The position numbers and the translations under genes are program-made. From a virus: a stretch of DNA of 40,902 nucleotides. Each line of letters starts with the position of its first letter. Position 1 is the stretch's first letter. The notes beneath the pieces were generated by a model. It saw only the letters and a list, made by a program, of their open reading frames with translations, had not been told where the DNA came from and searched no databases. The DNA is taken from positions 1 to 40,902 of IMG/VR virus record IMGVR_UViG_3300022591_000025, one strand, 5' to 3'. This document shows, piece by piece, positions 1 to 40,902 of this stretch.

Positions 1-99
1 CCCGCCGCGATCGCTTTCCGATCCGACACTGGAGGTTTCTCGGTCCGGCATTCACAACGTTGGACTGTGTTTTGGGCTCCGGGCACGAACTGCCAGCCC
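1..99. repeat. Terminal direct repeat, copy 1 (circular contig overlap)
   Basis: These 99 bases are identical to 40804-40902. A repeat of exactly 99 bases matches a common assembler k-mer size, so it most likely marks a circular genome cut open at an arbitrary point rather than a biological terminal repeat. A small gene that begins at 194 on the minus strand reads open through the junction, which supports circularity. Confidence 0.95.
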
Positions 100-194
100 G
101 TGCCGCGGCAGAGGGGACACCAGGGGCGGCGATTTTTCTGTTTGGTTTCCGGCGGCGTTTTGCGATATGCTGCGTTTGTTAGGGATGCTCGCAA
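1..194 (-). CDS. Small zinc-ribbon protein, 5' part of a gene crossing the contig junction
   Basis: Joined across the circle (194 down to 1, then 40803 down to 40791) this is a 68-residue protein. The start is a TTG at 194 with an AAAGGAG Shine-Dalgarno five bases upstream. The protein has a CPLCRGTGW motif (Cys26, Cys29) followed by CEC (Cys48, Cys50), a compact four-Cys zinc site resembling the DnaJ-type CxxCxGxG knuckle. Its stop overlaps the next start as ATGA at 40791-40794, so it is translationally coupled to the following zinc-ribbon gene. It follows the gene at 253-516 in the early operon. No specific function is recognised. Confidence 0.75.
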   Translation of the reverse strand, partial: MRASLTNAAYRKTPPETKQKNRRPWCPLCRGTGWQFVPGAQNTVQRCECRTEKPPVSDRKAIAA

Positions 195-252
195 GGCAGC
201 TCCTTTCAAAGTTCGACCGGCGGCGCTGATCACAACTCGGCGCCGTTTGTTT

Positions 253-516
253 TTAGGCGGCCACGGCTTTCGCGGGCGACTCGGAACCGCCACCGGCGAA
301 CTGCATGGTTTTCACGTTTTCCCGTGGAACGGCAGAAGGGCGCGCGAGAGTCAGGCGCGTCGGCGGCTTGCTCGGCGGATGACCAGGCTTACTTCCCTTT
401 TTCCAATTGCGCGAGCGGCACTGACGGCTGGCGCAACGAATCGGCTCCTGTTCGCCGTGTTGCATCCATTCGTAGTCGCAGTCTTTGCAAACTAAGATCG
501 GCCTTCGATGGGACAT
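253..516 (-). CDS. Small zinc-ribbon protein, first gene of the early operon
   Basis: An 87-residue protein starting at the ATG at 516. Near the N-terminus it has CKDC followed about 18 residues later by CASRQC, a four-Cys zinc-ribbon arrangement; the rest is basic and low complexity. The ATG lies only about nine bases beyond the -10 box of the promoter at 526-555, with no Shine-Dalgarno between, so the message may be leaderless. A longer TTG start at 555 would lie inside the -35 box and is less likely. It heads the leftward early operon. The function is unknown; a nucleic-acid-binding or adaptor role is only a guess. Confidence 0.65.
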   Translation of the reverse strand: MSHRRPILVCKDCDYEWMQHGEQEPIRCASRQCRSRNWKKGSKPGHPPSKPPTRLTLARPSAVPRENVKTMQFAGGGSESPAKAVAA

Positions 517-525
517 AGCGTGTCC

Positions 526-555
526 ACTATCGCGCAAATGGACGCAGCGTGTCAA
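526..555 (-). promoter_or_regulatory. Predicted sigma70-type early promoter, leftward
   Basis: On the minus strand a perfect TTGACA -35 box (550-555) is followed after 18 bp by GATAGT (526-531), a 4/6 match to the -10 consensus. Transcription would start near 519, next to the ATG at 516. Direct repeats of GACACGCT (minus sense) lie at 517-524 and 546-553, flanking the -10 and overlapping the -35. A GGACA/TGTCC inverted repeat covers 511-525. Both are possible operator sites. It would drive the replication operon through the contig junction. Confidence 0.55.
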
Positions 556-629
556 GGGGTTTGTTTACCGGGATGGTTCAGGGGGGAACGGAGGCGCGCC
601 GGGCAACGGGGCAGGGATGAGAGACTGAC

Positions 630-650
630 GTTGTACAACGGTTGTACAAC
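630..650. promoter_or_regulatory. Tandem perfect palindromes, probable operator
   Basis: The 10-bp perfect palindrome GTTGTACAAC occurs twice, at 630-639 and 641-650, separated by one base. The two centres are 11 bp apart, about one helical turn, as expected for two dimers bound side by side on one face. It lies just upstream of the plus-strand gene at 671 and about 75 bp upstream of the leftward early promoter, so it could control either one. Confidence 0.6.
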
Positions 651-670
651 GCCGGGAAGAGGAAATGAAA

Positions 671-1036
671 ATGCCAGCGAGACAAGCCAGTCCATGCGTT
701 TTGTGCCGCGAAATCGTCGATGTCAACGACGCCGCTATCACCCTCACCGTCATGATCCGCACGGTCGGAATCCGAGAGGACGACAGCAGCTCCGAATCCG
801 GGCAAGGGTATATGTGCGCCGATTGCGCAACCTCGTTTGCGCTCGGGAAAATTCCGCCGCCGAGCCAGCCACTCACCATGCTCGCCCACCAGCTCATCAG
901 CCGGAAAGTTGCCAAGGGACCGTCGGTGCTGATCGCGGCCTGGCAGCGGCTGCGCCGTTCGCTGGAGATGCCCCCCGCACATTTTCAGATTTCTGAGGGC
1001 GAGGTCATGCCGCCCTCGAAGCGTCTGGCCGGGTAG
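671..1036 (+). CDS. Zinc-binding protein downstream of tandem palindromes
   Basis: A 121-residue protein. The ATG at 671 has AAGAGGA seven bases upstream, a better fit than the ATG at 665. It contains CVLC near the N-terminus and CADC about 40 residues later, a split four-Cys zinc site, then a basic helical C-terminal half. It is a lone plus-strand gene between the leftward early promoter and the end of the leftward late block, preceded by two perfect GTTGTACAAC palindromes. That context suggests a regulated, possibly regulatory gene, but no helix-turn-helix is evident and the function is unknown. Confidence 0.65.
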   Translation: MPARQASPCVLCREIVDVNDAAITLTVMIRTVGIREDDSSSESGQGYMCADCATSFALGKIPPPSQPLTMLAHQLISRKVAKGPSVLIAAWQRLRRSLEMPPAHFQISEGEVMPPSKRLAG

Positions 1037-1040
1037 GGAC

Positions 1041-1072
1041 AAAGAAAAAGCCCGCGCTGCCGTGGCGCGGGC
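1041..1072 (-). terminator. Rho-independent terminator of the late operon
   Basis: An 8-bp perfect GC stem (GCCCGCGC at 1050-1057 with GCGCGGGC at 1065-1072) encloses a 7-base loop. On the minus strand it is followed directly by TTTTTCTTT (1041-1049). It lies just past the last late gene (1100-1513) and closes the leftward late transcription unit. The plus strand has no T-run, so it is directional. Confidence 0.85.
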
Positions 1073-1099
1073 CGGGTGCGGAGATACGGGGAAGGGAAG

Positions 1100-1513
1100 T
1101 TACTGCGAGGCGACTTCGACTGCGTAGGAGTACGTGATCGGGGCTTCTGCGGTGATTTTAGCAGCCGCCGTCGCGCCGAATGCCTTGATGTAGAAATCTT
1201 TCCATGCGGGATAGCTGCCCTGGTGGCTCTTCACGAAGCTGAAACTGGGAGCATCCTTTTCCGGTTTCCAGTCGCCCGATTCGAAGCGTGCGGCTAAGCG
1301 CTTCTCGACCGTCTTCGGTGACAGCTCTTTCAACTCATCTTCGGAGTTCACGCCGAGAACTCGCTCGGCCAAGCTCAGCCGGCGAAATTTGACTTCCTTC
1401 TCGGCGGCGCTCGCTTTCTTCTTGGCGTCGGCGAATTTGCGCTCCCAGTCGGCAAGCTCGACCAGTTCGTCCTTGGTCACGACTGCGGTTTGCTTGGTGG
1501 CGGCGGGGGGCAC
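1100..1513 (-). CDS. Hypothetical protein, last gene of the late block
   Basis: A 137-residue protein with a GTG start at 1513. The N-terminal half (about residues 15-75) is charged and strongly helical, probably a short coiled coil. The C-terminal part is more globular, with aromatic residues. No signal peptide or membrane segment is seen. It follows the lysis genes after a gap of about 100 bp and ends just before the strong terminator. No family is recognised. Confidence 0.65.
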   Translation of the reverse strand: MPPAATKQTAVVTKDELVELADWERKFADAKKKASAAEKEVKFRRLSLAERVLGVNSEDELKELSPKTVEKRLAARFESGDWKPEKDAPSFSFVKSHQGSYPAWKDFYIKAFGATAAAKITAEAPITYSYAVEVASQ

Positions 1514-1615
1514 GTCTTCGATATTCCGGTCTCTAGCCGCTCCTCACAAGCAAAAATCGGCGAGGCCGGTTACGTTGGTACCAGCCCCACCGATGCGGAA
1601 GAAGTTTAGCTATAG

Positions 1616-1951
1616 CTACAGTTTCGCGGCGAACGCCTTCAGTTGGGGCAAGACGGCTTGAACATCGGCAATCAGTGTTTTGTCGAGCGACACCGACAGC
1701 CCATTCGCGGTGGCTGCCGGGCCGGCCGCTTCGACGGCAGTGGTAATGACCTCGAAGGCTGCCAACGCAGCTTGTTCGATGGCGGCGGCGCCGGGGAAGG
1801 CCAGCGCGACGAGGGCCTCAATCTCCGGGGCGTCTTTCTGCACTTCGGCGGCGATGGCTGGGGCTTTCTCGGCGGCTTTCAGAACATCGGATTTGAAAGC
1901 CTTGGCGGCGGACACCAGCTTCGAAACGACACCTTTGAACGATACACTCAT
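1616..1951 (-). CDS. Ala-rich helical hypothetical protein in the lysis cassette
   Basis: A 111-residue protein starting at 1951 with a good AGGAG Shine-Dalgarno. Its ATG overlaps the stop of the holin-like gene as ATGA (1948-1951), so the two are coupled. The sequence is almost all helix, rich in Ala, Val and Lys, with a moderately hydrophobic central stretch (about residues 45-80) that is not a clear membrane span. It could be an accessory lysis factor, but nothing identifies the family. Confidence 0.7.
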   Translation of the reverse strand: MSVSFKGVVSKLVSAAKAFKSDVLKAAEKAPAIAAEVQKDAPEIEALVALAFPGAAAIEQAALAAFEVITTAVEAAGPAATANGLSVSLDKTLIADVQAVLPQLKAFAAKL

Positions 1952-2283
1952 GATTTTTTCTCCTGCTCTGATTTTTGGATGGTTTGAAGATCGGTATTCA
2001 GTTCTTTGTTCGCCTCGAGCGCGGGCAGGACGACGAGCATTCCCTTGGTGAGCCGCGAGGTTTCCTTGCGAAACACGACCGTCATCACCACAGCCGCCGT
2101 GATCATGCCGCTGCCAATGGCGAGCGTGTACTCCTCGGAGGTGACGAGCACGCTGCCGCAAATGATCAGAAACGAGACGACGGCGCTGAAGACAAGCTCG
2201 AAGAGAAACTTCCACCAGAGCGCGATGGTCGAATCTTTCAGCTTGCCGAGAATCAGCGACGCAAGACCTTGAAAGGGGTCCAT
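1948..2283 (-). CDS. Holin-like small membrane protein
   Basis: A 111-residue protein from the ATG at 2283. It has two predicted transmembrane helices (about residues 22-47 and 54-72) and a charged cytoplasmic tail rich in Lys, Glu and Gln. Size, topology and position after the endolysin suit a holin that lets the leaderless muralytic enzyme reach the wall. It starts one base after the stop of the upstream 56-residue membrane protein and overlaps the next gene by four bases. The assignment rests on topology and position; holins share little sequence. Confidence 0.65.
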   Translation of the reverse strand: MDPFQGLASLILGKLKDSTIALWWKFLFELVFSAVVSFLIICGSVLVTSEEYTLAIGSGMITAAVVMTVVFRKETSRLTKGMLVVLPALEANKELNTDLQTIQKSEQEKKS

Positions 2284-2284
2284 G

Positions 2285-2455
2285 CTATTGACGCGGCGAT
2301 TTCGCCCATGCCGTCGCAATCCCCCACATCGTAGCCACCGCAATCCCATACTGGGAATGCGAAGCGACGAAGGAGTTGACCGACGGAGTGAGAAACGAAA
2401 CCGCGCCCGCCGCGAAAGTGATGAGCCATACTTTGTGCGCTTTCAGAAAGTTCAC
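2285..2455 (-). CDS. Tiny two-helix membrane protein, candidate holin or antiholin
   Basis: A 56-residue protein starting at a GTG (2455) that overlaps the endolysin stop as GTGA. It has two short hydrophobic segments (about residues 9-28 and 35-50) with basic ends. Four-base coupling to the endolysin and one-base spacing to the larger holin-like gene place it in the lysis cassette. Two adjacent membrane proteins of this kind often form a holin/antiholin pair, but which is which cannot be told from sequence. Confidence 0.65.
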   Translation of the reverse strand: MNFLKAHKVWLITFAAGAVSFLTPSVNSFVASHSQYGIAVATMWGIATAWAKSPRQ

Positions 2456-3015
2456 GTTGCGTTCCAGTCTCCTGCCACGGTGTCGTAAATGTTCAGGACT
2501 TTTTCTGCGCGCCCTTCGCCCGGAATGAGCATCGCCCGGTGAGTGGGATTCGAAATGATGTGGTCGGCGGAATCGGCGGAGGCCAGAAAGATTTCCCCGC
2601 AGAGGCAGACCCAGGCCGGATCGGTTGACCAGCCTTGCGAAACTTCGTTGATGTAAGTCGTTGCCGATCCGGCGGCGAGCGCATTTTTGTAATGCGGAAT
2701 GACCGGAGAGAGGCGTTGCAGCGTGGCCATGCGATCCGCGAAACAATCTGCCCAACCGGGGTAGACGATCCAACTGGAATTCACCGCCAGCCACTTGCCG
2801 TCGAGAAATTCGCGCGTCGGCAGAACGTGCGTCCCGTAGATCGGGTGGACGTGCTGCTTGCAACCAAAGAGATTGTTGTACTTCGCGGCCAGTCCGGAGC
2901 TGCCGTACGCCGATTCGAGTGCGGCTTCGCAGGCGGCCATCTCGCTGAAGATGTGTCCGGCTTTTTCCGCCGCGGTGTAGGCGCGGGAAAGAAAGACGTG
3001 CTGCTGGGGAGTCAT
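2452..3015 (-). CDS. Endolysin, GH73-type N-acetylglucosaminidase
   Basis: A 187-residue single-domain muralytic enzyme predicted to cleave the glycan strand of peptidoglycan. The stretch around residues 26-52 has the family signature of FlgJ/LYZ2-type (GH73) glucosaminidases: an acidic ALES motif with probable catalytic Glu34, then YGSSGLA and NNLFG. No signal peptide or cell-wall-binding domain is present, so release should depend on the holin-like neighbours. It starts six bases after the exported fibre-like gene at 3022-3510 and is coupled by four bases to the next gene. Confidence 0.85.
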   Translation of the reverse strand: MTPQQHVFLSRAYTAAEKAGHIFSEMAACEAALESAYGSSGLAAKYNNLFGCKQHVHPIYGTHVLPTREFLDGKWLAVNSSWIVYPGWADCFADRMATLQRLSPVIPHYKNALAAGSATTYINEVSQGWSTDPAWVCLCGEIFLASADSADHIISNPTHRAMLIPGEGRAEKVLNIYDTVAGDWNAT

Positions 3016-3021
3016 CGGAAA

Positions 3022-3510
3022 CTAATTCAAGCTGGACTGGTAGACCTGGATTCGCACGTCATAGGGCGCGCTGGCGTTGGTCGAGGTCTGGTAACTGATC
3101 GTGGTCGCATTCTTGGCGGCCAGGACAAACGTCACGGAGGTAAAACTTGCCGAGCCGAGCGTGCCGCAACTTGCCCCGCTGGTCACGGTTTGAAACGTGT
3201 TCGAGGGATCGGTGTAATGAAACACCAGCGTGATGCTGCCTCCGGCCGTGGCCGCGTCGCAGTAGTCGGTCGCCTTGACGAAAAACTGCGCCGTCGTCGC
3301 GCCTACTGTAAAGAGCGTGGTCTGGCCGATGCTCGAAGTCTGATTGAGTTGGCTGACCTGCGCCACTTGAACGGGCACACCAAGCCCGGTGATCGGCACG
3401 GGGGCAGGCACGGTTGGCAAATAGCTCTGGGCGTGGAGCAGCCAAAGCCCGGTGAATGCAAACGTCAGAACGGCGAAGTGAATCAGGGAAGTGCGAAGGA
3501 ATTTTTTCAT
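3022..3510 (-). CDS. Exported beta-rich protein, fibre-associated
   Basis: A 162-residue protein with a clear Sec signal peptide: basic start MKKFLR, hydrophobic core to about residue 25, probable cleavage after LHA at residue 27 leaving Gln28. The mature part is Ser/Thr-rich with alternating hydrophobic residues, probably a beta-sandwich. It has two Cys about 36 residues apart that could form a disulphide after export. It starts one base after the stop of the 848-residue fibre gene, suggesting that the two products act together. No named family is recognised. Confidence 0.75.
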   Translation of the reverse strand: MKKFLRTSLIHFAVLTFAFTGLWLLHAQSYLPTVPAPVPITGLGVPVQVAQVSQLNQTSSIGQTTLFTVGATTAQFFVKATDYCDAATAGGSITLVFHYTDPSNTFQTVTSGASCGTLGSASFTSVTFVLAAKNATTISYQTSTNASAPYDVRIQVYQSSLN

Positions 3511-3511
3511 G

Positions 3512-6058
3512 TCAGTTCACGATGAGGTAGTCGTAGCACGAAGGATTGACGGCAATCGTCGGCATGGTAAGGGTGAAAGATACGCCCGCAGATTTCGAAA
3601 GCAGGGTGATGGTCGGAACGAGCGTCGGAGCGGTATTGCAGGTCACGGAAAGCCGAGTGCTTTCTGCCGCGGTTGGAGTAATGAAGATTTCGCTGTTCGC
3701 GGTGACGGCCGTGGTACTCACCACGCAAGTTCCAGTCGAAGCCGTCACCGAGCAGGAGAACGCGCCCGCCGACGCCGAGCCGCAAGCCACCAGCGATGGA
3801 TTCGCCGCCGAGCCGTTGGCTGCACAATTAGTCAGACTCTGCAGTTCATAGGCTTGAACCGCTCCCGTGTTGTTGAAGGTTGGGGCGGTGGTTCCATCTC
3901 CGGCGAGACCGGTGTCATTCATGCAAACGATGTTGTATTGTCCTGTCCCTGTGTAAGCAGTTCCGAAAGCAGGAGCAACTTCGTTTGCTGCTGTCATAGT
4001 GCCGATTAGTCCCGTACTTGAGGGCGACCCTCCGGAGGCGGTACGCCAAACCTGTACCGCACTCCAGCCCAACGTGCCCCACGCCTGGGTGGAGTTGAGG
4101 CAAATAATTTCATAATTGGTTGCGTTGAGCGTGGCTGCGCCGCCTGTCAGTGTGCTAGTGGGAGAAACCGCAGTCTGATTGCCGTTTCCATCTAAAGCCA
4201 CCAATGCATAGGAATAGTGAGTCGAGCCGGAGTCATAACCGGAAAGCGCGGGCGCGGTGGGGGCAGTCAGTTGAGCGGTTCCCACGCTGCCTTTAACGAC
4301 AGGCGATCCTAAGATGGCGAGTGGCGCAAGTTGTGAAATAGCAAGACCACCGACGTAAGTCGTACCTTCAATGAAAACTTTCCCATGGGTGGGGTCATAC
4401 GTTGAGATATTCCCTTGCAACCACATATCCCAGCTTGCGGCGCTATTCCCATAGTCTTCAGAATAAACACCCACGTTTGAGGCGAAAGTGGATGCCGTAA
4501 ACGGATAACTCGTTGCCGGGACTGCGTAAAGTGCCCTCCCTCTCGCCGCAGTATCGCCTCCGACGTTAAGCGCTTGTCCTAGAACGCCAATAAAGGTGTC
4601 TCCGCCCAGGTTTGTATTGGGGGATGCAATTCCTTGAAGCCCGGCAAAAATAGCGTTCCCAGATCGGGTTATGCTGCCCCGTTCGCCCCAGCCTGAAACA
4701 CCCACAACTTGAGCGGTTCCATTTGAACCGCCGTTTAAAACAGGAGTGCCCCCAGCGGCATTAGCCACGCCTCGAATCGCTCCCATCGACATTTCAATGC
4801 CGTTCAGGGTTGCACTCGAAAGGTTTAGATTCTCCACGTAAAGCGATTGTTGTTGTCCCAATGTTCCAACTAAAGCAGCCGGTTCTATAAACTCGATTTG
4901 CTCCCCGAACACATTCGAGGTTCCACCGCTTTGCTGGTAGATATTGAACGCGCCATTTAAAGCACCGGCATCATTGACACCCGAAACGTTGACGATGATA
5001 GGACGGCAAAATTCCAAAAATCCATTAGTGTATCCGGTGATCAACTCCGCCTGATTCACGCCAAATAGCGAATTCCAGGTTTTGCTTATATCCTGCTGCC
5101 AAGCGTCGGGCACGTTTCCCGGTGGGCACGTGGAAGCGTTTGCGGGCGTGGGATAAATGCCAGTGGTATCGGAAGTTGGGGGAGCCGCGCCAACTGCGTA
5201 AGTCTGCATGACGCAATTGCCGGTGATATGCACGCAGGCCGAGTACTTTTGCGTCGATGTGGTTGTGCCGTTGTAGACCGTGTAGGTGGTACCGGGTGGC
5301 AAAGAGGGAGCGGTGACAATCAGACTGCAAGAAGAACCTGAAGTGCAATTTGTTCTAAGGGGGGTACCTTGCACAAGCGACGGATAAGATTCGCCGGTTG
5401 CGGTGCTGATCGTAATTTGAGTAAAGACGCCGGAATTGTAAATGAAACTACCGCCGGTTTGTGCATCCGTGAGCGTGACTTGGGGAGCGTAAATTCCCGC
5501 TCCCCCCAAGCCGTACCAGTTCGTGTTGCTGGTGATCTGGCCGTAGCCGCTGGTCGCATCCGGCGTCAGAGAGGCGGGAAGACCGACGGCCATCGCTGCT
5601 GTGGTGTTCGTGCCGGTAGTGAGCGCCGAAAAAGCCAAACTGGTTACCGGCGCTCCCCCTAAAAGATTCCCGGCCACAACCGTGGAAGCATTCAGCCAAA
5701 CGGTTGCCGTTCCCGAACTGAAAGAAGTGACGCAGAGAAGGAATGTATCGCCCGCGGCCACCGCCGAGGTATAGGAGCCCGCCGCGGTGATCGTCGCTTG
5801 CGAGGTTTGCGAGCCGTAAGGCGTAACACTGGAGTTGTCGGCCGTCTGGCCTTGGATGGAGATTTCCGGCTGCAAGGTCATACTGAACGTGCCTTTGACC
5901 TTGATCCCAATCGTCGCTTGCGCGGTCGTTGAAATCTCGGCACACTGATTGGCGGCGGTGAGAACGAACGGGCCGGCCTTTGATTGCGAAAAGACGGGCG
6001 GACCGAGCGCGAAACAGACGAGCAGCAAAAAGACACAACGGCGAAAAAGCAAGCGCAT
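3512..6058 (-). CDS. Large exported fibre or adhesin-like protein
   Basis: An 848-residue protein with a short signal peptide (MRLLFRR, hydrophobic core, probable cleavage after VFS at residue 24, Gln25 next). The mature protein is Gly/Ser/Thr-rich and beta-structured. The middle contains irregular Asn/Gly-rich stretches typical of fibres or spikes. About residues 600-720 hold a fibronectin-like segment (SYALVALDGNGNQT region). The last 110 residues form a Cys-containing beta domain (NCAANGSAANPS, VSCNT-like) that I associate with acidobacterial proteins and their phages. It sits between the tail fibre with the head-binding-like domain and the endolysin, the usual tail-fibre position. Receptor binding is inferred; the export signal is unexpected for a virion part. 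Confidence 0.75.
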   Translation of the reverse strand: MRLLFRRCVFLLLVCFALGPPVFSQSKAGPFVLTAANQCAEISTTAQATIGIKVKGTFSMTLQPEISIQGQTADNSSVTPYGSQTSQATITAAGSYTSAVAAGDTFLLCVTSFSSGTATVWLNASTVVAGNLLGGAPVTSLAFSALTTGTNTTAAMAVGLPASLTPDATSGYGQITSNTNWYGLGGAGIYAPQVTLTDAQTGGSFIYNSGVFTQITISTATGESYPSLVQGTPLRTNCTSGSSCSLIVTAPSLPPGTTYTVYNGTTTSTQKYSACVHITGNCVMQTYAVGAAPPTSDTTGIYPTPANASTCPPGNVPDAWQQDISKTWNSLFGVNQAELITGYTNGFLEFCRPIIVNVSGVNDAGALNGAFNIYQQSGGTSNVFGEQIEFIEPAALVGTLGQQQSLYVENLNLSSATLNGIEMSMGAIRGVANAAGGTPVLNGGSNGTAQVVGVSGWGERGSITRSGNAIFAGLQGIASPNTNLGGDTFIGVLGQALNVGGDTAARGRALYAVPATSYPFTASTFASNVGVYSEDYGNSAASWDMWLQGNISTYDPTHGKVFIEGTTYVGGLAISQLAPLAILGSPVVKGSVGTAQLTAPTAPALSGYDSGSTHYSYALVALDGNGNQTAVSPTSTLTGGAATLNATNYEIICLNSTQAWGTLGWSAVQVWRTASGGSPSSTGLIGTMTAANEVAPAFGTAYTGTGQYNIVCMNDTGLAGDGTTAPTFNNTGAVQAYELQSLTNCAANGSAANPSLVACGSASAGAFSCSVTASTGTCVVSTTAVTANSEIFITPTAAESTRLSVTCNTAPTLVPTITLLSKSAGVSFTLTMPTIAVNPSCYDYLIVN

Positions 6059-6082
6059 AGCGAGTTCCTTTCTGAAAATGAT

Positions 6083-7603
6083 TTAGTTGCTGAGAACCGG
6101 AGTCACCGCGAGAAACGTCGGCGCGGCGGGCGAGAACGTAAAGAGGCCGCTGTTAGCACTAGCAGTCGAACTGACGTTGCACTGGGCTTGCACAGTAAAA
6201 GTGGCGACGGCGCCAGCCGCATAAGTGGCGCTCGAAACTTCGGAGGCCGACAATCCGACATAGCCTGAACCGTTCGAATCTTGGCCGCTCAACGCGAAGG
6301 CACGGCTATTGGTGGTATCGATGACTTCCGCCGCGCACGCATTTGGACCCGTCGTCATCCACAGGCCATAGCGCACGTCGGCGCGGTAAGTTCCGGCGGC
6401 GGCTGGAAAGGTCACCGATTCGCTGAGCACGATGGTTTGCGTCGAGACCGTCGCGTTGACAATCGTCGTTGTGCGTTGGGGCGGGAAATTTGGACCGCTC
6501 CCGGTACAGGTCGTCGTTGCGCCGTGATTCGCGTCGGTGCAGAGTGGCAGAGCCGTCCCCGCGCCTATGGTGCCTGAGGTAAGCAGGCTGGTATCGCTGC
6601 CTTGCGTGGCAGTCTGCGCCGTGCCGCCGTTCAGGATGAAACTTGTATTCGCTTTCAAGGTCGTAAAAACGCCCGTGTTCGGCAAAGTGAACCCGATGGT
6701 GCCCGGCGTATCCCAATCGAAGCCTTCGAGCAGGTTGGAATTCAAGTTCAATACTTCGACGTTCGAGGCAACGACCAAAGGCGGAGTCGGACTGAGCACA
6801 GTCGAAATGAATTGTCCGGTCGAGGTGACGTTCCCCGTGGCTGAGATGGCGCCGGTGTCGATGGCCGGACCGTTGCCGATCACGCATGGCCCGACTGCGG
6901 TCGCGTTCACGCCGTCATAGAGAAATTCCTGAGTCGTAGTCTGATTCGCCGCTGAGCCGATGGTGCAGCCGCCCACGGAATTCGCAGGCCAGGAGAACGT
7001 GTGACCTCCAGAGGCATCTTGAGTAATCTGGAAAAAGATCACGCTCGGCGGAGTGATGCCGACAAAGCTCAAGGGCTGAGCGCTGGCGTTCCCGGTCAAA
7101 AGAAGTTCGAAGAGTTGGCTTTGGGCAGAGACGATGAAGATGGGAGTCGTCGAATAGGTGACGATGGTGGTCAGAGTAGTCGAGCCGCCGCCCAATCCAT
7201 TGACGGTGTAGAGGGTCGTCCCGCTTGAGCAATTCGTGCCGCCGGCGGTCATCACTTTGTAGGTGTAGGCGACGCCGGCCTGAAGCCAGATTTCCGCCGT
7301 TCCGCCCGCCGACAAGATCACCGGATTCGAATTCAGCGTCGTCCCGGTGTAGTCGGTGTAAGTCCCTAAAGGCGTTGTGGATGCGACTTGGTAGGTGAAA
7401 ACGCAGCCAAAGGCATTCGGAACGCCGTCTTGGGTGTAGGAGACAAATTGCGGCCAGGGGGAAATCACCACGGCGGTCTGGGCAGAGCAGAAAGTGACAA
7501 AAAAGGTCAGAATGACGAAAAGTGTCAGTAACCACACAAACAGGCGAGTAACTGCCCGTAAGTGGTGTGGACGGAGAGGGGTAGAAGCGGGAAAATTGGT
7601 CAT
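6083..7603 (-). CDS. Tail fibre/spike with head-binding-like domain and signal peptide
   Basis: A 506-residue protein. Residues 1-41 form a basic then hydrophobic leader ending FCSA before Gln42, a Sec signal. Residues about 50-135 resemble the N-terminal attachment domain of podovirus tailspikes: WPQF, a G-V-N-A turn, TPLGTYTDYTGTT, NPVILSAGGTAEIWLQAG and YKV. A beta-rich shaft follows, then a C-terminal sandwich domain (about 375-500) that may bind carbohydrate. It follows the gp16-like ejection gene and precedes the large fibre. The upstream side is unusual: its ATG (7601-7603) is one base from the ATG of a divergent plus-strand gene. Confidence 0.8.
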   Translation of the reverse strand: MTNFPASTPLRPHHLRAVTRLFVWLLTLFVILTFFVTFCSAQTAVVISPWPQFVSYTQDGVPNAFGCVFTYQVASTTPLGTYTDYTGTTLNSNPVILSAGGTAEIWLQAGVAYTYKVMTAGGTNCSSGTTLYTVNGLGGGSTTLTTIVTYSTTPIFIVSAQSQLFELLLTGNASAQPLSFVGITPPSVIFFQITQDASGGHTFSWPANSVGGCTIGSAANQTTTQEFLYDGVNATAVGPCVIGNGPAIDTGAISATGNVTSTGQFISTVLSPTPPLVVASNVEVLNLNSNLLEGFDWDTPGTIGFTLPNTGVFTTLKANTSFILNGGTAQTATQGSDTSLLTSGTIGAGTALPLCTDANHGATTTCTGSGPNFPPQRTTTIVNATVSTQTIVLSESVTFPAAAGTYRADVRYGLWMTTGPNACAAEVIDTTNSRAFALSGQDSNGSGYVGLSASEVSSATYAAGAVATFTVQAQCNVSSTASANSGLFTFSPAAPTFLAVTPVLSN

Positions 7604-7604
7604 T

Positions 7605-7970
7605 ATGAAACCCTTATTGGTCGCGATTCTCGGTGCAGCATTTTTCGTCGGCGGCTCGAATCTGGCGAATGCGCAGGCCTCAACGGAACATCCGAAAGGA
7701 AGTTACGATGGCATCACCGTGATCATCAACCGAGCTGAAATCAGCAGCAACGGTAAATTGGTGGTTGTAACTGCTCACAACATTGCCGATCAAAGCGAAT
7801 TCGTTCTTGTTTGCGAAATTGCGGGCGGCTATTGCGCGATGCCGCGCATTGGCTCGACGTACCGCGTCATCAGCGTCGTTGATCAAGCGACCGAAGCTTG
7901 GGGCCTTGTTCGTCTTCCGACTAAGAAATTGACCAGCATCTTTACGCTCGCTTGGGCCGGTGCCCAGTGA
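7605..7970 (+). CDS. Exported small protein, plus-strand moron gene 1
   Basis: A 121-residue protein on the strand opposite to the surrounding late genes. The signal peptide is clear (MKPLL, hydrophobic core, probable cleavage after ANA at residue 23, Gln24 next). The mature part is a compact beta-rich domain of about 95 residues with two Cys nine residues apart that could form a disulphide in the periplasm. No strong Shine-Dalgarno is visible and its ATG lies one base from the divergent fibre ATG. Such lone, inverted, exported genes in phage late regions are typically morons that alter the host surface, for example superinfection exclusion; here that is inference only. Confidence 0.65.
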   Translation: MKPLLVAILGAAFFVGGSNLANAQASTEHPKGSYDGITVIINRAEISSNGKLVVVTAHNIADQSEFVLVCEIAGGYCAMPRIGSTYRVISVVDQATEAWGLVRLPTKKLTSIFTLAWAGAQ

Positions 7971-8182
7971 CCGATTCCATCTGCTACGAACTGGTCAACG
8001 AAACTCCCCGCGAAGTCTGGAAGTGTTCAGGAGCCTGCAAGCGTTTCCGGCATCGCTCGGTGCGGCCTGGCATCCTGCCCGCAATCTGCTGCGGAGTTCC
8101 GGCGCGCCTGTTCGACCGGTATTCACAGCCGGAAATCGTAAACATTTCCGAACCCATCGTTTCGCGCCCGGTCACTGAGTAA
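7967..8182 (+). CDS. Small Cys-containing protein, moron gene 2
   Basis: A 71-residue protein starting with GTG at 7967, which overlaps the stop of the previous gene as GTGA, so the two look coupled. It contains four to five Cys (WKCSGACK, then a CC pair) and is otherwise basic. It ends at 8182, overlapping the 3' end of the convergent gp16-like gene by 11 bases. No family is recognised. An alternative frame over the same bases is open but lacks a coupled start. Confidence 0.45.
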   Translation: MTDSICYELVNETPREVWKCSGACKRFRHRSVRPGILPAICCGVPARLFDRYSQPEIVNISEPIVSRPVTE

Positions 8183-9926
8183 CTTTCACCGGCGGCATCC
8201 GCCGCACCATGATCGGAATTCTTTTCACTCCTGCTCGTTCTGCGGCAATCGCCCGGGCCCGGCCATCCACGGCAATGATGTTGTTATCGGCGTCTCGGGT
8301 TTCCATCACCGGCTCCGGCACTTCGCCCGCCTTGTAGCGGTCTGCGAGCTTCTGCACAAATTGTTCGGTTTGTTCCGGGCTCATTCCCCGCGTCTGTTCG
8401 CGACCCTCCGCCAAACTTTCCGTGTCCACGCCCCAGCGCTTCGTCAACATCGCGGGATCGGCGGTGGTCATGGCTCCGCCTTGCGGAACTTTCAATTGAT
8501 CGAGCGACTGCTGAAGGATCGACGTGAGATCTTGCGCGCCCGCCTGCGCTTTCGGAATCACTTCGCCTTGCGCGTTTTGCATCTCGGCGGGCTTGACCGC
8601 ATTACCATTCTTGCGCACCAAGGGATTGTTGTTTCGGATTTGCTTGGTCCAGGCGCTGCCTTGCGAGTCGGCATCTTCAAAGGCTTTCACCTGATCGGGC
8701 GTCACTTCACCGTGAGTGTAGCTCTGACCATTGTTGGTAATGGCGGTGAATTCTTTGGCGGCGGGATCGTACTTGTAGCCTTTGAGGACACTCGATTCGA
8801 CGGGCGTAAATCCTTCTGGCAATTTTCCAGCGGCCACAGCCTGCGCACTCGCCTGATTTCGCAGAGAGACGCCGCGCACTAACGGCTGACCACCAAGCGA
8901 CTCATTTAGTGCCTGCTCGACTTTCGCGGGCGTAGCGGCGGGCGCGGCGTTCTGGTTCGCGGCTACAACGTCGGAGAATTCTTTCGCGCCGGTAGTGGGA
9001 TCGGTGACGACGGAGCGAACAGGATTCTCCGCAGTTCCAGGCGGCCCTTGATAGGTCGCGCCTGGGCCTTGAAAAGCGGCGGGAAGTTTGGCAGGCGCGG
9101 CTTCAGGAACGGGCGCGGCTTCAGGAACGGTTTCTACGGTTGCGGCTTTCGTTTCCGCCGTCGCTTTCGCGGCTGCTTCGGTTCCTGCCTTGTAAACATC
9201 GGCGGCCACGTCGCCCACATAGGGAATCCGCCGAATAGCCGCTACAGGCAGTTTCTTCGCTGCTGCCCTGATCCCCGCCCGCAGCGATGGATTAGCGGCA
9301 ATATCGGAGACGACTTCAGGCGTGGCGGCTGCCATCTTGCCGACTTTATTGATGGCCGATCCCGCGGCGGCTATCCCTGCAACCTGTCCGGCAGCCCCGC
9401 CTACGTCGCCAGTTCCCGCTTGTCCACCGATTCCTGCCGCCGCCGGACCCGCAACAGGCAACCCGGATGCGACCGCATGACCAAAAGCCTCGGTGTAGTT
9501 GCCTTTATCGAAAGCATCGACCGCGCGCGCCGCTTCCTGATGCATGGGATCGGCCACGAACTTTTTCAGAGTGGAGTTTTCCCCGGCGGCCCAGTTCGGA
9601 TTGCTGGCTAAATCCTTGGCCAGACTGCCAACACTTGAAATCGTTCCCTTGAATCCGTTCCAAGCATTGCGCGCCACGTTCCCTGGAGTGAAACCATAAT
9701 ATTCGGGAATGCCTTGCGGCTGCTCTTCGATGGGTTGAATAGTGCCGCCTGCCTGCACTGCGGCTTGAGTTTGATCGGCTGGAACGTACCGGATGGATTT
9801 ATCGGGAGCGGCGAAGCGCACCGCAGGCTTGCCACCATTCGAGACAGCATTGTGCATCTGCTCGTAAGGCACATCCCGCAAGGTACCCTGGGGATCGAAA
9901 ATCGGAACTGTGGGCGCGCTGCTCAT
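8172..9926 (-). CDS. gp16-like ejection protein with KTSC and ParB-like C-terminal domains
   Basis: A 584-residue protein in the position and size class of P22 gp16 (about 609), an internal protein ejected with the DNA. Residues 1-70 carry two short repeats of the kind seen at the start of podovirus internal proteins (IFDPQGTLRDVP, VPADQTQAAVQAGG). Residues 80-270 are Ala/Gly-rich helical with an apolar stretch (about 150-205) that could insert in membrane. Residues 376-433 match the KTSC domain (SSVLKGYKYD, then YTHGEV, AFEDADSQGSAW). Residues about 530-580 resemble the ParB/sulfiredoxin fold (AVDGRARAIAAERAG). Start and upstream stop overlap as ATGA at 9923-9926. Confidence 0.75.
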   Translation of the reverse strand: MSSAPTVPIFDPQGTLRDVPYEQMHNAVSNGGKPAVRFAAPDKSIRYVPADQTQAAVQAGGTIQPIEEQPQGIPEYYGFTPGNVARNAWNGFKGTISSVGSLAKDLASNPNWAAGENSTLKKFVADPMHQEAARAVDAFDKGNYTEAFGHAVASGLPVAGPAAAGIGGQAGTGDVGGAAGQVAGIAAAGSAINKVGKMAAATPEVVSDIAANPSLRAGIRAAAKKLPVAAIRRIPYVGDVAADVYKAGTEAAAKATAETKAATVETVPEAAPVPEAAPAKLPAAFQGPGATYQGPPGTAENPVRSVVTDPTTGAKEFSDVVAANQNAAPAATPAKVEQALNESLGGQPLVRGVSLRNQASAQAVAAGKLPEGFTPVESSVLKGYKYDPAAKEFTAITNNGQSYTHGEVTPDQVKAFEDADSQGSAWTKQIRNNNPLVRKNGNAVKPAEMQNAQGEVIPKAQAGAQDLTSILQQSLDQLKVPQGGAMTTADPAMLTKRWGVDTESLAEGREQTRGMSPEQTEQFVQKLADRYKAGEVPEPVMETRDADNNIIAVDGRARAIAAERAGVKRIPIMVRRMPPVKVTQ

Positions 9927-11404
9927 TGATGTTTCGGCATCGCATCCCAGCTAAATGCGCCTGCCTTCGGATTCGCCGTATTCTGTTGAATCGGTTGCGT
10001 CGGCTTCGCTCCCAGCCGTCCCTTGATCGCGTCGATGTCGGCCTGATAGGACTGGTGGCGATTGGCCATGTCCTGCTTCAGTGTGTTCACCACGGCGAGA
10101 GTGGCCGACATGGGCAGGTTGCCGTCGATCACATCCTGCGCTTCTTTTTTCTGCGAATCACTCAACACGCCGGATCCGGTAGCGGAGCCCAGCACTTTCG
10201 CGACTTCGGTGGCCGCCGTTTCCCGCGCGGCCTTGAGCGCCGCCATGTTGTCGGTACCAATCATGCTGCCGGTGATCATGCGCAGCGGGACGTTGGCGAA
10301 GCGTGCGCCTAAATCGGGAATCTTCGCTGCGGTTTGCGCGTAGAGATCGAGATTGCGCAACGCCGTGCCCTCGAAGGCGTTCATCACGTCGAACTGTTTC
10401 TGTACCTGTTTCAGCGCGCCGGTATCCGCCTGGAAAGTGGCTTTATTCGAAGCGAGATTTTGATCGGGATGAAGTTCGGCGGAACGCTGAATGATGGCAG
10501 CGGTTGTGCCGGGAGAACGGGCGAAGCCGGAAGGAAGCGAACCGTCAGTCGAGTAGCGCTCGGCAGCCTGATCGATGGCTGATCCTTTCAGCATGTTCCC
10601 CATCACCATCGCCATGGGGGATTGCTTGGCTTTCCAGGAGAGAAAGTCTGCTGGACCTTGGCCGGGATGCTTTTGCAAATAGTCGGCCATCTCCGCCTGA
10701 TCGACCGGCAGGCTGCCTTGCTTGGTCTCTCCGGTTTTGACGTTGATGAGCGTGCCCGGCCCGGCTGGCTTCCAATTCTCCTGTTCGGTTTTTGCGGTGT
10801 CCTGTGCTTCCTTGAAAATCTGCTGCTCGGTTTTGAAGCCGTTCAGGTAAGCCGGAAGTTGTTGGCGGGCGGCTTGCGGGTTTTGGGCGGCGAGTTGAGC
10901 GAGTTGCTGGCCATGCGCCACTTCATCGGGACGCAAGAATCCAGCCTGTCCCAAGTCGGTGATCTTTGAGTTAAGGTGATCGGCCAAGGAAGCATCGTCG
11001 GTGTCCATGGCCGATTGCAGCGCGCCGATCGCGGCATCGTGCCGCTTAAGGTAGGTATCGATATTTTTACTGCCGCTGGTGGCGTCGCGTTCGGCAATTT
11101 GAGAAGCGGTGTCTTTCAGTTGAAGTAAATGCTGCTGGGTCGCGGTTTGTAATTGTCCGGAGCCGCCATTTTTCGCAATTAAGCCGGGAATATCGTCTGG
11201 AGTGTGTTTGTCGGAGTTGTAGGCAGTCATCGCCTTGGTGAGCGCATCTTGATCCGCGAATTGCCGCTTTTGCGCTTCGATCTGCTGCTGCTGTAATTGC
11301 TGCTGGCCGGGAGCCATGGCCTGCGCCTGCTGCATCTGCTGCTGGGATTGCGCGGTTTGTTGCTGCAGCGCGGCCACGCGGGCATACTCCGCCGCCTGAT
11401 TCAT
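9923..11404 (-). CDS. gp20-like ejection protein, Gln-rich (probable AUC start at 11464)
   Basis: From the first standard start (11404) it encodes 493 residues; P22 gp20 is about 471. The N-terminal 50 residues are an extremely Gln-rich helix and the rest is almost all helical, as expected for an ejectosome component that crosses the host envelope. The ATG at 11404 has no Shine-Dalgarno. The frame is open further upstream to an ATC at 11464 preceded by AAGGAG with six-base spacing. Starting there adds 20 residues (STIPAPNIAELGGQ...) that look like a normal phage N-terminus. I therefore suspect a rare AUC start. It overlaps the gp16-like gene by four bases. Confidence 0.75.
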   Translation of the reverse strand: MNQAAEYARVAALQQQTAQSQQQMQQAQAMAPGQQQLQQQQIEAQKRQFADQDALTKAMTAYNSDKHTPDDIPGLIAKNGGSGQLQTATQQHLLQLKDTASQIAERDATSGSKNIDTYLKRHDAAIGALQSAMDTDDASLADHLNSKITDLGQAGFLRPDEVAHGQQLAQLAAQNPQAARQQLPAYLNGFKTEQQIFKEAQDTAKTEQENWKPAGPGTLINVKTGETKQGSLPVDQAEMADYLQKHPGQGPADFLSWKAKQSPMAMVMGNMLKGSAIDQAAERYSTDGSLPSGFARSPGTTAAIIQRSAELHPDQNLASNKATFQADTGALKQVQKQFDVMNAFEGTALRNLDLYAQTAAKIPDLGARFANVPLRMITGSMIGTDNMAALKAARETAATEVAKVLGSATGSGVLSDSQKKEAQDVIDGNLPMSATLAVVNTLKQDMANRHQSYQADIDAIKGRLGAKPTQPIQQNTANPKAGAFSWDAMPKHQ

Positions 11405-11464
11405 GGGAGCTTGCGCGATCTGGCCGCCGAGTTCGGCGATGTTAGGTGCTGGGATAGTTGAGAT

Positions 11465-11472
11465 GGTATACT
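11465..11472 (+). promoter_or_regulatory. Possible extended -10 promoter of an HNH gene
   Basis: TGG followed by TATACT (11467-11472) on the plus strand matches an extended -10 element (5/6 to TATAAT). No clear -35 is present. The predicted start of transcription falls within a few bases of the HNH ATG at 11482, giving a leaderless message. The same bases form the spacer between Shine-Dalgarno and ATC of the opposite-strand gene, so the resemblance may be accidental. Confidence 0.3.
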
Positions 11473-11481
11473 CCTTAGCCG

Positions 11482-12027
11482 ATGGCTCCGAAGATCATCG
11501 ACTTAACCGGAAAACGCATAGGTCGTCTGCTGGTGTTGCGGCGGCATTTGCCCATCATTCCACAAAGACCGAAATGGATATGTCTCTGCGATTGCGGCAA
11601 AGAAACTGTTGTAGAAGGCGGCGATTTGCGGCGTAATCCCAACGCTCCGAAGCGACATCGACCCACGCAAAGTTGTGGTTGCCTGATCCGGGAAATTCTT
11701 GCGACTCATACTGAATCGTGCAAAGGAAAGCCAAGTCCGCGCCGCACTCACAACAAACGCCAGACCCGCGAATACTCGAGTTGGTATCATGCGCGTCAGC
11801 GATGCCGGAATCCGCGAAATCGCGCCTGGAAGCGATATGGCGGTCGCGGCATCCGCTTTTGCGAGCGATGGAACGACTTTAAAGTGTTTTTGAAAGACAT
11901 GGGCCCACGCCCAGTGAATACAACTCTGGATCGTTTTCCCAATCCAGACGGCAACTATGAGCCCGGAAATTGCCGCTGGGCAACGTGGCCTCAGCAGGCG
12001 CGGAATCGCCGAAAAAGGGCTCATTAG
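11482..12027 (+). CDS. Homing-type endonuclease-like protein (zinc knuckle + RYGGRGI family)
   Basis: A 181-residue protein on the strand opposite to the late genes. The N-terminal part (IDLTGKRIGRLLV, then CLCDCG and SCGC) is the zinc-binding front common in phage homing-type proteins. The C-terminal part has the family pattern RYGGRGI, FCERW, LDRFPNPDGNYEPGNCRWAT and ends with a basic helix. This family resembles HNH/AP2-type selfish endonucleases that spread between phages. It sits exactly between the gp7-like and gp20-like genes, and its stop overlaps the stop of the gp7-like gene. Cleavage activity is inferred. Confidence 0.75.
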   Translation: MAPKIIDLTGKRIGRLLVLRRHLPIIPQRPKWICLCDCGKETVVEGGDLRRNPNAPKRHRPTQSCGCLIREILATHTESCKGKPSPRRTHNKRQTREYSSWYHARQRCRNPRNRAWKRYGGRGIRFCERWNDFKVFLKDMGPRPVNTTLDRFPNPDGNYEPGNCRWATWPQQARNRRKRAH

Positions 12028-12758
12028 AACAGCCCTCCAAAAAGCGCGCCAATTCCGCCAGCGCCAGTGTTTGCCCCACTGACCGCGCCACCGATTCCAC
12101 CGGCCATGTTCGAGTAGGCGTTGGCCGAGCCAAGAATGCCTTGCGCGGTAGCCGCCGCCGCGTTGTTGATTTGCGTGGCCTGCTGCTGGCCGCCGGTCAA
12201 ATCGACGTTCGCCAGATTCTGCGCGCCCTGCTGCCCGAGTTGGCCCATTTCTGAAGTCGAAGAGAGTCCGGTGTTGGTTCCCCCTTGCAGCGACTGATAG
12301 TTCGCGTTGTACGTATTCAGAGCGTTGTTATACGTCTGCTGGTAGGCGCTCTGGCCGAGATTCTGGCCGTACTGCTGCAGGGCTTTGCCAGTGTTGCCGG
12401 ACATGAGCGTCCCGTTCGCCGCCGCATTCTCGTTGAGTGCGTTCGTCCCCTGTTGTAACTGAAACTGATAGCCGGGAGTTTGCTCGGCTTGCTGTAGAGT
12501 GGGAGCGGTGAAGCCTTTCTGGAGAAGGCTGTTGAGGCCACTTGCCGCAGTCTGGCCGACTTGCTGGTAAGGCTGTTCTGCGGCTGTATTCGCAGCCGTT
12601 GCGCTGGCCTGCGAGTTTTGCGCAGCCTGCTGATTTTGCAGCTCAAGGTTTTGTGCCTTTTGCGCGGCCTGCGATTCGACTTGCCCAGCACTCGACGCAG
12701 CATTCGCGCCCAGGATTCCGCCCGCGATGGAACTGCCGATTGATGCGATTGCGCCCAT
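12024..12758 (-). CDS. gp7-like ejection/pilot protein
   Basis: A 244-residue protein, close to the 229 residues of P22 gp7 and in the same gene order. It starts with a glycine-zipper-like apolar helix (residues 1-25), continues with a long Gln/Ala/Asn-rich helical region, and ends with a Gly-rich apolar tail (about residues 215-244). This composition fits a membrane-interacting ejection protein. It is separated from the gp20-like gene by the inserted HNH gene at 11482-12027. The assignment is by synteny, size and composition. Confidence 0.7.
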   Translation of the reverse strand: MGAIASIGSSIAGGILGANAASSAGQVESQAAQKAQNLELQNQQAAQNSQASATAANTAAEQPYQQVGQTAASGLNSLLQKGFTAPTLQQAEQTPGYQFQLQQGTNALNENAAANGTLMSGNTGKALQQYGQNLGQSAYQQTYNNALNTYNANYQSLQGGTNTGLSSTSEMGQLGQQGAQNLANVDLTGGQQQATQINNAAAATAQGILGSANAYSNMAGGIGGAVSGANTGAGGIGALFGGLF

Positions 12759-12762
12759 AGAT

Positions 12763-13224
12763 TTATACCGGTTTCGAAATGCCTAAACAGACCAGATCCC
12801 GCAAGGTTCCGCCCCGCACGATGCTTTTCGAATTCACGCCGTAAATTTCACAGCCCGCGCGCTCGGCGAAACGAATCGCCCGCCGGTTATCACGGCAAAT
12901 CTCGCCAACGATTCTCGCTGCCGGCGTCGTTGCCCAGATGGAACGCAGCATAGCCTTGAAACTGGTGAGCGCCTTCGCTCCATAGCTGCGCGGCAGAAAT
13001 CCGAAATGAGCTTTCCAGCAAGCCGAGTTTTCAGGCAGGAAAATCCCGAAGCCAAACGCCCCTTGGTCATCGCTCGCAATCAGGTAGCGGATCAATTCGT
13101 TTTCCGGCGGCTGCCACTTTTGCGGATCGCAAGTGAAATCGTCGGAGATGTGGGGAAAGATCGCCGGATGAATCGCCAAACTCTTGATCAGCGCATAATC
13201 GCGGCTGCGATCGATCGTGATCAC
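12763..13224 (-). CDS. GNAT-fold protein in the position of P22 gene 14
   Basis: A 153-residue protein with a GTG start at 13224. The pattern fits a GNAT N-acetyltransferase fold: a central strand with FGFGIFLPE, then HFGFLPRSYGAKALTSFKAML, EICRDNRRAIRFAERAGCEIYG. The acetyl-CoA loop is degenerate, so catalysis is doubtful. In P22-like phages a GNAT-like head assembly protein (gp14) lies between the tail-hub genes and the gp7-gp20-gp16 ejection genes, which is its place here. Confidence 0.7.
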   Translation of the reverse strand: MITIDRSRDYALIKSLAIHPAIFPHISDDFTCDPQKWQPPENELIRYLIASDDQGAFGFGIFLPENSACWKAHFGFLPRSYGAKALTSFKAMLRSIWATTPAARIVGEICRDNRRAIRFAERAGCEIYGVNSKSIVRGGTLRDLVCLGISKPV

Positions 13225-13227
13225 CCG

Positions 13228-13560
13228 CTAGCCGACTCTCCACCACTTCGTGCCGTCACTCTTGATCTTCAAAAACTGGTATTGCGCGGTGAGCGTCAAT
13301 GCCCCGCCTTGCACGCCATTCAAGGTGTAAGTGCTTCCATCGGCGGACGTCTTGACATAGGTGATTTCTTTGCACTGCCCTGATTGGCCGGAAGTGCCCA
13401 CGCCAGCCGGTGGCACGTTCTCGGCATAGCTGCCTTTCGAGCTATCGACTTCATAAAGCGGCTGAAGCCCCTGCACCAAGAGCAGCCACTGATGGTCGGT
13501 CTGTGAAACGTTCGACCCTTGCGTCGTCGGCGGCGGCGGAAGATAGGGAGTGGTGGGCAT
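13228..13560 (-). CDS. Small structural-region protein after gp10-like gene
   Basis: A 110-residue protein with a Pro-rich start followed by a beta-rich domain (LYEVDSSKGSYAENVP, TYTLNGVQGGALTLTAQYQFLKIKSDGTKWWRV). It lies between the gp10-like and gp14-like genes, the place of the tail needle gp26 in P22, but it lacks the long coiled-coil helix of a needle. It is probably a small virion protein of unknown role. Confidence 0.6.
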   Translation of the reverse strand: MPTTPYLPPPPTTQGSNVSQTDHQWLLLVQGLQPLYEVDSSKGSYAENVPPAGVGTSGQSGQCKEITYVKTSADGSTYTLNGVQGGALTLTAQYQFLKIKSDGTKWWRVG

Positions 13561-13575
13561 CGCCGTTCGCTAAGA

Positions 13576-15789
13576 TCAGGCCGCCAACTCCAACTCAAGG
13601 TATGCATCCGCGATTCGCAGCGGAACTGGGTCGGTCCAACTTACTTCCCACACTCGCTTTCGTCCTCTGCCGAGCATCCGCTTGATGACTCGTTTGTTGT
13701 ACTTCCCGATGTTTCCCAAACTCAGCGTGTAGGTATTCGACCAAGTTTTTCCGGCGTCGTTTGACCAGCGCAGCATGAGTTCGGCCGGCCGCGCGTTGCC
13801 ATCGCCATCGATCAGCGGCGGCTTGCCATAAACTGCGGTCCACATGGCAATGTCCGCCGCCGAAACTCCGAGGCCGACTTCGGCGTCGATTTCCAGTTGC
13901 TTGAAGTACACCCACTTATTGTCTTTGGCGGTGGTCGGCGAACGGCGATAGCCGCGGATCATGTTGCCGAAGTCGGTGCAGAACTGGGAGGACAACTGGT
14001 ACACCGTGCCCGACGCCCAGTCTCCGACCAAGTGAATGCCAAAATTCAGGGTGTGGCAGACCGCCCGGTCCATCAAGTAGGTGCCATTGATCGCATTCCA
14101 GAAGCCGCGCTTGTGCCAGTAGCTAGTCAAAATGTCGTAGGCCCAACTTGCTCCCGCCGACGGGAAATCGAAGACGATGAAAGTGTGGCCGTACTCTTGG
14201 TAGGTCCAGGCCACAGCATCGGAGGACTTCGTGTACGTCTGCCAAGCCAGCTCGACAGCGTGCGTCGAAATTCTTTGGCCGCCGAAACTGCCGTTCGAAA
14301 GCATGGCCACCAGCGACCCGCGTTCATCCTGCGAAAGCCAGGCAACGGCATTTTCGGCAACTTGCGCAATGGCATAGGTGGCACAAGAGCCAGTCTCGAA
14401 AAATGCGCCCGAGATGGGAATGAAGACAGGAAAGCCCGCGCCTCCGTTGTAGTACCACACCGTTTTTTTCGCCGAAGAAAACTGAATGGTGCGGGCGTTC
14501 ACTTTCATGGAAACGATGTTGTCCGGGAAGTAAGACAGCGTAGCGATGTTCAAGCCGTTCCACACGGTTGCGTCTTCCAAGTTCGATTGCTGGAAAGTAT
14601 GGGAGTTCTGAATGGTCGCGATCACGTAGCCATCGCAGAAATCAATCTGCGCAATTGGCCCGTTGAACTGCGACATATCGACGGGATAAAGGACGTTGTT
14701 TCCCACGGCCGAGATATCGATTTCGAGATTCCCGTCTCCCGATCCAGTTGAAACTGCCGTCGCGATGCCGGCGGAAACGACGTTTCCCGATCCCGGCGTG
14801 TAAGCGATTTGGCTGACCTGGCCGTTGGAGATGGCCACGATGTTCACGGTCAGCGTGCCGTCGCCCGCGCCGGTAAGAACAGCCGTGGCGACGCCATTCG
14901 CGACTGAATATCCCGTGCCGGGAACGAAAGTGAAGCCCGTGACTACCCCATTGTCGATGGCCGAGATCGTAACAGTGAAAGCGCCGTTGCCGCCGCCCGT
15001 CAATACTGTGGTCGCAACCCCAGCGGCGGGAGCATACCCCGAGCCGGAAAGGAAAGAGAAGCCCGAAACGGCACTACCACTCAACGCAGTGACCTTATAG
15101 ATCGCGCCGCCAGTCCCGATTGTACCGGTGTCGCCGATGGCGTACCCGGAGCCACCCACATCGACCGTGGCCGTTTTCAGGCCGCCGTTAACGATCGCAG
15201 TGACGGTATAAACCGCTCCGCCAGCCCCGATCGTTCCGGTGTCGTTGATGGCGTAGCCACCACCGCCAAAATCGACGGCTACGACCGCGATTCCACCATC
15301 GGTGATGGCGACCACGGTGTAAGTGGATCCCGTCCCGTCGATGATGCCGGTGTCGCCAATCGCGTATCCAGAGCCAAGGTGTGAGGCGGTGATGTTGGCG
15401 GCGGTAATCGCTCCCTTGAAAGTCAACACAAAGAGATTGCCGTTGTTGAGTATGACCAACTGCGATTCGTTCGCCGTCATCATGGTCGGAGTCACTGGAG
15501 CAACGCCGAGCGAACCGTAATTAGCCACGAGTTCGCCGCCTCCAGCGAGTTCGTAGAGATTTGAGCAGGCGGCGAAGGTTCTGCCGTTCACGGTGAAGAG
15601 TCCAGGCACAGAGGTTTCCCCGGCGAGCTGGGCGAAGACTCTCCGGCCTGGCGTGTGCAGTAAGGCAATCGGAGTTTTCGCGCCAGAGGAGCCGGACTGC
15701 TCGCAGTATGCGTTCATGCAATCTTCATCGTCAACGTTTGGACTCTGCGACGTGTAGGTCGGACCGCAGAAGCCCCAGTTGCCCGGCAT
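13576..15789 (-). CDS. gp10-like packaged-DNA stabilisation protein with inserted repeats
   Basis: A 737-residue protein matching the beginning and end of P22 gp10-type tail-hub proteins, which close the portal after packaging: N-terminal HTPGRRVF and GLFTVNGRTFAACSNLYEL, later FCDGYVIATIQNSHTFQQSNLEDATVWNGL, DERGSLVAMLSNGSF and a C-terminal RWSNDAGKTWSN region. P22 gp10 has about 472 residues. The excess is explained by six related units of about 40 residues at about 126-366 (GYAIGDTGTI-type, then GYSVANGVATAVLTG-type). It lies between the gp4-like gene (beyond an HNH insertion) and small head genes. Confidence 0.8.
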   Translation of the reverse strand: MPGNWGFCGPTYTSQSPNVDDEDCMNAYCEQSGSSGAKTPIALLHTPGRRVFAQLAGETSVPGLFTVNGRTFAACSNLYELAGGGELVANYGSLGVAPVTPTMMTANESQLVILNNGNLFVLTFKGAITAANITASHLGSGYAIGDTGIIDGTGSTYTVVAITDGGIAVVAVDFGGGGYAINDTGTIGAGGAVYTVTAIVNGGLKTATVDVGGSGYAIGDTGTIGTGGAIYKVTALSGSAVSGFSFLSGSGYAPAAGVATTVLTGGGNGAFTVTISAIDNGVVTGFTFVPGTGYSVANGVATAVLTGAGDGTLTVNIVAISNGQVSQIAYTPGSGNVVSAGIATAVSTGSGDGNLEIDISAVGNNVLYPVDMSQFNGPIAQIDFCDGYVIATIQNSHTFQQSNLEDATVWNGLNIATLSYFPDNIVSMKVNARTIQFSSAKKTVWYYNGGAGFPVFIPISGAFFETGSCATYAIAQVAENAVAWLSQDERGSLVAMLSNGSFGGQRISTHAVELAWQTYTKSSDAVAWTYQEYGHTFIVFDFPSAGASWAYDILTSYWHKRGFWNAINGTYLMDRAVCHTLNFGIHLVGDWASGTVYQLSSQFCTDFGNMIRGYRRSPTTAKDNKWVYFKQLEIDAEVGLGVSAADIAMWTAVYGKPPLIDGDGNARPAELMLRWSNDAGKTWSNTYTLSLGNIGKYNKRVIKRMLGRGRKRVWEVSWTDPVPLRIADAYLELELAA
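14690..15411 (-). repeat. Six tandem repeat units inside the gp10-like gene
   Basis: The encoded segment (about residues 126-366) contains three units with the motif GYAIGDTG followed by a T-G-x-x-Y-x-V strand, and three related units with GVATxVLTGxGDG. The spacing is 36-42 residues. The units look like small beta modules inserted in the hub protein. Nucleotide similarity between units is visible but not exact, so this is an old rather than recent duplication. Confidence 0.7.
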
Positions 15790-15851
15790 AACTACTGCGG
15801 CCTCCCGCCCGGATAATTCCCAGATGGCATCTAGCGTGCTCCTCTCAGAGC

Positions 15852-16496
15852 ATGAGCGTCGAAAAGTGGCTCCCAGTGCCGGGTTTCGAGGGTTTGTATG
15901 AAGTAAGTAGTCATGGTCGAGTGCAGAAGATTGCGCCTTGGTGCGATGGAGTCAATCACTACGCTACCCGGCTCTTGCCGGTGGATCGGGCATGGTCAGG
16001 CCATTTCCGCGTGAATTTGACCCGCCCAGGACGTTGGCAGAAAGCGAAATCCGTTCATCGATTGGTGATGCATGCCTTCGCCCGCCCGCCAAAACCCGGC
16101 GAAGTGGTGAACCACAAAGACGGCGATCCGGGAAACAATCGCTTCGAGAATCTCGAATACACCACTGTGCAAGGCAACACGCTGCACGCAATTCGCGTTC
16201 TCGGTCGAAGCACAGGAAAAAAAGGATCGAAGCATCCTCATGCAAAACTCGACGAAAGCGAGGTGCTCGAAATTATCGAACGATTGAAACAAGGCGAAGA
16301 ACATCTGCACATAGCAAAAGATTTTGGCATCTGCTATGGCACGATCAGCAACATCGCTCGCAACTCCACTTGGAAACATCTTTCCCGCGAGGCAATGCCA
16401 GATCGCCGATTCAATTACTGCCAACCCGGCTCCGCCGTGCAAATTCCACCGAACCAGCGCCCTAAGGGAAGCAAACTTTCTCAATTGAAATCCTAG
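15852..16496 (+). CDS. HNH homing endonuclease (NUMOD4 + HNH + helix-turn-helix)
   Basis: A 214-residue plus-strand protein. Residues about 5-25 form a NUMOD4 DNA-binding motif (WLPVPGFEGLYEVSSHGRV). Residues about 68-110 form an HNH nuclease core (VHRLVMHAF, VNHKDGDPGNNRFENLEYTT). Residues about 128-165 look like a helix-turn-helix (HAKLDESEVLEIIERLKQG...). This is the standard layout of free-standing phage homing endonucleases. It is inserted between gp10-like and gp4-like genes without disrupting either. No good Shine-Dalgarno is seen. Confidence 0.9.
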   Translation: MSVEKWLPVPGFEGLYEVSSHGRVQKIAPWCDGVNHYATRLLPVDRAWSGHFRVNLTRPGRWQKAKSVHRLVMHAFARPPKPGEVVNHKDGDPGNNRFENLEYTTVQGNTLHAIRVLGRSTGKKGSKHPHAKLDESEVLEIIERLKQGEEHLHIAKDFGICYGTISNIARNSTWKHLSREAMPDRRFNYCQPGSAVQIPPNQRPKGSKLSQLKS

Positions 16497-16510
16497 TTAA
16501 GTGATTGATT

Positions 16511-17341
16511 TTATTGGGGGCGTCCGCCAGGTGCATTTCCAAAACTCCAGTTGAAGTCCTGTTTCTGGCCACTCGTTTTCGCTTGCGGCATCCCGCAATC
16601 TCTCGTCGCCATGCGCGGACTTTTCGCGTTATTTCCAAAAACCGCCGCGCGCGCTTTCATGGCTTCATTGGGCAGCGATTCCGGCATCTGCCGATTGGAG
16701 CCGGGAATGAGCATCTCGGCCAGCGTAAGCATGAGCGCCGCGCGATAGGCTGGCGGCAAAGTTCCCGGACCGCCCGGACCGCCAATCGGATCTTGAATGG
16801 AGACGAACTGCGAAACCGTCTGCCAGATTTCTAAGCGTACCTGCCGGGTGATGTTGCATACCGGCCAGAAGTAGAGCGAGCCATCGGGCGAGGTGGGATC
16901 GTAGTAGAGATCGGTTGGGACGTTGGTCTGGATTTGCTTGACTTGCTGCGCTGCCCACCATTGCCGGTCGCGGATGTTGATGGGCAAATCGACCAAGCCG
17001 GGCGTCGCTGAATTTTGCAGGAGCAGGCTGGCCGATTCGATGCGTACCGGGCGCGGCTGGCCGATGGTTGAAAAAGTCGCCAGTCCGCTCGGCCCGATGG
17101 TCTGCGGATTCAGATTTGCGATCAAGGTGTAGATGTTGAAGGCGTAAGAGAAAACGGAGAACTGTTTCGCCTGCCAGATGTCCACCAGATAGTTGAATTT
17201 GCGGAATGCCCACTGGCCTTCGTCGGGGCCGGGATTTTCCCCAGGCGCCAGCGCCCCGATTTCAATCAGGGCATCGGTGATGATGTCGAGCACCTTGTAA
17301 CTCAGTGGAGCCGGCGGATTGACCGGTGGAGAGATGGGCAT
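16511..17341 (-). CDS. gp4-like head-to-tail adaptor
   Basis: A 276-residue protein in the place of P22 gp4, the tail accessory factor that binds under the portal. The N-terminal part is helical (KVLDIITDALIEIGAL, GQWAFRKFNYLVDIWQAK), typical of phage adaptor proteins. The middle has the YYDPTSPDGSLYFWPVCN pattern common to this family. The C-terminal third is long and basic and probably extended. It precedes the gp10-like gene, from which it is separated by the HNH insertion. Confidence 0.7.
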   Translation of the reverse strand: MPISPPVNPPAPLSYKVLDIITDALIEIGALAPGENPGPDEGQWAFRKFNYLVDIWQAKQFSVFSYAFNIYTLIANLNPQTIGPSGLATFSTIGQPRPVRIESASLLLQNSATPGLVDLPINIRDRQWWAAQQVKQIQTNVPTDLYYDPTSPDGSLYFWPVCNITRQVRLEIWQTVSQFVSIQDPIGGPGGPGTLPPAYRAALMLTLAEMLIPGSNRQMPESLPNEAMKARAAVFGNNAKSPRMATRDCGMPQAKTSGQKQDFNWSFGNAPGGRPQ

Positions 17342-17345
17342 GGGG

Positions 17346-17435
17346 TTAGAATTTCTTTTCGGGGTAGTAGCGCTTGGTCACCGACCGCAAAGGGGAGCGA
17401 TCCTCAGACTGCTGGTAATCGAAATGCGGAAGCAC
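17346..17435 (-). CDS. Possible 29-residue peptide between head genes
   Basis: A GTG-started frame of 29 residues, rich in aromatic and charged residues (HFDYQQSEDRSPLRSV, then KRYYPEKKF). It fills part of the 141-bp gap between the 165-residue gene and the gp4-like gene. The composition looks coding, but there is no Shine-Dalgarno and it is too short to be sure. Confidence 0.25.
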   Translation of the reverse strand: MLPHFDYQQSEDRSPLRSVTKRYYPEKKF

Positions 17436-17482
17436 TTCAGCGCGAGGCGGTCAGCAGCCGTCAGCCCCGCCAATTCCTTCAG

Positions 17483-17980
17483 TTAGCCTGCGTCCGCTTC
17501 GTCGAGCGCCGCCAGCTCTTCAGCCGACATTTCTTCCTCGCGCTTCGGTTCCGAACTGGCCTTGGCGGCAATTCCCGCGCGGTTGACTTTCGAGTAGTCG
17601 TGATCAAGCGAAGGCTCCAATTGAAAGTCCCGCTTCATGGCCGCCTTCTGCTCTTTTTCGTTGGCCACGGTGAGCACACGCCCGGTGCCATGGTGATAGA
17701 GCATCTTCGGATACTGATTCTTCGGATCGTGCGGGTTGTAGTTCTTATGCGGCGGATTGTTGATGTCGCTGATTCCGACCGTGGGCTGATCGACGGTGAA
17801 ACTGTTGCGGGTGGGTGTGACTGTGGACATGGAATCCTCTGGATCTGATTCGAGATTTTGTTGCTGCTGCGATTCTAAAAGTTGCTTACGAGTGGCATTG
17901 TCGCGGGGCACGCCTTCCAAGTCGAAAGCGAGCGGCCAGCGTTCGCGGCGCGGCTTACTGGTCGATTCGTTGATGGGCAT
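17483..17980 (-). CDS. Small head-region protein
   Basis: A 165-residue hydrophilic protein from the ATG at 17980. A second ATG at 17830 (115 residues) has a better Shine-Dalgarno (AGAGGA) and may be the real start. The centre contains YPKMLYHHGTGRVLTVANEKEQ, a short motif found in many phage proteins encoded near coat genes, and the C-terminus is acidic. It lies between the coat-proximal exported gene and the gp4-like gene. The role is unknown; a minor head protein is plausible. Confidence 0.6.
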   Translation of the reverse strand: MPINESTSKPRRERWPLAFDLEGVPRDNATRKQLLESQQQQNLESDPEDSMSTVTPTRNSFTVDQPTVGISDINNPPHKNYNPHDPKNQYPKMLYHHGTGRVLTVANEKEQKAAMKRDFQLEPSLDHDYSKVNRAGIAAKASSEPKREEEMSAEELAALDEADAG

Positions 17981-18030
17981 TCGGCGAAAAAACTGCGGAG
18001 CCAGCCAAGTTCGACCGGCCCCGCCGCTTT

Positions 18031-18996
18031 CTAGTAAAACGCCCAGTACGGTCCTTGGGCCGTGGTGTAGGCCGTTGGAGCCGTGATCGTGGCCGGGATG
18101 GTTCCGAAGGTCTGCCCGGTATAGATCTGGGTCAGAAGTCCGGCGTTGCCATCGGCGGTCACCACCAAGTTGAGCGTGTCGGTGCTGTTCGCGGCTTGCG
18201 AGCAGCCGAAATACCGCGCCGGTCCCACCGCGAAGAACGGTACAGTGAAGGCGTAGCTCTGGTAGATGCTCGCATTGCCAGTCGTTGCCGCTCCTGCGGT
18301 GGCGCTGTGGGCAAGCAAAATCCCCGCGGCGTCATAGAGAGCGACTAGGCGATTGCCGTTTCCGACCGTCAACCCATTCAGAAGGCGAAGTCCGGTCAAC
18401 AGTTTGTTGAAGGGAAGTTCGATTTCCGAACAGTACATGCTGGTGTTCGTGGTCGCGGTCGAAGTGCCCACGCCGGTCAAGATCGCGCCGCCTGAAGGCG
18501 GCGAGTAAATCACCGTCTGCGTGACGGGCGCGGGCACGGTATTCCCGGTGACCCAGACTCCGCCCAAGCAATCCGAAATCAACGAATTGTCGATGTCGAT
18601 ATAGGGCAGGACGCTGGCTTGGCTGCGAGTGCAGCTCCCGGACGGATATCCAATCGGATTCTGAAAATAGAAATACGACGGAGGCCCGAACCACACGATT
18701 GCCCCATTCGCATGAGTGCTGACTCGCGAAGTGGGCTGGCCGCGGGTGACTTGAACCGTGGTTGAGGTGACCACGTTCACAAAATCCGCTTCGCCATCGA
18801 CGTAGATCATCGTGTTATTGGCAGTGATGCCCACGGTCGAGGTGAGGCGGAAGGTGTTCAGTTGAGAGCTGGTCGAAGTGACGGCCGCCGACAATGTAGT
18901 CGAGGGCACGATGGTTTGGCCGAAGGCCGGGACCGCTACGATGAGCGCCAGAGCCAGCAGCGACGAAACTGCGATGGAATTGAAGATGTTTTTCAT
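18031..18996 (-). CDS. Exported protein encoded next to the coat gene
   Basis: A 321-residue protein starting at 18996 with an AGGGAGA Shine-Dalgarno. Residues 1-26 are a textbook Sec signal (MKNIFNS, hydrophobic core, VPAFG, then Gln27). The mature N-terminal domain (about 30-110) has repeated strands with MIYVDGEADFVNVV, VQVTRG and ANGAIVWFGPP, a beta domain I associate with virion decoration proteins. The C-terminal domain (about 175-321) looks like a jelly-roll carbohydrate-binding sandwich (SMYCSEIELPFNKLLTGLR, AYTTAQGPYWAFY). It lies 64 bp after the coat gene, in the usual place of a head decoration gene, which makes the export signal surprising. Confidence 0.75.
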   Translation of the reverse strand: MKNIFNSIAVSSLLALALIVAVPAFGQTIVPSTTLSAAVTSTSSQLNTFRLTSTVGITANNTMIYVDGEADFVNVVTSTTVQVTRGQPTSRVSTHANGAIVWFGPPSYFYFQNPIGYPSGSCTRSQASVLPYIDIDNSLISDCLGGVWVTGNTVPAPVTQTVIYSPPSGGAILTGVGTSTATTNTSMYCSEIELPFNKLLTGLRLLNGLTVGNGNRLVALYDAAGILLAHSATAGAATTGNASIYQSYAFTVPFFAVGPARYFGCSQAANSTDTLNLVVTADGNAGLLTQIYTGQTFGTIPATITAPTAYTTAQGPYWAFY

Positions 18997-19060
18997 AGGT
19001 TTGTCTCCCTGAAATACTAAGTCAAAAAAGAACTTATTAAGTCGGGGAATTCTCCTTTTC

Positions 19061-20323
19061 CTAGGCTCCAAGTAGGCCGACCGCGGCGTTGTCCTGGTAG
19101 AGATTGCCGAATCCGCCGACGGTGTCGAAGCGGTTGATCTGCAAGCTGTGGTAGGCGTCCCAAGCCTTGACGAAGCGCACCGGAATTCCAGTGGCCTTGT
19201 CTTCGGCCTGCGAACGGGCTTCGACCGCTTTCGGCAGATAGAAGCGCATCCCGACAATCGCGAAGGCGAAAGGCGTGAGGGCGATTCCCACCGTGCCGGT
19301 CGCGCCATTCGGATTCGGCGTGCCAGGCCAGAGCGTCAGGGCCGCACCGTTTGCCGGCAGGGCATCCACGTTCTGATACTGGCTGTGGCCGTCGGGCGAA
19401 TTCGCATCCGGCCCGTAGATCGCGGGCAGGATGGTGATGGTGTCGGCGCCGCCAGTCAGGGTGAAGTCCTGGGTGACGGTGAAGGTTTGCTGGGTCAGCG
19501 GGCCGGGTGGGCGCCGCGAACGGGGGTTGACGAAATTCACGTTCGCAATCCCGATCTTGTCGCCCTGGTGAATGGTGTCGCCCACCGTTCCGGTGATGAT
19601 CAGAGAGGTTCCGCTCTGTCCGGCGCCGGTGACTGTAACCGCTCCCGCCCAGGTTCCGGCAGTCTGCGAGTACAGGTTCTGCTCTTCGAAAACGTCGAAG
19701 GTTTTCAGCTTGCCCATCGACCCTTCCTTGAAGGCTTCGGTGATCGCGTCCGCGGGCTGAAACAAAGACGTGACCGGAGTGTTGATGGAGTTGGTCTGCA
19801 TCGAAGACGAAATCAAGGCAGCGCGTTTCTTTGAGAGGTACGATCCGGCTTTCTGGAGCAGCCGGGCGCGGGCCTGATCGAGAAACACGATGGAGGTGGG
19901 ATCGGTGCCGAGCGCGCCGACAATCTGCGAGCAGTTGTTCTTGGCGAACAATGCGGCGCGTGAATCCCATTCGTTCGCGAGCTGCACGCCGGCCGGGGCC
20001 AGGTACTGTTCGCGAATTTCCTCTTCCGACCGTTCGGCCTTGACCGCCGCTTCGTAATCGTCCCACTGGAAATCGATGCCAAAGGGCTCGTCCAATGAGA
20101 TGGTGGTCGAAATGCGGTTGATGCCTTGCGGGTTGTATCCGAGACCGTTCCGGATGGTGAACTGTTGCGGGAATTTGACCTGAATCGTGGTGCCTACTGC
20201 CCACGCCTTCTCGTAGTCTTTTTCCCAATCGTGATTGAAATACTCTGCGATCTTCAATGCGTTCTTGAGATTGCGCAGCACCTCCATGGAGATCCACGAG
20301 GTGTTCAGAAATAGGTTGGGCAC
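19061..20323 (-). CDS. Major coat protein, P22 gp5-like (HK97 fold)
   Basis: A 420-residue protein, close to the 430 of P22 coat. Typical features are the N-terminal helix region (ISMEVLRNLKNALKIAEYFNHDWE), the VGTTIQVKFPQQF strand, and a central beta-rich insertion (about residues 225-345) corresponding to the P22 I-domain. The C-terminus ends in the P-domain pattern GIPVRFVKAWDAYHSLQINRFDTVGGFG. It follows the scaffold gene by 14 bases. Coat and scaffold together imply a procapsid assembled without a separate protease. Confidence 0.85.
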   Translation of the reverse strand: MPNLFLNTSWISMEVLRNLKNALKIAEYFNHDWEKDYEKAWAVGTTIQVKFPQQFTIRNGLGYNPQGINRISTTISLDEPFGIDFQWDDYEAAVKAERSEEEIREQYLAPAGVQLANEWDSRAALFAKNNCSQIVGALGTDPTSIVFLDQARARLLQKAGSYLSKKRAALISSSMQTNSINTPVTSLFQPADAITEAFKEGSMGKLKTFDVFEEQNLYSQTAGTWAGAVTVTGAGQSGTSLIITGTVGDTIHQGDKIGIANVNFVNPRSRRPPGPLTQQTFTVTQDFTLTGGADTITILPAIYGPDANSPDGHSQYQNVDALPANGAALTLWPGTPNPNGATGTVGIALTPFAFAIVGMRFYLPKAVEARSQAEDKATGIPVRFVKAWDAYHSLQINRFDTVGGFGNLYQDNAAVGLLGA

Positions 20324-20337
20324 GGGTTATTTCCTCG

Positions 20338-21471
20338 TCATTTTTTCTTCAGGCGCGCGAGATCCTTGGCGTTTTGGGTACGCTGGTAGGTCTCGAAATC
20401 GCCATCTTCTAGGGCTTGCTCGACCGCGTCTTTCGCCACGGTTCCAGTTCCTGAAACCTGGTGCGCCGGACGGGAAGCCTGGGTGATGGGTTTGGCAGAA
20501 GATTGCGAAGCGTCGTTGCCGGCACCGGATGATGTTTTGCCGGCCAGCGTGTGCGAGATGACAGCCAAACGGGAAACCTGCTCGATGGGATTGAGCAGGT
20601 AGTTTCCCCGGGCATCGCGGGCGAAGATTTCCCGTATCGCCGGGTCTTGAATGTTTTTGGCGACGTGGTAGAGAACTTCGTGCCCGTTTTTCGCGTTCAG
20701 GATGAAGCCGTCGATGGGCGACCGGGCGGGGAAGAAAAGCACATCCTGCCCGTGCTCGTCTTTCTCCGTGATCGCTGCCTGAACTGCGTCGTCATAGTCC
20801 GCGTGCATTTTGCGAACGCTGGCGACCCGTTCGTTGACCGTCTGCTGCAAGACTTGCTCGGCCTGCGATTGCTGCTGTTCCCGCTGCGTTTTTCCGATGG
20901 CGTCCTGCGCTCTGCGCGCACCCTCTTCCAAGAGCCAGGAATCTCGCGCCTCTTCAAAGTCGGCGTAGGACTTGAACTTCGGCTCATTGGTTTTCGGGTC
21001 AACGTCGTCGATTTTCGGTTTGGGAACGGCCTTCGCTTTCGTCTCGGTGACAGGTTGCGAAGCCTGCTGAGTTTCACTGCGGGGTTGGGGCTGAGACGAT
21101 TGCGCTTTGAGGCGAGCAATTTCCTCGCGTGCTTCTCTTAATTCGCGTTCGCGTTTTTGCCAGCGGTTCTCGCTGTTTGGTTTCTTCTGCGGAGGTGCGG
21201 CTGCCGAGGCCGCGGCGGTTTCGGACGCGGACGCTGCCGGGGCGTCCTCAATGCTGGCATCTTTTGCGGGCGTGGCCGATTCGCCCTCTTTCGCTGGCGT
21301 TTTTTCTTTGCGCGCCCTCTCCTCACGGTTCTCTTCGCGAATTTCGCGGGGATCGCGTTCGGATTCGGAGGGCATCTCCCCGGTCAGACGGTACTTTTCG
21401 TCGGTGGGAAGGAAGTTCGAGCTGCGTTCGGAAACTGCCGGGGTTTCCTCGGTAACTGACGGGAGTGGCAT
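20338..21471 (-). CDS. Scaffolding protein
   Basis: A 377-residue, highly charged, mostly helical protein between portal and coat, the scaffold position in P22-like phages. Residues about 40-140 are rich in Glu, Lys, Arg and Ala and look unstructured. A Gln/Glu helix follows (about 145-260). A more folded part at 260-320 includes RSPIDGFILNAKNGHEVLYHV. The C-terminus ends in basic residues (LARLKKK), which in P22 scaffold contact the coat. Assigned by position and composition. Confidence 0.8.
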   Translation of the reverse strand: MPLPSVTEETPAVSERSSNFLPTDEKYRLTGEMPSESERDPREIREENREERARKEKTPAKEGESATPAKDASIEDAPAASASETAAASAAAPPQKKPNSENRWQKRERELREAREEIARLKAQSSQPQPRSETQQASQPVTETKAKAVPKPKIDDVDPKTNEPKFKSYADFEEARDSWLLEEGARRAQDAIGKTQREQQQSQAEQVLQQTVNERVASVRKMHADYDDAVQAAITEKDEHGQDVLFFPARSPIDGFILNAKNGHEVLYHVAKNIQDPAIREIFARDARGNYLLNPIEQVSRLAVISHTLAGKTSSGAGNDASQSSAKPITQASRPAHQVSGTGTVAKDAVEQALEDGDFETYQRTQNAKDLARLKKK

Positions 21472-21519
21472 GGGATTGTCCTTTTGGTTTTTGCGCTTAA
21501 CGCCGCGCGGGCGAAGGAA

Positions 21520-23721
21520 CTAAACTTGGGGCTGCGCTTGTGATTGCTGCGCCTGCTGTCCGGGCTGATTTTCGGCTTGCTGAGCCTGTAAAGTAGCCGT
21601 TTGCTGCGCTAACTCTTGCGCATGGTGATGATCCTGGGCTTGCATTCCGGCTTCATGCGCCGCCGAGTGATTTTCAATCCAGAATTCCTGATACATCTGC
21701 TGGCGCTCGGAGGCGGCCTGCGACTTGGCGGCGATTTCGGCGAGCAGCACCTTGATGTCGTTTGCCAACTGAGCCCTTTGGTTCTCGCCGTCTTCTTTCA
21801 TTTGCTGCAAGAGCAGTTTTGTTTGCTGTTCTAAAATCTTCCCGGCGTGCTCCATGTGCAGCGCTTGAGCCTCTTGCTGTACCTGCTGCAACTGCTGTTG
21901 CAGGGCTTGAATCGCGGCCTGGGCTTGCGGCGGCATACTGTTCGGATCGACTGGAGGCGGATCGAACACGTCGGCGATCTGCTTGCCAATGGGACCGAGC
22001 GTCGGACGCATCCGGATTCCGAGCGCGAACACTTTCGCCTGTGGAGTACCGGGCTGGGGCAAGTTGGCGATATTCTCAATCAGCGAATCGACAAATTCGT
22101 CCTGCTCTTCACGCTCCGATTGATAACTCGGCCCGGTCGAAATGGTCACGTCGAAATCGCCCTTGCCGGTGTGAAGGTGGCCAGCATCAAGGCCCTGAAC
22201 GTCGTAAGCGCCTTGATCGTCGAGCGGGTGAGAGGTATTTCCGACCAACTGCATCGTCGAGCGCTTCCCGTCCGGCTGCGAGATCGGCATTTCGCGCTGA
22301 GTGTCGAGAACCGGGGTGATCAGCTCGTTAATTTGCCAACCCATATTGTGCAGGAAGCCGTTCTCGTAGCGATCGACAAAGTGAAAGCTGCCGAGCGATT
22401 CCATGTCGTCGATTTTTTCGAGCGCGACGCCGGATTTCTGATTTCTGCGTTGGGCGGCATCGGGTAAGGGCGTGATTCCCATCCCGGCTTGAATGGCGCG
22501 GGCGGCGGCGTCTTTTGCGATTTCCCAAACTTGAAAGTTCGGCGTCCATTGCGGACGCTCGGGCGGCGGCAAGGGATTCTGCCCGGTGGCATCGACTACT
22601 GGGTCATATTGCAGGTAAGCGTGGGGAACCTTGGTGACTTCATCCCAGGCTTCCTTGTCCGATTCGAACTGACCTTTCGCGCCGACGAAGGGACTCTTCG
22701 GGATCTGCCCCGCTTCCTCGCATTCGCCAGACGCTAAGTAGTCGAGCAGCATCTGGGGATCGCGGGCGAAGCGCACCATCGACAAGAGTTGACGCTTGGC
22801 CGTCCCGCCTTCGGTTGTCCAGCGCTCTGGACCAAGACAGGAAATAATCGGAACGCGGCTGCCGTCCCAAGGAACTTTGTCAAGGATCTCCAAGCCGTTG
22901 GTCATGTACTGAAAAACTTTGGGGATCTCGACTTTGCGGTCGCGCTTGACTGTGCCAGCGAGGGCGTGCTCTTTCGCCAGCTTCCACTCGTCTTCGGTGA
23001 AAACGACCGGGCCTTTTTCGGTCTCGACTAAGAGTAAAGTCTTAAAACTGGACTGCACCTTCCAGTACTCCGCCCGCTGTACGTACTTCTCTTTGATCCA
23101 ATCGGTGATGGTCGAGTCATTCAGATCTTCGTCGGCAAAATCAGTTACGCGGGCTTTCGGATAGAGTTGCTTGAACTGTTTTTTCAGCATCAGTTCGAGG
23201 AAAAACCCGTCGGGGATGTCGCTGGCGTTCGGCTGTTTGTAGTAGGGCGAGAGTAGAACCGTGTCCGGATTCAGCACCGGCTTGATGAGGATTTCCATGT
23301 CGAACGAGGAATCGTCTTTGTACTCAGTGCGGATCACCGCGAAGCCGTAGCTGCGCTCGGTCATGGATTGGAACGCGCCAAGATAGACGGGCTGGGCCTG
23401 GGAGCGCTCTTCGATGCCCATAATCACCGCCGAGCGTCTCTCGGCATCCTGATCGGTCGCTCCGTTGCCTTTGGGGATGGCGGTGATGCCGCGCTTCGAC
23501 TTGCGGACGTTGCCGTTGACTTGCGCAAGGAACTGATTCAACTGGTCGAGATGGATGCAGGGGCGGCCGGAACCTTTGCGGGCGTCGCGGTCCTCGTCGG
23601 TCCATGGGCCTTCGGTCGAGATGGCGCGCATGTCGTCTTGCGCTTCATCGCGGATTTCGCGCCAGGCGTCCCGATAGTCTTGATAAGCGTCGCGAATTTC
23701 GTGGGGGGTGGGGTCGGACAT
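21520..23721 (-). CDS. Portal protein, P22 gp1-like
   Basis: A 733-residue protein, very near the 725 residues of P22 portal. The N-terminal third shows the family pattern (YQDYRDAWREIRDEAQDDM, GRPCIHLDQLNQFLAQVNGNVRKSKRGI, RSYGFAVIRTEYKDD), then the wing and stem regions. The C-terminal 130 residues form a Gln/Ala/Glu-rich helix like the P22 barrel, ending in a Gln-rich tail. It forms the dodecameric ring through which DNA is packaged and ejected. No Shine-Dalgarno is visible at the ATG at 23721. Confidence 0.9.
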   Translation of the reverse strand: MSDPTPHEIRDAYQDYRDAWREIRDEAQDDMRAISTEGPWTDEDRDARKGSGRPCIHLDQLNQFLAQVNGNVRKSKRGITAIPKGNGATDQDAERRSAVIMGIEERSQAQPVYLGAFQSMTERSYGFAVIRTEYKDDSSFDMEILIKPVLNPDTVLLSPYYKQPNASDIPDGFFLELMLKKQFKQLYPKARVTDFADEDLNDSTITDWIKEKYVQRAEYWKVQSSFKTLLLVETEKGPVVFTEDEWKLAKEHALAGTVKRDRKVEIPKVFQYMTNGLEILDKVPWDGSRVPIISCLGPERWTTEGGTAKRQLLSMVRFARDPQMLLDYLASGECEEAGQIPKSPFVGAKGQFESDKEAWDEVTKVPHAYLQYDPVVDATGQNPLPPPERPQWTPNFQVWEIAKDAAARAIQAGMGITPLPDAAQRRNQKSGVALEKIDDMESLGSFHFVDRYENGFLHNMGWQINELITPVLDTQREMPISQPDGKRSTMQLVGNTSHPLDDQGAYDVQGLDAGHLHTGKGDFDVTISTGPSYQSEREEQDEFVDSLIENIANLPQPGTPQAKVFALGIRMRPTLGPIGKQIADVFDPPPVDPNSMPPQAQAAIQALQQQLQQVQQEAQALHMEHAGKILEQQTKLLLQQMKEDGENQRAQLANDIKVLLAEIAAKSQAASERQQMYQEFWIENHSAAHEAGMQAQDHHHAQELAQQTATLQAQQAENQPGQQAQQSQAQPQV

Positions 23722-23736
23722 GGTTAAAATTTAGAA

Positions 23737-23943
23737 ATGAAAATCATCTGTCGAATTTTCGGGCATCTTTGGTCAGAGTGGAGTTATCGAAATGGGATTC
23801 CCATTCGTGAGTGCGCGCGTTGTCAGGCTTGGGAGGTGGACGCAACGGCGAATCCGATTCGTGTGCCCCAGTGTTACGAGGTACGTTCTACTGAACCACG
23901 ACCAGCTTCACCGAGCACTTCGGACACTTCGCCGCCTCGGTGA
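23737..23943 (+). CDS. Small plus-strand zinc-ribbon-like protein
   Basis: A 68-residue protein divergent from the portal gene, with start codons 15 bp apart. The N-terminal 35 residues match a common small phage protein type (CRIFGHLWSEWSYRNG, then ECARCQ). The tail is Pro/Ser/Thr-rich. It overlaps the 3' end of the convergent gene at 23888-24598 by 56 bp, so part of the tail may be non-authentic. No promoter is seen. Confidence 0.5.
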   Translation: MKIICRIFGHLWSEWSYRNGIPIRECARCQAWEVDATANPIRVPQCYEVRSTEPRPASPSTSDTSPPR

Positions 23944-24598
23944 TTTCCCAGCCTGCGAGTCTGGCCTTGGCGTAACCATCCTGCTCGTCCCAAACTCGGA
24001 GCAATTCTTTTTTGCCACACTCCGAGCATTCGAGTCGCATTGATGCGCGACCGGGAACGTGATCCGGGCAATAGGTTCGCTTGGTGCCGTTTCGTTCGTC
24101 CCAGCGCCAGCCCGCGTTGTGCGCAGCTTTCGCCGCTTGATTTCTTTTCGGGGCAGGGAAGCGGGCAATCACAGTGCATTTGGTGCAGCACAGTTCGAGG
24201 ATGCCTTTCGCTTTTTCGTGCTCGTTCGCCTCAATCGCTTCGGAGGCTAGCTTGGCCAGTTTGTACTCTTCCGATTCCACTTCGCCGACTTTGAAGGGCT
24301 GCGGGAAGTGCGGATTGTCGCGATCGATCACGTCCCACTGTTCGCGCTCGGCTTTCTCTTTGATTTCGCGCTCGTAAACGTCGAGAGGCTTGGCCACAAA
24401 GCGGAGATGCGGCTTGAGCGATTCATAGGCGAGGCGGCGCTGATCGGGCATGGTGGACATGAGCAGACCGCGAAAGGAATCGTGCGTGGGGTAGAGCGTG
24501 GCAATCCCGGCAAAGAGATTCTGATCTTGCAGGCCGCCGAAGCCGAGCTTTTTCAGCTCGTGATTGATCTTCTGGCGTTCGTCGAGAGAGATGGGCAT
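23888..24598 (-). CDS. Zinc-binding hypothetical protein upstream of portal
   Basis: A 236-residue protein. The N-terminal 125 residues are helical and charged. The C-terminal part carries several zinc-type pairs: CCTKC (near 136), YCPDH, CSECGKK and CPKC. It is encoded between a small His-rich protein and the portal, among accessory late genes of unknown role. It may be a late regulator or a minor head protein, but no family is recognised. Confidence 0.65.
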   Translation of the reverse strand: MPISLDERQKINHELKKLGFGGLQDQNLFAGIATLYPTHDSFRGLLMSTMPDQRRLAYESLKPHLRFVAKPLDVYEREIKEKAEREQWDVIDRDNPHFPQPFKVGEVESEEYKLAKLASEAIEANEHEKAKGILELCCTKCTVIARFPAPKRNQAAKAAHNAGWRWDERNGTKRTYCPDHVPGRASMRLECSECGKKELLRVWDEQDGYAKARLAGWEITEAAKCPKCSVKLVVVQ

Positions 24599-24695
24599 GA
24601 TATTCTTAGGTGGAGCGGGGAATGCTGAATCGAAAATTGGCGTGGCGACTATAGCGCTGGCCGCTGTAATTTTCGGTTAGTTGCGCCCCGCGTAG

Positions 24696-25118
24696 CTACT
24701 CTTCTTCTCTGCCTTCCGGCTCCGCCTTCTCTTCGTTGGCCACGTCATTTGCGGCGTGACCGAGAATTCCCAGGTGCTCGCCGATATGCTCCATCATGTC
24801 GCCGTGGGTTGCCGATTGACCCTTGGCGTCGAACGGATAAGTATGTTCGGTATTTTCCATGAACGCGCCCGACTTCGAGGCTTCGGTGGGCATCAAGTGA
24901 TGGTGAACGGTGTGGCCCGTGACTTCGTTTTTCGGGCCGCGGTGGACTTCGATTTCCATTCTGCGGATTGCGGGTTTCTTCATGGCGGAAGAGCCTTTCG
25001 TGTGATGGCCCAATGACGGGTCAGAATGAAGTTCTGAATTCATCTTCGCTTTTTGCCCGGCGGTGAGCGGCGAGCCGGACGATTCGAGATAACGAACTTG
25101 GCGCGGAGTCCAGGGCAT
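24696..25118 (-). CDS. Small His-rich hypothetical protein
   Basis: A 140-residue protein. The start MPWTPRQVRYLESSGSPLTAGQKAKM resembles the short basic N-terminal motif of many phage head-region proteins. The middle is His-rich (TVHHHLMPTEA, MEHIGEHLGILGH) and the C-terminus acidic. It lies eight bases after the exported gene at 25126. The function is unknown. Confidence 0.65.
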   Translation of the reverse strand: MPWTPRQVRYLESSGSPLTAGQKAKMNSELHSDPSLGHHTKGSSAMKKPAIRRMEIEVHRGPKNEVTGHTVHHHLMPTEASKSGAFMENTEHTYPFDAKGQSATHGDMMEHIGEHLGILGHAANDVANEEKAEPEGREEE

Positions 25119-25125
25119 AGCAAAC

Positions 25126-25773
25126 CTAGTTCGGATTTCCCTGACACTTCCAATCGACCACCGCCGTGTCGCTATTCACTGAGGACGTGGGCTGCAAGCC
25201 GGTGGTCGTCCGTTTCGACGAAAGAATCCCGGTGAGCGTGCCGGTGCCTGTCCAAGTCACGGTGCAGACCGGCGTCGAGTTGTAAGCTGTCGCAAACGTG
25301 ATTGCCGGACAAACCCCTGAACTCATGGTGCAGGTTCCATGAGTGTCGGCGAGCGCCAGCGTCACCCGGTACGGTCCAAAGCAAGCCGTCGAGTTCTGAA
25401 TGCAGACGGTGTAATCATATTTTCCCGCCGGAGCCCAGAATCCGATGTTACCTTGCGCATCGCCAGTTCCCTGACACGCCGACGGCTGCGGATCGGGAGT
25501 GTCTTGCGCGCCATTCGAGCAGGCCGCGCCCGCTGAGTTATAGGTGGTCGCGTAGTTGGTGCAGGGAACCTGATTCGCGGGCGAGTTACAGACGGCGAGA
25601 ATCGGGGAATTCGGCGGAACGTTCGCGACCAGGAAAGGCGTCGTGTAGGCGGAAGAGATCGATGGAAAAGAGACGGAGTAACGGACGTTCTGCCCGTGCG
25701 CGAAGGAGCAGGCAAGCAGGAGCAGCCAAAAGGTCAGGACGCCGACGAGGGGATGAGCAAAGAAGCGTTTCAT
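25126..25773 (-). CDS. Exported fibre-domain protein upstream of the portal gene
   Basis: A 215-residue protein from the ATG at 25773. The signal peptide is strong (MKRFFAHP, hydrophobic core, FAHG at residue 27, then Gln28). Residues about 40-125 resemble the fibre attachment domain seen in the tail fibre at 6083-7603, in a Cys-bearing form (ILAVCNSPANQVPC, ATTYNSAG, GNIGFWAPAGKYDYTV). The remaining 80 residues are beta-rich. It has nine Cys, which could pair after export. I associate this domain with acidobacterial secreted proteins. Its place before the portal gene is unusual for a fibre. Confidence 0.7.
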   Translation of the reverse strand: MKRFFAHPLVGVLTFWLLLLACSFAHGQNVRYSVSFPSISSAYTTPFLVANVPPNSPILAVCNSPANQVPCTNYATTYNSAGAACSNGAQDTPDPQPSACQGTGDAQGNIGFWAPAGKYDYTVCIQNSTACFGPYRVTLALADTHGTCTMSSGVCPAITFATAYNSTPVCTVTWTGTGTLTGILSSKRTTTGLQPTSSVNSDTAVVDWKCQGNPN

Positions 25774-25775
25774 TT

Positions 25776-25961
25776 TTAGTTCTCGAATTTTTCGCACCAG
25801 CCGTTCAGATAGATCGGGCTGGCGACGTGCTGGCAGCGGGTGCCTTTCAGGGCTTCGATCACGTACTTGCAATTACCACAGGCTTCGCCGGGGTGCTCGC
25901 TGGTGCGCTCGTACTTGACTTCCTTGTGCGAGAGCTTTTCGGCTGCGGGAAGTTCGGGCAT
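25776..25961 (-). CDS. HiPIP-like four-cysteine protein
   Basis: A 61-residue protein from the ATG at 25961. It has four Cys at residues 28, 31, 43 and 56 in the pattern CGNCKY, RCQHV, PIYLNGWCEKF. This matches the cysteine layout of high-potential iron-sulfur proteins and their small phage-encoded relatives, so it probably binds a 4Fe-4S cluster or zinc. It starts after a strong hairpin and ends two bases before the exported gene at 25773. Its role in a phage is unknown. Confidence 0.6.
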   Translation of the reverse strand: MPELPAAEKLSHKEVKYERTSEHPGEACGNCKYVIEALKGTRCQHVASPIYLNGWCEKFEN

Positions 25962-25976
25962 TTTATCAAAATCTCG

Positions 25977-26010
25977 CCGGGGCCTCCGTTGCGGAAATCG
26001 GAAGCCCCGG
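25977..26010 (-). other. Strong intergenic hairpin
   Basis: Two 12-base arms (25977-25988 and 25999-26010) pair with one mismatch around a 10-base loop. It lies between the beta-helix-like gene and the HiPIP-like gene. On the minus strand it is followed by only a short T stretch (ATTTTG), so it may be a weak terminator, an attenuator or an mRNA-stabilising structure. Confidence 0.5.
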
Positions 26011-26056
26011 CTCAGCGCCATGGGGGGGTTATTCGCGTGTGTGCGCTGAGATGCTG

Positions 26057-27082
26057 TTAAGTGGCGACGATGCCTTTCACTCCGTCGGTAGCGGTTCCGC
26101 CGCTGACAAAGATTTGCGCCTTCGTCGTAGCGTCGCCAATGGCGGTGAAATTGAAAAGCCCAGAGGTGCTGTCGAAGCACAAAATACCGCCGACAGTCGC
26201 CACCAAGTGGAAGGCAGCAGCAATCGCCACGCCCGCCCCTGCTACGGTGGCGATGAACTGGCAACCGATAAAGAGCACCCAGCGGTCAATGGCAGCGGCC
26301 GCCGCGCCCAATAGAGCATACTGCAGGCCATCGCTCGACCAAAAGGGGAAGATGCACTTCTCGAAAATGTTGCGGGGTCCGCCGCCTGCGATTTCAACGG
26401 TCGCGTTGGCATTGGTACGCTCGACGGTATCGATGCCGAGATAGCAGCCGTAGAAATAGTTCTCTTGCGCTCCCCCGGTGATGAGTAGGCAACGCGAACC
26501 TGCATCGGTTGCGCTCGTGACATCACCCATGCCTTGAAACGCGCAGCCGAGAAACGCATTGCCTTGCGCTCCGCCTTTGAGGGTGACGCAAATCGAAGCC
26601 GCAACCCCAGCAGTGAAGCCTTGAAACCAGTTGATGTTCGAGAAAATACAGCCGCTACCGGTGATGGTGAAGAAATTGGCGAAAGCGGCGATCCCGAGCG
26701 TCGGAGCGATGCGCGCCCACGGGCCGACTCTGCCGGCTGGGCCGACGCCAACCAAGTGAGCGGAGTTTTTTGCCCAGGTGAAACCCGCGCCGAGGCGCGC
26801 CGTACCACTGGTGGCACCGTTTGAAAGCAGCACCAGCACGTCGTTATAGCCGCTACGCAAGAGGTTGTAGCCCGCTTGCAAAGTTTGCACCGGGCCGACG
26901 CCAGAGGGAACAGTAGGAGAGTTCGGCACCTGACCGTTATTGGTGTCGAGGCCGTTGACGGGATCGACGTAGAAGATGTTTCCTGTCGTTGCTGCAAGGC
27001 CAGCTTGCGCGAGTGCAGAGTTGATTGCGGCTACGGTCTGATTGGTGAAGGCTCCGAGTGGAATGGTAGGTGAGAGAGGCAT
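26057..27082 (-). CDS. Beta-helix-like virion-region protein
   Basis: A 341-residue protein. After a short helical start, residues about 35-80 show the beginning of right-handed beta-helix proteins (IFYVDPVNGLDTNNG, then VQTLQAGYNLL). Residues 110-340 show repeated short strands and Asn/Cys/Phe stacks (GNAFLGCAFQGMGD, ENYFYGCYLGID, RNIFEKCIFPFW), as in pectate-lyase-like spikes. It has no signal peptide. It lies among accessory genes between terminase and portal, so it could be a head-decoration or small spike protein. No catalytic site is recognised. Confidence 0.65.
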   Translation of the reverse strand: MPLSPTIPLGAFTNQTVAAINSALAQAGLAATTGNIFYVDPVNGLDTNNGQVPNSPTVPSGVGPVQTLQAGYNLLRSGYNDVLVLLSNGATSGTARLGAGFTWAKNSAHLVGVGPAGRVGPWARIAPTLGIAAFANFFTITGSGCIFSNINWFQGFTAGVAASICVTLKGGAQGNAFLGCAFQGMGDVTSATDAGSRCLLITGGAQENYFYGCYLGIDTVERTNANATVEIAGGGPRNIFEKCIFPFWSSDGLQYALLGAAAAAIDRWVLFIGCQFIATVAGAGVAIAAAFHLVATVGGILCFDSTSGLFNFTAIGDATTKAQIFVSGGTATDGVKGIVAT

Positions 27083-27159
27083 GGTGGTTTATTCTTTCGC
27101 TTGCGCGGGCTCTGGGGGTACGGCGGGCGATCCCGCTGTGCCTGGTCCATTAAGCCCGG

Positions 27160-27363
27160 TTACTTCGAGAGGATTCTATTCGCTTTCGCCCGGATTTGCG
27201 CCGCCGAACTCGAAGACAGCTTGCCACGCTTAACCATTTGGGTCGCTCTGGCCTTCGCGTTCGCGGCGTGAGATTTATTGGGCATCGGATACTTCCGTTG
27301 TCCCGGCATGCCAAAGGCTCTTTCCGGCAGAGCGTTGCGAGTTTTCGCTTTCAATTCAGCCAT
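27160..27363 (-). CDS. Small conserved phage protein
   Basis: A 67-residue basic protein with the motif ALPERAFGMPGQRKYPMPNKSHAANAKARATQ. I recognise this motif from many phage and prophage genes near terminase/portal modules, where a similar segment also occurs in prohead-associated proteins. The C-terminal half is a helix with regular Lys/Ala. It starts one base after the Gln-rich gene (27364-27699) ends. A DNA- or head-binding role is possible but unproven. Confidence 0.7.
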   Translation of the reverse strand: MAELKAKTRNALPERAFGMPGQRKYPMPNKSHAANAKARATQMVKRGKLSSSSAAQIRAKANRILSK

Positions 27364-27699
27364 TTAGGCCATCATTCCCATGGCGCGCTGGCGCATGAAA
27401 TTCTGCGGCTGCTGCTGCCCCATTTGCGGCTGCTGCTGGCTCGGCTGAGGCATCTGCTGGCCCGGCTGAGACTGTTGGACTGCTACGCCGCCCATAGTTA
27501 CGGGACGCGCTGGCGCGCCATTCAGGCCACCGGGTACCTGAAACCTTTGTCCTGGCATCGCCGTGCCCACAGGCTGCGTGGAACCGCCAGCTAAAGGCAT
27601 TCCTGGCCGCACTGGCATCGCCACGCCACCGGGCGTCATGCCGAAGGCCCGTTGGCCAGCGACGTTATTTTGCGGGAGTCCTACTGCCATCGAAGACAT
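27364..27699 (-). CDS. Gln/Pro/Met-rich low-complexity protein
   Basis: A 111-residue protein from the ATG at 27699, four bases after the terminase stop. The N-terminal 70 residues are Gly/Pro/Met/Val-rich without order. The C-terminal third is Gln/Pro-rich and ends in a short basic Met-rich helix. It looks intrinsically disordered. No family is recognised; it may be a small virion or packaging accessory. Confidence 0.6.
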   Translation of the reverse strand: MSSMAVGLPQNNVAGQRAFGMTPGGVAMPVRPGMPLAGGSTQPVGTAMPGQRFQVPGGLNGAPARPVTMGGVAVQQSQPGQQMPQPSQQQPQMGQQQPQNFMRQRAMGMMA

Positions 27700-27703
27700 G
27701 GAT

Positions 27704-29221
27704 TTATCCCCAGGCCGAGTGCCGCACCGGACGGGACGCGGACTTCGGCTTCGGTTTCGGTGCGACCGGCATGGCGAAAGTACAAGCCAGGGCGTCGCCA
27801 TCGTCCGGCGAGCCCGATTTGATTCCGAGCTTACGCAGGCGGGCGATCATTTCTTCTTTCGATTCCAGCTTGATGCGCTGTTTCTTGTCAGAAACGAGAA
27901 GCGGCTTGGCAAGATCGGCCGAGAGCGATGGATCCTTGCCGATGGCGGCGTGGGTCAGCCACTTTTTCATCTCGTTCCAGATGTAATCGCGCATGTAGGC
28001 GCACTCTGGCTTGGGGGAATCGGCGCCGTAATTCACGATGCAGATATTTTGGAATCCGAGCTGGCGCAAGCGGGCTTCGACCGGGGCGGCAATGCCGGCG
28101 GAGTCCATGAACATCATGGCGACTTTCTCCGATTGGCCGTTGATCACGTAGGTTTTCGAGAGCACGTCGGCGAGCTTGCCGGTCATCACCGCCGGATCTC
28201 TGGTCTGCGCACCTTTCACTTTGATCGATTTCACGCAAGTGCCGTCATAGCCTTTGCGAAATCGGACCACGTTGTCATCGACTCCGCCCCACGCGAAATC
28301 GACGCCTGCCACGAGTGGATCATCCGGCAAACAGCGAGGAATTCGCCTTTCGGCAGCTTCAATCGCTTCCTGATCGATGAACTGGCCGGAATTCGAACGT
28401 GGAGGAAGGCCGCGGGCGCGCACCCGGAAGAAGTCGGAATCTTCCCCGTTGTCTTCTTCCCATTCCTTGAGCTTTTTTTTGTTGGTGCCTTCGACGTCAC
28501 GCGAGTCGATGATGTGAATTTTCCAGCGGTGGCGGTTGACGCCGAAGACGGCATCGAAAAATGGGCCAAAATTGATGGTGGGATTGCCCGCGATCAGGAA
28601 GATGATCTCGGTATTCTCGTCGAGGAGGACGCCCTCTGCGGTTTCAAAGATGACGAGGGGGATTTCACTGGCCTCATCGAAAATGATCAGCAGGCGCTTG
28701 TTTTTGTTGTGCAGGCCGGCGGCGGCGGCGGGGTTGTCTTCGGACCAAGGAACGAGATCGATACGCCACTCGTCTCGGAATTTATCTTCGCAAGTTTTGA
28801 CCGAGGTGACGTTGACCTGCCACCACTCGGCGTTGATCGCCAGGCGGAACCACTTCGAGATCTCGGGCTGGGTCTTGGTGTCGAGCTGGGTTTTGGTATT
28901 CGCGGTGATGGTCCCGCGCGCGCCTTCGAAAGTGGAGAGCGCCCAGTTGGTGATCCAGGCAACCAAGGCACTTTTTCCTACGTCATGGCCGGAGCTGATC
29001 GCGATCTGGCAGGGCGTGTGACGGGTTTCGGGATTCGTCAGGTGATCGCGGATTTCTTCTAACACTGCGAGCTGCCATTTGCGCGGGCCGGTTTCGCCGG
29101 CGAGATCCCCTTCGCCCCAGTCGTAGGCGTGATAGACGAAGCCAACCGGATCATAGGCGTACTGCCCGATGTCGTCAGCGATCGCTTGCTGCTCTTCGAA
29201 GGGGATGGCTTGGGTACTCAT
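27704..29221 (-). CDS. terL: Terminase large subunit
   Basis: A 505-residue DNA-packaging motor. The ATPase domain has Walker A SGHDVGKS (77-84), Walker B LLIIFDEAS (177-185) and a coupling motif region near AGNPT (211-215). The RNase H-like nuclease domain has GVDFAWGG (Asp308), MDSAG (Asp373) and a C-terminal DDGDALAC acidic cluster (473-480). The motor and nuclease residues are therefore complete. The ATG overlaps the terS stop by four bases. It cuts concatemers and pumps DNA through the portal encoded at 21520-23721. Confidence 0.95.
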   Translation of the reverse strand: MSTQAIPFEEQQAIADDIGQYAYDPVGFVYHAYDWGEGDLAGETGPRKWQLAVLEEIRDHLTNPETRHTPCQIAISSGHDVGKSALVAWITNWALSTFEGARGTITANTKTQLDTKTQPEISKWFRLAINAEWWQVNVTSVKTCEDKFRDEWRIDLVPWSEDNPAAAAGLHNKNKRLLIIFDEASEIPLVIFETAEGVLLDENTEIIFLIAGNPTINFGPFFDAVFGVNRHRWKIHIIDSRDVEGTNKKKLKEWEEDNGEDSDFFRVRARGLPPRSNSGQFIDQEAIEAAERRIPRCLPDDPLVAGVDFAWGGVDDNVVRFRKGYDGTCVKSIKVKGAQTRDPAVMTGKLADVLSKTYVINGQSEKVAMMFMDSAGIAAPVEARLRQLGFQNICIVNYGADSPKPECAYMRDYIWNEMKKWLTHAAIGKDPSLSADLAKPLLVSDKKQRIKLESKEEMIARLRKLGIKSGSPDDGDALACTFAMPVAPKPKPKSASRPVRHSAWG

Positions 29222-29646
29222 TTTTGAATGGCAGCGGCGGCGCGTTCGCGGGCGCGCTTGATGCGGTCGGAGAGCGAGAACGTGACGTTCATCTCAATCG
29301 GCTTATCGTGGAGGTGGTTCACGGTATCCATGGGGCGCCCATAAGCCCGGTCTTCGAGGTAATGAAGCAAGTTGACCAGCGGGATGATGGAATACTTGCC
29401 GGGATAATCGGGACCATCGATGACCCCGCCGCGTTCGGTAGCGCGCTGAAGCAACTGGGCGCGGGCGCCAATTCCCAGGCGATTCTTTTCCAGCTCGACA
29501 AGCGAAAGCCAAAGCTGTTCGGCGCGGATCTCTTTGAGGATGCGTTGAGCCACACCAGTGTTCGTGGCTCGTTCCTGCTTCTTGCGTCCGGCGCCTTGTC
29601 GTTTTCCGCCACGGCTCGATTTTTGCTGGGGTAGCTCTTCGGCCAT
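29218..29646 (-). CDS. terS: Terminase small subunit
   Basis: A 142-residue protein directly before and overlapping terL. The N-terminus has a basic AT-hook-like motif (RGGKRQGAGRKKQ, residues 11-24) common in phage terminase-associated proteins. A helical core (about 30-75) suited to oligomerisation follows, and a positively charged C-terminal helix (SDRIKRARERAAAAIQK). It should recognise the packaging start site and load TerL. Only a weak Shine-Dalgarno is visible. Confidence 0.75.
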   Translation of the reverse strand: MAEELPQQKSSRGGKRQGAGRKKQERATNTGVAQRILKEIRAEQLWLSLVELEKNRLGIGARAQLLQRATERGGVIDGPDYPGKYSIIPLVNLLHYLEDRAYGRPMDTVNHLHDKPIEMNVTFSLSDRIKRARERAAAAIQK

Positions 29647-29786
29647 CTCAACTCAGAAATTTGTTATGTAAGCGCAGATAGGCGGCGGCGCGTTCTAGTC
29701 GAACGGCCCTGGAATTCTGCGTCCGCCTCGTGGCATAAACACCCCCGAACAACAGGTGCAGTCAGAGTGCCATAAGGGGAAATAAA

Positions 29787-29811
29787 TTCAAAAGTTTCAA
29801 ACCTTTTCAAA
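29787..29811. repeat. Three TTCAAA repeats at the end of the recombinase gene
   Basis: TTCAAA occurs at 29787-29792, 29796-29801 and 29806-29811, spaced 9 and 10 bases, in an AT-rich spot at the 3' end of the tyrosine recombinase gene. Regular spacing on one helical face suggests protein binding. The 160-bp gap from 29647 to 29806 is the natural place to look for attP, but no core site can be identified without a host sequence. Confidence 0.4.
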
Positions 29812-30367
29812 GCCCGACTCCTGCCGATACCAACGAATCTACCTGCTCCTCGCGCAATTTTGCGTAGCGCAGAGTGCTCGCACCGTTGACGTGGCCGGCG
29901 CGGCGCTGCACAGCGTTAAAGGGAAGGTTTTCAGAGAGATGCGTGCAGATGGAATGCTTCAGCACGGTGGTTTTCGCTTTGTGGCGGGGAAGTCCGGCGG
30001 CGAGCGCCAGGCGCACGAGGTGCCGCCAGTAAGTCCAACGGGACTTCGGATAGAGCTTTTGATTCGGGCGCAAATTCGAAATCGCCTTGGGAACGATTTC
30101 TTGCTCATTGAAGAGCGGATCTGAATGCTCGACCAAGCTCTGCGAGCAGGGCTCGGAGTTTTTGCCGCGCTTGTAGCGAATAAAACCATCGGCGAAGCTA
30201 TCCCGCGTCAGATGAATCATTTCCGAGTTGCGGCCGGCGTGCCAATATTGAATCAGCATCAAAACGTAGACGGTAAAATCGGCGGTCCGGGCGTGCGCAA
30301 AGAGCGTTCGCAGCTCGTCACGAGTGAGCGAAATCGGAGGCGGCGCGGGCTTTGATTTCCGCTTCAT
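29807..30367 (-). CDS. Minimal tyrosine recombinase
   Basis: A 186-residue protein consisting of only the catalytic domain of a tyrosine recombinase; the N-terminal core-binding domain is absent, as in the FimB/FimE size class. Visible active-site positions are Arg46 (GRNSEM), Lys67 or Lys69, a box TVLKHSICTHL where the usual HxxR is Thr134-x-x-Lys137, His159 (RRAGHV) and nucleophile Tyr168 (LRYAKL). The Lys variant occurs in some integrases; loss of the His is unusual. It could integrate the phage, resolve dimers or invert DNA. It lies just before terS. Confidence 0.75.
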   Translation of the reverse strand: MKRKSKPAPPPISLTRDELRTLFAHARTADFTVYVLMLIQYWHAGRNSEMIHLTRDSFADGFIRYKRGKNSEPCSQSLVEHSDPLFNEQEIVPKAISNLRPNQKLYPKSRWTYWRHLVRLALAAGLPRHKAKTTVLKHSICTHLSENLPFNAVQRRAGHVNGASTLRYAKLREEQVDSLVSAGVGL

Positions 30368-30424
30368 TTTTCAAAAACAATCAACTTTTGCACCCGAATA
30401 GCATATTGGTGCACGCTGCGCGGC

Positions 30425-30718
30425 CTAGATCACCCGCGAAAAGGCATGGCGAGTGACCGCTTGGCAGTGAGCACAGCCGAGCGCCGGCCGCACCGATCGA
30501 TCTGCAGGCCAACTGTCGCCCCATTGCCGCGGAGTCCAGCATTCGACGCAGTTCCAGATCTGGCCGTGCATGGTCTCGGGCTCTTTCGGGATCTCTTTCC
30601 CAAGCTGATGGCGCAGATCGTGGCCGCAATTTTCGCAGGTATGGAGATTGAAACCTGCGAGGCGGGAAAGCACTCGGGTTTCAAGTCGGGAAATCGGGGT
30701 TTGGGTACAGGCGCTCAT
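30425..30718 (-). CDS. Triple zinc-knuckle small protein
   Basis: A 97-residue protein from the ATG at 30718. It contains CENCGHD, CVECW and CAHCQ, three CxxC units that could form one or two zinc ribbons. The N-terminus is basic. It lies between the membrane-anchored protein at 30726 and the tyrosine recombinase, close to the late-region promoter. It might be a regulatory or directionality factor, but that is not supported by any specific motif. Confidence 0.6.
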   Translation of the reverse strand: MSACTQTPISRLETRVLSRLAGFNLHTCENCGHDLRHQLGKEIPKEPETMHGQIWNCVECWTPRQWGDSWPADRSVRPALGCAHCQAVTRHAFSRVI

Positions 30719-30725
30719 GGAAATT

Positions 30726-31040
30726 TCAGTGCAGTCTCGAAAACAGTTCGAAGGCCAGGAATCCAATAATGGCGGCTTCGGCGCTCACGGTGTAACGCAG
30801 AATCCTGACCCAGAGCTGGTTACTTTCCGCCTTGACCAGCAGGCCGGAGATGGCTTGGTCCTTCCGGCCCAGTTCCTGCTCGCAATGATGAATCTTGGTC
30901 CAGGCTTCGTTGATCGCCCGTTTTAGTTTTTCGGCGTCGTCGAGGGGGTATTGCTTGGAGCGGTCGAGCGCGTTCAAGGTTCCCAATTCGAGCGCGCGCG
31001 CAATGGGCGGCGGGGTCATGCGCTTTTCGACAATCGCCAT
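30726..31040 (-). CDS. Small C-terminally membrane-anchored protein
   Basis: A 104-residue protein from the ATG at 31040, which shares its first base with the TAA of the upstream gene (TAATG), indicating coupling. Residues 1-70 are soluble and helical, with an even spread of charge. Residues about 82-102 form one transmembrane helix (YTVSAEAAIIGFLAFELF). The topology is of a tail-anchored or single-span protein. No family is recognised. Confidence 0.6.
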   Translation of the reverse strand: MAIVEKRMTPPPIARALELGTLNALDRSKQYPLDDAEKLKRAINEAWTKIHHCEQELGRKDQAISGLLVKAESNQLWVRILRYTVSAEAAIIGFLAFELFSRLH

Positions 31041-31402
31041 TATGTCGCTGACCCGCACGAGGAGAGTTCCGATTGGCGAGCATCCCACCGGTACTCGCCG
31101 AGCAGGGTAATAATCTCAGTTCGGCGGACCTGGCGCAACTTTACAGGATAGGGGTGGCGAAACTTTACGCCGTGAATTTCCCCGGGTCCGAGCTTCAGCG
31201 CTTCGCCTTCGATTTGATGCGACTGCGGGAAATTTTTGGCCAGCGGATAGATCGATTCCGGGGAAAGCAGCCGATACAGGCGACGGGAGATTTTCTCGGC
31301 ACACAAACGGCGGGCAAGCTCCTGGCACACTTCCAGCTCAACTAAAGTCTCGTGCGGAGACTCGGCCGTTTCGTAGTGAGCTAATAGGCGGGCAAGAGAC
31401 AC
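31040..31402 (-). CDS. Hypothetical protein of the late-promoter proximal operon
   Basis: A 120-residue soluble protein with a GTG start at 31402 and no clear Shine-Dalgarno, so the start is uncertain. The first half is helical (LVELEVCQELARRLCAEKISRRLYRLL). The second half is basic with beta pattern (GPGEIHGVKFRHPYPVKLRQV). Its stop overlaps the next start. The function is unknown. Confidence 0.55.
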   Translation of the reverse strand: MSLARLLAHYETAESPHETLVELEVCQELARRLCAEKISRRLYRLLSPESIYPLAKNFPQSHQIEGEALKLGPGEIHGVKFRHPYPVKLRQVRRTEIITLLGEYRWDARQSELSSCGSAT

Positions 31403-31493
31403 AAAGGGTAAGGGGAATTCAGGGGTCAGAGCGCCTGGCGCGCCGGTGCCGTAAGAGGCTTTACCCTAACGCTCCAAAGGTTGTAAGAGCAAG

Positions 31494-31637
31494 TTACGTT
31501 CGTGTCGGGGCTTTCGGGAAGCGGCGGTCGGGCTCGATCAGCTCGGCCACGATCACGATGGGCCACAAGATGATAAAGAAGAGAACCACGAAGGGAAGGA
31601 GCAGGCAGGCCAGCAGGAATTTGCCGAGAAACTTCAC
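31494..31637 (-). CDS. 47-residue single-span membrane protein
   Basis: The GTG start at 31637 overlaps the stop of the preceding gene as GTGA. It encodes an N-terminal Lys-containing start, one long hydrophobic helix (about residues 7-33) and a short charged tail (EPDRRFPKAPTRT). It is part of the first genes transcribed from the predicted leftward promoter at 31793-31821. Small phage membrane proteins like this can act in host takeover or lysis control; nothing here decides between them. Confidence 0.6.
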   Translation of the reverse strand: MKFLGKFLLACLLLPFVVLFFIILWPIVIVAELIEPDRRFPKAPTRT

Positions 31638-31786
31638 GCGGAGGCTTTCTTCTGCTGTTTAGCCCTCTTTGTGCGCGCCAGAGCGGCGGCTTTTGAGGCT
31701 TTAGTGGCCAATTTCCGCCGCTCGGCAGAGGTCATGGAATTCGCGCGCGCCAGACCGCCTAACCGGGCCATTTCACGAACGTCCAT
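31634..31786 (-). CDS. 50-residue basic helical protein, first gene of leftward unit
   Basis: The ATG at 31786 lies only six bases past the predicted -10 box, so its message is probably leaderless. The protein has the motif MARLGGLARANSMTSAERRKLATKASKAAALAR, a short basic helical pattern seen in many small phage and plasmid proteins, followed by a Lys-rich tail. It may bind DNA. It overlaps the next gene by four bases. Its place at the head of the unit makes it a candidate regulator. Confidence 0.65.
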   Translation of the reverse strand: MDVREMARLGGLARANSMTSAERRKLATKASKAAALARTKRAKQQKKASA

Positions 31787-31792
31787 GGCGGC

Positions 31793-31821
31793 ATAGTACC
31801 ACCGTGCCTGCTAGGGAGCAA
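31793..31821 (-). promoter_or_regulatory. Predicted leftward promoter with operator-like spacer
   Basis: On the minus strand TTGCTC (31816-31821) and TACTAT (31793-31798) are separated by exactly 17 bp. The spacer begins with CCTAGCAGGC directly after the -35, the same 10-mer in the same place as in the divergent promoter at 31841-31869. Transcription would begin at about 31786, the first base of the ATG. Confidence 0.6.
31802..31815. promoter_or_regulatory. Operator-like site, left copy
   Basis: Read on the minus strand this is a 12/14 match to the palindrome core CCTAGCAGGCTAGG found at 31847-31860. It lies in the spacer of the leftward promoter. A protein bound here would block that promoter. 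Confidence 0.55.
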
Positions 31822-31840
31822 GAAGTATCTCATTTTCCGC

Positions 31841-31869
31841 TTGACACCTAGCAGGCTAGGTGAAAGAAT
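31841..31869 (+). promoter_or_regulatory. Predicted rightward promoter
   Basis: A perfect TTGACA -35 (31841-31846), a 17-bp spacer and AAGAAT as -10 (31864-31869, 4/6). The spacer is almost filled by a palindromic operator. It would transcribe the plus-strand operon beginning at 31947, with a leader of about 70 bases containing a hairpin. Confidence 0.65.
31846..31861. promoter_or_regulatory. Perfect 16-bp palindromic operator
   Basis: ACCTAGC-AG-GCTAGGT is a perfect inverted repeat of two 7-base arms around two bases, placed between -35 and -10 of the rightward promoter. With the left copy it suggests one repressor controlling both divergent promoters. Confidence 0.7.
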
Positions 31870-31881
31870 GAGTTTGTAGAC

Positions 31882-31914
31882 GGGCCGCCCGGTGCTTCAA
31901 CACCCAAGCGGCCC
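31882..31914 (+). other. Nested hairpin in the leader of the rightward operon
   Basis: Outer arms GGGCCGC (31882-31888) and GCGGCCC (31908-31914) enclose an inner GGTG/CACC stem with a six-base loop. There is no T-run after it, so it is not a simple terminator. It lies between the predicted transcription start and the Shine-Dalgarno of the first gene and may affect mRNA stability or translation. Confidence 0.5.
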
Positions 31915-31946
31915 TGACCACCAATCGACCTTCAGGAGAGGTCAAT

Positions 31947-32180
31947 ATGGCTTCCAGAAATCTACCATTTATCCCCCTACCCGGTTTTCCACAGTTCTTA
32001 ACCGACCAGATCGCCCGCGTCGATGCCATCTTAGAGCGCGCCGCATTAATGGAGCCAGGGTGCGCTTACCAGTTTCCGGAATCAAGTGTTGGCGCTTGCG
32101 ACGGAGGATTTTCCTGTCACGGCAGAGCTACGCATGGGGAGTTTTGCGCGAAGCACGCTCGGGAGGTGAGCCATGGATAA
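31947..32180 (+). CDS. Small Cys-containing protein, first gene of rightward operon
   Basis: A 77-residue protein with an excellent Shine-Dalgarno (AGGAGAGG). The N-terminal half is hydrophobic and helical (LPGFPQFLTDQIARVDAILERAA). The second half has four Cys and several His (CAYQ, GACDGG, SCHGRATHGEFCAKH), probably one zinc site. It is the first gene after the operator-controlled promoter. No family is recognised. Confidence 0.7.
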   Translation: MASRNLPFIPLPGFPQFLTDQIARVDAILERAALMEPGCAYQFPESSVGACDGGFSCHGRATHGEFCAKHAREVSHG

Positions 32181-32349
32181 CTTCGACATGATTGTCTCCC
32201 TTGCGCAAACGATTGGCCGCATTAAGGGGCTGGTCACGATGATCGACGATCCGATTTGGCAAATGACTCCCGAAAAATTTGTTGATCGGGTGCGGGTAAT
32301 TTTGGCCGAGCATGAAGCCGAAGTTGAAGCGCGCAGGAAACAGAAATGA
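32173..32349 (+). CDS. 58-residue helical protein
   Basis: Starts at the ATG at 32173 with a GGGAGG Shine-Dalgarno, overlapping the previous gene by eight bases. The protein is helical and acidic then basic (DMIVSLAQTIGRIKGLV, PEKFVDRVRVILAEHEAEVEARRKQK). Its stop overlaps the next ATG as ATGA. The function is unknown. Confidence 0.65.
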   Translation: MDNFDMIVSLAQTIGRIKGLVTMIDDPIWQMTPEKFVDRVRVILAEHEAEVEARRKQK

Positions 32350-32618
32350 CCGTCTCTTGGGGCCAACCCATGCCGCGCGATCTCGCCGCTGAATTCCAGC
32401 GCCTCTGCGACCAGCGAGATTTGGCCGCGTACCGGGCAGTCTCCGTCATTTCGTCAGTCATCGATTTTTGGGAAGCGGAAGATTACCCGTCCGCACTCGC
32501 TCAACTGCAACGCGCCCGCGCCGAATTTCTCGAAGCCGAAGCGCGCATTACCAAATTTCGCAAGTCGCCACAAATTCAAAAAGGAGAACACTCTCATGGC
32601 AACCGCTCCGCAGTCTAA
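32346..32618 (+). CDS. Helical hypothetical protein
   Basis: A 90-residue protein coupled to the previous gene by ATGA overlap. It is mostly helix (LAAEFQRLCDQRDLAAYRAVSVISSVIDFW, then an Ala/Arg/Glu helix). Its 3' end overlaps the start of the ATPase gene by 23 bases. No family is recognised. Confidence 0.6.
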   Translation: MTVSWGQPMPRDLAAEFQRLCDQRDLAAYRAVSVISSVIDFWEAEDYPSALAQLQRARAEFLEAEARITKFRKSPQIQKGEHSHGNRSAV

Positions 32619-33864
32619 CGCTTCATTTTTGAAAGCCTCGGTCGATGGCACTAACGGGTCAGGAAAATCCGGCACTACCGCTCGTTTGGCTGTCGGAATC
32701 TCGAAGGAACTTTACCACTGTGCGCCCGTGCTCGTGGCCGATTCCGAAGAGCGTTGGCGCTTCTACGAAAAGACAATCTTCGCGCCAGAGGGCGTGCCTC
32801 TGATTCGCATGGATGGCAGCACGCTTTTAGGAATTCAGAAAGCAATCGCATCCGTCGAAAAGCATGGCGCTTGCGTGTTTGTCGCGGACCAACTCACTAC
32901 ACCGTGGAAGGATGGCCTCAAAGCATTCTCCTACGCAGACGGCGAATTGACCTTCAATCGCAGGCAGCAACTTATGAACCAATGGCTCCCGATCATCCAG
33001 AACTTCCGCTACGGAAAATTCCACGCCATCTGTTGCGGTCGCATCGGCTTCGAGTGGGAGAACGTCTTCGACGAAGAGTCCGGGCGAGTCAAACTGACCC
33101 AGGGCAACACGAAATTCAATGCGGGCGGAGGCGAGAATTTTGGGTACGAAGCGGATCTCGAACTCGAAATGCGGCGCAATAAGCGGCGCGTGCTCTCACT
33201 GCTGCGCACTGGAACGTCGATGGAATATGTATGCTCAGTCATCAAGGACGCCGCCGCCGGCATCCTGAACGGCGAGCAGTTCGTGTTTCCAGGGCAAAAA
33301 GGCTTGTACAAGCCAGGCGACTACAAAGCCGTGTTTCAGGCGTTTCGTGCGTATCTGAAATTCATGGCCACCATCGACGCACCTACGCCGGTCACAACCG
33401 CGGCAACCTCCGATCTACTCATCGCAGGCAAAACGCCGTGGGCCGCGAACCAGTCGGAAAAGAAAGCCCTGCTCGAAGAGTTGGACGCGAACCTGACTAT
33501 GTGTTTCCCCAGCGGCGAAGGTAAATCAAAGCTGTCGAAGATGTTTCACGATCTCACACTGGAATATCTGAACGGCTTCATTTCTTGGTCGCGTATGGAA
33601 GACGAGTGCCCGGTCGATCACCTGATGCGCAACGTACAGATCGTTAAGGCGGTGCGCCAGCGAATCGAAGCCAAGGACGTTCCGACCGACCAAGTGTCTT
33701 TGCAAACTCTGCTCGATTTGTGCGTAGAAGACGTGCAGGGGAAATCGGCAAGCAAGATGACACTGTTAGAGGCGATGGGACTGCGCTCGCTCGACAAAGT
33801 GAAGCGCCCGCAGGCTATCGTGGGAGTCCTGGACGCCAAAGCGGGAGACGAGCTGGCGGTGTAA
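32596..33864 (+). CDS. RecA/AAA-type ATPase, possible Sak4-like recombination factor
   Basis: A 422-residue protein with Walker A DGTNGSGKSG (about residues 18-27) and a probable Walker B at ACVFVADQ (about 91-98). The N-terminal 230 residues form a RecA/AAA_24-like core similar to phage NTP-binding proteins of the Sak4 type, which work with single-strand-binding proteins in recombination. The C-terminal 190 residues are helical and unassigned. The Shine-Dalgarno is good (AAGGAG). It lies in the rightward operon with an HNH nuclease downstream, which fits DNA recombination or repair, but the exact role is inferred. Confidence 0.7.
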   Translation: MATAPQSNASFLKASVDGTNGSGKSGTTARLAVGISKELYHCAPVLVADSEERWRFYEKTIFAPEGVPLIRMDGSTLLGIQKAIASVEKHGACVFVADQLTTPWKDGLKAFSYADGELTFNRRQQLMNQWLPIIQNFRYGKFHAICCGRIGFEWENVFDEESGRVKLTQGNTKFNAGGGENFGYEADLELEMRRNKRRVLSLLRTGTSMEYVCSVIKDAAAGILNGEQFVFPGQKGLYKPGDYKAVFQAFRAYLKFMATIDAPTPVTTAATSDLLIAGKTPWAANQSEKKALLEELDANLTMCFPSGEGKSKLSKMFHDLTLEYLNGFISWSRMEDECPVDHLMRNVQIVKAVRQRIEAKDVPTDQVSLQTLLDLCVEDVQGKSASKMTLLEAMGLRSLDKVKRPQAIVGVLDAKAGDELAV

Positions 33865-33988
33865 AAAGGGTTTTGGGTGCGCGGGCAGTGGCGGGCGGGA
33901 ATCTTAGATGCCGAGTAGAAAATCCCGTTCAGCAGCGGCTAGGCCAGCCGGAAGTTCGCGCACTCCGGCATCAGAAAGGGATGCAGTT

Positions 33989-34198
33989 ATGCCCCAACAG
34001 CAACCGACGCCCGAACAATTGGAAGCACTAAAAGCCTATGCGACCCTCCACGGACGAAAATGGAAGCACAAACTCAATCTGGCATGGTGCTATTGCGAGT
34101 ACGAGGGATTCGCCGACAGTCACTTACTCCAACAGATACGCAACCAATTCGGCCCAACATGGTTGACGCACTTTCGATTGCCGAAGGAGGGTGCATGA
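33989..34198 (+). CDS. Small conserved phage protein (LQ-IRN-FGP motif)
   Basis: A 69-residue protein. The ATG at 33989 with AAGGG upstream is preferred to an in-frame ATG at 33908, whose extra 27 residues look low-complexity. It has the pattern PTPEQLEALKAYATLHGRKWK, then LLQQIRNQFGPTWL, known from many small phage proteins in early operons. Its stop overlaps the next ATG as ATGA. Confidence 0.65.
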   Translation: MPQQQPTPEQLEALKAYATLHGRKWKHKLNLAWCYCEYEGFADSHLLQQIRNQFGPTWLTHFRLPKEGA

Positions 34199-34416
34199 TC
34201 CGCACCGCGAGAGTGATCTTCTGCGACAACGAGCATGGGTACGGCGATGTCACATTCCCCGACCTCAACCGAGATACGTGCGAATTGGCGGCTGAATACA
34301 TCGCCCCGCAAACAGCTGCACAGTTACGAAAGTCGGCGAAGAAAGCGGGATGGGGGAGGATCGACGGCGTGGACTATTGCCCTCTGTGCATGGAAAATGA
34401 GCAGACCAAATTTTGA
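34195..34416 (+). CDS. Small zinc-site protein
   Basis: A 73-residue protein with a strong Shine-Dalgarno (AAGGAGGG) and ATGA coupling to the gene before. It has CDNEHG near the start and CPLC near the end, with EYIAPQTAAQLRKSAKKAGWGRIDGVDYCPLCM between. This is a common small phage protein type that joins an N-terminal strand to a C-terminal CxxC. Its stop overlaps the TTG start of the HNH gene. Confidence 0.65.
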   Translation: MIRTARVIFCDNEHGYGDVTFPDLNRDTCELAAEYIAPQTAAQLRKSAKKAGWGRIDGVDYCPLCMENEQTKF

Positions 34417-35087
34417 TCCGCCGCCGTCGAAATCCGCGCTCCCGCACCTACCCCATTCGCGCCTGCCAACGTTGCGGGAAAGAATTCCAGACTCGTGCAA
34501 ACGGTCCGATCAAATGGTGCGGATGGGCCTGTTACAACGCAGATCGAAGCAAACCGGTCCCGAAGCCTTGTATTCAGTGCGGCAAGCTCTTTACGAAGCG
34601 CGACCGCGCCACAACGAAGAGAGAACGCTATTGCGGGCGGAAATGTATGTGGGCATGGAGGCGCGAGCACGTAAAGGAATTGAAAATCAGATTTTATGAG
34701 CGCAAACAGGATCGTGGTCGCGACTGGCTGCAGGCCTCTGCTTTGGCTCGCGAACTCTGCGAGCACAAATGTCAGGCTCCCGGCTGCGACCTGGTGCGAA
34801 ATGAACGACTGAACGTCGATCACATCGTCCCGTATCGCATGTTGCTCTGGCTAATGGAGGAAAGTCCGAACCTAAAGCCGAACGATCAGCGCAACCTGAT
34901 TCCGCTCTGCCGAGTCCATCATCTGAGAAAAACTGGAGCCGAGAACAAGTTGTTTCGCGGAAACGTAACCGGCTTTATAGCTGACGCCTCTCGATTCATC
35001 CCGCGAGAACGCCTTATAGAGGCTCTACAGCTTTACGGCTTGATCCGGCGAGACTTTGGTCCATCCCTTCGGCAGGTCGCCGTGTAG
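34413..35087 (+). CDS. HNH endonuclease with two zinc ribbons
   Basis: A 224-residue protein with a TTG start coupled to the previous stop. Residues about 17-75 carry two zinc ribbons (CQRCGKEF..CGWAC and CIQCGKLF..CGRKC). Residues about 118-170 carry an HNH core (CQAPGC, VDHIVPYRML, DQRNLIPLCRVHHLRKT). Unlike the two late-region HNH genes, it is in line with its operon, so it may be a resident nuclease rather than an intruder. Its 3' end overlaps the convergent early gene by 74 bases. Confidence 0.8.
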   Translation: MIRRRRNPRSRTYPIRACQRCGKEFQTRANGPIKWCGWACYNADRSKPVPKPCIQCGKLFTKRDRATTKRERYCGRKCMWAWRREHVKELKIRFYERKQDRGRDWLQASALARELCEHKCQAPGCDLVRNERLNVDHIVPYRMLLWLMEESPNLKPNDQRNLIPLCRVHHLRKTGAENKLFRGNVTGFIADASRFIPRERLIEALQLYGLIRRDFGPSLRQVAV

Positions 35088-35319
35088 GGCTCTTCTCCTC
35101 CACCTGGTACGGGGTGTCCTGTTTTGGAGTCAGCTTTAAATAGTTGTGAATAGCACCTCCGAAGTCTCGCAGTGTTTTCGCGAGATCACATTCGCAATTT
35201 GCCCATCCAAGATGCCCCTTGAGAGAGCCATGCACGTGACCTAGCCGCGAGATCAACTCTCGAACCTGAGAAATCCGCATGGAGATCACAACCGGATCAG
35301 AGTTAGGCTTGCGTTTCAT
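35014..35319 (-). CDS. Last gene of the early operon, hypothetical
   Basis: A 101-residue protein coupled by ATGA to the upstream gene. The N-terminal 65 residues are helical (VRELISRLGHVHGSLKGHLGWANCECDLAKTLRDFGGAIHNYL). The C-terminal tail is polar and overlaps the convergent HNH gene. Transcription from both sides meets here and no terminator is visible. The function is unknown. Confidence 0.6.
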   Translation of the reverse strand: MKRKPNSDPVVISMRISQVRELISRLGHVHGSLKGHLGWANCECDLAKTLRDFGGAIHNYLKLTPKQDTPYQVEEKSPTRRPAEGMDQSLAGSSRKAVEPL

Positions 35320-35516
35320 TTCGATTCTCCAATTCGGTACGGCGTGTAGTTGGGGTTGCCGTCGTTCAGACGGTTCAGAAACGCCATCATAGCTTTGATG
35401 TCACCTGCGCCATGGAGATATCGACCGCTAGCCATTGCGAGATTTAAAACAAGGAAGTCGTAGTCTTCCCGGCTCATGGTGAGGGTCACCTGGCCGTTCG
35501 ATTCGGAGTAGCTCAC
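35316..35516 (-). CDS. Small early protein
   Basis: A 66-residue protein from a GTG (35516) that overlaps the previous stop as GTGA. It starts with a beta-like segment (GQVTLTMSREDYDFLVLNLAMA) followed by a helix. The size and pattern match small phage early proteins of unknown function. Confidence 0.65.
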   Translation of the reverse strand: MSYSESNGQVTLTMSREDYDFLVLNLAMASGRYLHGAGDIKAMMAFLNRLNDGNPNYTPYRIGESK

Positions 35517-35734
35517 GGTTCCACCTCGTCTCTCCACATCTTCACCCGTTCCCGATCCACTTCCCGTTCCACGCCTAACCACCAGTTATCGGCGTCGATT
35601 CGTCCGATGGAGTAGCCATCTTTCATGCCGTCTTTTTTGCCGGCCGAGTAGCCCTTGCGAAAGCACCATCGGGCGTAGCGATGGATTGCCAAAGCGGAAA
35701 GCAGGGTGAGCAGGGTGGCGAACAGGGAGATCAT
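35513..35734 (-). CDS. Small N-terminally anchored membrane protein
   Basis: A 73-residue protein from the ATG at 35734 (ATGA coupling). One N-terminal transmembrane helix (about residues 3-19) is followed by a basic stretch and a Gly/Lys-rich repeat (RKGYSAGKKDGMKDGYSIGRID). The C-terminus is charged. No family is recognised. Confidence 0.65.
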   Translation of the reverse strand: MISLFATLLTLLSALAIHRYARWCFRKGYSAGKKDGMKDGYSIGRIDADNWWLGVEREVDRERVKMWRDEVEP

Positions 35735-36063
35735 GCGTGGACCTCCGCCTTGCAGTCGCAGTACCCCACCTTCGTTCCCATGAAGACTCCGCACTCTCCG
35801 TCACCTTCGTGTAAATGGCCGCAGACGTGACAGGTCTCTTGCACGCTTCGGATGGCCCGCTCCAAAGTTTTTGTGCCCAGCGGATTTTTACTGAGGACGT
35901 CCGCGAATTCGACGAGGAAGACGGCGAAATCGATGCCATCATTCAACCTTTGCCCGTCGTTGGTCCGCAATTCGTGGGCGTGATTCGCCAGGTAGAGGAA
36001 GATTTCTATCGGCTCTTCGGCGCCAGCGAAACGGAGGTTAGAGAGAAGTTCGGCGGGGGTCAT
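35731..36063 (-). CDS. Early protein with C-terminal zinc site
   Basis: A 110-residue protein. The first 65 residues are helical and acidic; the end contains CHVCGHLHEGDGECG and CDC, a zinc-type cluster. It is coupled by ATGA on both sides. The function is unknown. Confidence 0.65.
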   Translation of the reverse strand: MTPAELLSNLRFAGAEEPIEIFLYLANHAHELRTNDGQRLNDGIDFAVFLVEFADVLSKNPLGTKTLERAIRSVQETCHVCGHLHEGDGECGVFMGTKVGYCDCKAEVHA

Positions 36064-36248
36064 CGACTTTTTCCTTTCGGCGGCTCGACCACTTCAAACA
36101 GGTGCGCCGCGTAGTAGCCGGGTTTGTCGAACAGACGAATCACTCCGCTTTTCAGCACCAACGTCACCCGGATCGGCGTCGGCTTGCAGTCTTCCGGCAA
36201 AGCTCGAAAGCGGACGTAATCGCCGGGGTGGATGGAGTTCGCGGTCAC
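36060..36248 (-). CDS. Small beta-barrel-like early protein
   Basis: A 62-residue protein with the beginning IHPGDYVRFRALPEDC and strands RVTLVLKSG, YAAHLFEVVEPP, suggesting an SH3-like barrel of the KOW type. It is coupled by ATGA on both sides. No specific role is known. Confidence 0.65.
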   Translation of the reverse strand: MTANSIHPGDYVRFRALPEDCKPTPIRVTLVLKSGVIRLFDKPGYYAAHLFEVVEPPKGKSR

Positions 36249-36532
36249 GCCGTTCCCTCGAACAAAGATTTCTGCTCAATGACTACGACGTCAGGATGGT
36301 TGCGTTTCCAGACGGCGTACTGCAATTGGTGAGCTGGGCAAAGATGCTTTTCGGGACCAACTTGTTTCGCGTGTTGCTTGCAAATCGAAGCATCACACGT
36401 GCCTGACTTTTTCGCCGGAACTTTCCAGTCGCAGAGAAATTCGCAAGGCCGTCCACAAGCGCAGAATTGCCGCTTCCGCCGCGCGCCGCAGACGATCACG
36501 TGAGTGCCTTCGATATTTAAGTGCTCACACAT
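36245..36532 (-). CDS. Cys-rich zinc protein of early operon
   Basis: A 95-residue protein from the ATG at 36532; a TTG at 36577 would add 15 residues. It has about ten Cys in the order CEH, VCGARR, CACGRPCEFLCDWKV, TCDASICKQH, LCPAHQ, enough for two or three zinc sites. I recognise this arrangement from small phage proteins but not a function. It is coupled by ATGA to the next gene. Confidence 0.7.
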   Translation of the reverse strand: MCEHLNIEGTHVIVCGARRKRQFCACGRPCEFLCDWKVPAKKSGTCDASICKQHAKQVGPEKHLCPAHQLQYAVWKRNHPDVVVIEQKSLFEGTA

Positions 36533-36634
36533 TTCAAATTTGTGGGGCGAGCCCCTGCGTACCACCGCCGGATACAAGTCGTTACCGCATCCTCCCTATG
36601 GCGTTGGTTAGCCGTCCTCCCGCCCCAAATCGAT

Positions 36635-36964
36635 TCAAGCTTTGTTTGTTCCTTCGACGTTGCGCTTCTCGCGATCTAACTTGCGTTTCATCGACCAAAG
36701 AAGAGCTTCGTCGAGTTTGGTGACGATCAGCGCATTTTCGCGGCAAGGAAAAGCTTTATTGAAGCCTTCGATTTTTTCCTTCGCCCACGCAATCACGTCA
36801 TCGATCTGACAGCCGTTGACGCCGAACTCTTTAACCGGTCCGGATTGAATTTGAAAACTCACAGTTGAAATCTGGCCATGAACTTGAGGCCATCCCGTTT
36901 CTGCGATGTACTTGTTTTCGTCCACTGCGACCACCTTTCCAAAAATCGTTGAGTTACGCCGCAT
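36635..36964 (-). CDS. Candidate Acb2/Tad1-like anti-defence protein
   Basis: A 109-residue protein. The C-terminal 55 residues have the pattern FNKAFPCRENALIVTKLDEA followed by LLW, KRKLDRE and NVEGTNKA. This resembles the Acb2/Tad1 domain, whose members bind cyclic nucleotide or gcADPR signals and thereby block CBASS or Thoeris defence. The N-terminal 50 residues are a beta segment I cannot place. The match is from memory of the family pattern and needs a profile search. It lies among small early genes, a usual place for anti-defence functions. Confidence 0.5.
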   Translation of the reverse strand: MRRNSTIFGKVVAVDENKYIAETGWPQVHGQISTVSFQIQSGPVKEFGVNGCQIDDVIAWAKEKIEGFNKAFPCRENALIVTKLDEALLWSMKRKLDREKRNVEGTNKA

Positions 36965-37142
36965 CCGAATTCGCCCGGCTGTACGGGATCACGCTCTCGT
37001 CTCCGCAGCCGAGACAGTAACCGAGTAAGCCTTGCCTGCATTCCCAGCCCGCCATGAAGATTTGCTCCGAGTCGCACTTCTCGCAGAAGCGCATGAACTG
37101 GGGCGGGGAAGAGAGGAGAGTAAGTTGCAGATGTGAAGTCAT
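36954..37142 (-). CDS. Small zinc-ribbon early protein
   Basis: A 62-residue protein with FCEKCDSEQIFM and YCLGCGDES, a single four-Cys zinc ribbon. It is coupled by ATGA to the coiled-coil gene upstream and overlaps the next gene by 11 bases. The function is unknown. Confidence 0.7.
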   Translation of the reverse strand: MTSHLQLTLLSSPPQFMRFCEKCDSEQIFMAGWECRQGLLGYCLGCGDESVIPYSRANSDAA

Positions 37143-37636
37143 GACAATTCCTTGAGCACATAAGGAGTGCGGCTCGACAGCAACCCAGCTTGGCCGAGTT
37201 TATAAGCGGCTTGATAGACAGCATCCTTTCCGCAATGCATGGCCGTCATCAAAGCCTTCGTCCCCATGGTTTTGTGCAACAAAAGTAAGTCGATCATCTC
37301 GGAGGATTTTCCTGGCAGCTTCCGTTTCCAGTCTTCCCAACGCGGATCAATACCAACTGCAACCGCACCAGTATTGACAGACGCAGAGGAAACAGTTTCT
37401 TCGCCGATGGCAAGCTCGATTTCTCCGAACAAAGCACGCAATCCGCGATGCAGCGGAGAGAGTTGCTGACGAAGATTTCGAATCGATCGTTCTAGCCGTT
37501 CTTTGTCGGTCCGAACATCGTCGAGTTCCTGGCGCATTTCGCGGAGCTGATCTTCAAGCTGCTGTTTTTCTTTACGGAGCTTGCGCAGTAATCCGTCGTC
37601 CGCTTCGGGCTCTTCAGGCAAAACACCTTCAAGCAT
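37139..37636 (-). CDS. Coiled-coil protein with C-terminal helix-turn-helix-like part
   Basis: A 165-residue protein from the ATG at 37636; a GTG at 37645 would add three residues. Residues about 15-65 form a strong coiled coil (LRKLRKEKQQLEDQLREMRQ...). Residues about 100-165 look like a winged-helix domain (EMIDLLLLHKTMGTKALMTAMHC, DAVYQAAYKLGQAGLLSS). This suits a dimeric DNA-binding protein and makes it the best visible candidate transcription or replication regulator in the early operon. Confidence 0.65.
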   Translation of the reverse strand: MLEGVLPEEPEADDGLLRKLRKEKQQLEDQLREMRQELDDVRTDKERLERSIRNLRQQLSPLHRGLRALFGEIELAIGEETVSSASVNTGAVAVGIDPRWEDWKRKLPGKSSEMIDLLLLHKTMGTKALMTAMHCGKDAVYQAAYKLGQAGLLSSRTPYVLKELS

Positions 37637-38261
37637 TAACGGCACTCTTCACCTCCGAATGCTCGGCGATCTGCACGCGGAATCCACGAAACGTTCGCTC
37701 CAACATCCCCGGCAAGCCGAACTCTTCCAACCGGCGAAGCGCCGCAAGCCCAAGACGCAAAGCGTTCAGATTCCATCGCGGCTCAGTGAAACGGTCGCAG
37801 GGCAGGGCATACTCATGCTCTTTGCGATGTTCGTTGAGCACCCAAGCTCTGGCCTGCTCACGATATTTGCCGAGCTTGATGTAGACCTGCACATCGCCGC
37901 CACGGTCGGGATGATTGACCGCTGCCTTCTTGCGATAGGCAGCATCGATTTCGTCGAGCGTCGGCGCAGGGTTGTCGATGCCCAGCCCCATCTGCCAGCC
38001 GTAGTCTTCGACCAAAGGCTTCGAAAAATAAATAGTCACGCCGGGATCACGCCGCGCTTCGTCGCCTTCATTGAACGAAATCATGACTTCACTAATTCCG
38101 ATCTTCGCCAGTTCCGCCACGAGCGCATCACGGTAGTAAGTGAAAGTTTTTTTCCAGACCGCCTTGGGCTTACGCTCGCCAATCGGCAAGCGGTCCCAAC
38201 CCTCGGCCCACTTCAGCGGAGAACGGTTGCTGATATTGATCATGCTTTTTTGTTTTGCCAT
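37629..38261 (-). CDS. J-domain protein
   Basis: A 210-residue protein. Residues about 98-142 form a J domain with the signature HPD at 117-119 (TLDEIDAAYRKKAAVNHPDR). J domains recruit and activate host DnaK/Hsp70. The parts on each side are not typical DnaJ. It is encoded next to the replicative helicase, so a role in remodelling host or phage replication complexes, analogous to how lambda uses DnaJ and DnaK, is plausible. The Shine-Dalgarno is good (GGAGGG). Confidence 0.8.
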   Translation of the reverse strand: MAKQKSMINISNRSPLKWAEGWDRLPIGERKPKAVWKKTFTYYRDALVAELAKIGISEVMISFNEGDEARRDPGVTIYFSKPLVEDYGWQMGLGIDNPAPTLDEIDAAYRKKAAVNHPDRGGDVQVYIKLGKYREQARAWVLNEHRKEHEYALPCDRFTEPRWNLNALRLGLAALRRLEEFGLPGMLERTFRGFRVQIAEHSEVKSAVNA

Positions 38262-38316
38262 CCAGCCCTCCTAGAGCAATTTGAAATTCGAGGGCGGCGG
38301 GTCGCACTCCCCCTCA

Positions 38317-38598
38317 TCACCGCCGCCCCGTGACGCCAGCTCTGAGATCGGGGAAGAGAGCCGGCGAAGCCAGGTCTGGCCAGCGCACCGCGCGTCCCAT
38401 TTTCGCCAGCCTTCGAGCCGCATATTTGAGTACGGTTGACTCCCCAGCCAGGTTGGGCGCTTCCACTCGAAAAGACTGGCCGTCGTCCATAAGGATTTTC
38501 CAATGCGATTTCCGGTTGAGGCCATCGTAGGAGCTGAAAGTGACCGACCGAATTCCGAGTGCCGCTTTGATTCGCGCGTTCCCCAAGTCGTCTGCCAT
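38317..38598 (-). CDS. Small early protein downstream of the iteron region
   Basis: A 93-residue protein from the ATG at 38598; a GTG at 38625 would add nine residues. It has a beta-rich start (IRSVTFSSYDGLNRKSHWKILMDDGQSFRVEA) and a helical basic end. Two other frames over the same bases are open, but this one has the most protein-like composition. It follows the inverted-repeat region. The function is unknown. Confidence 0.55.
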   Translation of the reverse strand: MADDLGNARIKAALGIRSVTFSSYDGLNRKSHWKILMDDGQSFRVEAPNLAGESTVLKYAARRLAKMGRAVRWPDLASPALFPDLRAGVTGRR

Positions 38599-38630
38599 AA
38601 CATAACAATTTCTTAAGGTGTTCACCCTAG

Positions 38631-38689
38631 ATGATGCTCATGATGCTCAAGGTGCTCACACACATTTTCTTGAGCATCATGAGCATCAT
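38631..38689. repeat. 21-bp perfect inverted repeat of 9-bp iterons, candidate origin
   Basis: Arms at 38631-38651 and 38669-38689 are perfectly complementary around a 17-base loop. Each arm holds tandem copies of TGATGCTCA (38632-38640, 38641-38649; inverted at 38671-38679 and 38680-38688), with a degenerate fifth copy at 38650-38658. An AT-rich CTTA repeat follows (about 38696-38708). The region is non-coding (38626-38780) and lies directly after the helicase gene. Neither strand has a T-run, so it is not a terminator. This layout fits an iteron-type replication origin or an autoregulatory site. Confidence 0.7.
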
Positions 38690-38780
38690 GTAAAACTTAC
38701 TTACTTACTTTTGCCGACACTCTTCCTGCGCCTCCATCGCGCACAAATCGATGGGCGAAATCACTCAGCGGATTTTTCGC

Positions 38781-40415
38781 TCAACTGGCGGCGATCTGGC
38801 CATCTTCCCACCCTTCAAGCACCCATTCGAAGTGTCCGTCACGTGCTCCCGACCGTTTGCGCGACTTCACGCCGAGCTTCATCTTGGCTCTGCGCAGAGT
38901 TGAATTCGATATGCCGATCTCGCGCATTTCGGACATGATGTCCGAAGCCAACTTCGGACCGCCGCGCAACATTTCGGACAGCGATTCGGTCGCTTCGTTG
39001 ATCGCGTCGCGATCTTCGACGGCCATGCCGTTCGCCGCCAAATCGTTCGCGGTGATCGAAGTCTCGCCCGTCCACAAGAACAGACCCGCAGCGCTGCCAT
39101 CTTTCTTAATGTCGTAGCCGAGGGATTTGCCGATCTCGCCGACGTTCGTTTTGGCGTGAACCATCGCGCGCTGCTGATCGCGAAAGCCAGCGTGCAATTC
39201 ACTGCGCGCCGCTCCGGTGAGATCGATGCTGCCCAGGCCGCGATTGATGGCACTGCCTGTAGTCGCTTTCGCGAAGTGGCGAAGGATCAGGATGCAGACT
39301 TTATGCTTTTGCGCAAGCGTCGCCAATCCATCGAGAACAGGCCGCGTCTCGTTTGAGCGGTGCATATCAACTTCCCCACCCAAGTAAGATTGAATCGGAT
39401 CGACCACGAGAAGGCGGGCTTTTGTCTGTTTGACCGCTTCATCGAGCAATGGAATGTCGCTCAAGCGCACGGATTCGCGCCGTTGCTTGGGACCGTCCCC
39501 GGTCACTGCGCCCTGCAAGATGTGGAAGCGGTTGGCATCCCCTCCGAGCGCATCGAAGCGCGCGCGCAGCACGAACTCTGGGGAGTTCTCGGTTGAGAGA
39601 TAAACCACGTTATGTGGCGCAACCGGCTCGCCGGTATAGGGAATCTTGCCGACGGTGAGAGCCGCCGCGAAGGCCAGGGCAAGGTAGGTTTTTCCGGCTC
39701 CCGGATCGCCTGAGAGCATATTGAGCATCCCGTAAGTGAGATATGGTCGCCAGAGCCATGGCACCGGTAGCGCTTCGACGGATGCAAGAGTAAGCAAATC
39801 GGGACGGCGCGCGAGATTGCGGGGCGCGTAAGGGAGTAATTGGCCGTTGACATCGTAGCCAGACCGCAGAGCTTCGGCGGCGATCTGAAGTTTTTCGATC
39901 AGCGCATGAGGGTCGGTCTGCGGGCTCTCGGCGTGGCGCTGCAAAGTTTCCCCGACAAACCGCAGCCGCCGCAAGTGGGCAAGATGATGCAGCCTTTCCA
40001 CCCGAAGACGGATATTTTTCGTGAGGTCCATGCCTGCGGTGTCGAGCAGTGCGCAGATGTAAGCGATGGGATCGCCGACTTCTTTTTCAGCACCCCACGC
40101 ATCGGCTATGGCCGTGGCATCGCATGGCTTTCTTTCTTCCGCGAATTTTAGAAGGGTACGGAAAAGTGACTGGTGAACCTTCCCGCCGAAATCGGAGAGC
40201 GTCAAATCGCCAAAAGATTCCTCTAATAAATTCGGCTCTAGAACCAACCGGGCAAGCACTTCACTCTGCGCGCGCAAGTCGTAGAGAGAAGACGGCGCGC
40301 CGGGCATGTCGTAAAGATTAAGGCCCTGCCATCCGGAATGCTCGCGCGATTGCAGTGGGCGCTTAGAAGGGCGCAAAAATGGCTCGTTATTCTGCTCTAA
40401 CTCTGTCGGCAACAC
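38781..40415 (-). CDS. Replicative helicase, DnaB-N domain plus RepA-type ATPase
   Basis: A 544-residue protein. Residues about 43-145 resemble the DnaB N-terminal domain (LRAQSEVLARLVLEPNLLEE). Residues about 205-440 form a RecA-like hexameric helicase core of the RepA/AAA_25 type, with Walker A GDPGAGKT (236-243), Walker B LLVVDP (335-340) and RHFAKATTGSAINRGLGS as the DNA-binding loop region. The C-terminal 80 residues look like a winged helix. It should unwind phage DNA at the fork, and iterons just downstream suggest it or a partner acts there. No separate loader or polymerase gene is visible. Confidence 0.85.
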   Translation of the reverse strand: MLPTELEQNNEPFLRPSKRPLQSREHSGWQGLNLYDMPGAPSSLYDLRAQSEVLARLVLEPNLLEESFGDLTLSDFGGKVHQSLFRTLLKFAEERKPCDATAIADAWGAEKEVGDPIAYICALLDTAGMDLTKNIRLRVERLHHLAHLRRLRFVGETLQRHAESPQTDPHALIEKLQIAAEALRSGYDVNGQLLPYAPRNLARRPDLLTLASVEALPVPWLWRPYLTYGMLNMLSGDPGAGKTYLALAFAAALTVGKIPYTGEPVAPHNVVYLSTENSPEFVLRARFDALGGDANRFHILQGAVTGDGPKQRRESVRLSDIPLLDEAVKQTKARLLVVDPIQSYLGGEVDMHRSNETRPVLDGLATLAQKHKVCILILRHFAKATTGSAINRGLGSIDLTGAARSELHAGFRDQQRAMVHAKTNVGEIGKSLGYDIKKDGSAAGLFLWTGETSITANDLAANGMAVEDRDAINEATESLSEMLRGGPKLASDIMSEMREIGISNSTLRRAKMKLGVKSRKRSGARDGHFEWVLEGWEDGQIAAS

Positions 40416-40588
40416 GATTCCTTTCGTGAACTGCGGTCCGTCTTCGCGAGCCCGGACCGGACGTAGAACAAAAACCTTTGCTTGACCTCGAAGGGCGTCA
40501 TCTGGCGGACGTGGTACTCGGCCAGCTCGGGGGAGATCTCGTGAATGCGGACCATCTGGCCGGCTACGGTCTGACGAAGAGAGGTCAT
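40397..40588 (-). CDS. Small early protein before the helicase
   Basis: A 63-residue basic protein with a GGAGG Shine-Dalgarno and ATGA coupling to the zinc-ribbon gene upstream. It begins MTSLRQTVAGQMVRIHEIS and ends in an Arg/Ser-rich tail. It overlaps the start of the helicase gene by 19 bases. The function is unknown. Confidence 0.65.
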   Translation of the reverse strand: MTSLRQTVAGQMVRIHEISPELAEYHVRQMTPFEVKQRFLFYVRSGLAKTDRSSRKESCCRQS

Positions 40589-40794
40589 GCCGCCTCCAAC
40601 TTGAACGGAGTCAGCAGTCCGCAGTTCGGACAAAGCGCGATCACGTAAGGCCCGTTGCGTTGCATCCGAGTCGTTTTGGGCAAGCGGCGGTCGCAATGAT
40701 GGCAGCGAAGTGGGAGGGGAATCGTGAATTCGGCCAAGGTGAGAATCGGATCGCGCTCGGAAGTTTGGGCAGAGTGGGAAGTTTGTTCCGTCAT
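40585..40794 (-). CDS. Small zinc-ribbon early protein
   Basis: A 69-residue protein with CHHCDRRLP and CPNCG, a single zinc ribbon after a 30-residue polar start. It is coupled by ATGA overlaps to the junction-crossing gene before it and to the 63-residue gene after it. The role is unknown. Confidence 0.7.
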   Translation of the reverse strand: MTEQTSHSAQTSERDPILTLAEFTIPLPLRCHHCDRRLPKTTRMQRNGPYVIALCPNCGLLTPFKLEAA

Positions 40795-40902
40795 GCCGCC
40801 TCACCCGCCGCGATCGCTTTCCGATCCGACACTGGAGGTTTCTCGGTCCGGCATTCACAACGTTGGACTGTGTTTTGGGCTCCGGGCACGAACTGCCAGC
40901 CC
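40791..40902 (-). CDS. 3' part of the junction-crossing zinc-ribbon gene
   Basis: This is the end of the 68-residue gene that begins at 194; 99 of these bases duplicate the start of the window. The last codons encode a short Ala-rich tail. The TGA stop overlaps the ATG of the next gene by four bases. It should be merged with 1-194 when the circle is closed. Confidence 0.75.
   Translation of the reverse strand, partial: GWQFVPGAQNTVQRCECRTEKPPVSDRKAIAAGEAA
40804..40902. repeat. Terminal direct repeat, copy 2 (circular contig overlap)
   Basis: Exact copy of bases 1-99. Removing one copy gives a circle of 40,803 bp. With P22-like packaging genes the packaged molecules are expected to be circularly permuted, which would also give a circular assembly. 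Confidence 0.95.

Follow-up and report, generated by a model that had tools for sequence, protein, structure and literature searches.

Predicted Sec-exported proteins with glutamine at +1, among them a putative tailspike, in a P22-like soil podovirus

The window, which is the whole 40,902-nucleotide stretch of DNA that was analysed (IMG/VR record IMGVR_UViG_3300022591_000025), belongs to a P22-like podovirus, and the lineage around it consists of soil viruses of bacteria. The phage genes that could be named are listed in Table 1 together with the six genes whose products carry a predicted signal peptide (families F1 to F6). An integrase gene is present and therefore the phage is probably temperate. 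Among the ejection-protein genes, the one at 12024-12758 was named via PHROG 598, and those at 9923-11404 and 8172-9926 were assigned from position and synteny. The endolysin gene adjoins F5 on its downstream side, and no signal peptide was called in its product.

Table 1. Features of the window; signal peptides and the roles given for F1 to F6 are predictions.
Feature	Position	Strand	Basis
Endolysin (glucosaminidase)	2452..3015	-	PF01832, E 3e-15
F5, small fibre-like protein, 2 Cys	3022..3510	-	predictor score 6.4
F5 signal peptide, 27 aa, cut LHA/Q	3430-3510	-	
F3, fibre-like protein	3512..6058	-	13 homologues, all with signal
F3 signal peptide, 24 aa, cut VFS/Q	5987-6058	-	
F2, tailspike with modular C-terminal part	6083..7603	-	homology, operon slot, 18 homologues with signal
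Cys84 of mature F2, second of cysteine pair	7229..7231	-	
Cys26 of mature F2, first of cysteine pair	7403..7405	-	
F2 signal peptide, 41 aa, cut CSA/Q	7481-7603	-	
F6, small exported protein, 2 Cys	7605..7970	+	predictor score 7.6
Ejection-protein genes, directly upstream of F2	8172..12758	-	
Tail hub / head closure protein (Hc3), without signal peptide	13576..15789	-	PHROG 578, E 1.8e-72
F4, gene just after coat gene, tail-protein-like region, 4 Cys	18031..18996	-	PHROG 1101 'tail protein', E 1.2e-6
F4 signal peptide, 26 aa, cut AFG/Q	18919-18996	-	
P22-type coat protein, without signal peptide	19061..20323	-	PF11651, E 9e-25
P22-type portal protein	21520..23721	-	PF16510, E 1e-93
F1, exchangeable C-terminal part	25126..25773	-	signal and Gln in all 25 homologues
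F1 signal peptide, 27 aa, cut AHG/Q	25693-25773	-	
Terminase large subunit	27704..29221	-	PHROG 2, E 9e-34
Integrase	29807..30367	-	PF00589, E 5e-12

The six open reading frames are intact, five on the minus strand and F6 on the plus strand, and each product begins with a positive n-region, a hydrophobic core and a small-x-small site that is followed directly by Gln. By these n-, h- and c-regions the products are predicted to be substrates of Sec and signal peptidase I. Signal calls were made with a purpose-built heuristic predictor that ignores the +1 residue except that Pro is barred; it finds OmpA, MalE, LamB, PhoA, DsbA, Bla, OmpF, and AppA and rejects two cytoplasmic proteins. The six products score 4.2-7.6, and the predicted cut falls directly before the Gln in five of them and two residues earlier in F1. 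Families F1-F4 recur across about 45 related IMG/VR loci, and when the mature halves were used as queries all of the homologues found (25, 18, 13, and 13 sequences, respectively) had a signal peptide upstream, including two (L025 and L044) in which it was missed by the predictor and is visible by eye. Identity among the homologues is 38-45% in the signal peptides versus 54-67% at the start of the mature part. No homologue of F5 or F6 was found among the fetched related loci. The sequence-only reading had proposed a Sec signal in all six products; predictor and homologues agree on this for F1-F4, and for F5 and F6 export is a call of the predictor.

That reading had also pointed to Gln at +1, a bias that is borne out in the window and at the aligned mature start in the relatives. 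When aligned with MAFFT, all sequences of F1, F2, and F4 (12 rows for F4) have the Gln, as do 9/10 sequences of F3, and it is found in 36/37 F2-type loci. The codons of the conserved Gln are split between CAA (33) and CAG (30), so it is the amino acid rather than the DNA that is kept. Alignments were used here instead of raw predictor counts, as the raw value over all signal calls (44/91) is too low, predicted cuts frequently falling a few residues ahead of the Gln; a count of 63/63 is circular, the sites having been picked at a Gln, and is not counted as evidence. The chance of six out of six is about 0.004 for a host with about 40% Gln at +1 (Granulicella, strict) and about 0.08 for one with about 66% (lenient). 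The six proteins alone are thus insufficient for a special Gln rule, and it is the conservation across the relatives, as read from the alignments, that establishes one.

The Gln bias had been taken to suggest a host of the Bacteroidetes type, which is not supported, as Gln at +1 is also frequent in Granulicella (Acidobacteriota). On the Granulicella plasmid pACIX901, +1 Gln occurs in 19/47 predicted signal peptides, or 31/47 when a shift of a few residues is allowed. The corresponding strict and lenient values are 7/25 and 11/25 in a Betaproteobacteria MAG and 2/12 and 3/12 in E. coli K-12. A scan of host genomes gave one match, a contig in the Betaproteobacteria MAG that has the same GC and a composition correlation of 0.70 with it, although binning is not proof. 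For the window itself the highest composition correlation, with Acidisarcina, is no more than 0.62, and choice-of-anchor D domains match Betaproteobacteria plasmids weakly, which does not decide the matter. A Bacteroidota host was rejected given the lack of direct evidence, the 57% GC of the window and the frequency of +1 Gln in Acidobacteriota, and the host is probably non-Bacteroidota.

The fibre-like character that had been ascribed to several of the products is supported, and F2 is itself predicted to be a tailspike of the podovirus kind whose mature N-domain matches the virion-attachment domain of podovirus tailspikes. A tblastn search aligned F2 residues 41-122 with the PBR31 'tail spike protein' (45% identity, E 3e-4), and the N-domain matches the Pan3 tailspike 9vyg, which was solved on the tail (E 0.003). 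F2 occupies the tailspike slot of cultured podoviruses (ejection proteins, spike, lysis genes), and among its relatives the N-domain is kept and the C-terminal parts differ, as is expected of a variable receptor-binding part. In ten cultured relatives the spike domain begins no more than 18 residues from the initiator Met, and no convincing signal was found from any in-frame start. F2 is therefore filed as a variant rather than an ordinary member; the absence of an export signal is usual in tailspikes and common to the ten cultured members, and is not defining. A search of the window and its relatives for a further copy of the spike domain lacking a signal found none, and therefore virions would otherwise lack this spike. 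The AlphaFold models are of low confidence (pLDDT 63 and 52, with F2 at 52) and their fold matches are used as support only.

Comparison of 65 spike N-domains, 38 with a signal and 27 without, links the signal to cysteine. On a tree of these domains the signal label changes twice, versus 21 times with shuffled labels, and a conserved cysteine pair is found in 37/38 of the signal-bearing domains and in 0/27 of the signal-less ones, to which the F2 N-domain is 37-46% identical. The many cysteines noted earlier in the exported products are confirmed, with a Cys content of 2.3% versus 1.0% in other proteins. The number of Cys in the mature exported proteins is even in 55 and odd in 9 (p 4e-9), versus 121 and 134 in other proteins; in non-redundant clusters the ratio is 36 to 6 (p 3e-6) for exported proteins and 81:85 for the others. 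Because of the even counts and the pair that tracks the signal, these data suggest that export is real and ends in disulfide formation.

F1 has a conserved N-domain of ~125 aa with 6 Cys; its homologues range from ~200 to 1608 aa in length, and its low-confidence model resembles tailspike domains. Mature F3 has 16 Cys and a weak C-terminal match to K1-lyase_C (Pfam PF24146, E 1.6e-4, below the cut-off of the family). The F4 reading frame can be extended to 19308; ATG 18996 was taken as the start because GGAG lies 8 nt upstream and the coat gene is avoided. F6 is encoded divergently and lies back to back with F2, its predicted signal peptide is 23 aa long (cut ANA/Q), and its slot holds a different gene in related phages. 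No homologues of F1, F3, or F4 were found among cultured phages, and none of F1 in plasmids.

We narrowly favor a route in which exported spikes reach their fold in the periplasm and attach to tails when the cell lyses or later. F2, the fibres F1, F3, and F5, and the coat-adjacent F4 would be made as Sec pre-proteins and exported, and cleavage by signal peptidase I would leave an N-terminal Gln that is probably cyclised to pyroglutamate. The spikes and fibres would then fold with disulfide bonds in the periplasm while heads with tail hubs, which have no signal, assemble in the cytoplasm. After lysis by holin and endolysin, the spikes already present in the periplasm would bind the tail hub via the N-terminal attachment domain. 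P22 tailspikes are able to join finished heads in vitro. That heads and tail parts of P22 can be joined in vitro is long known, and PMC3741392 cites Israel 1967 for it. A new assembly route, one of the options raised from the sequence, is a live one; a tailspike is among the six, and the Cys parity and signal-tracking pair favor export. The chances are evenly balanced that this is a tailed-phage lineage that finishes its virions outside the cytoplasm, the signal and cysteine pair having arisen jointly, on one or two occasions, in what had been an ordinary tailspike of the cytoplasmic kind. A literature search turned up no case of a tailed phage whose tailspike is exported by Sec and then becomes part of the virion, and we know of none. 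Spikes that meet virions only after lysis risk loss by diffusion, which counts against the route.

Other readings account for parts of these data. An artefact, due to misplaced start codons or to N-termini that happen to be hydrophobic, is hardly credible: the predictor was hand-made and a clear Shine-Dalgarno-like match was found at only 27/63 starts, but the signal recurs in about 69 homologues of the families and in 38 F2-type domains and is missing from the signal-less relatives of that domain, and the homologue data already contradict an artefact. The hydrophobic N-terminus could instead be a helix that anchors the spike to the tail or pierces membranes and is retained on the protein in the virion; the N-domain being the tail-binding end of the spike, such a helix would sit at the tail. 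This is very improbable, as small-x-small and Gln persist at the junction although the other positions vary, four unrelated families share this construction, and the cysteine parity and pair indicate an oxidising compartment.

An extracellular or envelope role, with receptor masking and exclusion of rivals as raised from the sequence, is possible, if rather unlikely. Exported, disulfide-bonded proteins would remove or mask the receptor of the infected cell at a late stage, which would keep progeny from being caught on debris and shut out other phages. The same export and cysteine evidence fits, several homologues have hydrolase, pectate-lyase or carbohydrate-binding-like domains, and receptor-blocking exported proteins are known from other phages. 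However, F2 retains the putative virion-attachment domain and sits in the tailspike slot with no other spike gene to supply that domain, and a late-operon position and C-terminal exchange are traits of receptor-binding proteins. A dual use, with part of the protein exported to the envelope and part on the virion through, for example, inefficient export or release at lysis, accounts for both the retained domain and the signal; it is improbable given that F1-F3 have no conserved ATG near the mature N-terminus that would yield a cytoplasmic form and that the cysteine pair suggests the oxidised form is the functional one.

Tailed phages are taken to assemble wholly in the cytoplasm, a compartment in which structural disulfides seldom occur. 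The export signal and cysteine pair, found beside signal-less sisters, make a two-compartment assembly route directly testable. If it is true, disulfide-stabilised receptor-binding proteins become accessible to tailed phages, and a phage gene from a metagenome is not necessarily auxiliary or host-derived because it encodes a signal peptide. Superinfection-exclusion and receptor-blocking proteins of phages are small, dedicated, Sec-exported products; they share Sec export, which is predicted for F2, yet are not tailspikes with a virion-attachment domain. The tailspikes of Xanthomonas phage PBR31 (MT119766) and cyanopodophage Pan3 (PDB 9vyg) share the N-terminal attachment domain of F2, the slot after the ejection proteins and a variable C-terminal part. 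F2 is unlike P22-like tailspikes in having a signal peptide exactly ahead of the attachment domain, and its cysteine pair is absent from all 27 signal-less relatives.

The Bacteroidetes Q-rule describes Gln at +1 of signal peptidase I substrates (PMC5837995). The same residue is seen here in phages of a probably non-Bacteroidota host, and that paper does not mention Granulicella, where +1 Gln is also frequent; +1 Gln in phage proteins could become a host clue only once the Q-values of phyla like Acidobacteriota are known. Q-rule proteins in a phage are not new, as five such genes of unknown function were reported in Porphyromonas gingivalis phages of the proposed Nixviridae (PMC10367356). No Porphyromonas phage matched F1-F4 in searches of cultured phage records. 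The proteins of both groups have a phage-encoded Sec signal and +1 Gln, and what sets the lineage of the window apart is that tailspike and fibre families are concerned, that cysteine data are at hand and that a sister group lacks the signal.

The window, an IMG/VR virus contig of 40,902 bases, comes from a podovirus that is probably temperate. Its genes include those for a P22-type portal, coat protein and tail hub as well as a scaffold, a terminase and a DNA ejection protein, and an endolysin and an integrase are also encoded. Its relatives are environmental contigs, and the portal shares only about 28% with cultured phages. A NUMOD4/HNH homing-type endonuclease lies within the late (-) operon, adjoining the tail hub gene. 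A Cys-rich (8) 341-aa protein, encoded between the terminase and portal genes and found in several relatives, lacks a signal peptide at its ATG and gave no match in a family search.

In all six ORFs F1 to F6 a Sec-type signal peptide forms the N-terminus and Gln is the first mature residue (+1), as the sequence-only reading had proposed. This was borne out by a purpose-written rule-based predictor, which ignored the +1 residue except that Pro was barred, and, for F1-F4, by homologues in related loci. Since the mature halves alone served as queries, the signal could not contribute to the search, which returned 25 homologues for F1, 18 for F2, 13 each for F3 and F4, and none for F5 or F6 among the related loci searched. 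Every F1-F4 homologue carries a signal peptide with Gln at the aligned mature start, and the codon of that Gln varies (CAA 33, CAG 30). This conservation is more important support for the signals than the predictor.

F2 is a tailspike, as determined from its N-terminal domain, its resemblance to Pan3 and its gene order (ejection proteins, spike, lysis genes). Over its first ~80 residues, mature F2 matches the start of the Xanthomonas phage PBR31 tail spike, an N-terminal part that the published PBR31 analysis describes as apparently virion-binding (PMC10975493). A profile built from F2 retrieved the tailspike chains in the tail complex of cyanopodophage Pan3 (9vyg, E 0.003), and a low-confidence predicted structure of F2 appears to share their fold. 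In PBR31 the domain begins at residue 2 ('MAVQIAPLP') with no signal ahead, whereas in F2 the homologous domain follows a 41-residue signal ('CSA|QTAVVISPWP').

None of ten cultured relatives with this attachment domain has a signal. A wider IMG/VR scan gave 56 distinct loci with the domain, of which 37 carry a signal (36 with +1 Gln) and 19 were called signal-less, nearly all beginning directly with 'MASLSPxPKLQF' or similar. In a tree of 65 domains, built on few columns and excluding two loci called signal-less (L133, cut by a contig end, and L163, doubtful), the label switches 2 times versus 21 for shuffled labels. A single origin of the signal in these spikes is possible.

Alignment of the 65 domains places Cys at two columns in 37/38 signal-bearing versus 0/27 signal-less members, a test independent of the cleavage site chosen by the predictor. 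The number of Cys is even in 55/64 mature exported proteins of related phages (p 4e-9) and 121/255 other proteins, or 36/42 versus 81/166 non-redundant clusters. All six mature window products are even (2, 16, 8, 2, 4 and 10 in order along the window). These Cys patterns are as would be expected for folding in an oxidising compartment; they are correlational evidence, from sequences with common ancestry.

The head, portal and tail hub proteins are signal-less. An exported spike could meet the virion only when the membrane no longer separates the two. On mechanical grounds such joining at lysis is plausible, given that P22 heads and tail parts are able to join in vitro (Israel 1967, as cited in PMC3741392). 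That the exported proteins work in the envelope rather than on the virion seems less likely, as F2 retains its attachment domain and no other spike gene with that domain was found in the window or its relatives. On these sequence features we favour a role on the virion, which the exported spike would join somewhat more probably than not. The new assembly route listed among the options of the sequence-only reading is consistent with the signal, the attachment domain and the Cys patterns; joining of the virion stays a proposal, held with slightly better than even confidence.

F1 has a conserved N-terminal domain with six Cys and C-terminal parts ranging from short to >1,400 residues. In most relatives F3 comes after F2, often with F1 behind F3; some relatives have pectate-lyase, hydrolase or carbohydrate-binding-like domains. 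The occupant of the divergent slot ahead of the tailspike, F6 in the window, differs from phage to phage, and in several related phages it is a small receiver-like protein ('VFVLDDTEERL...VFLDHDL'). In cultured podoviruses, too, products of genes immediately after the tailspike gene are predicted to bear a signal peptide. There are also small proteins that begin in a twin-arginine-like manner (MERRRFLKLFG..., MNRRNFLSLLTAG...), some of them encoded on the other strand from the late operon.

Table. Location of the signal-bearing proteins and of other features.
Feature	Location	Strand	Remark
F1	window 25126-25773	-	
F2	window 6083-7603	-	tailspike
F3	window 3512-6058	-	fibre-like
F4	window 18031-18996	-	after coat gene
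F5	window 3022-3510	-	
F6	window 7605-7970	+	divergent from F2
Endonuclease	window 15852-16496	+	
341-aa protein	window 26057-27082	-	
Receiver-like protein, F6 slot	L024:4988-5383; L029:7600-8019; L034:7997-8419; L087:6095-6493		
PBR31 orf035	L048:8154-8963		predicted cut before Ala; annotated 'putative structural protein'
Rhodoferax phage P26218_24, gene downstream of tailspike	L089:15489-15998		predicted cut before Gln
Twin-arginine-like small proteins	L029:1-372 and 366-647 (-); L015:2175-2459; L087:13217-13696		
Granulicella tundricola plasmid pACIX901	L050, L052-L056, L058		

The papers on the Gln at +1 (Q-rule) present it as Bacteroidetes-specific, and the 2018 text among them does not mention 'Acidobacteria' (PMC5837995). 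Gln is the commonest +1 residue among predicted signal peptides in 350 kb of the Granulicella tundricola plasmid pACIX901 (19/47, or 31/47 if the cut may lie a few residues away); the strict and lenient counts are 7/25 and 11/25 for a Betaproteobacteria MAG and 2/12 and 3/12 for E. coli. The phage families lie far above all three. The Gln bias is kept in the phage families; the Bacteroidetes-type host suggested from it is not supported, +1 Gln being frequent in Granulicella too. Given the counts in this acidobacterium, the Q-rule may reach beyond Bacteroidota. The sole genome match (G001:C94; L087, L088) is a contig of a related podovirus whose F2, F3 and F4 bear signals; the contig is binned in a Betaproteobacteria groundwater MAG with which its composition agrees.

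A literature search of incomplete coverage found no report of exported tailspikes. Q-rule proteins whose function is unknown have been described in P. gingivalis phages (PMC10367356); in the lineage of the window, in contrast, a tailspike is among them.
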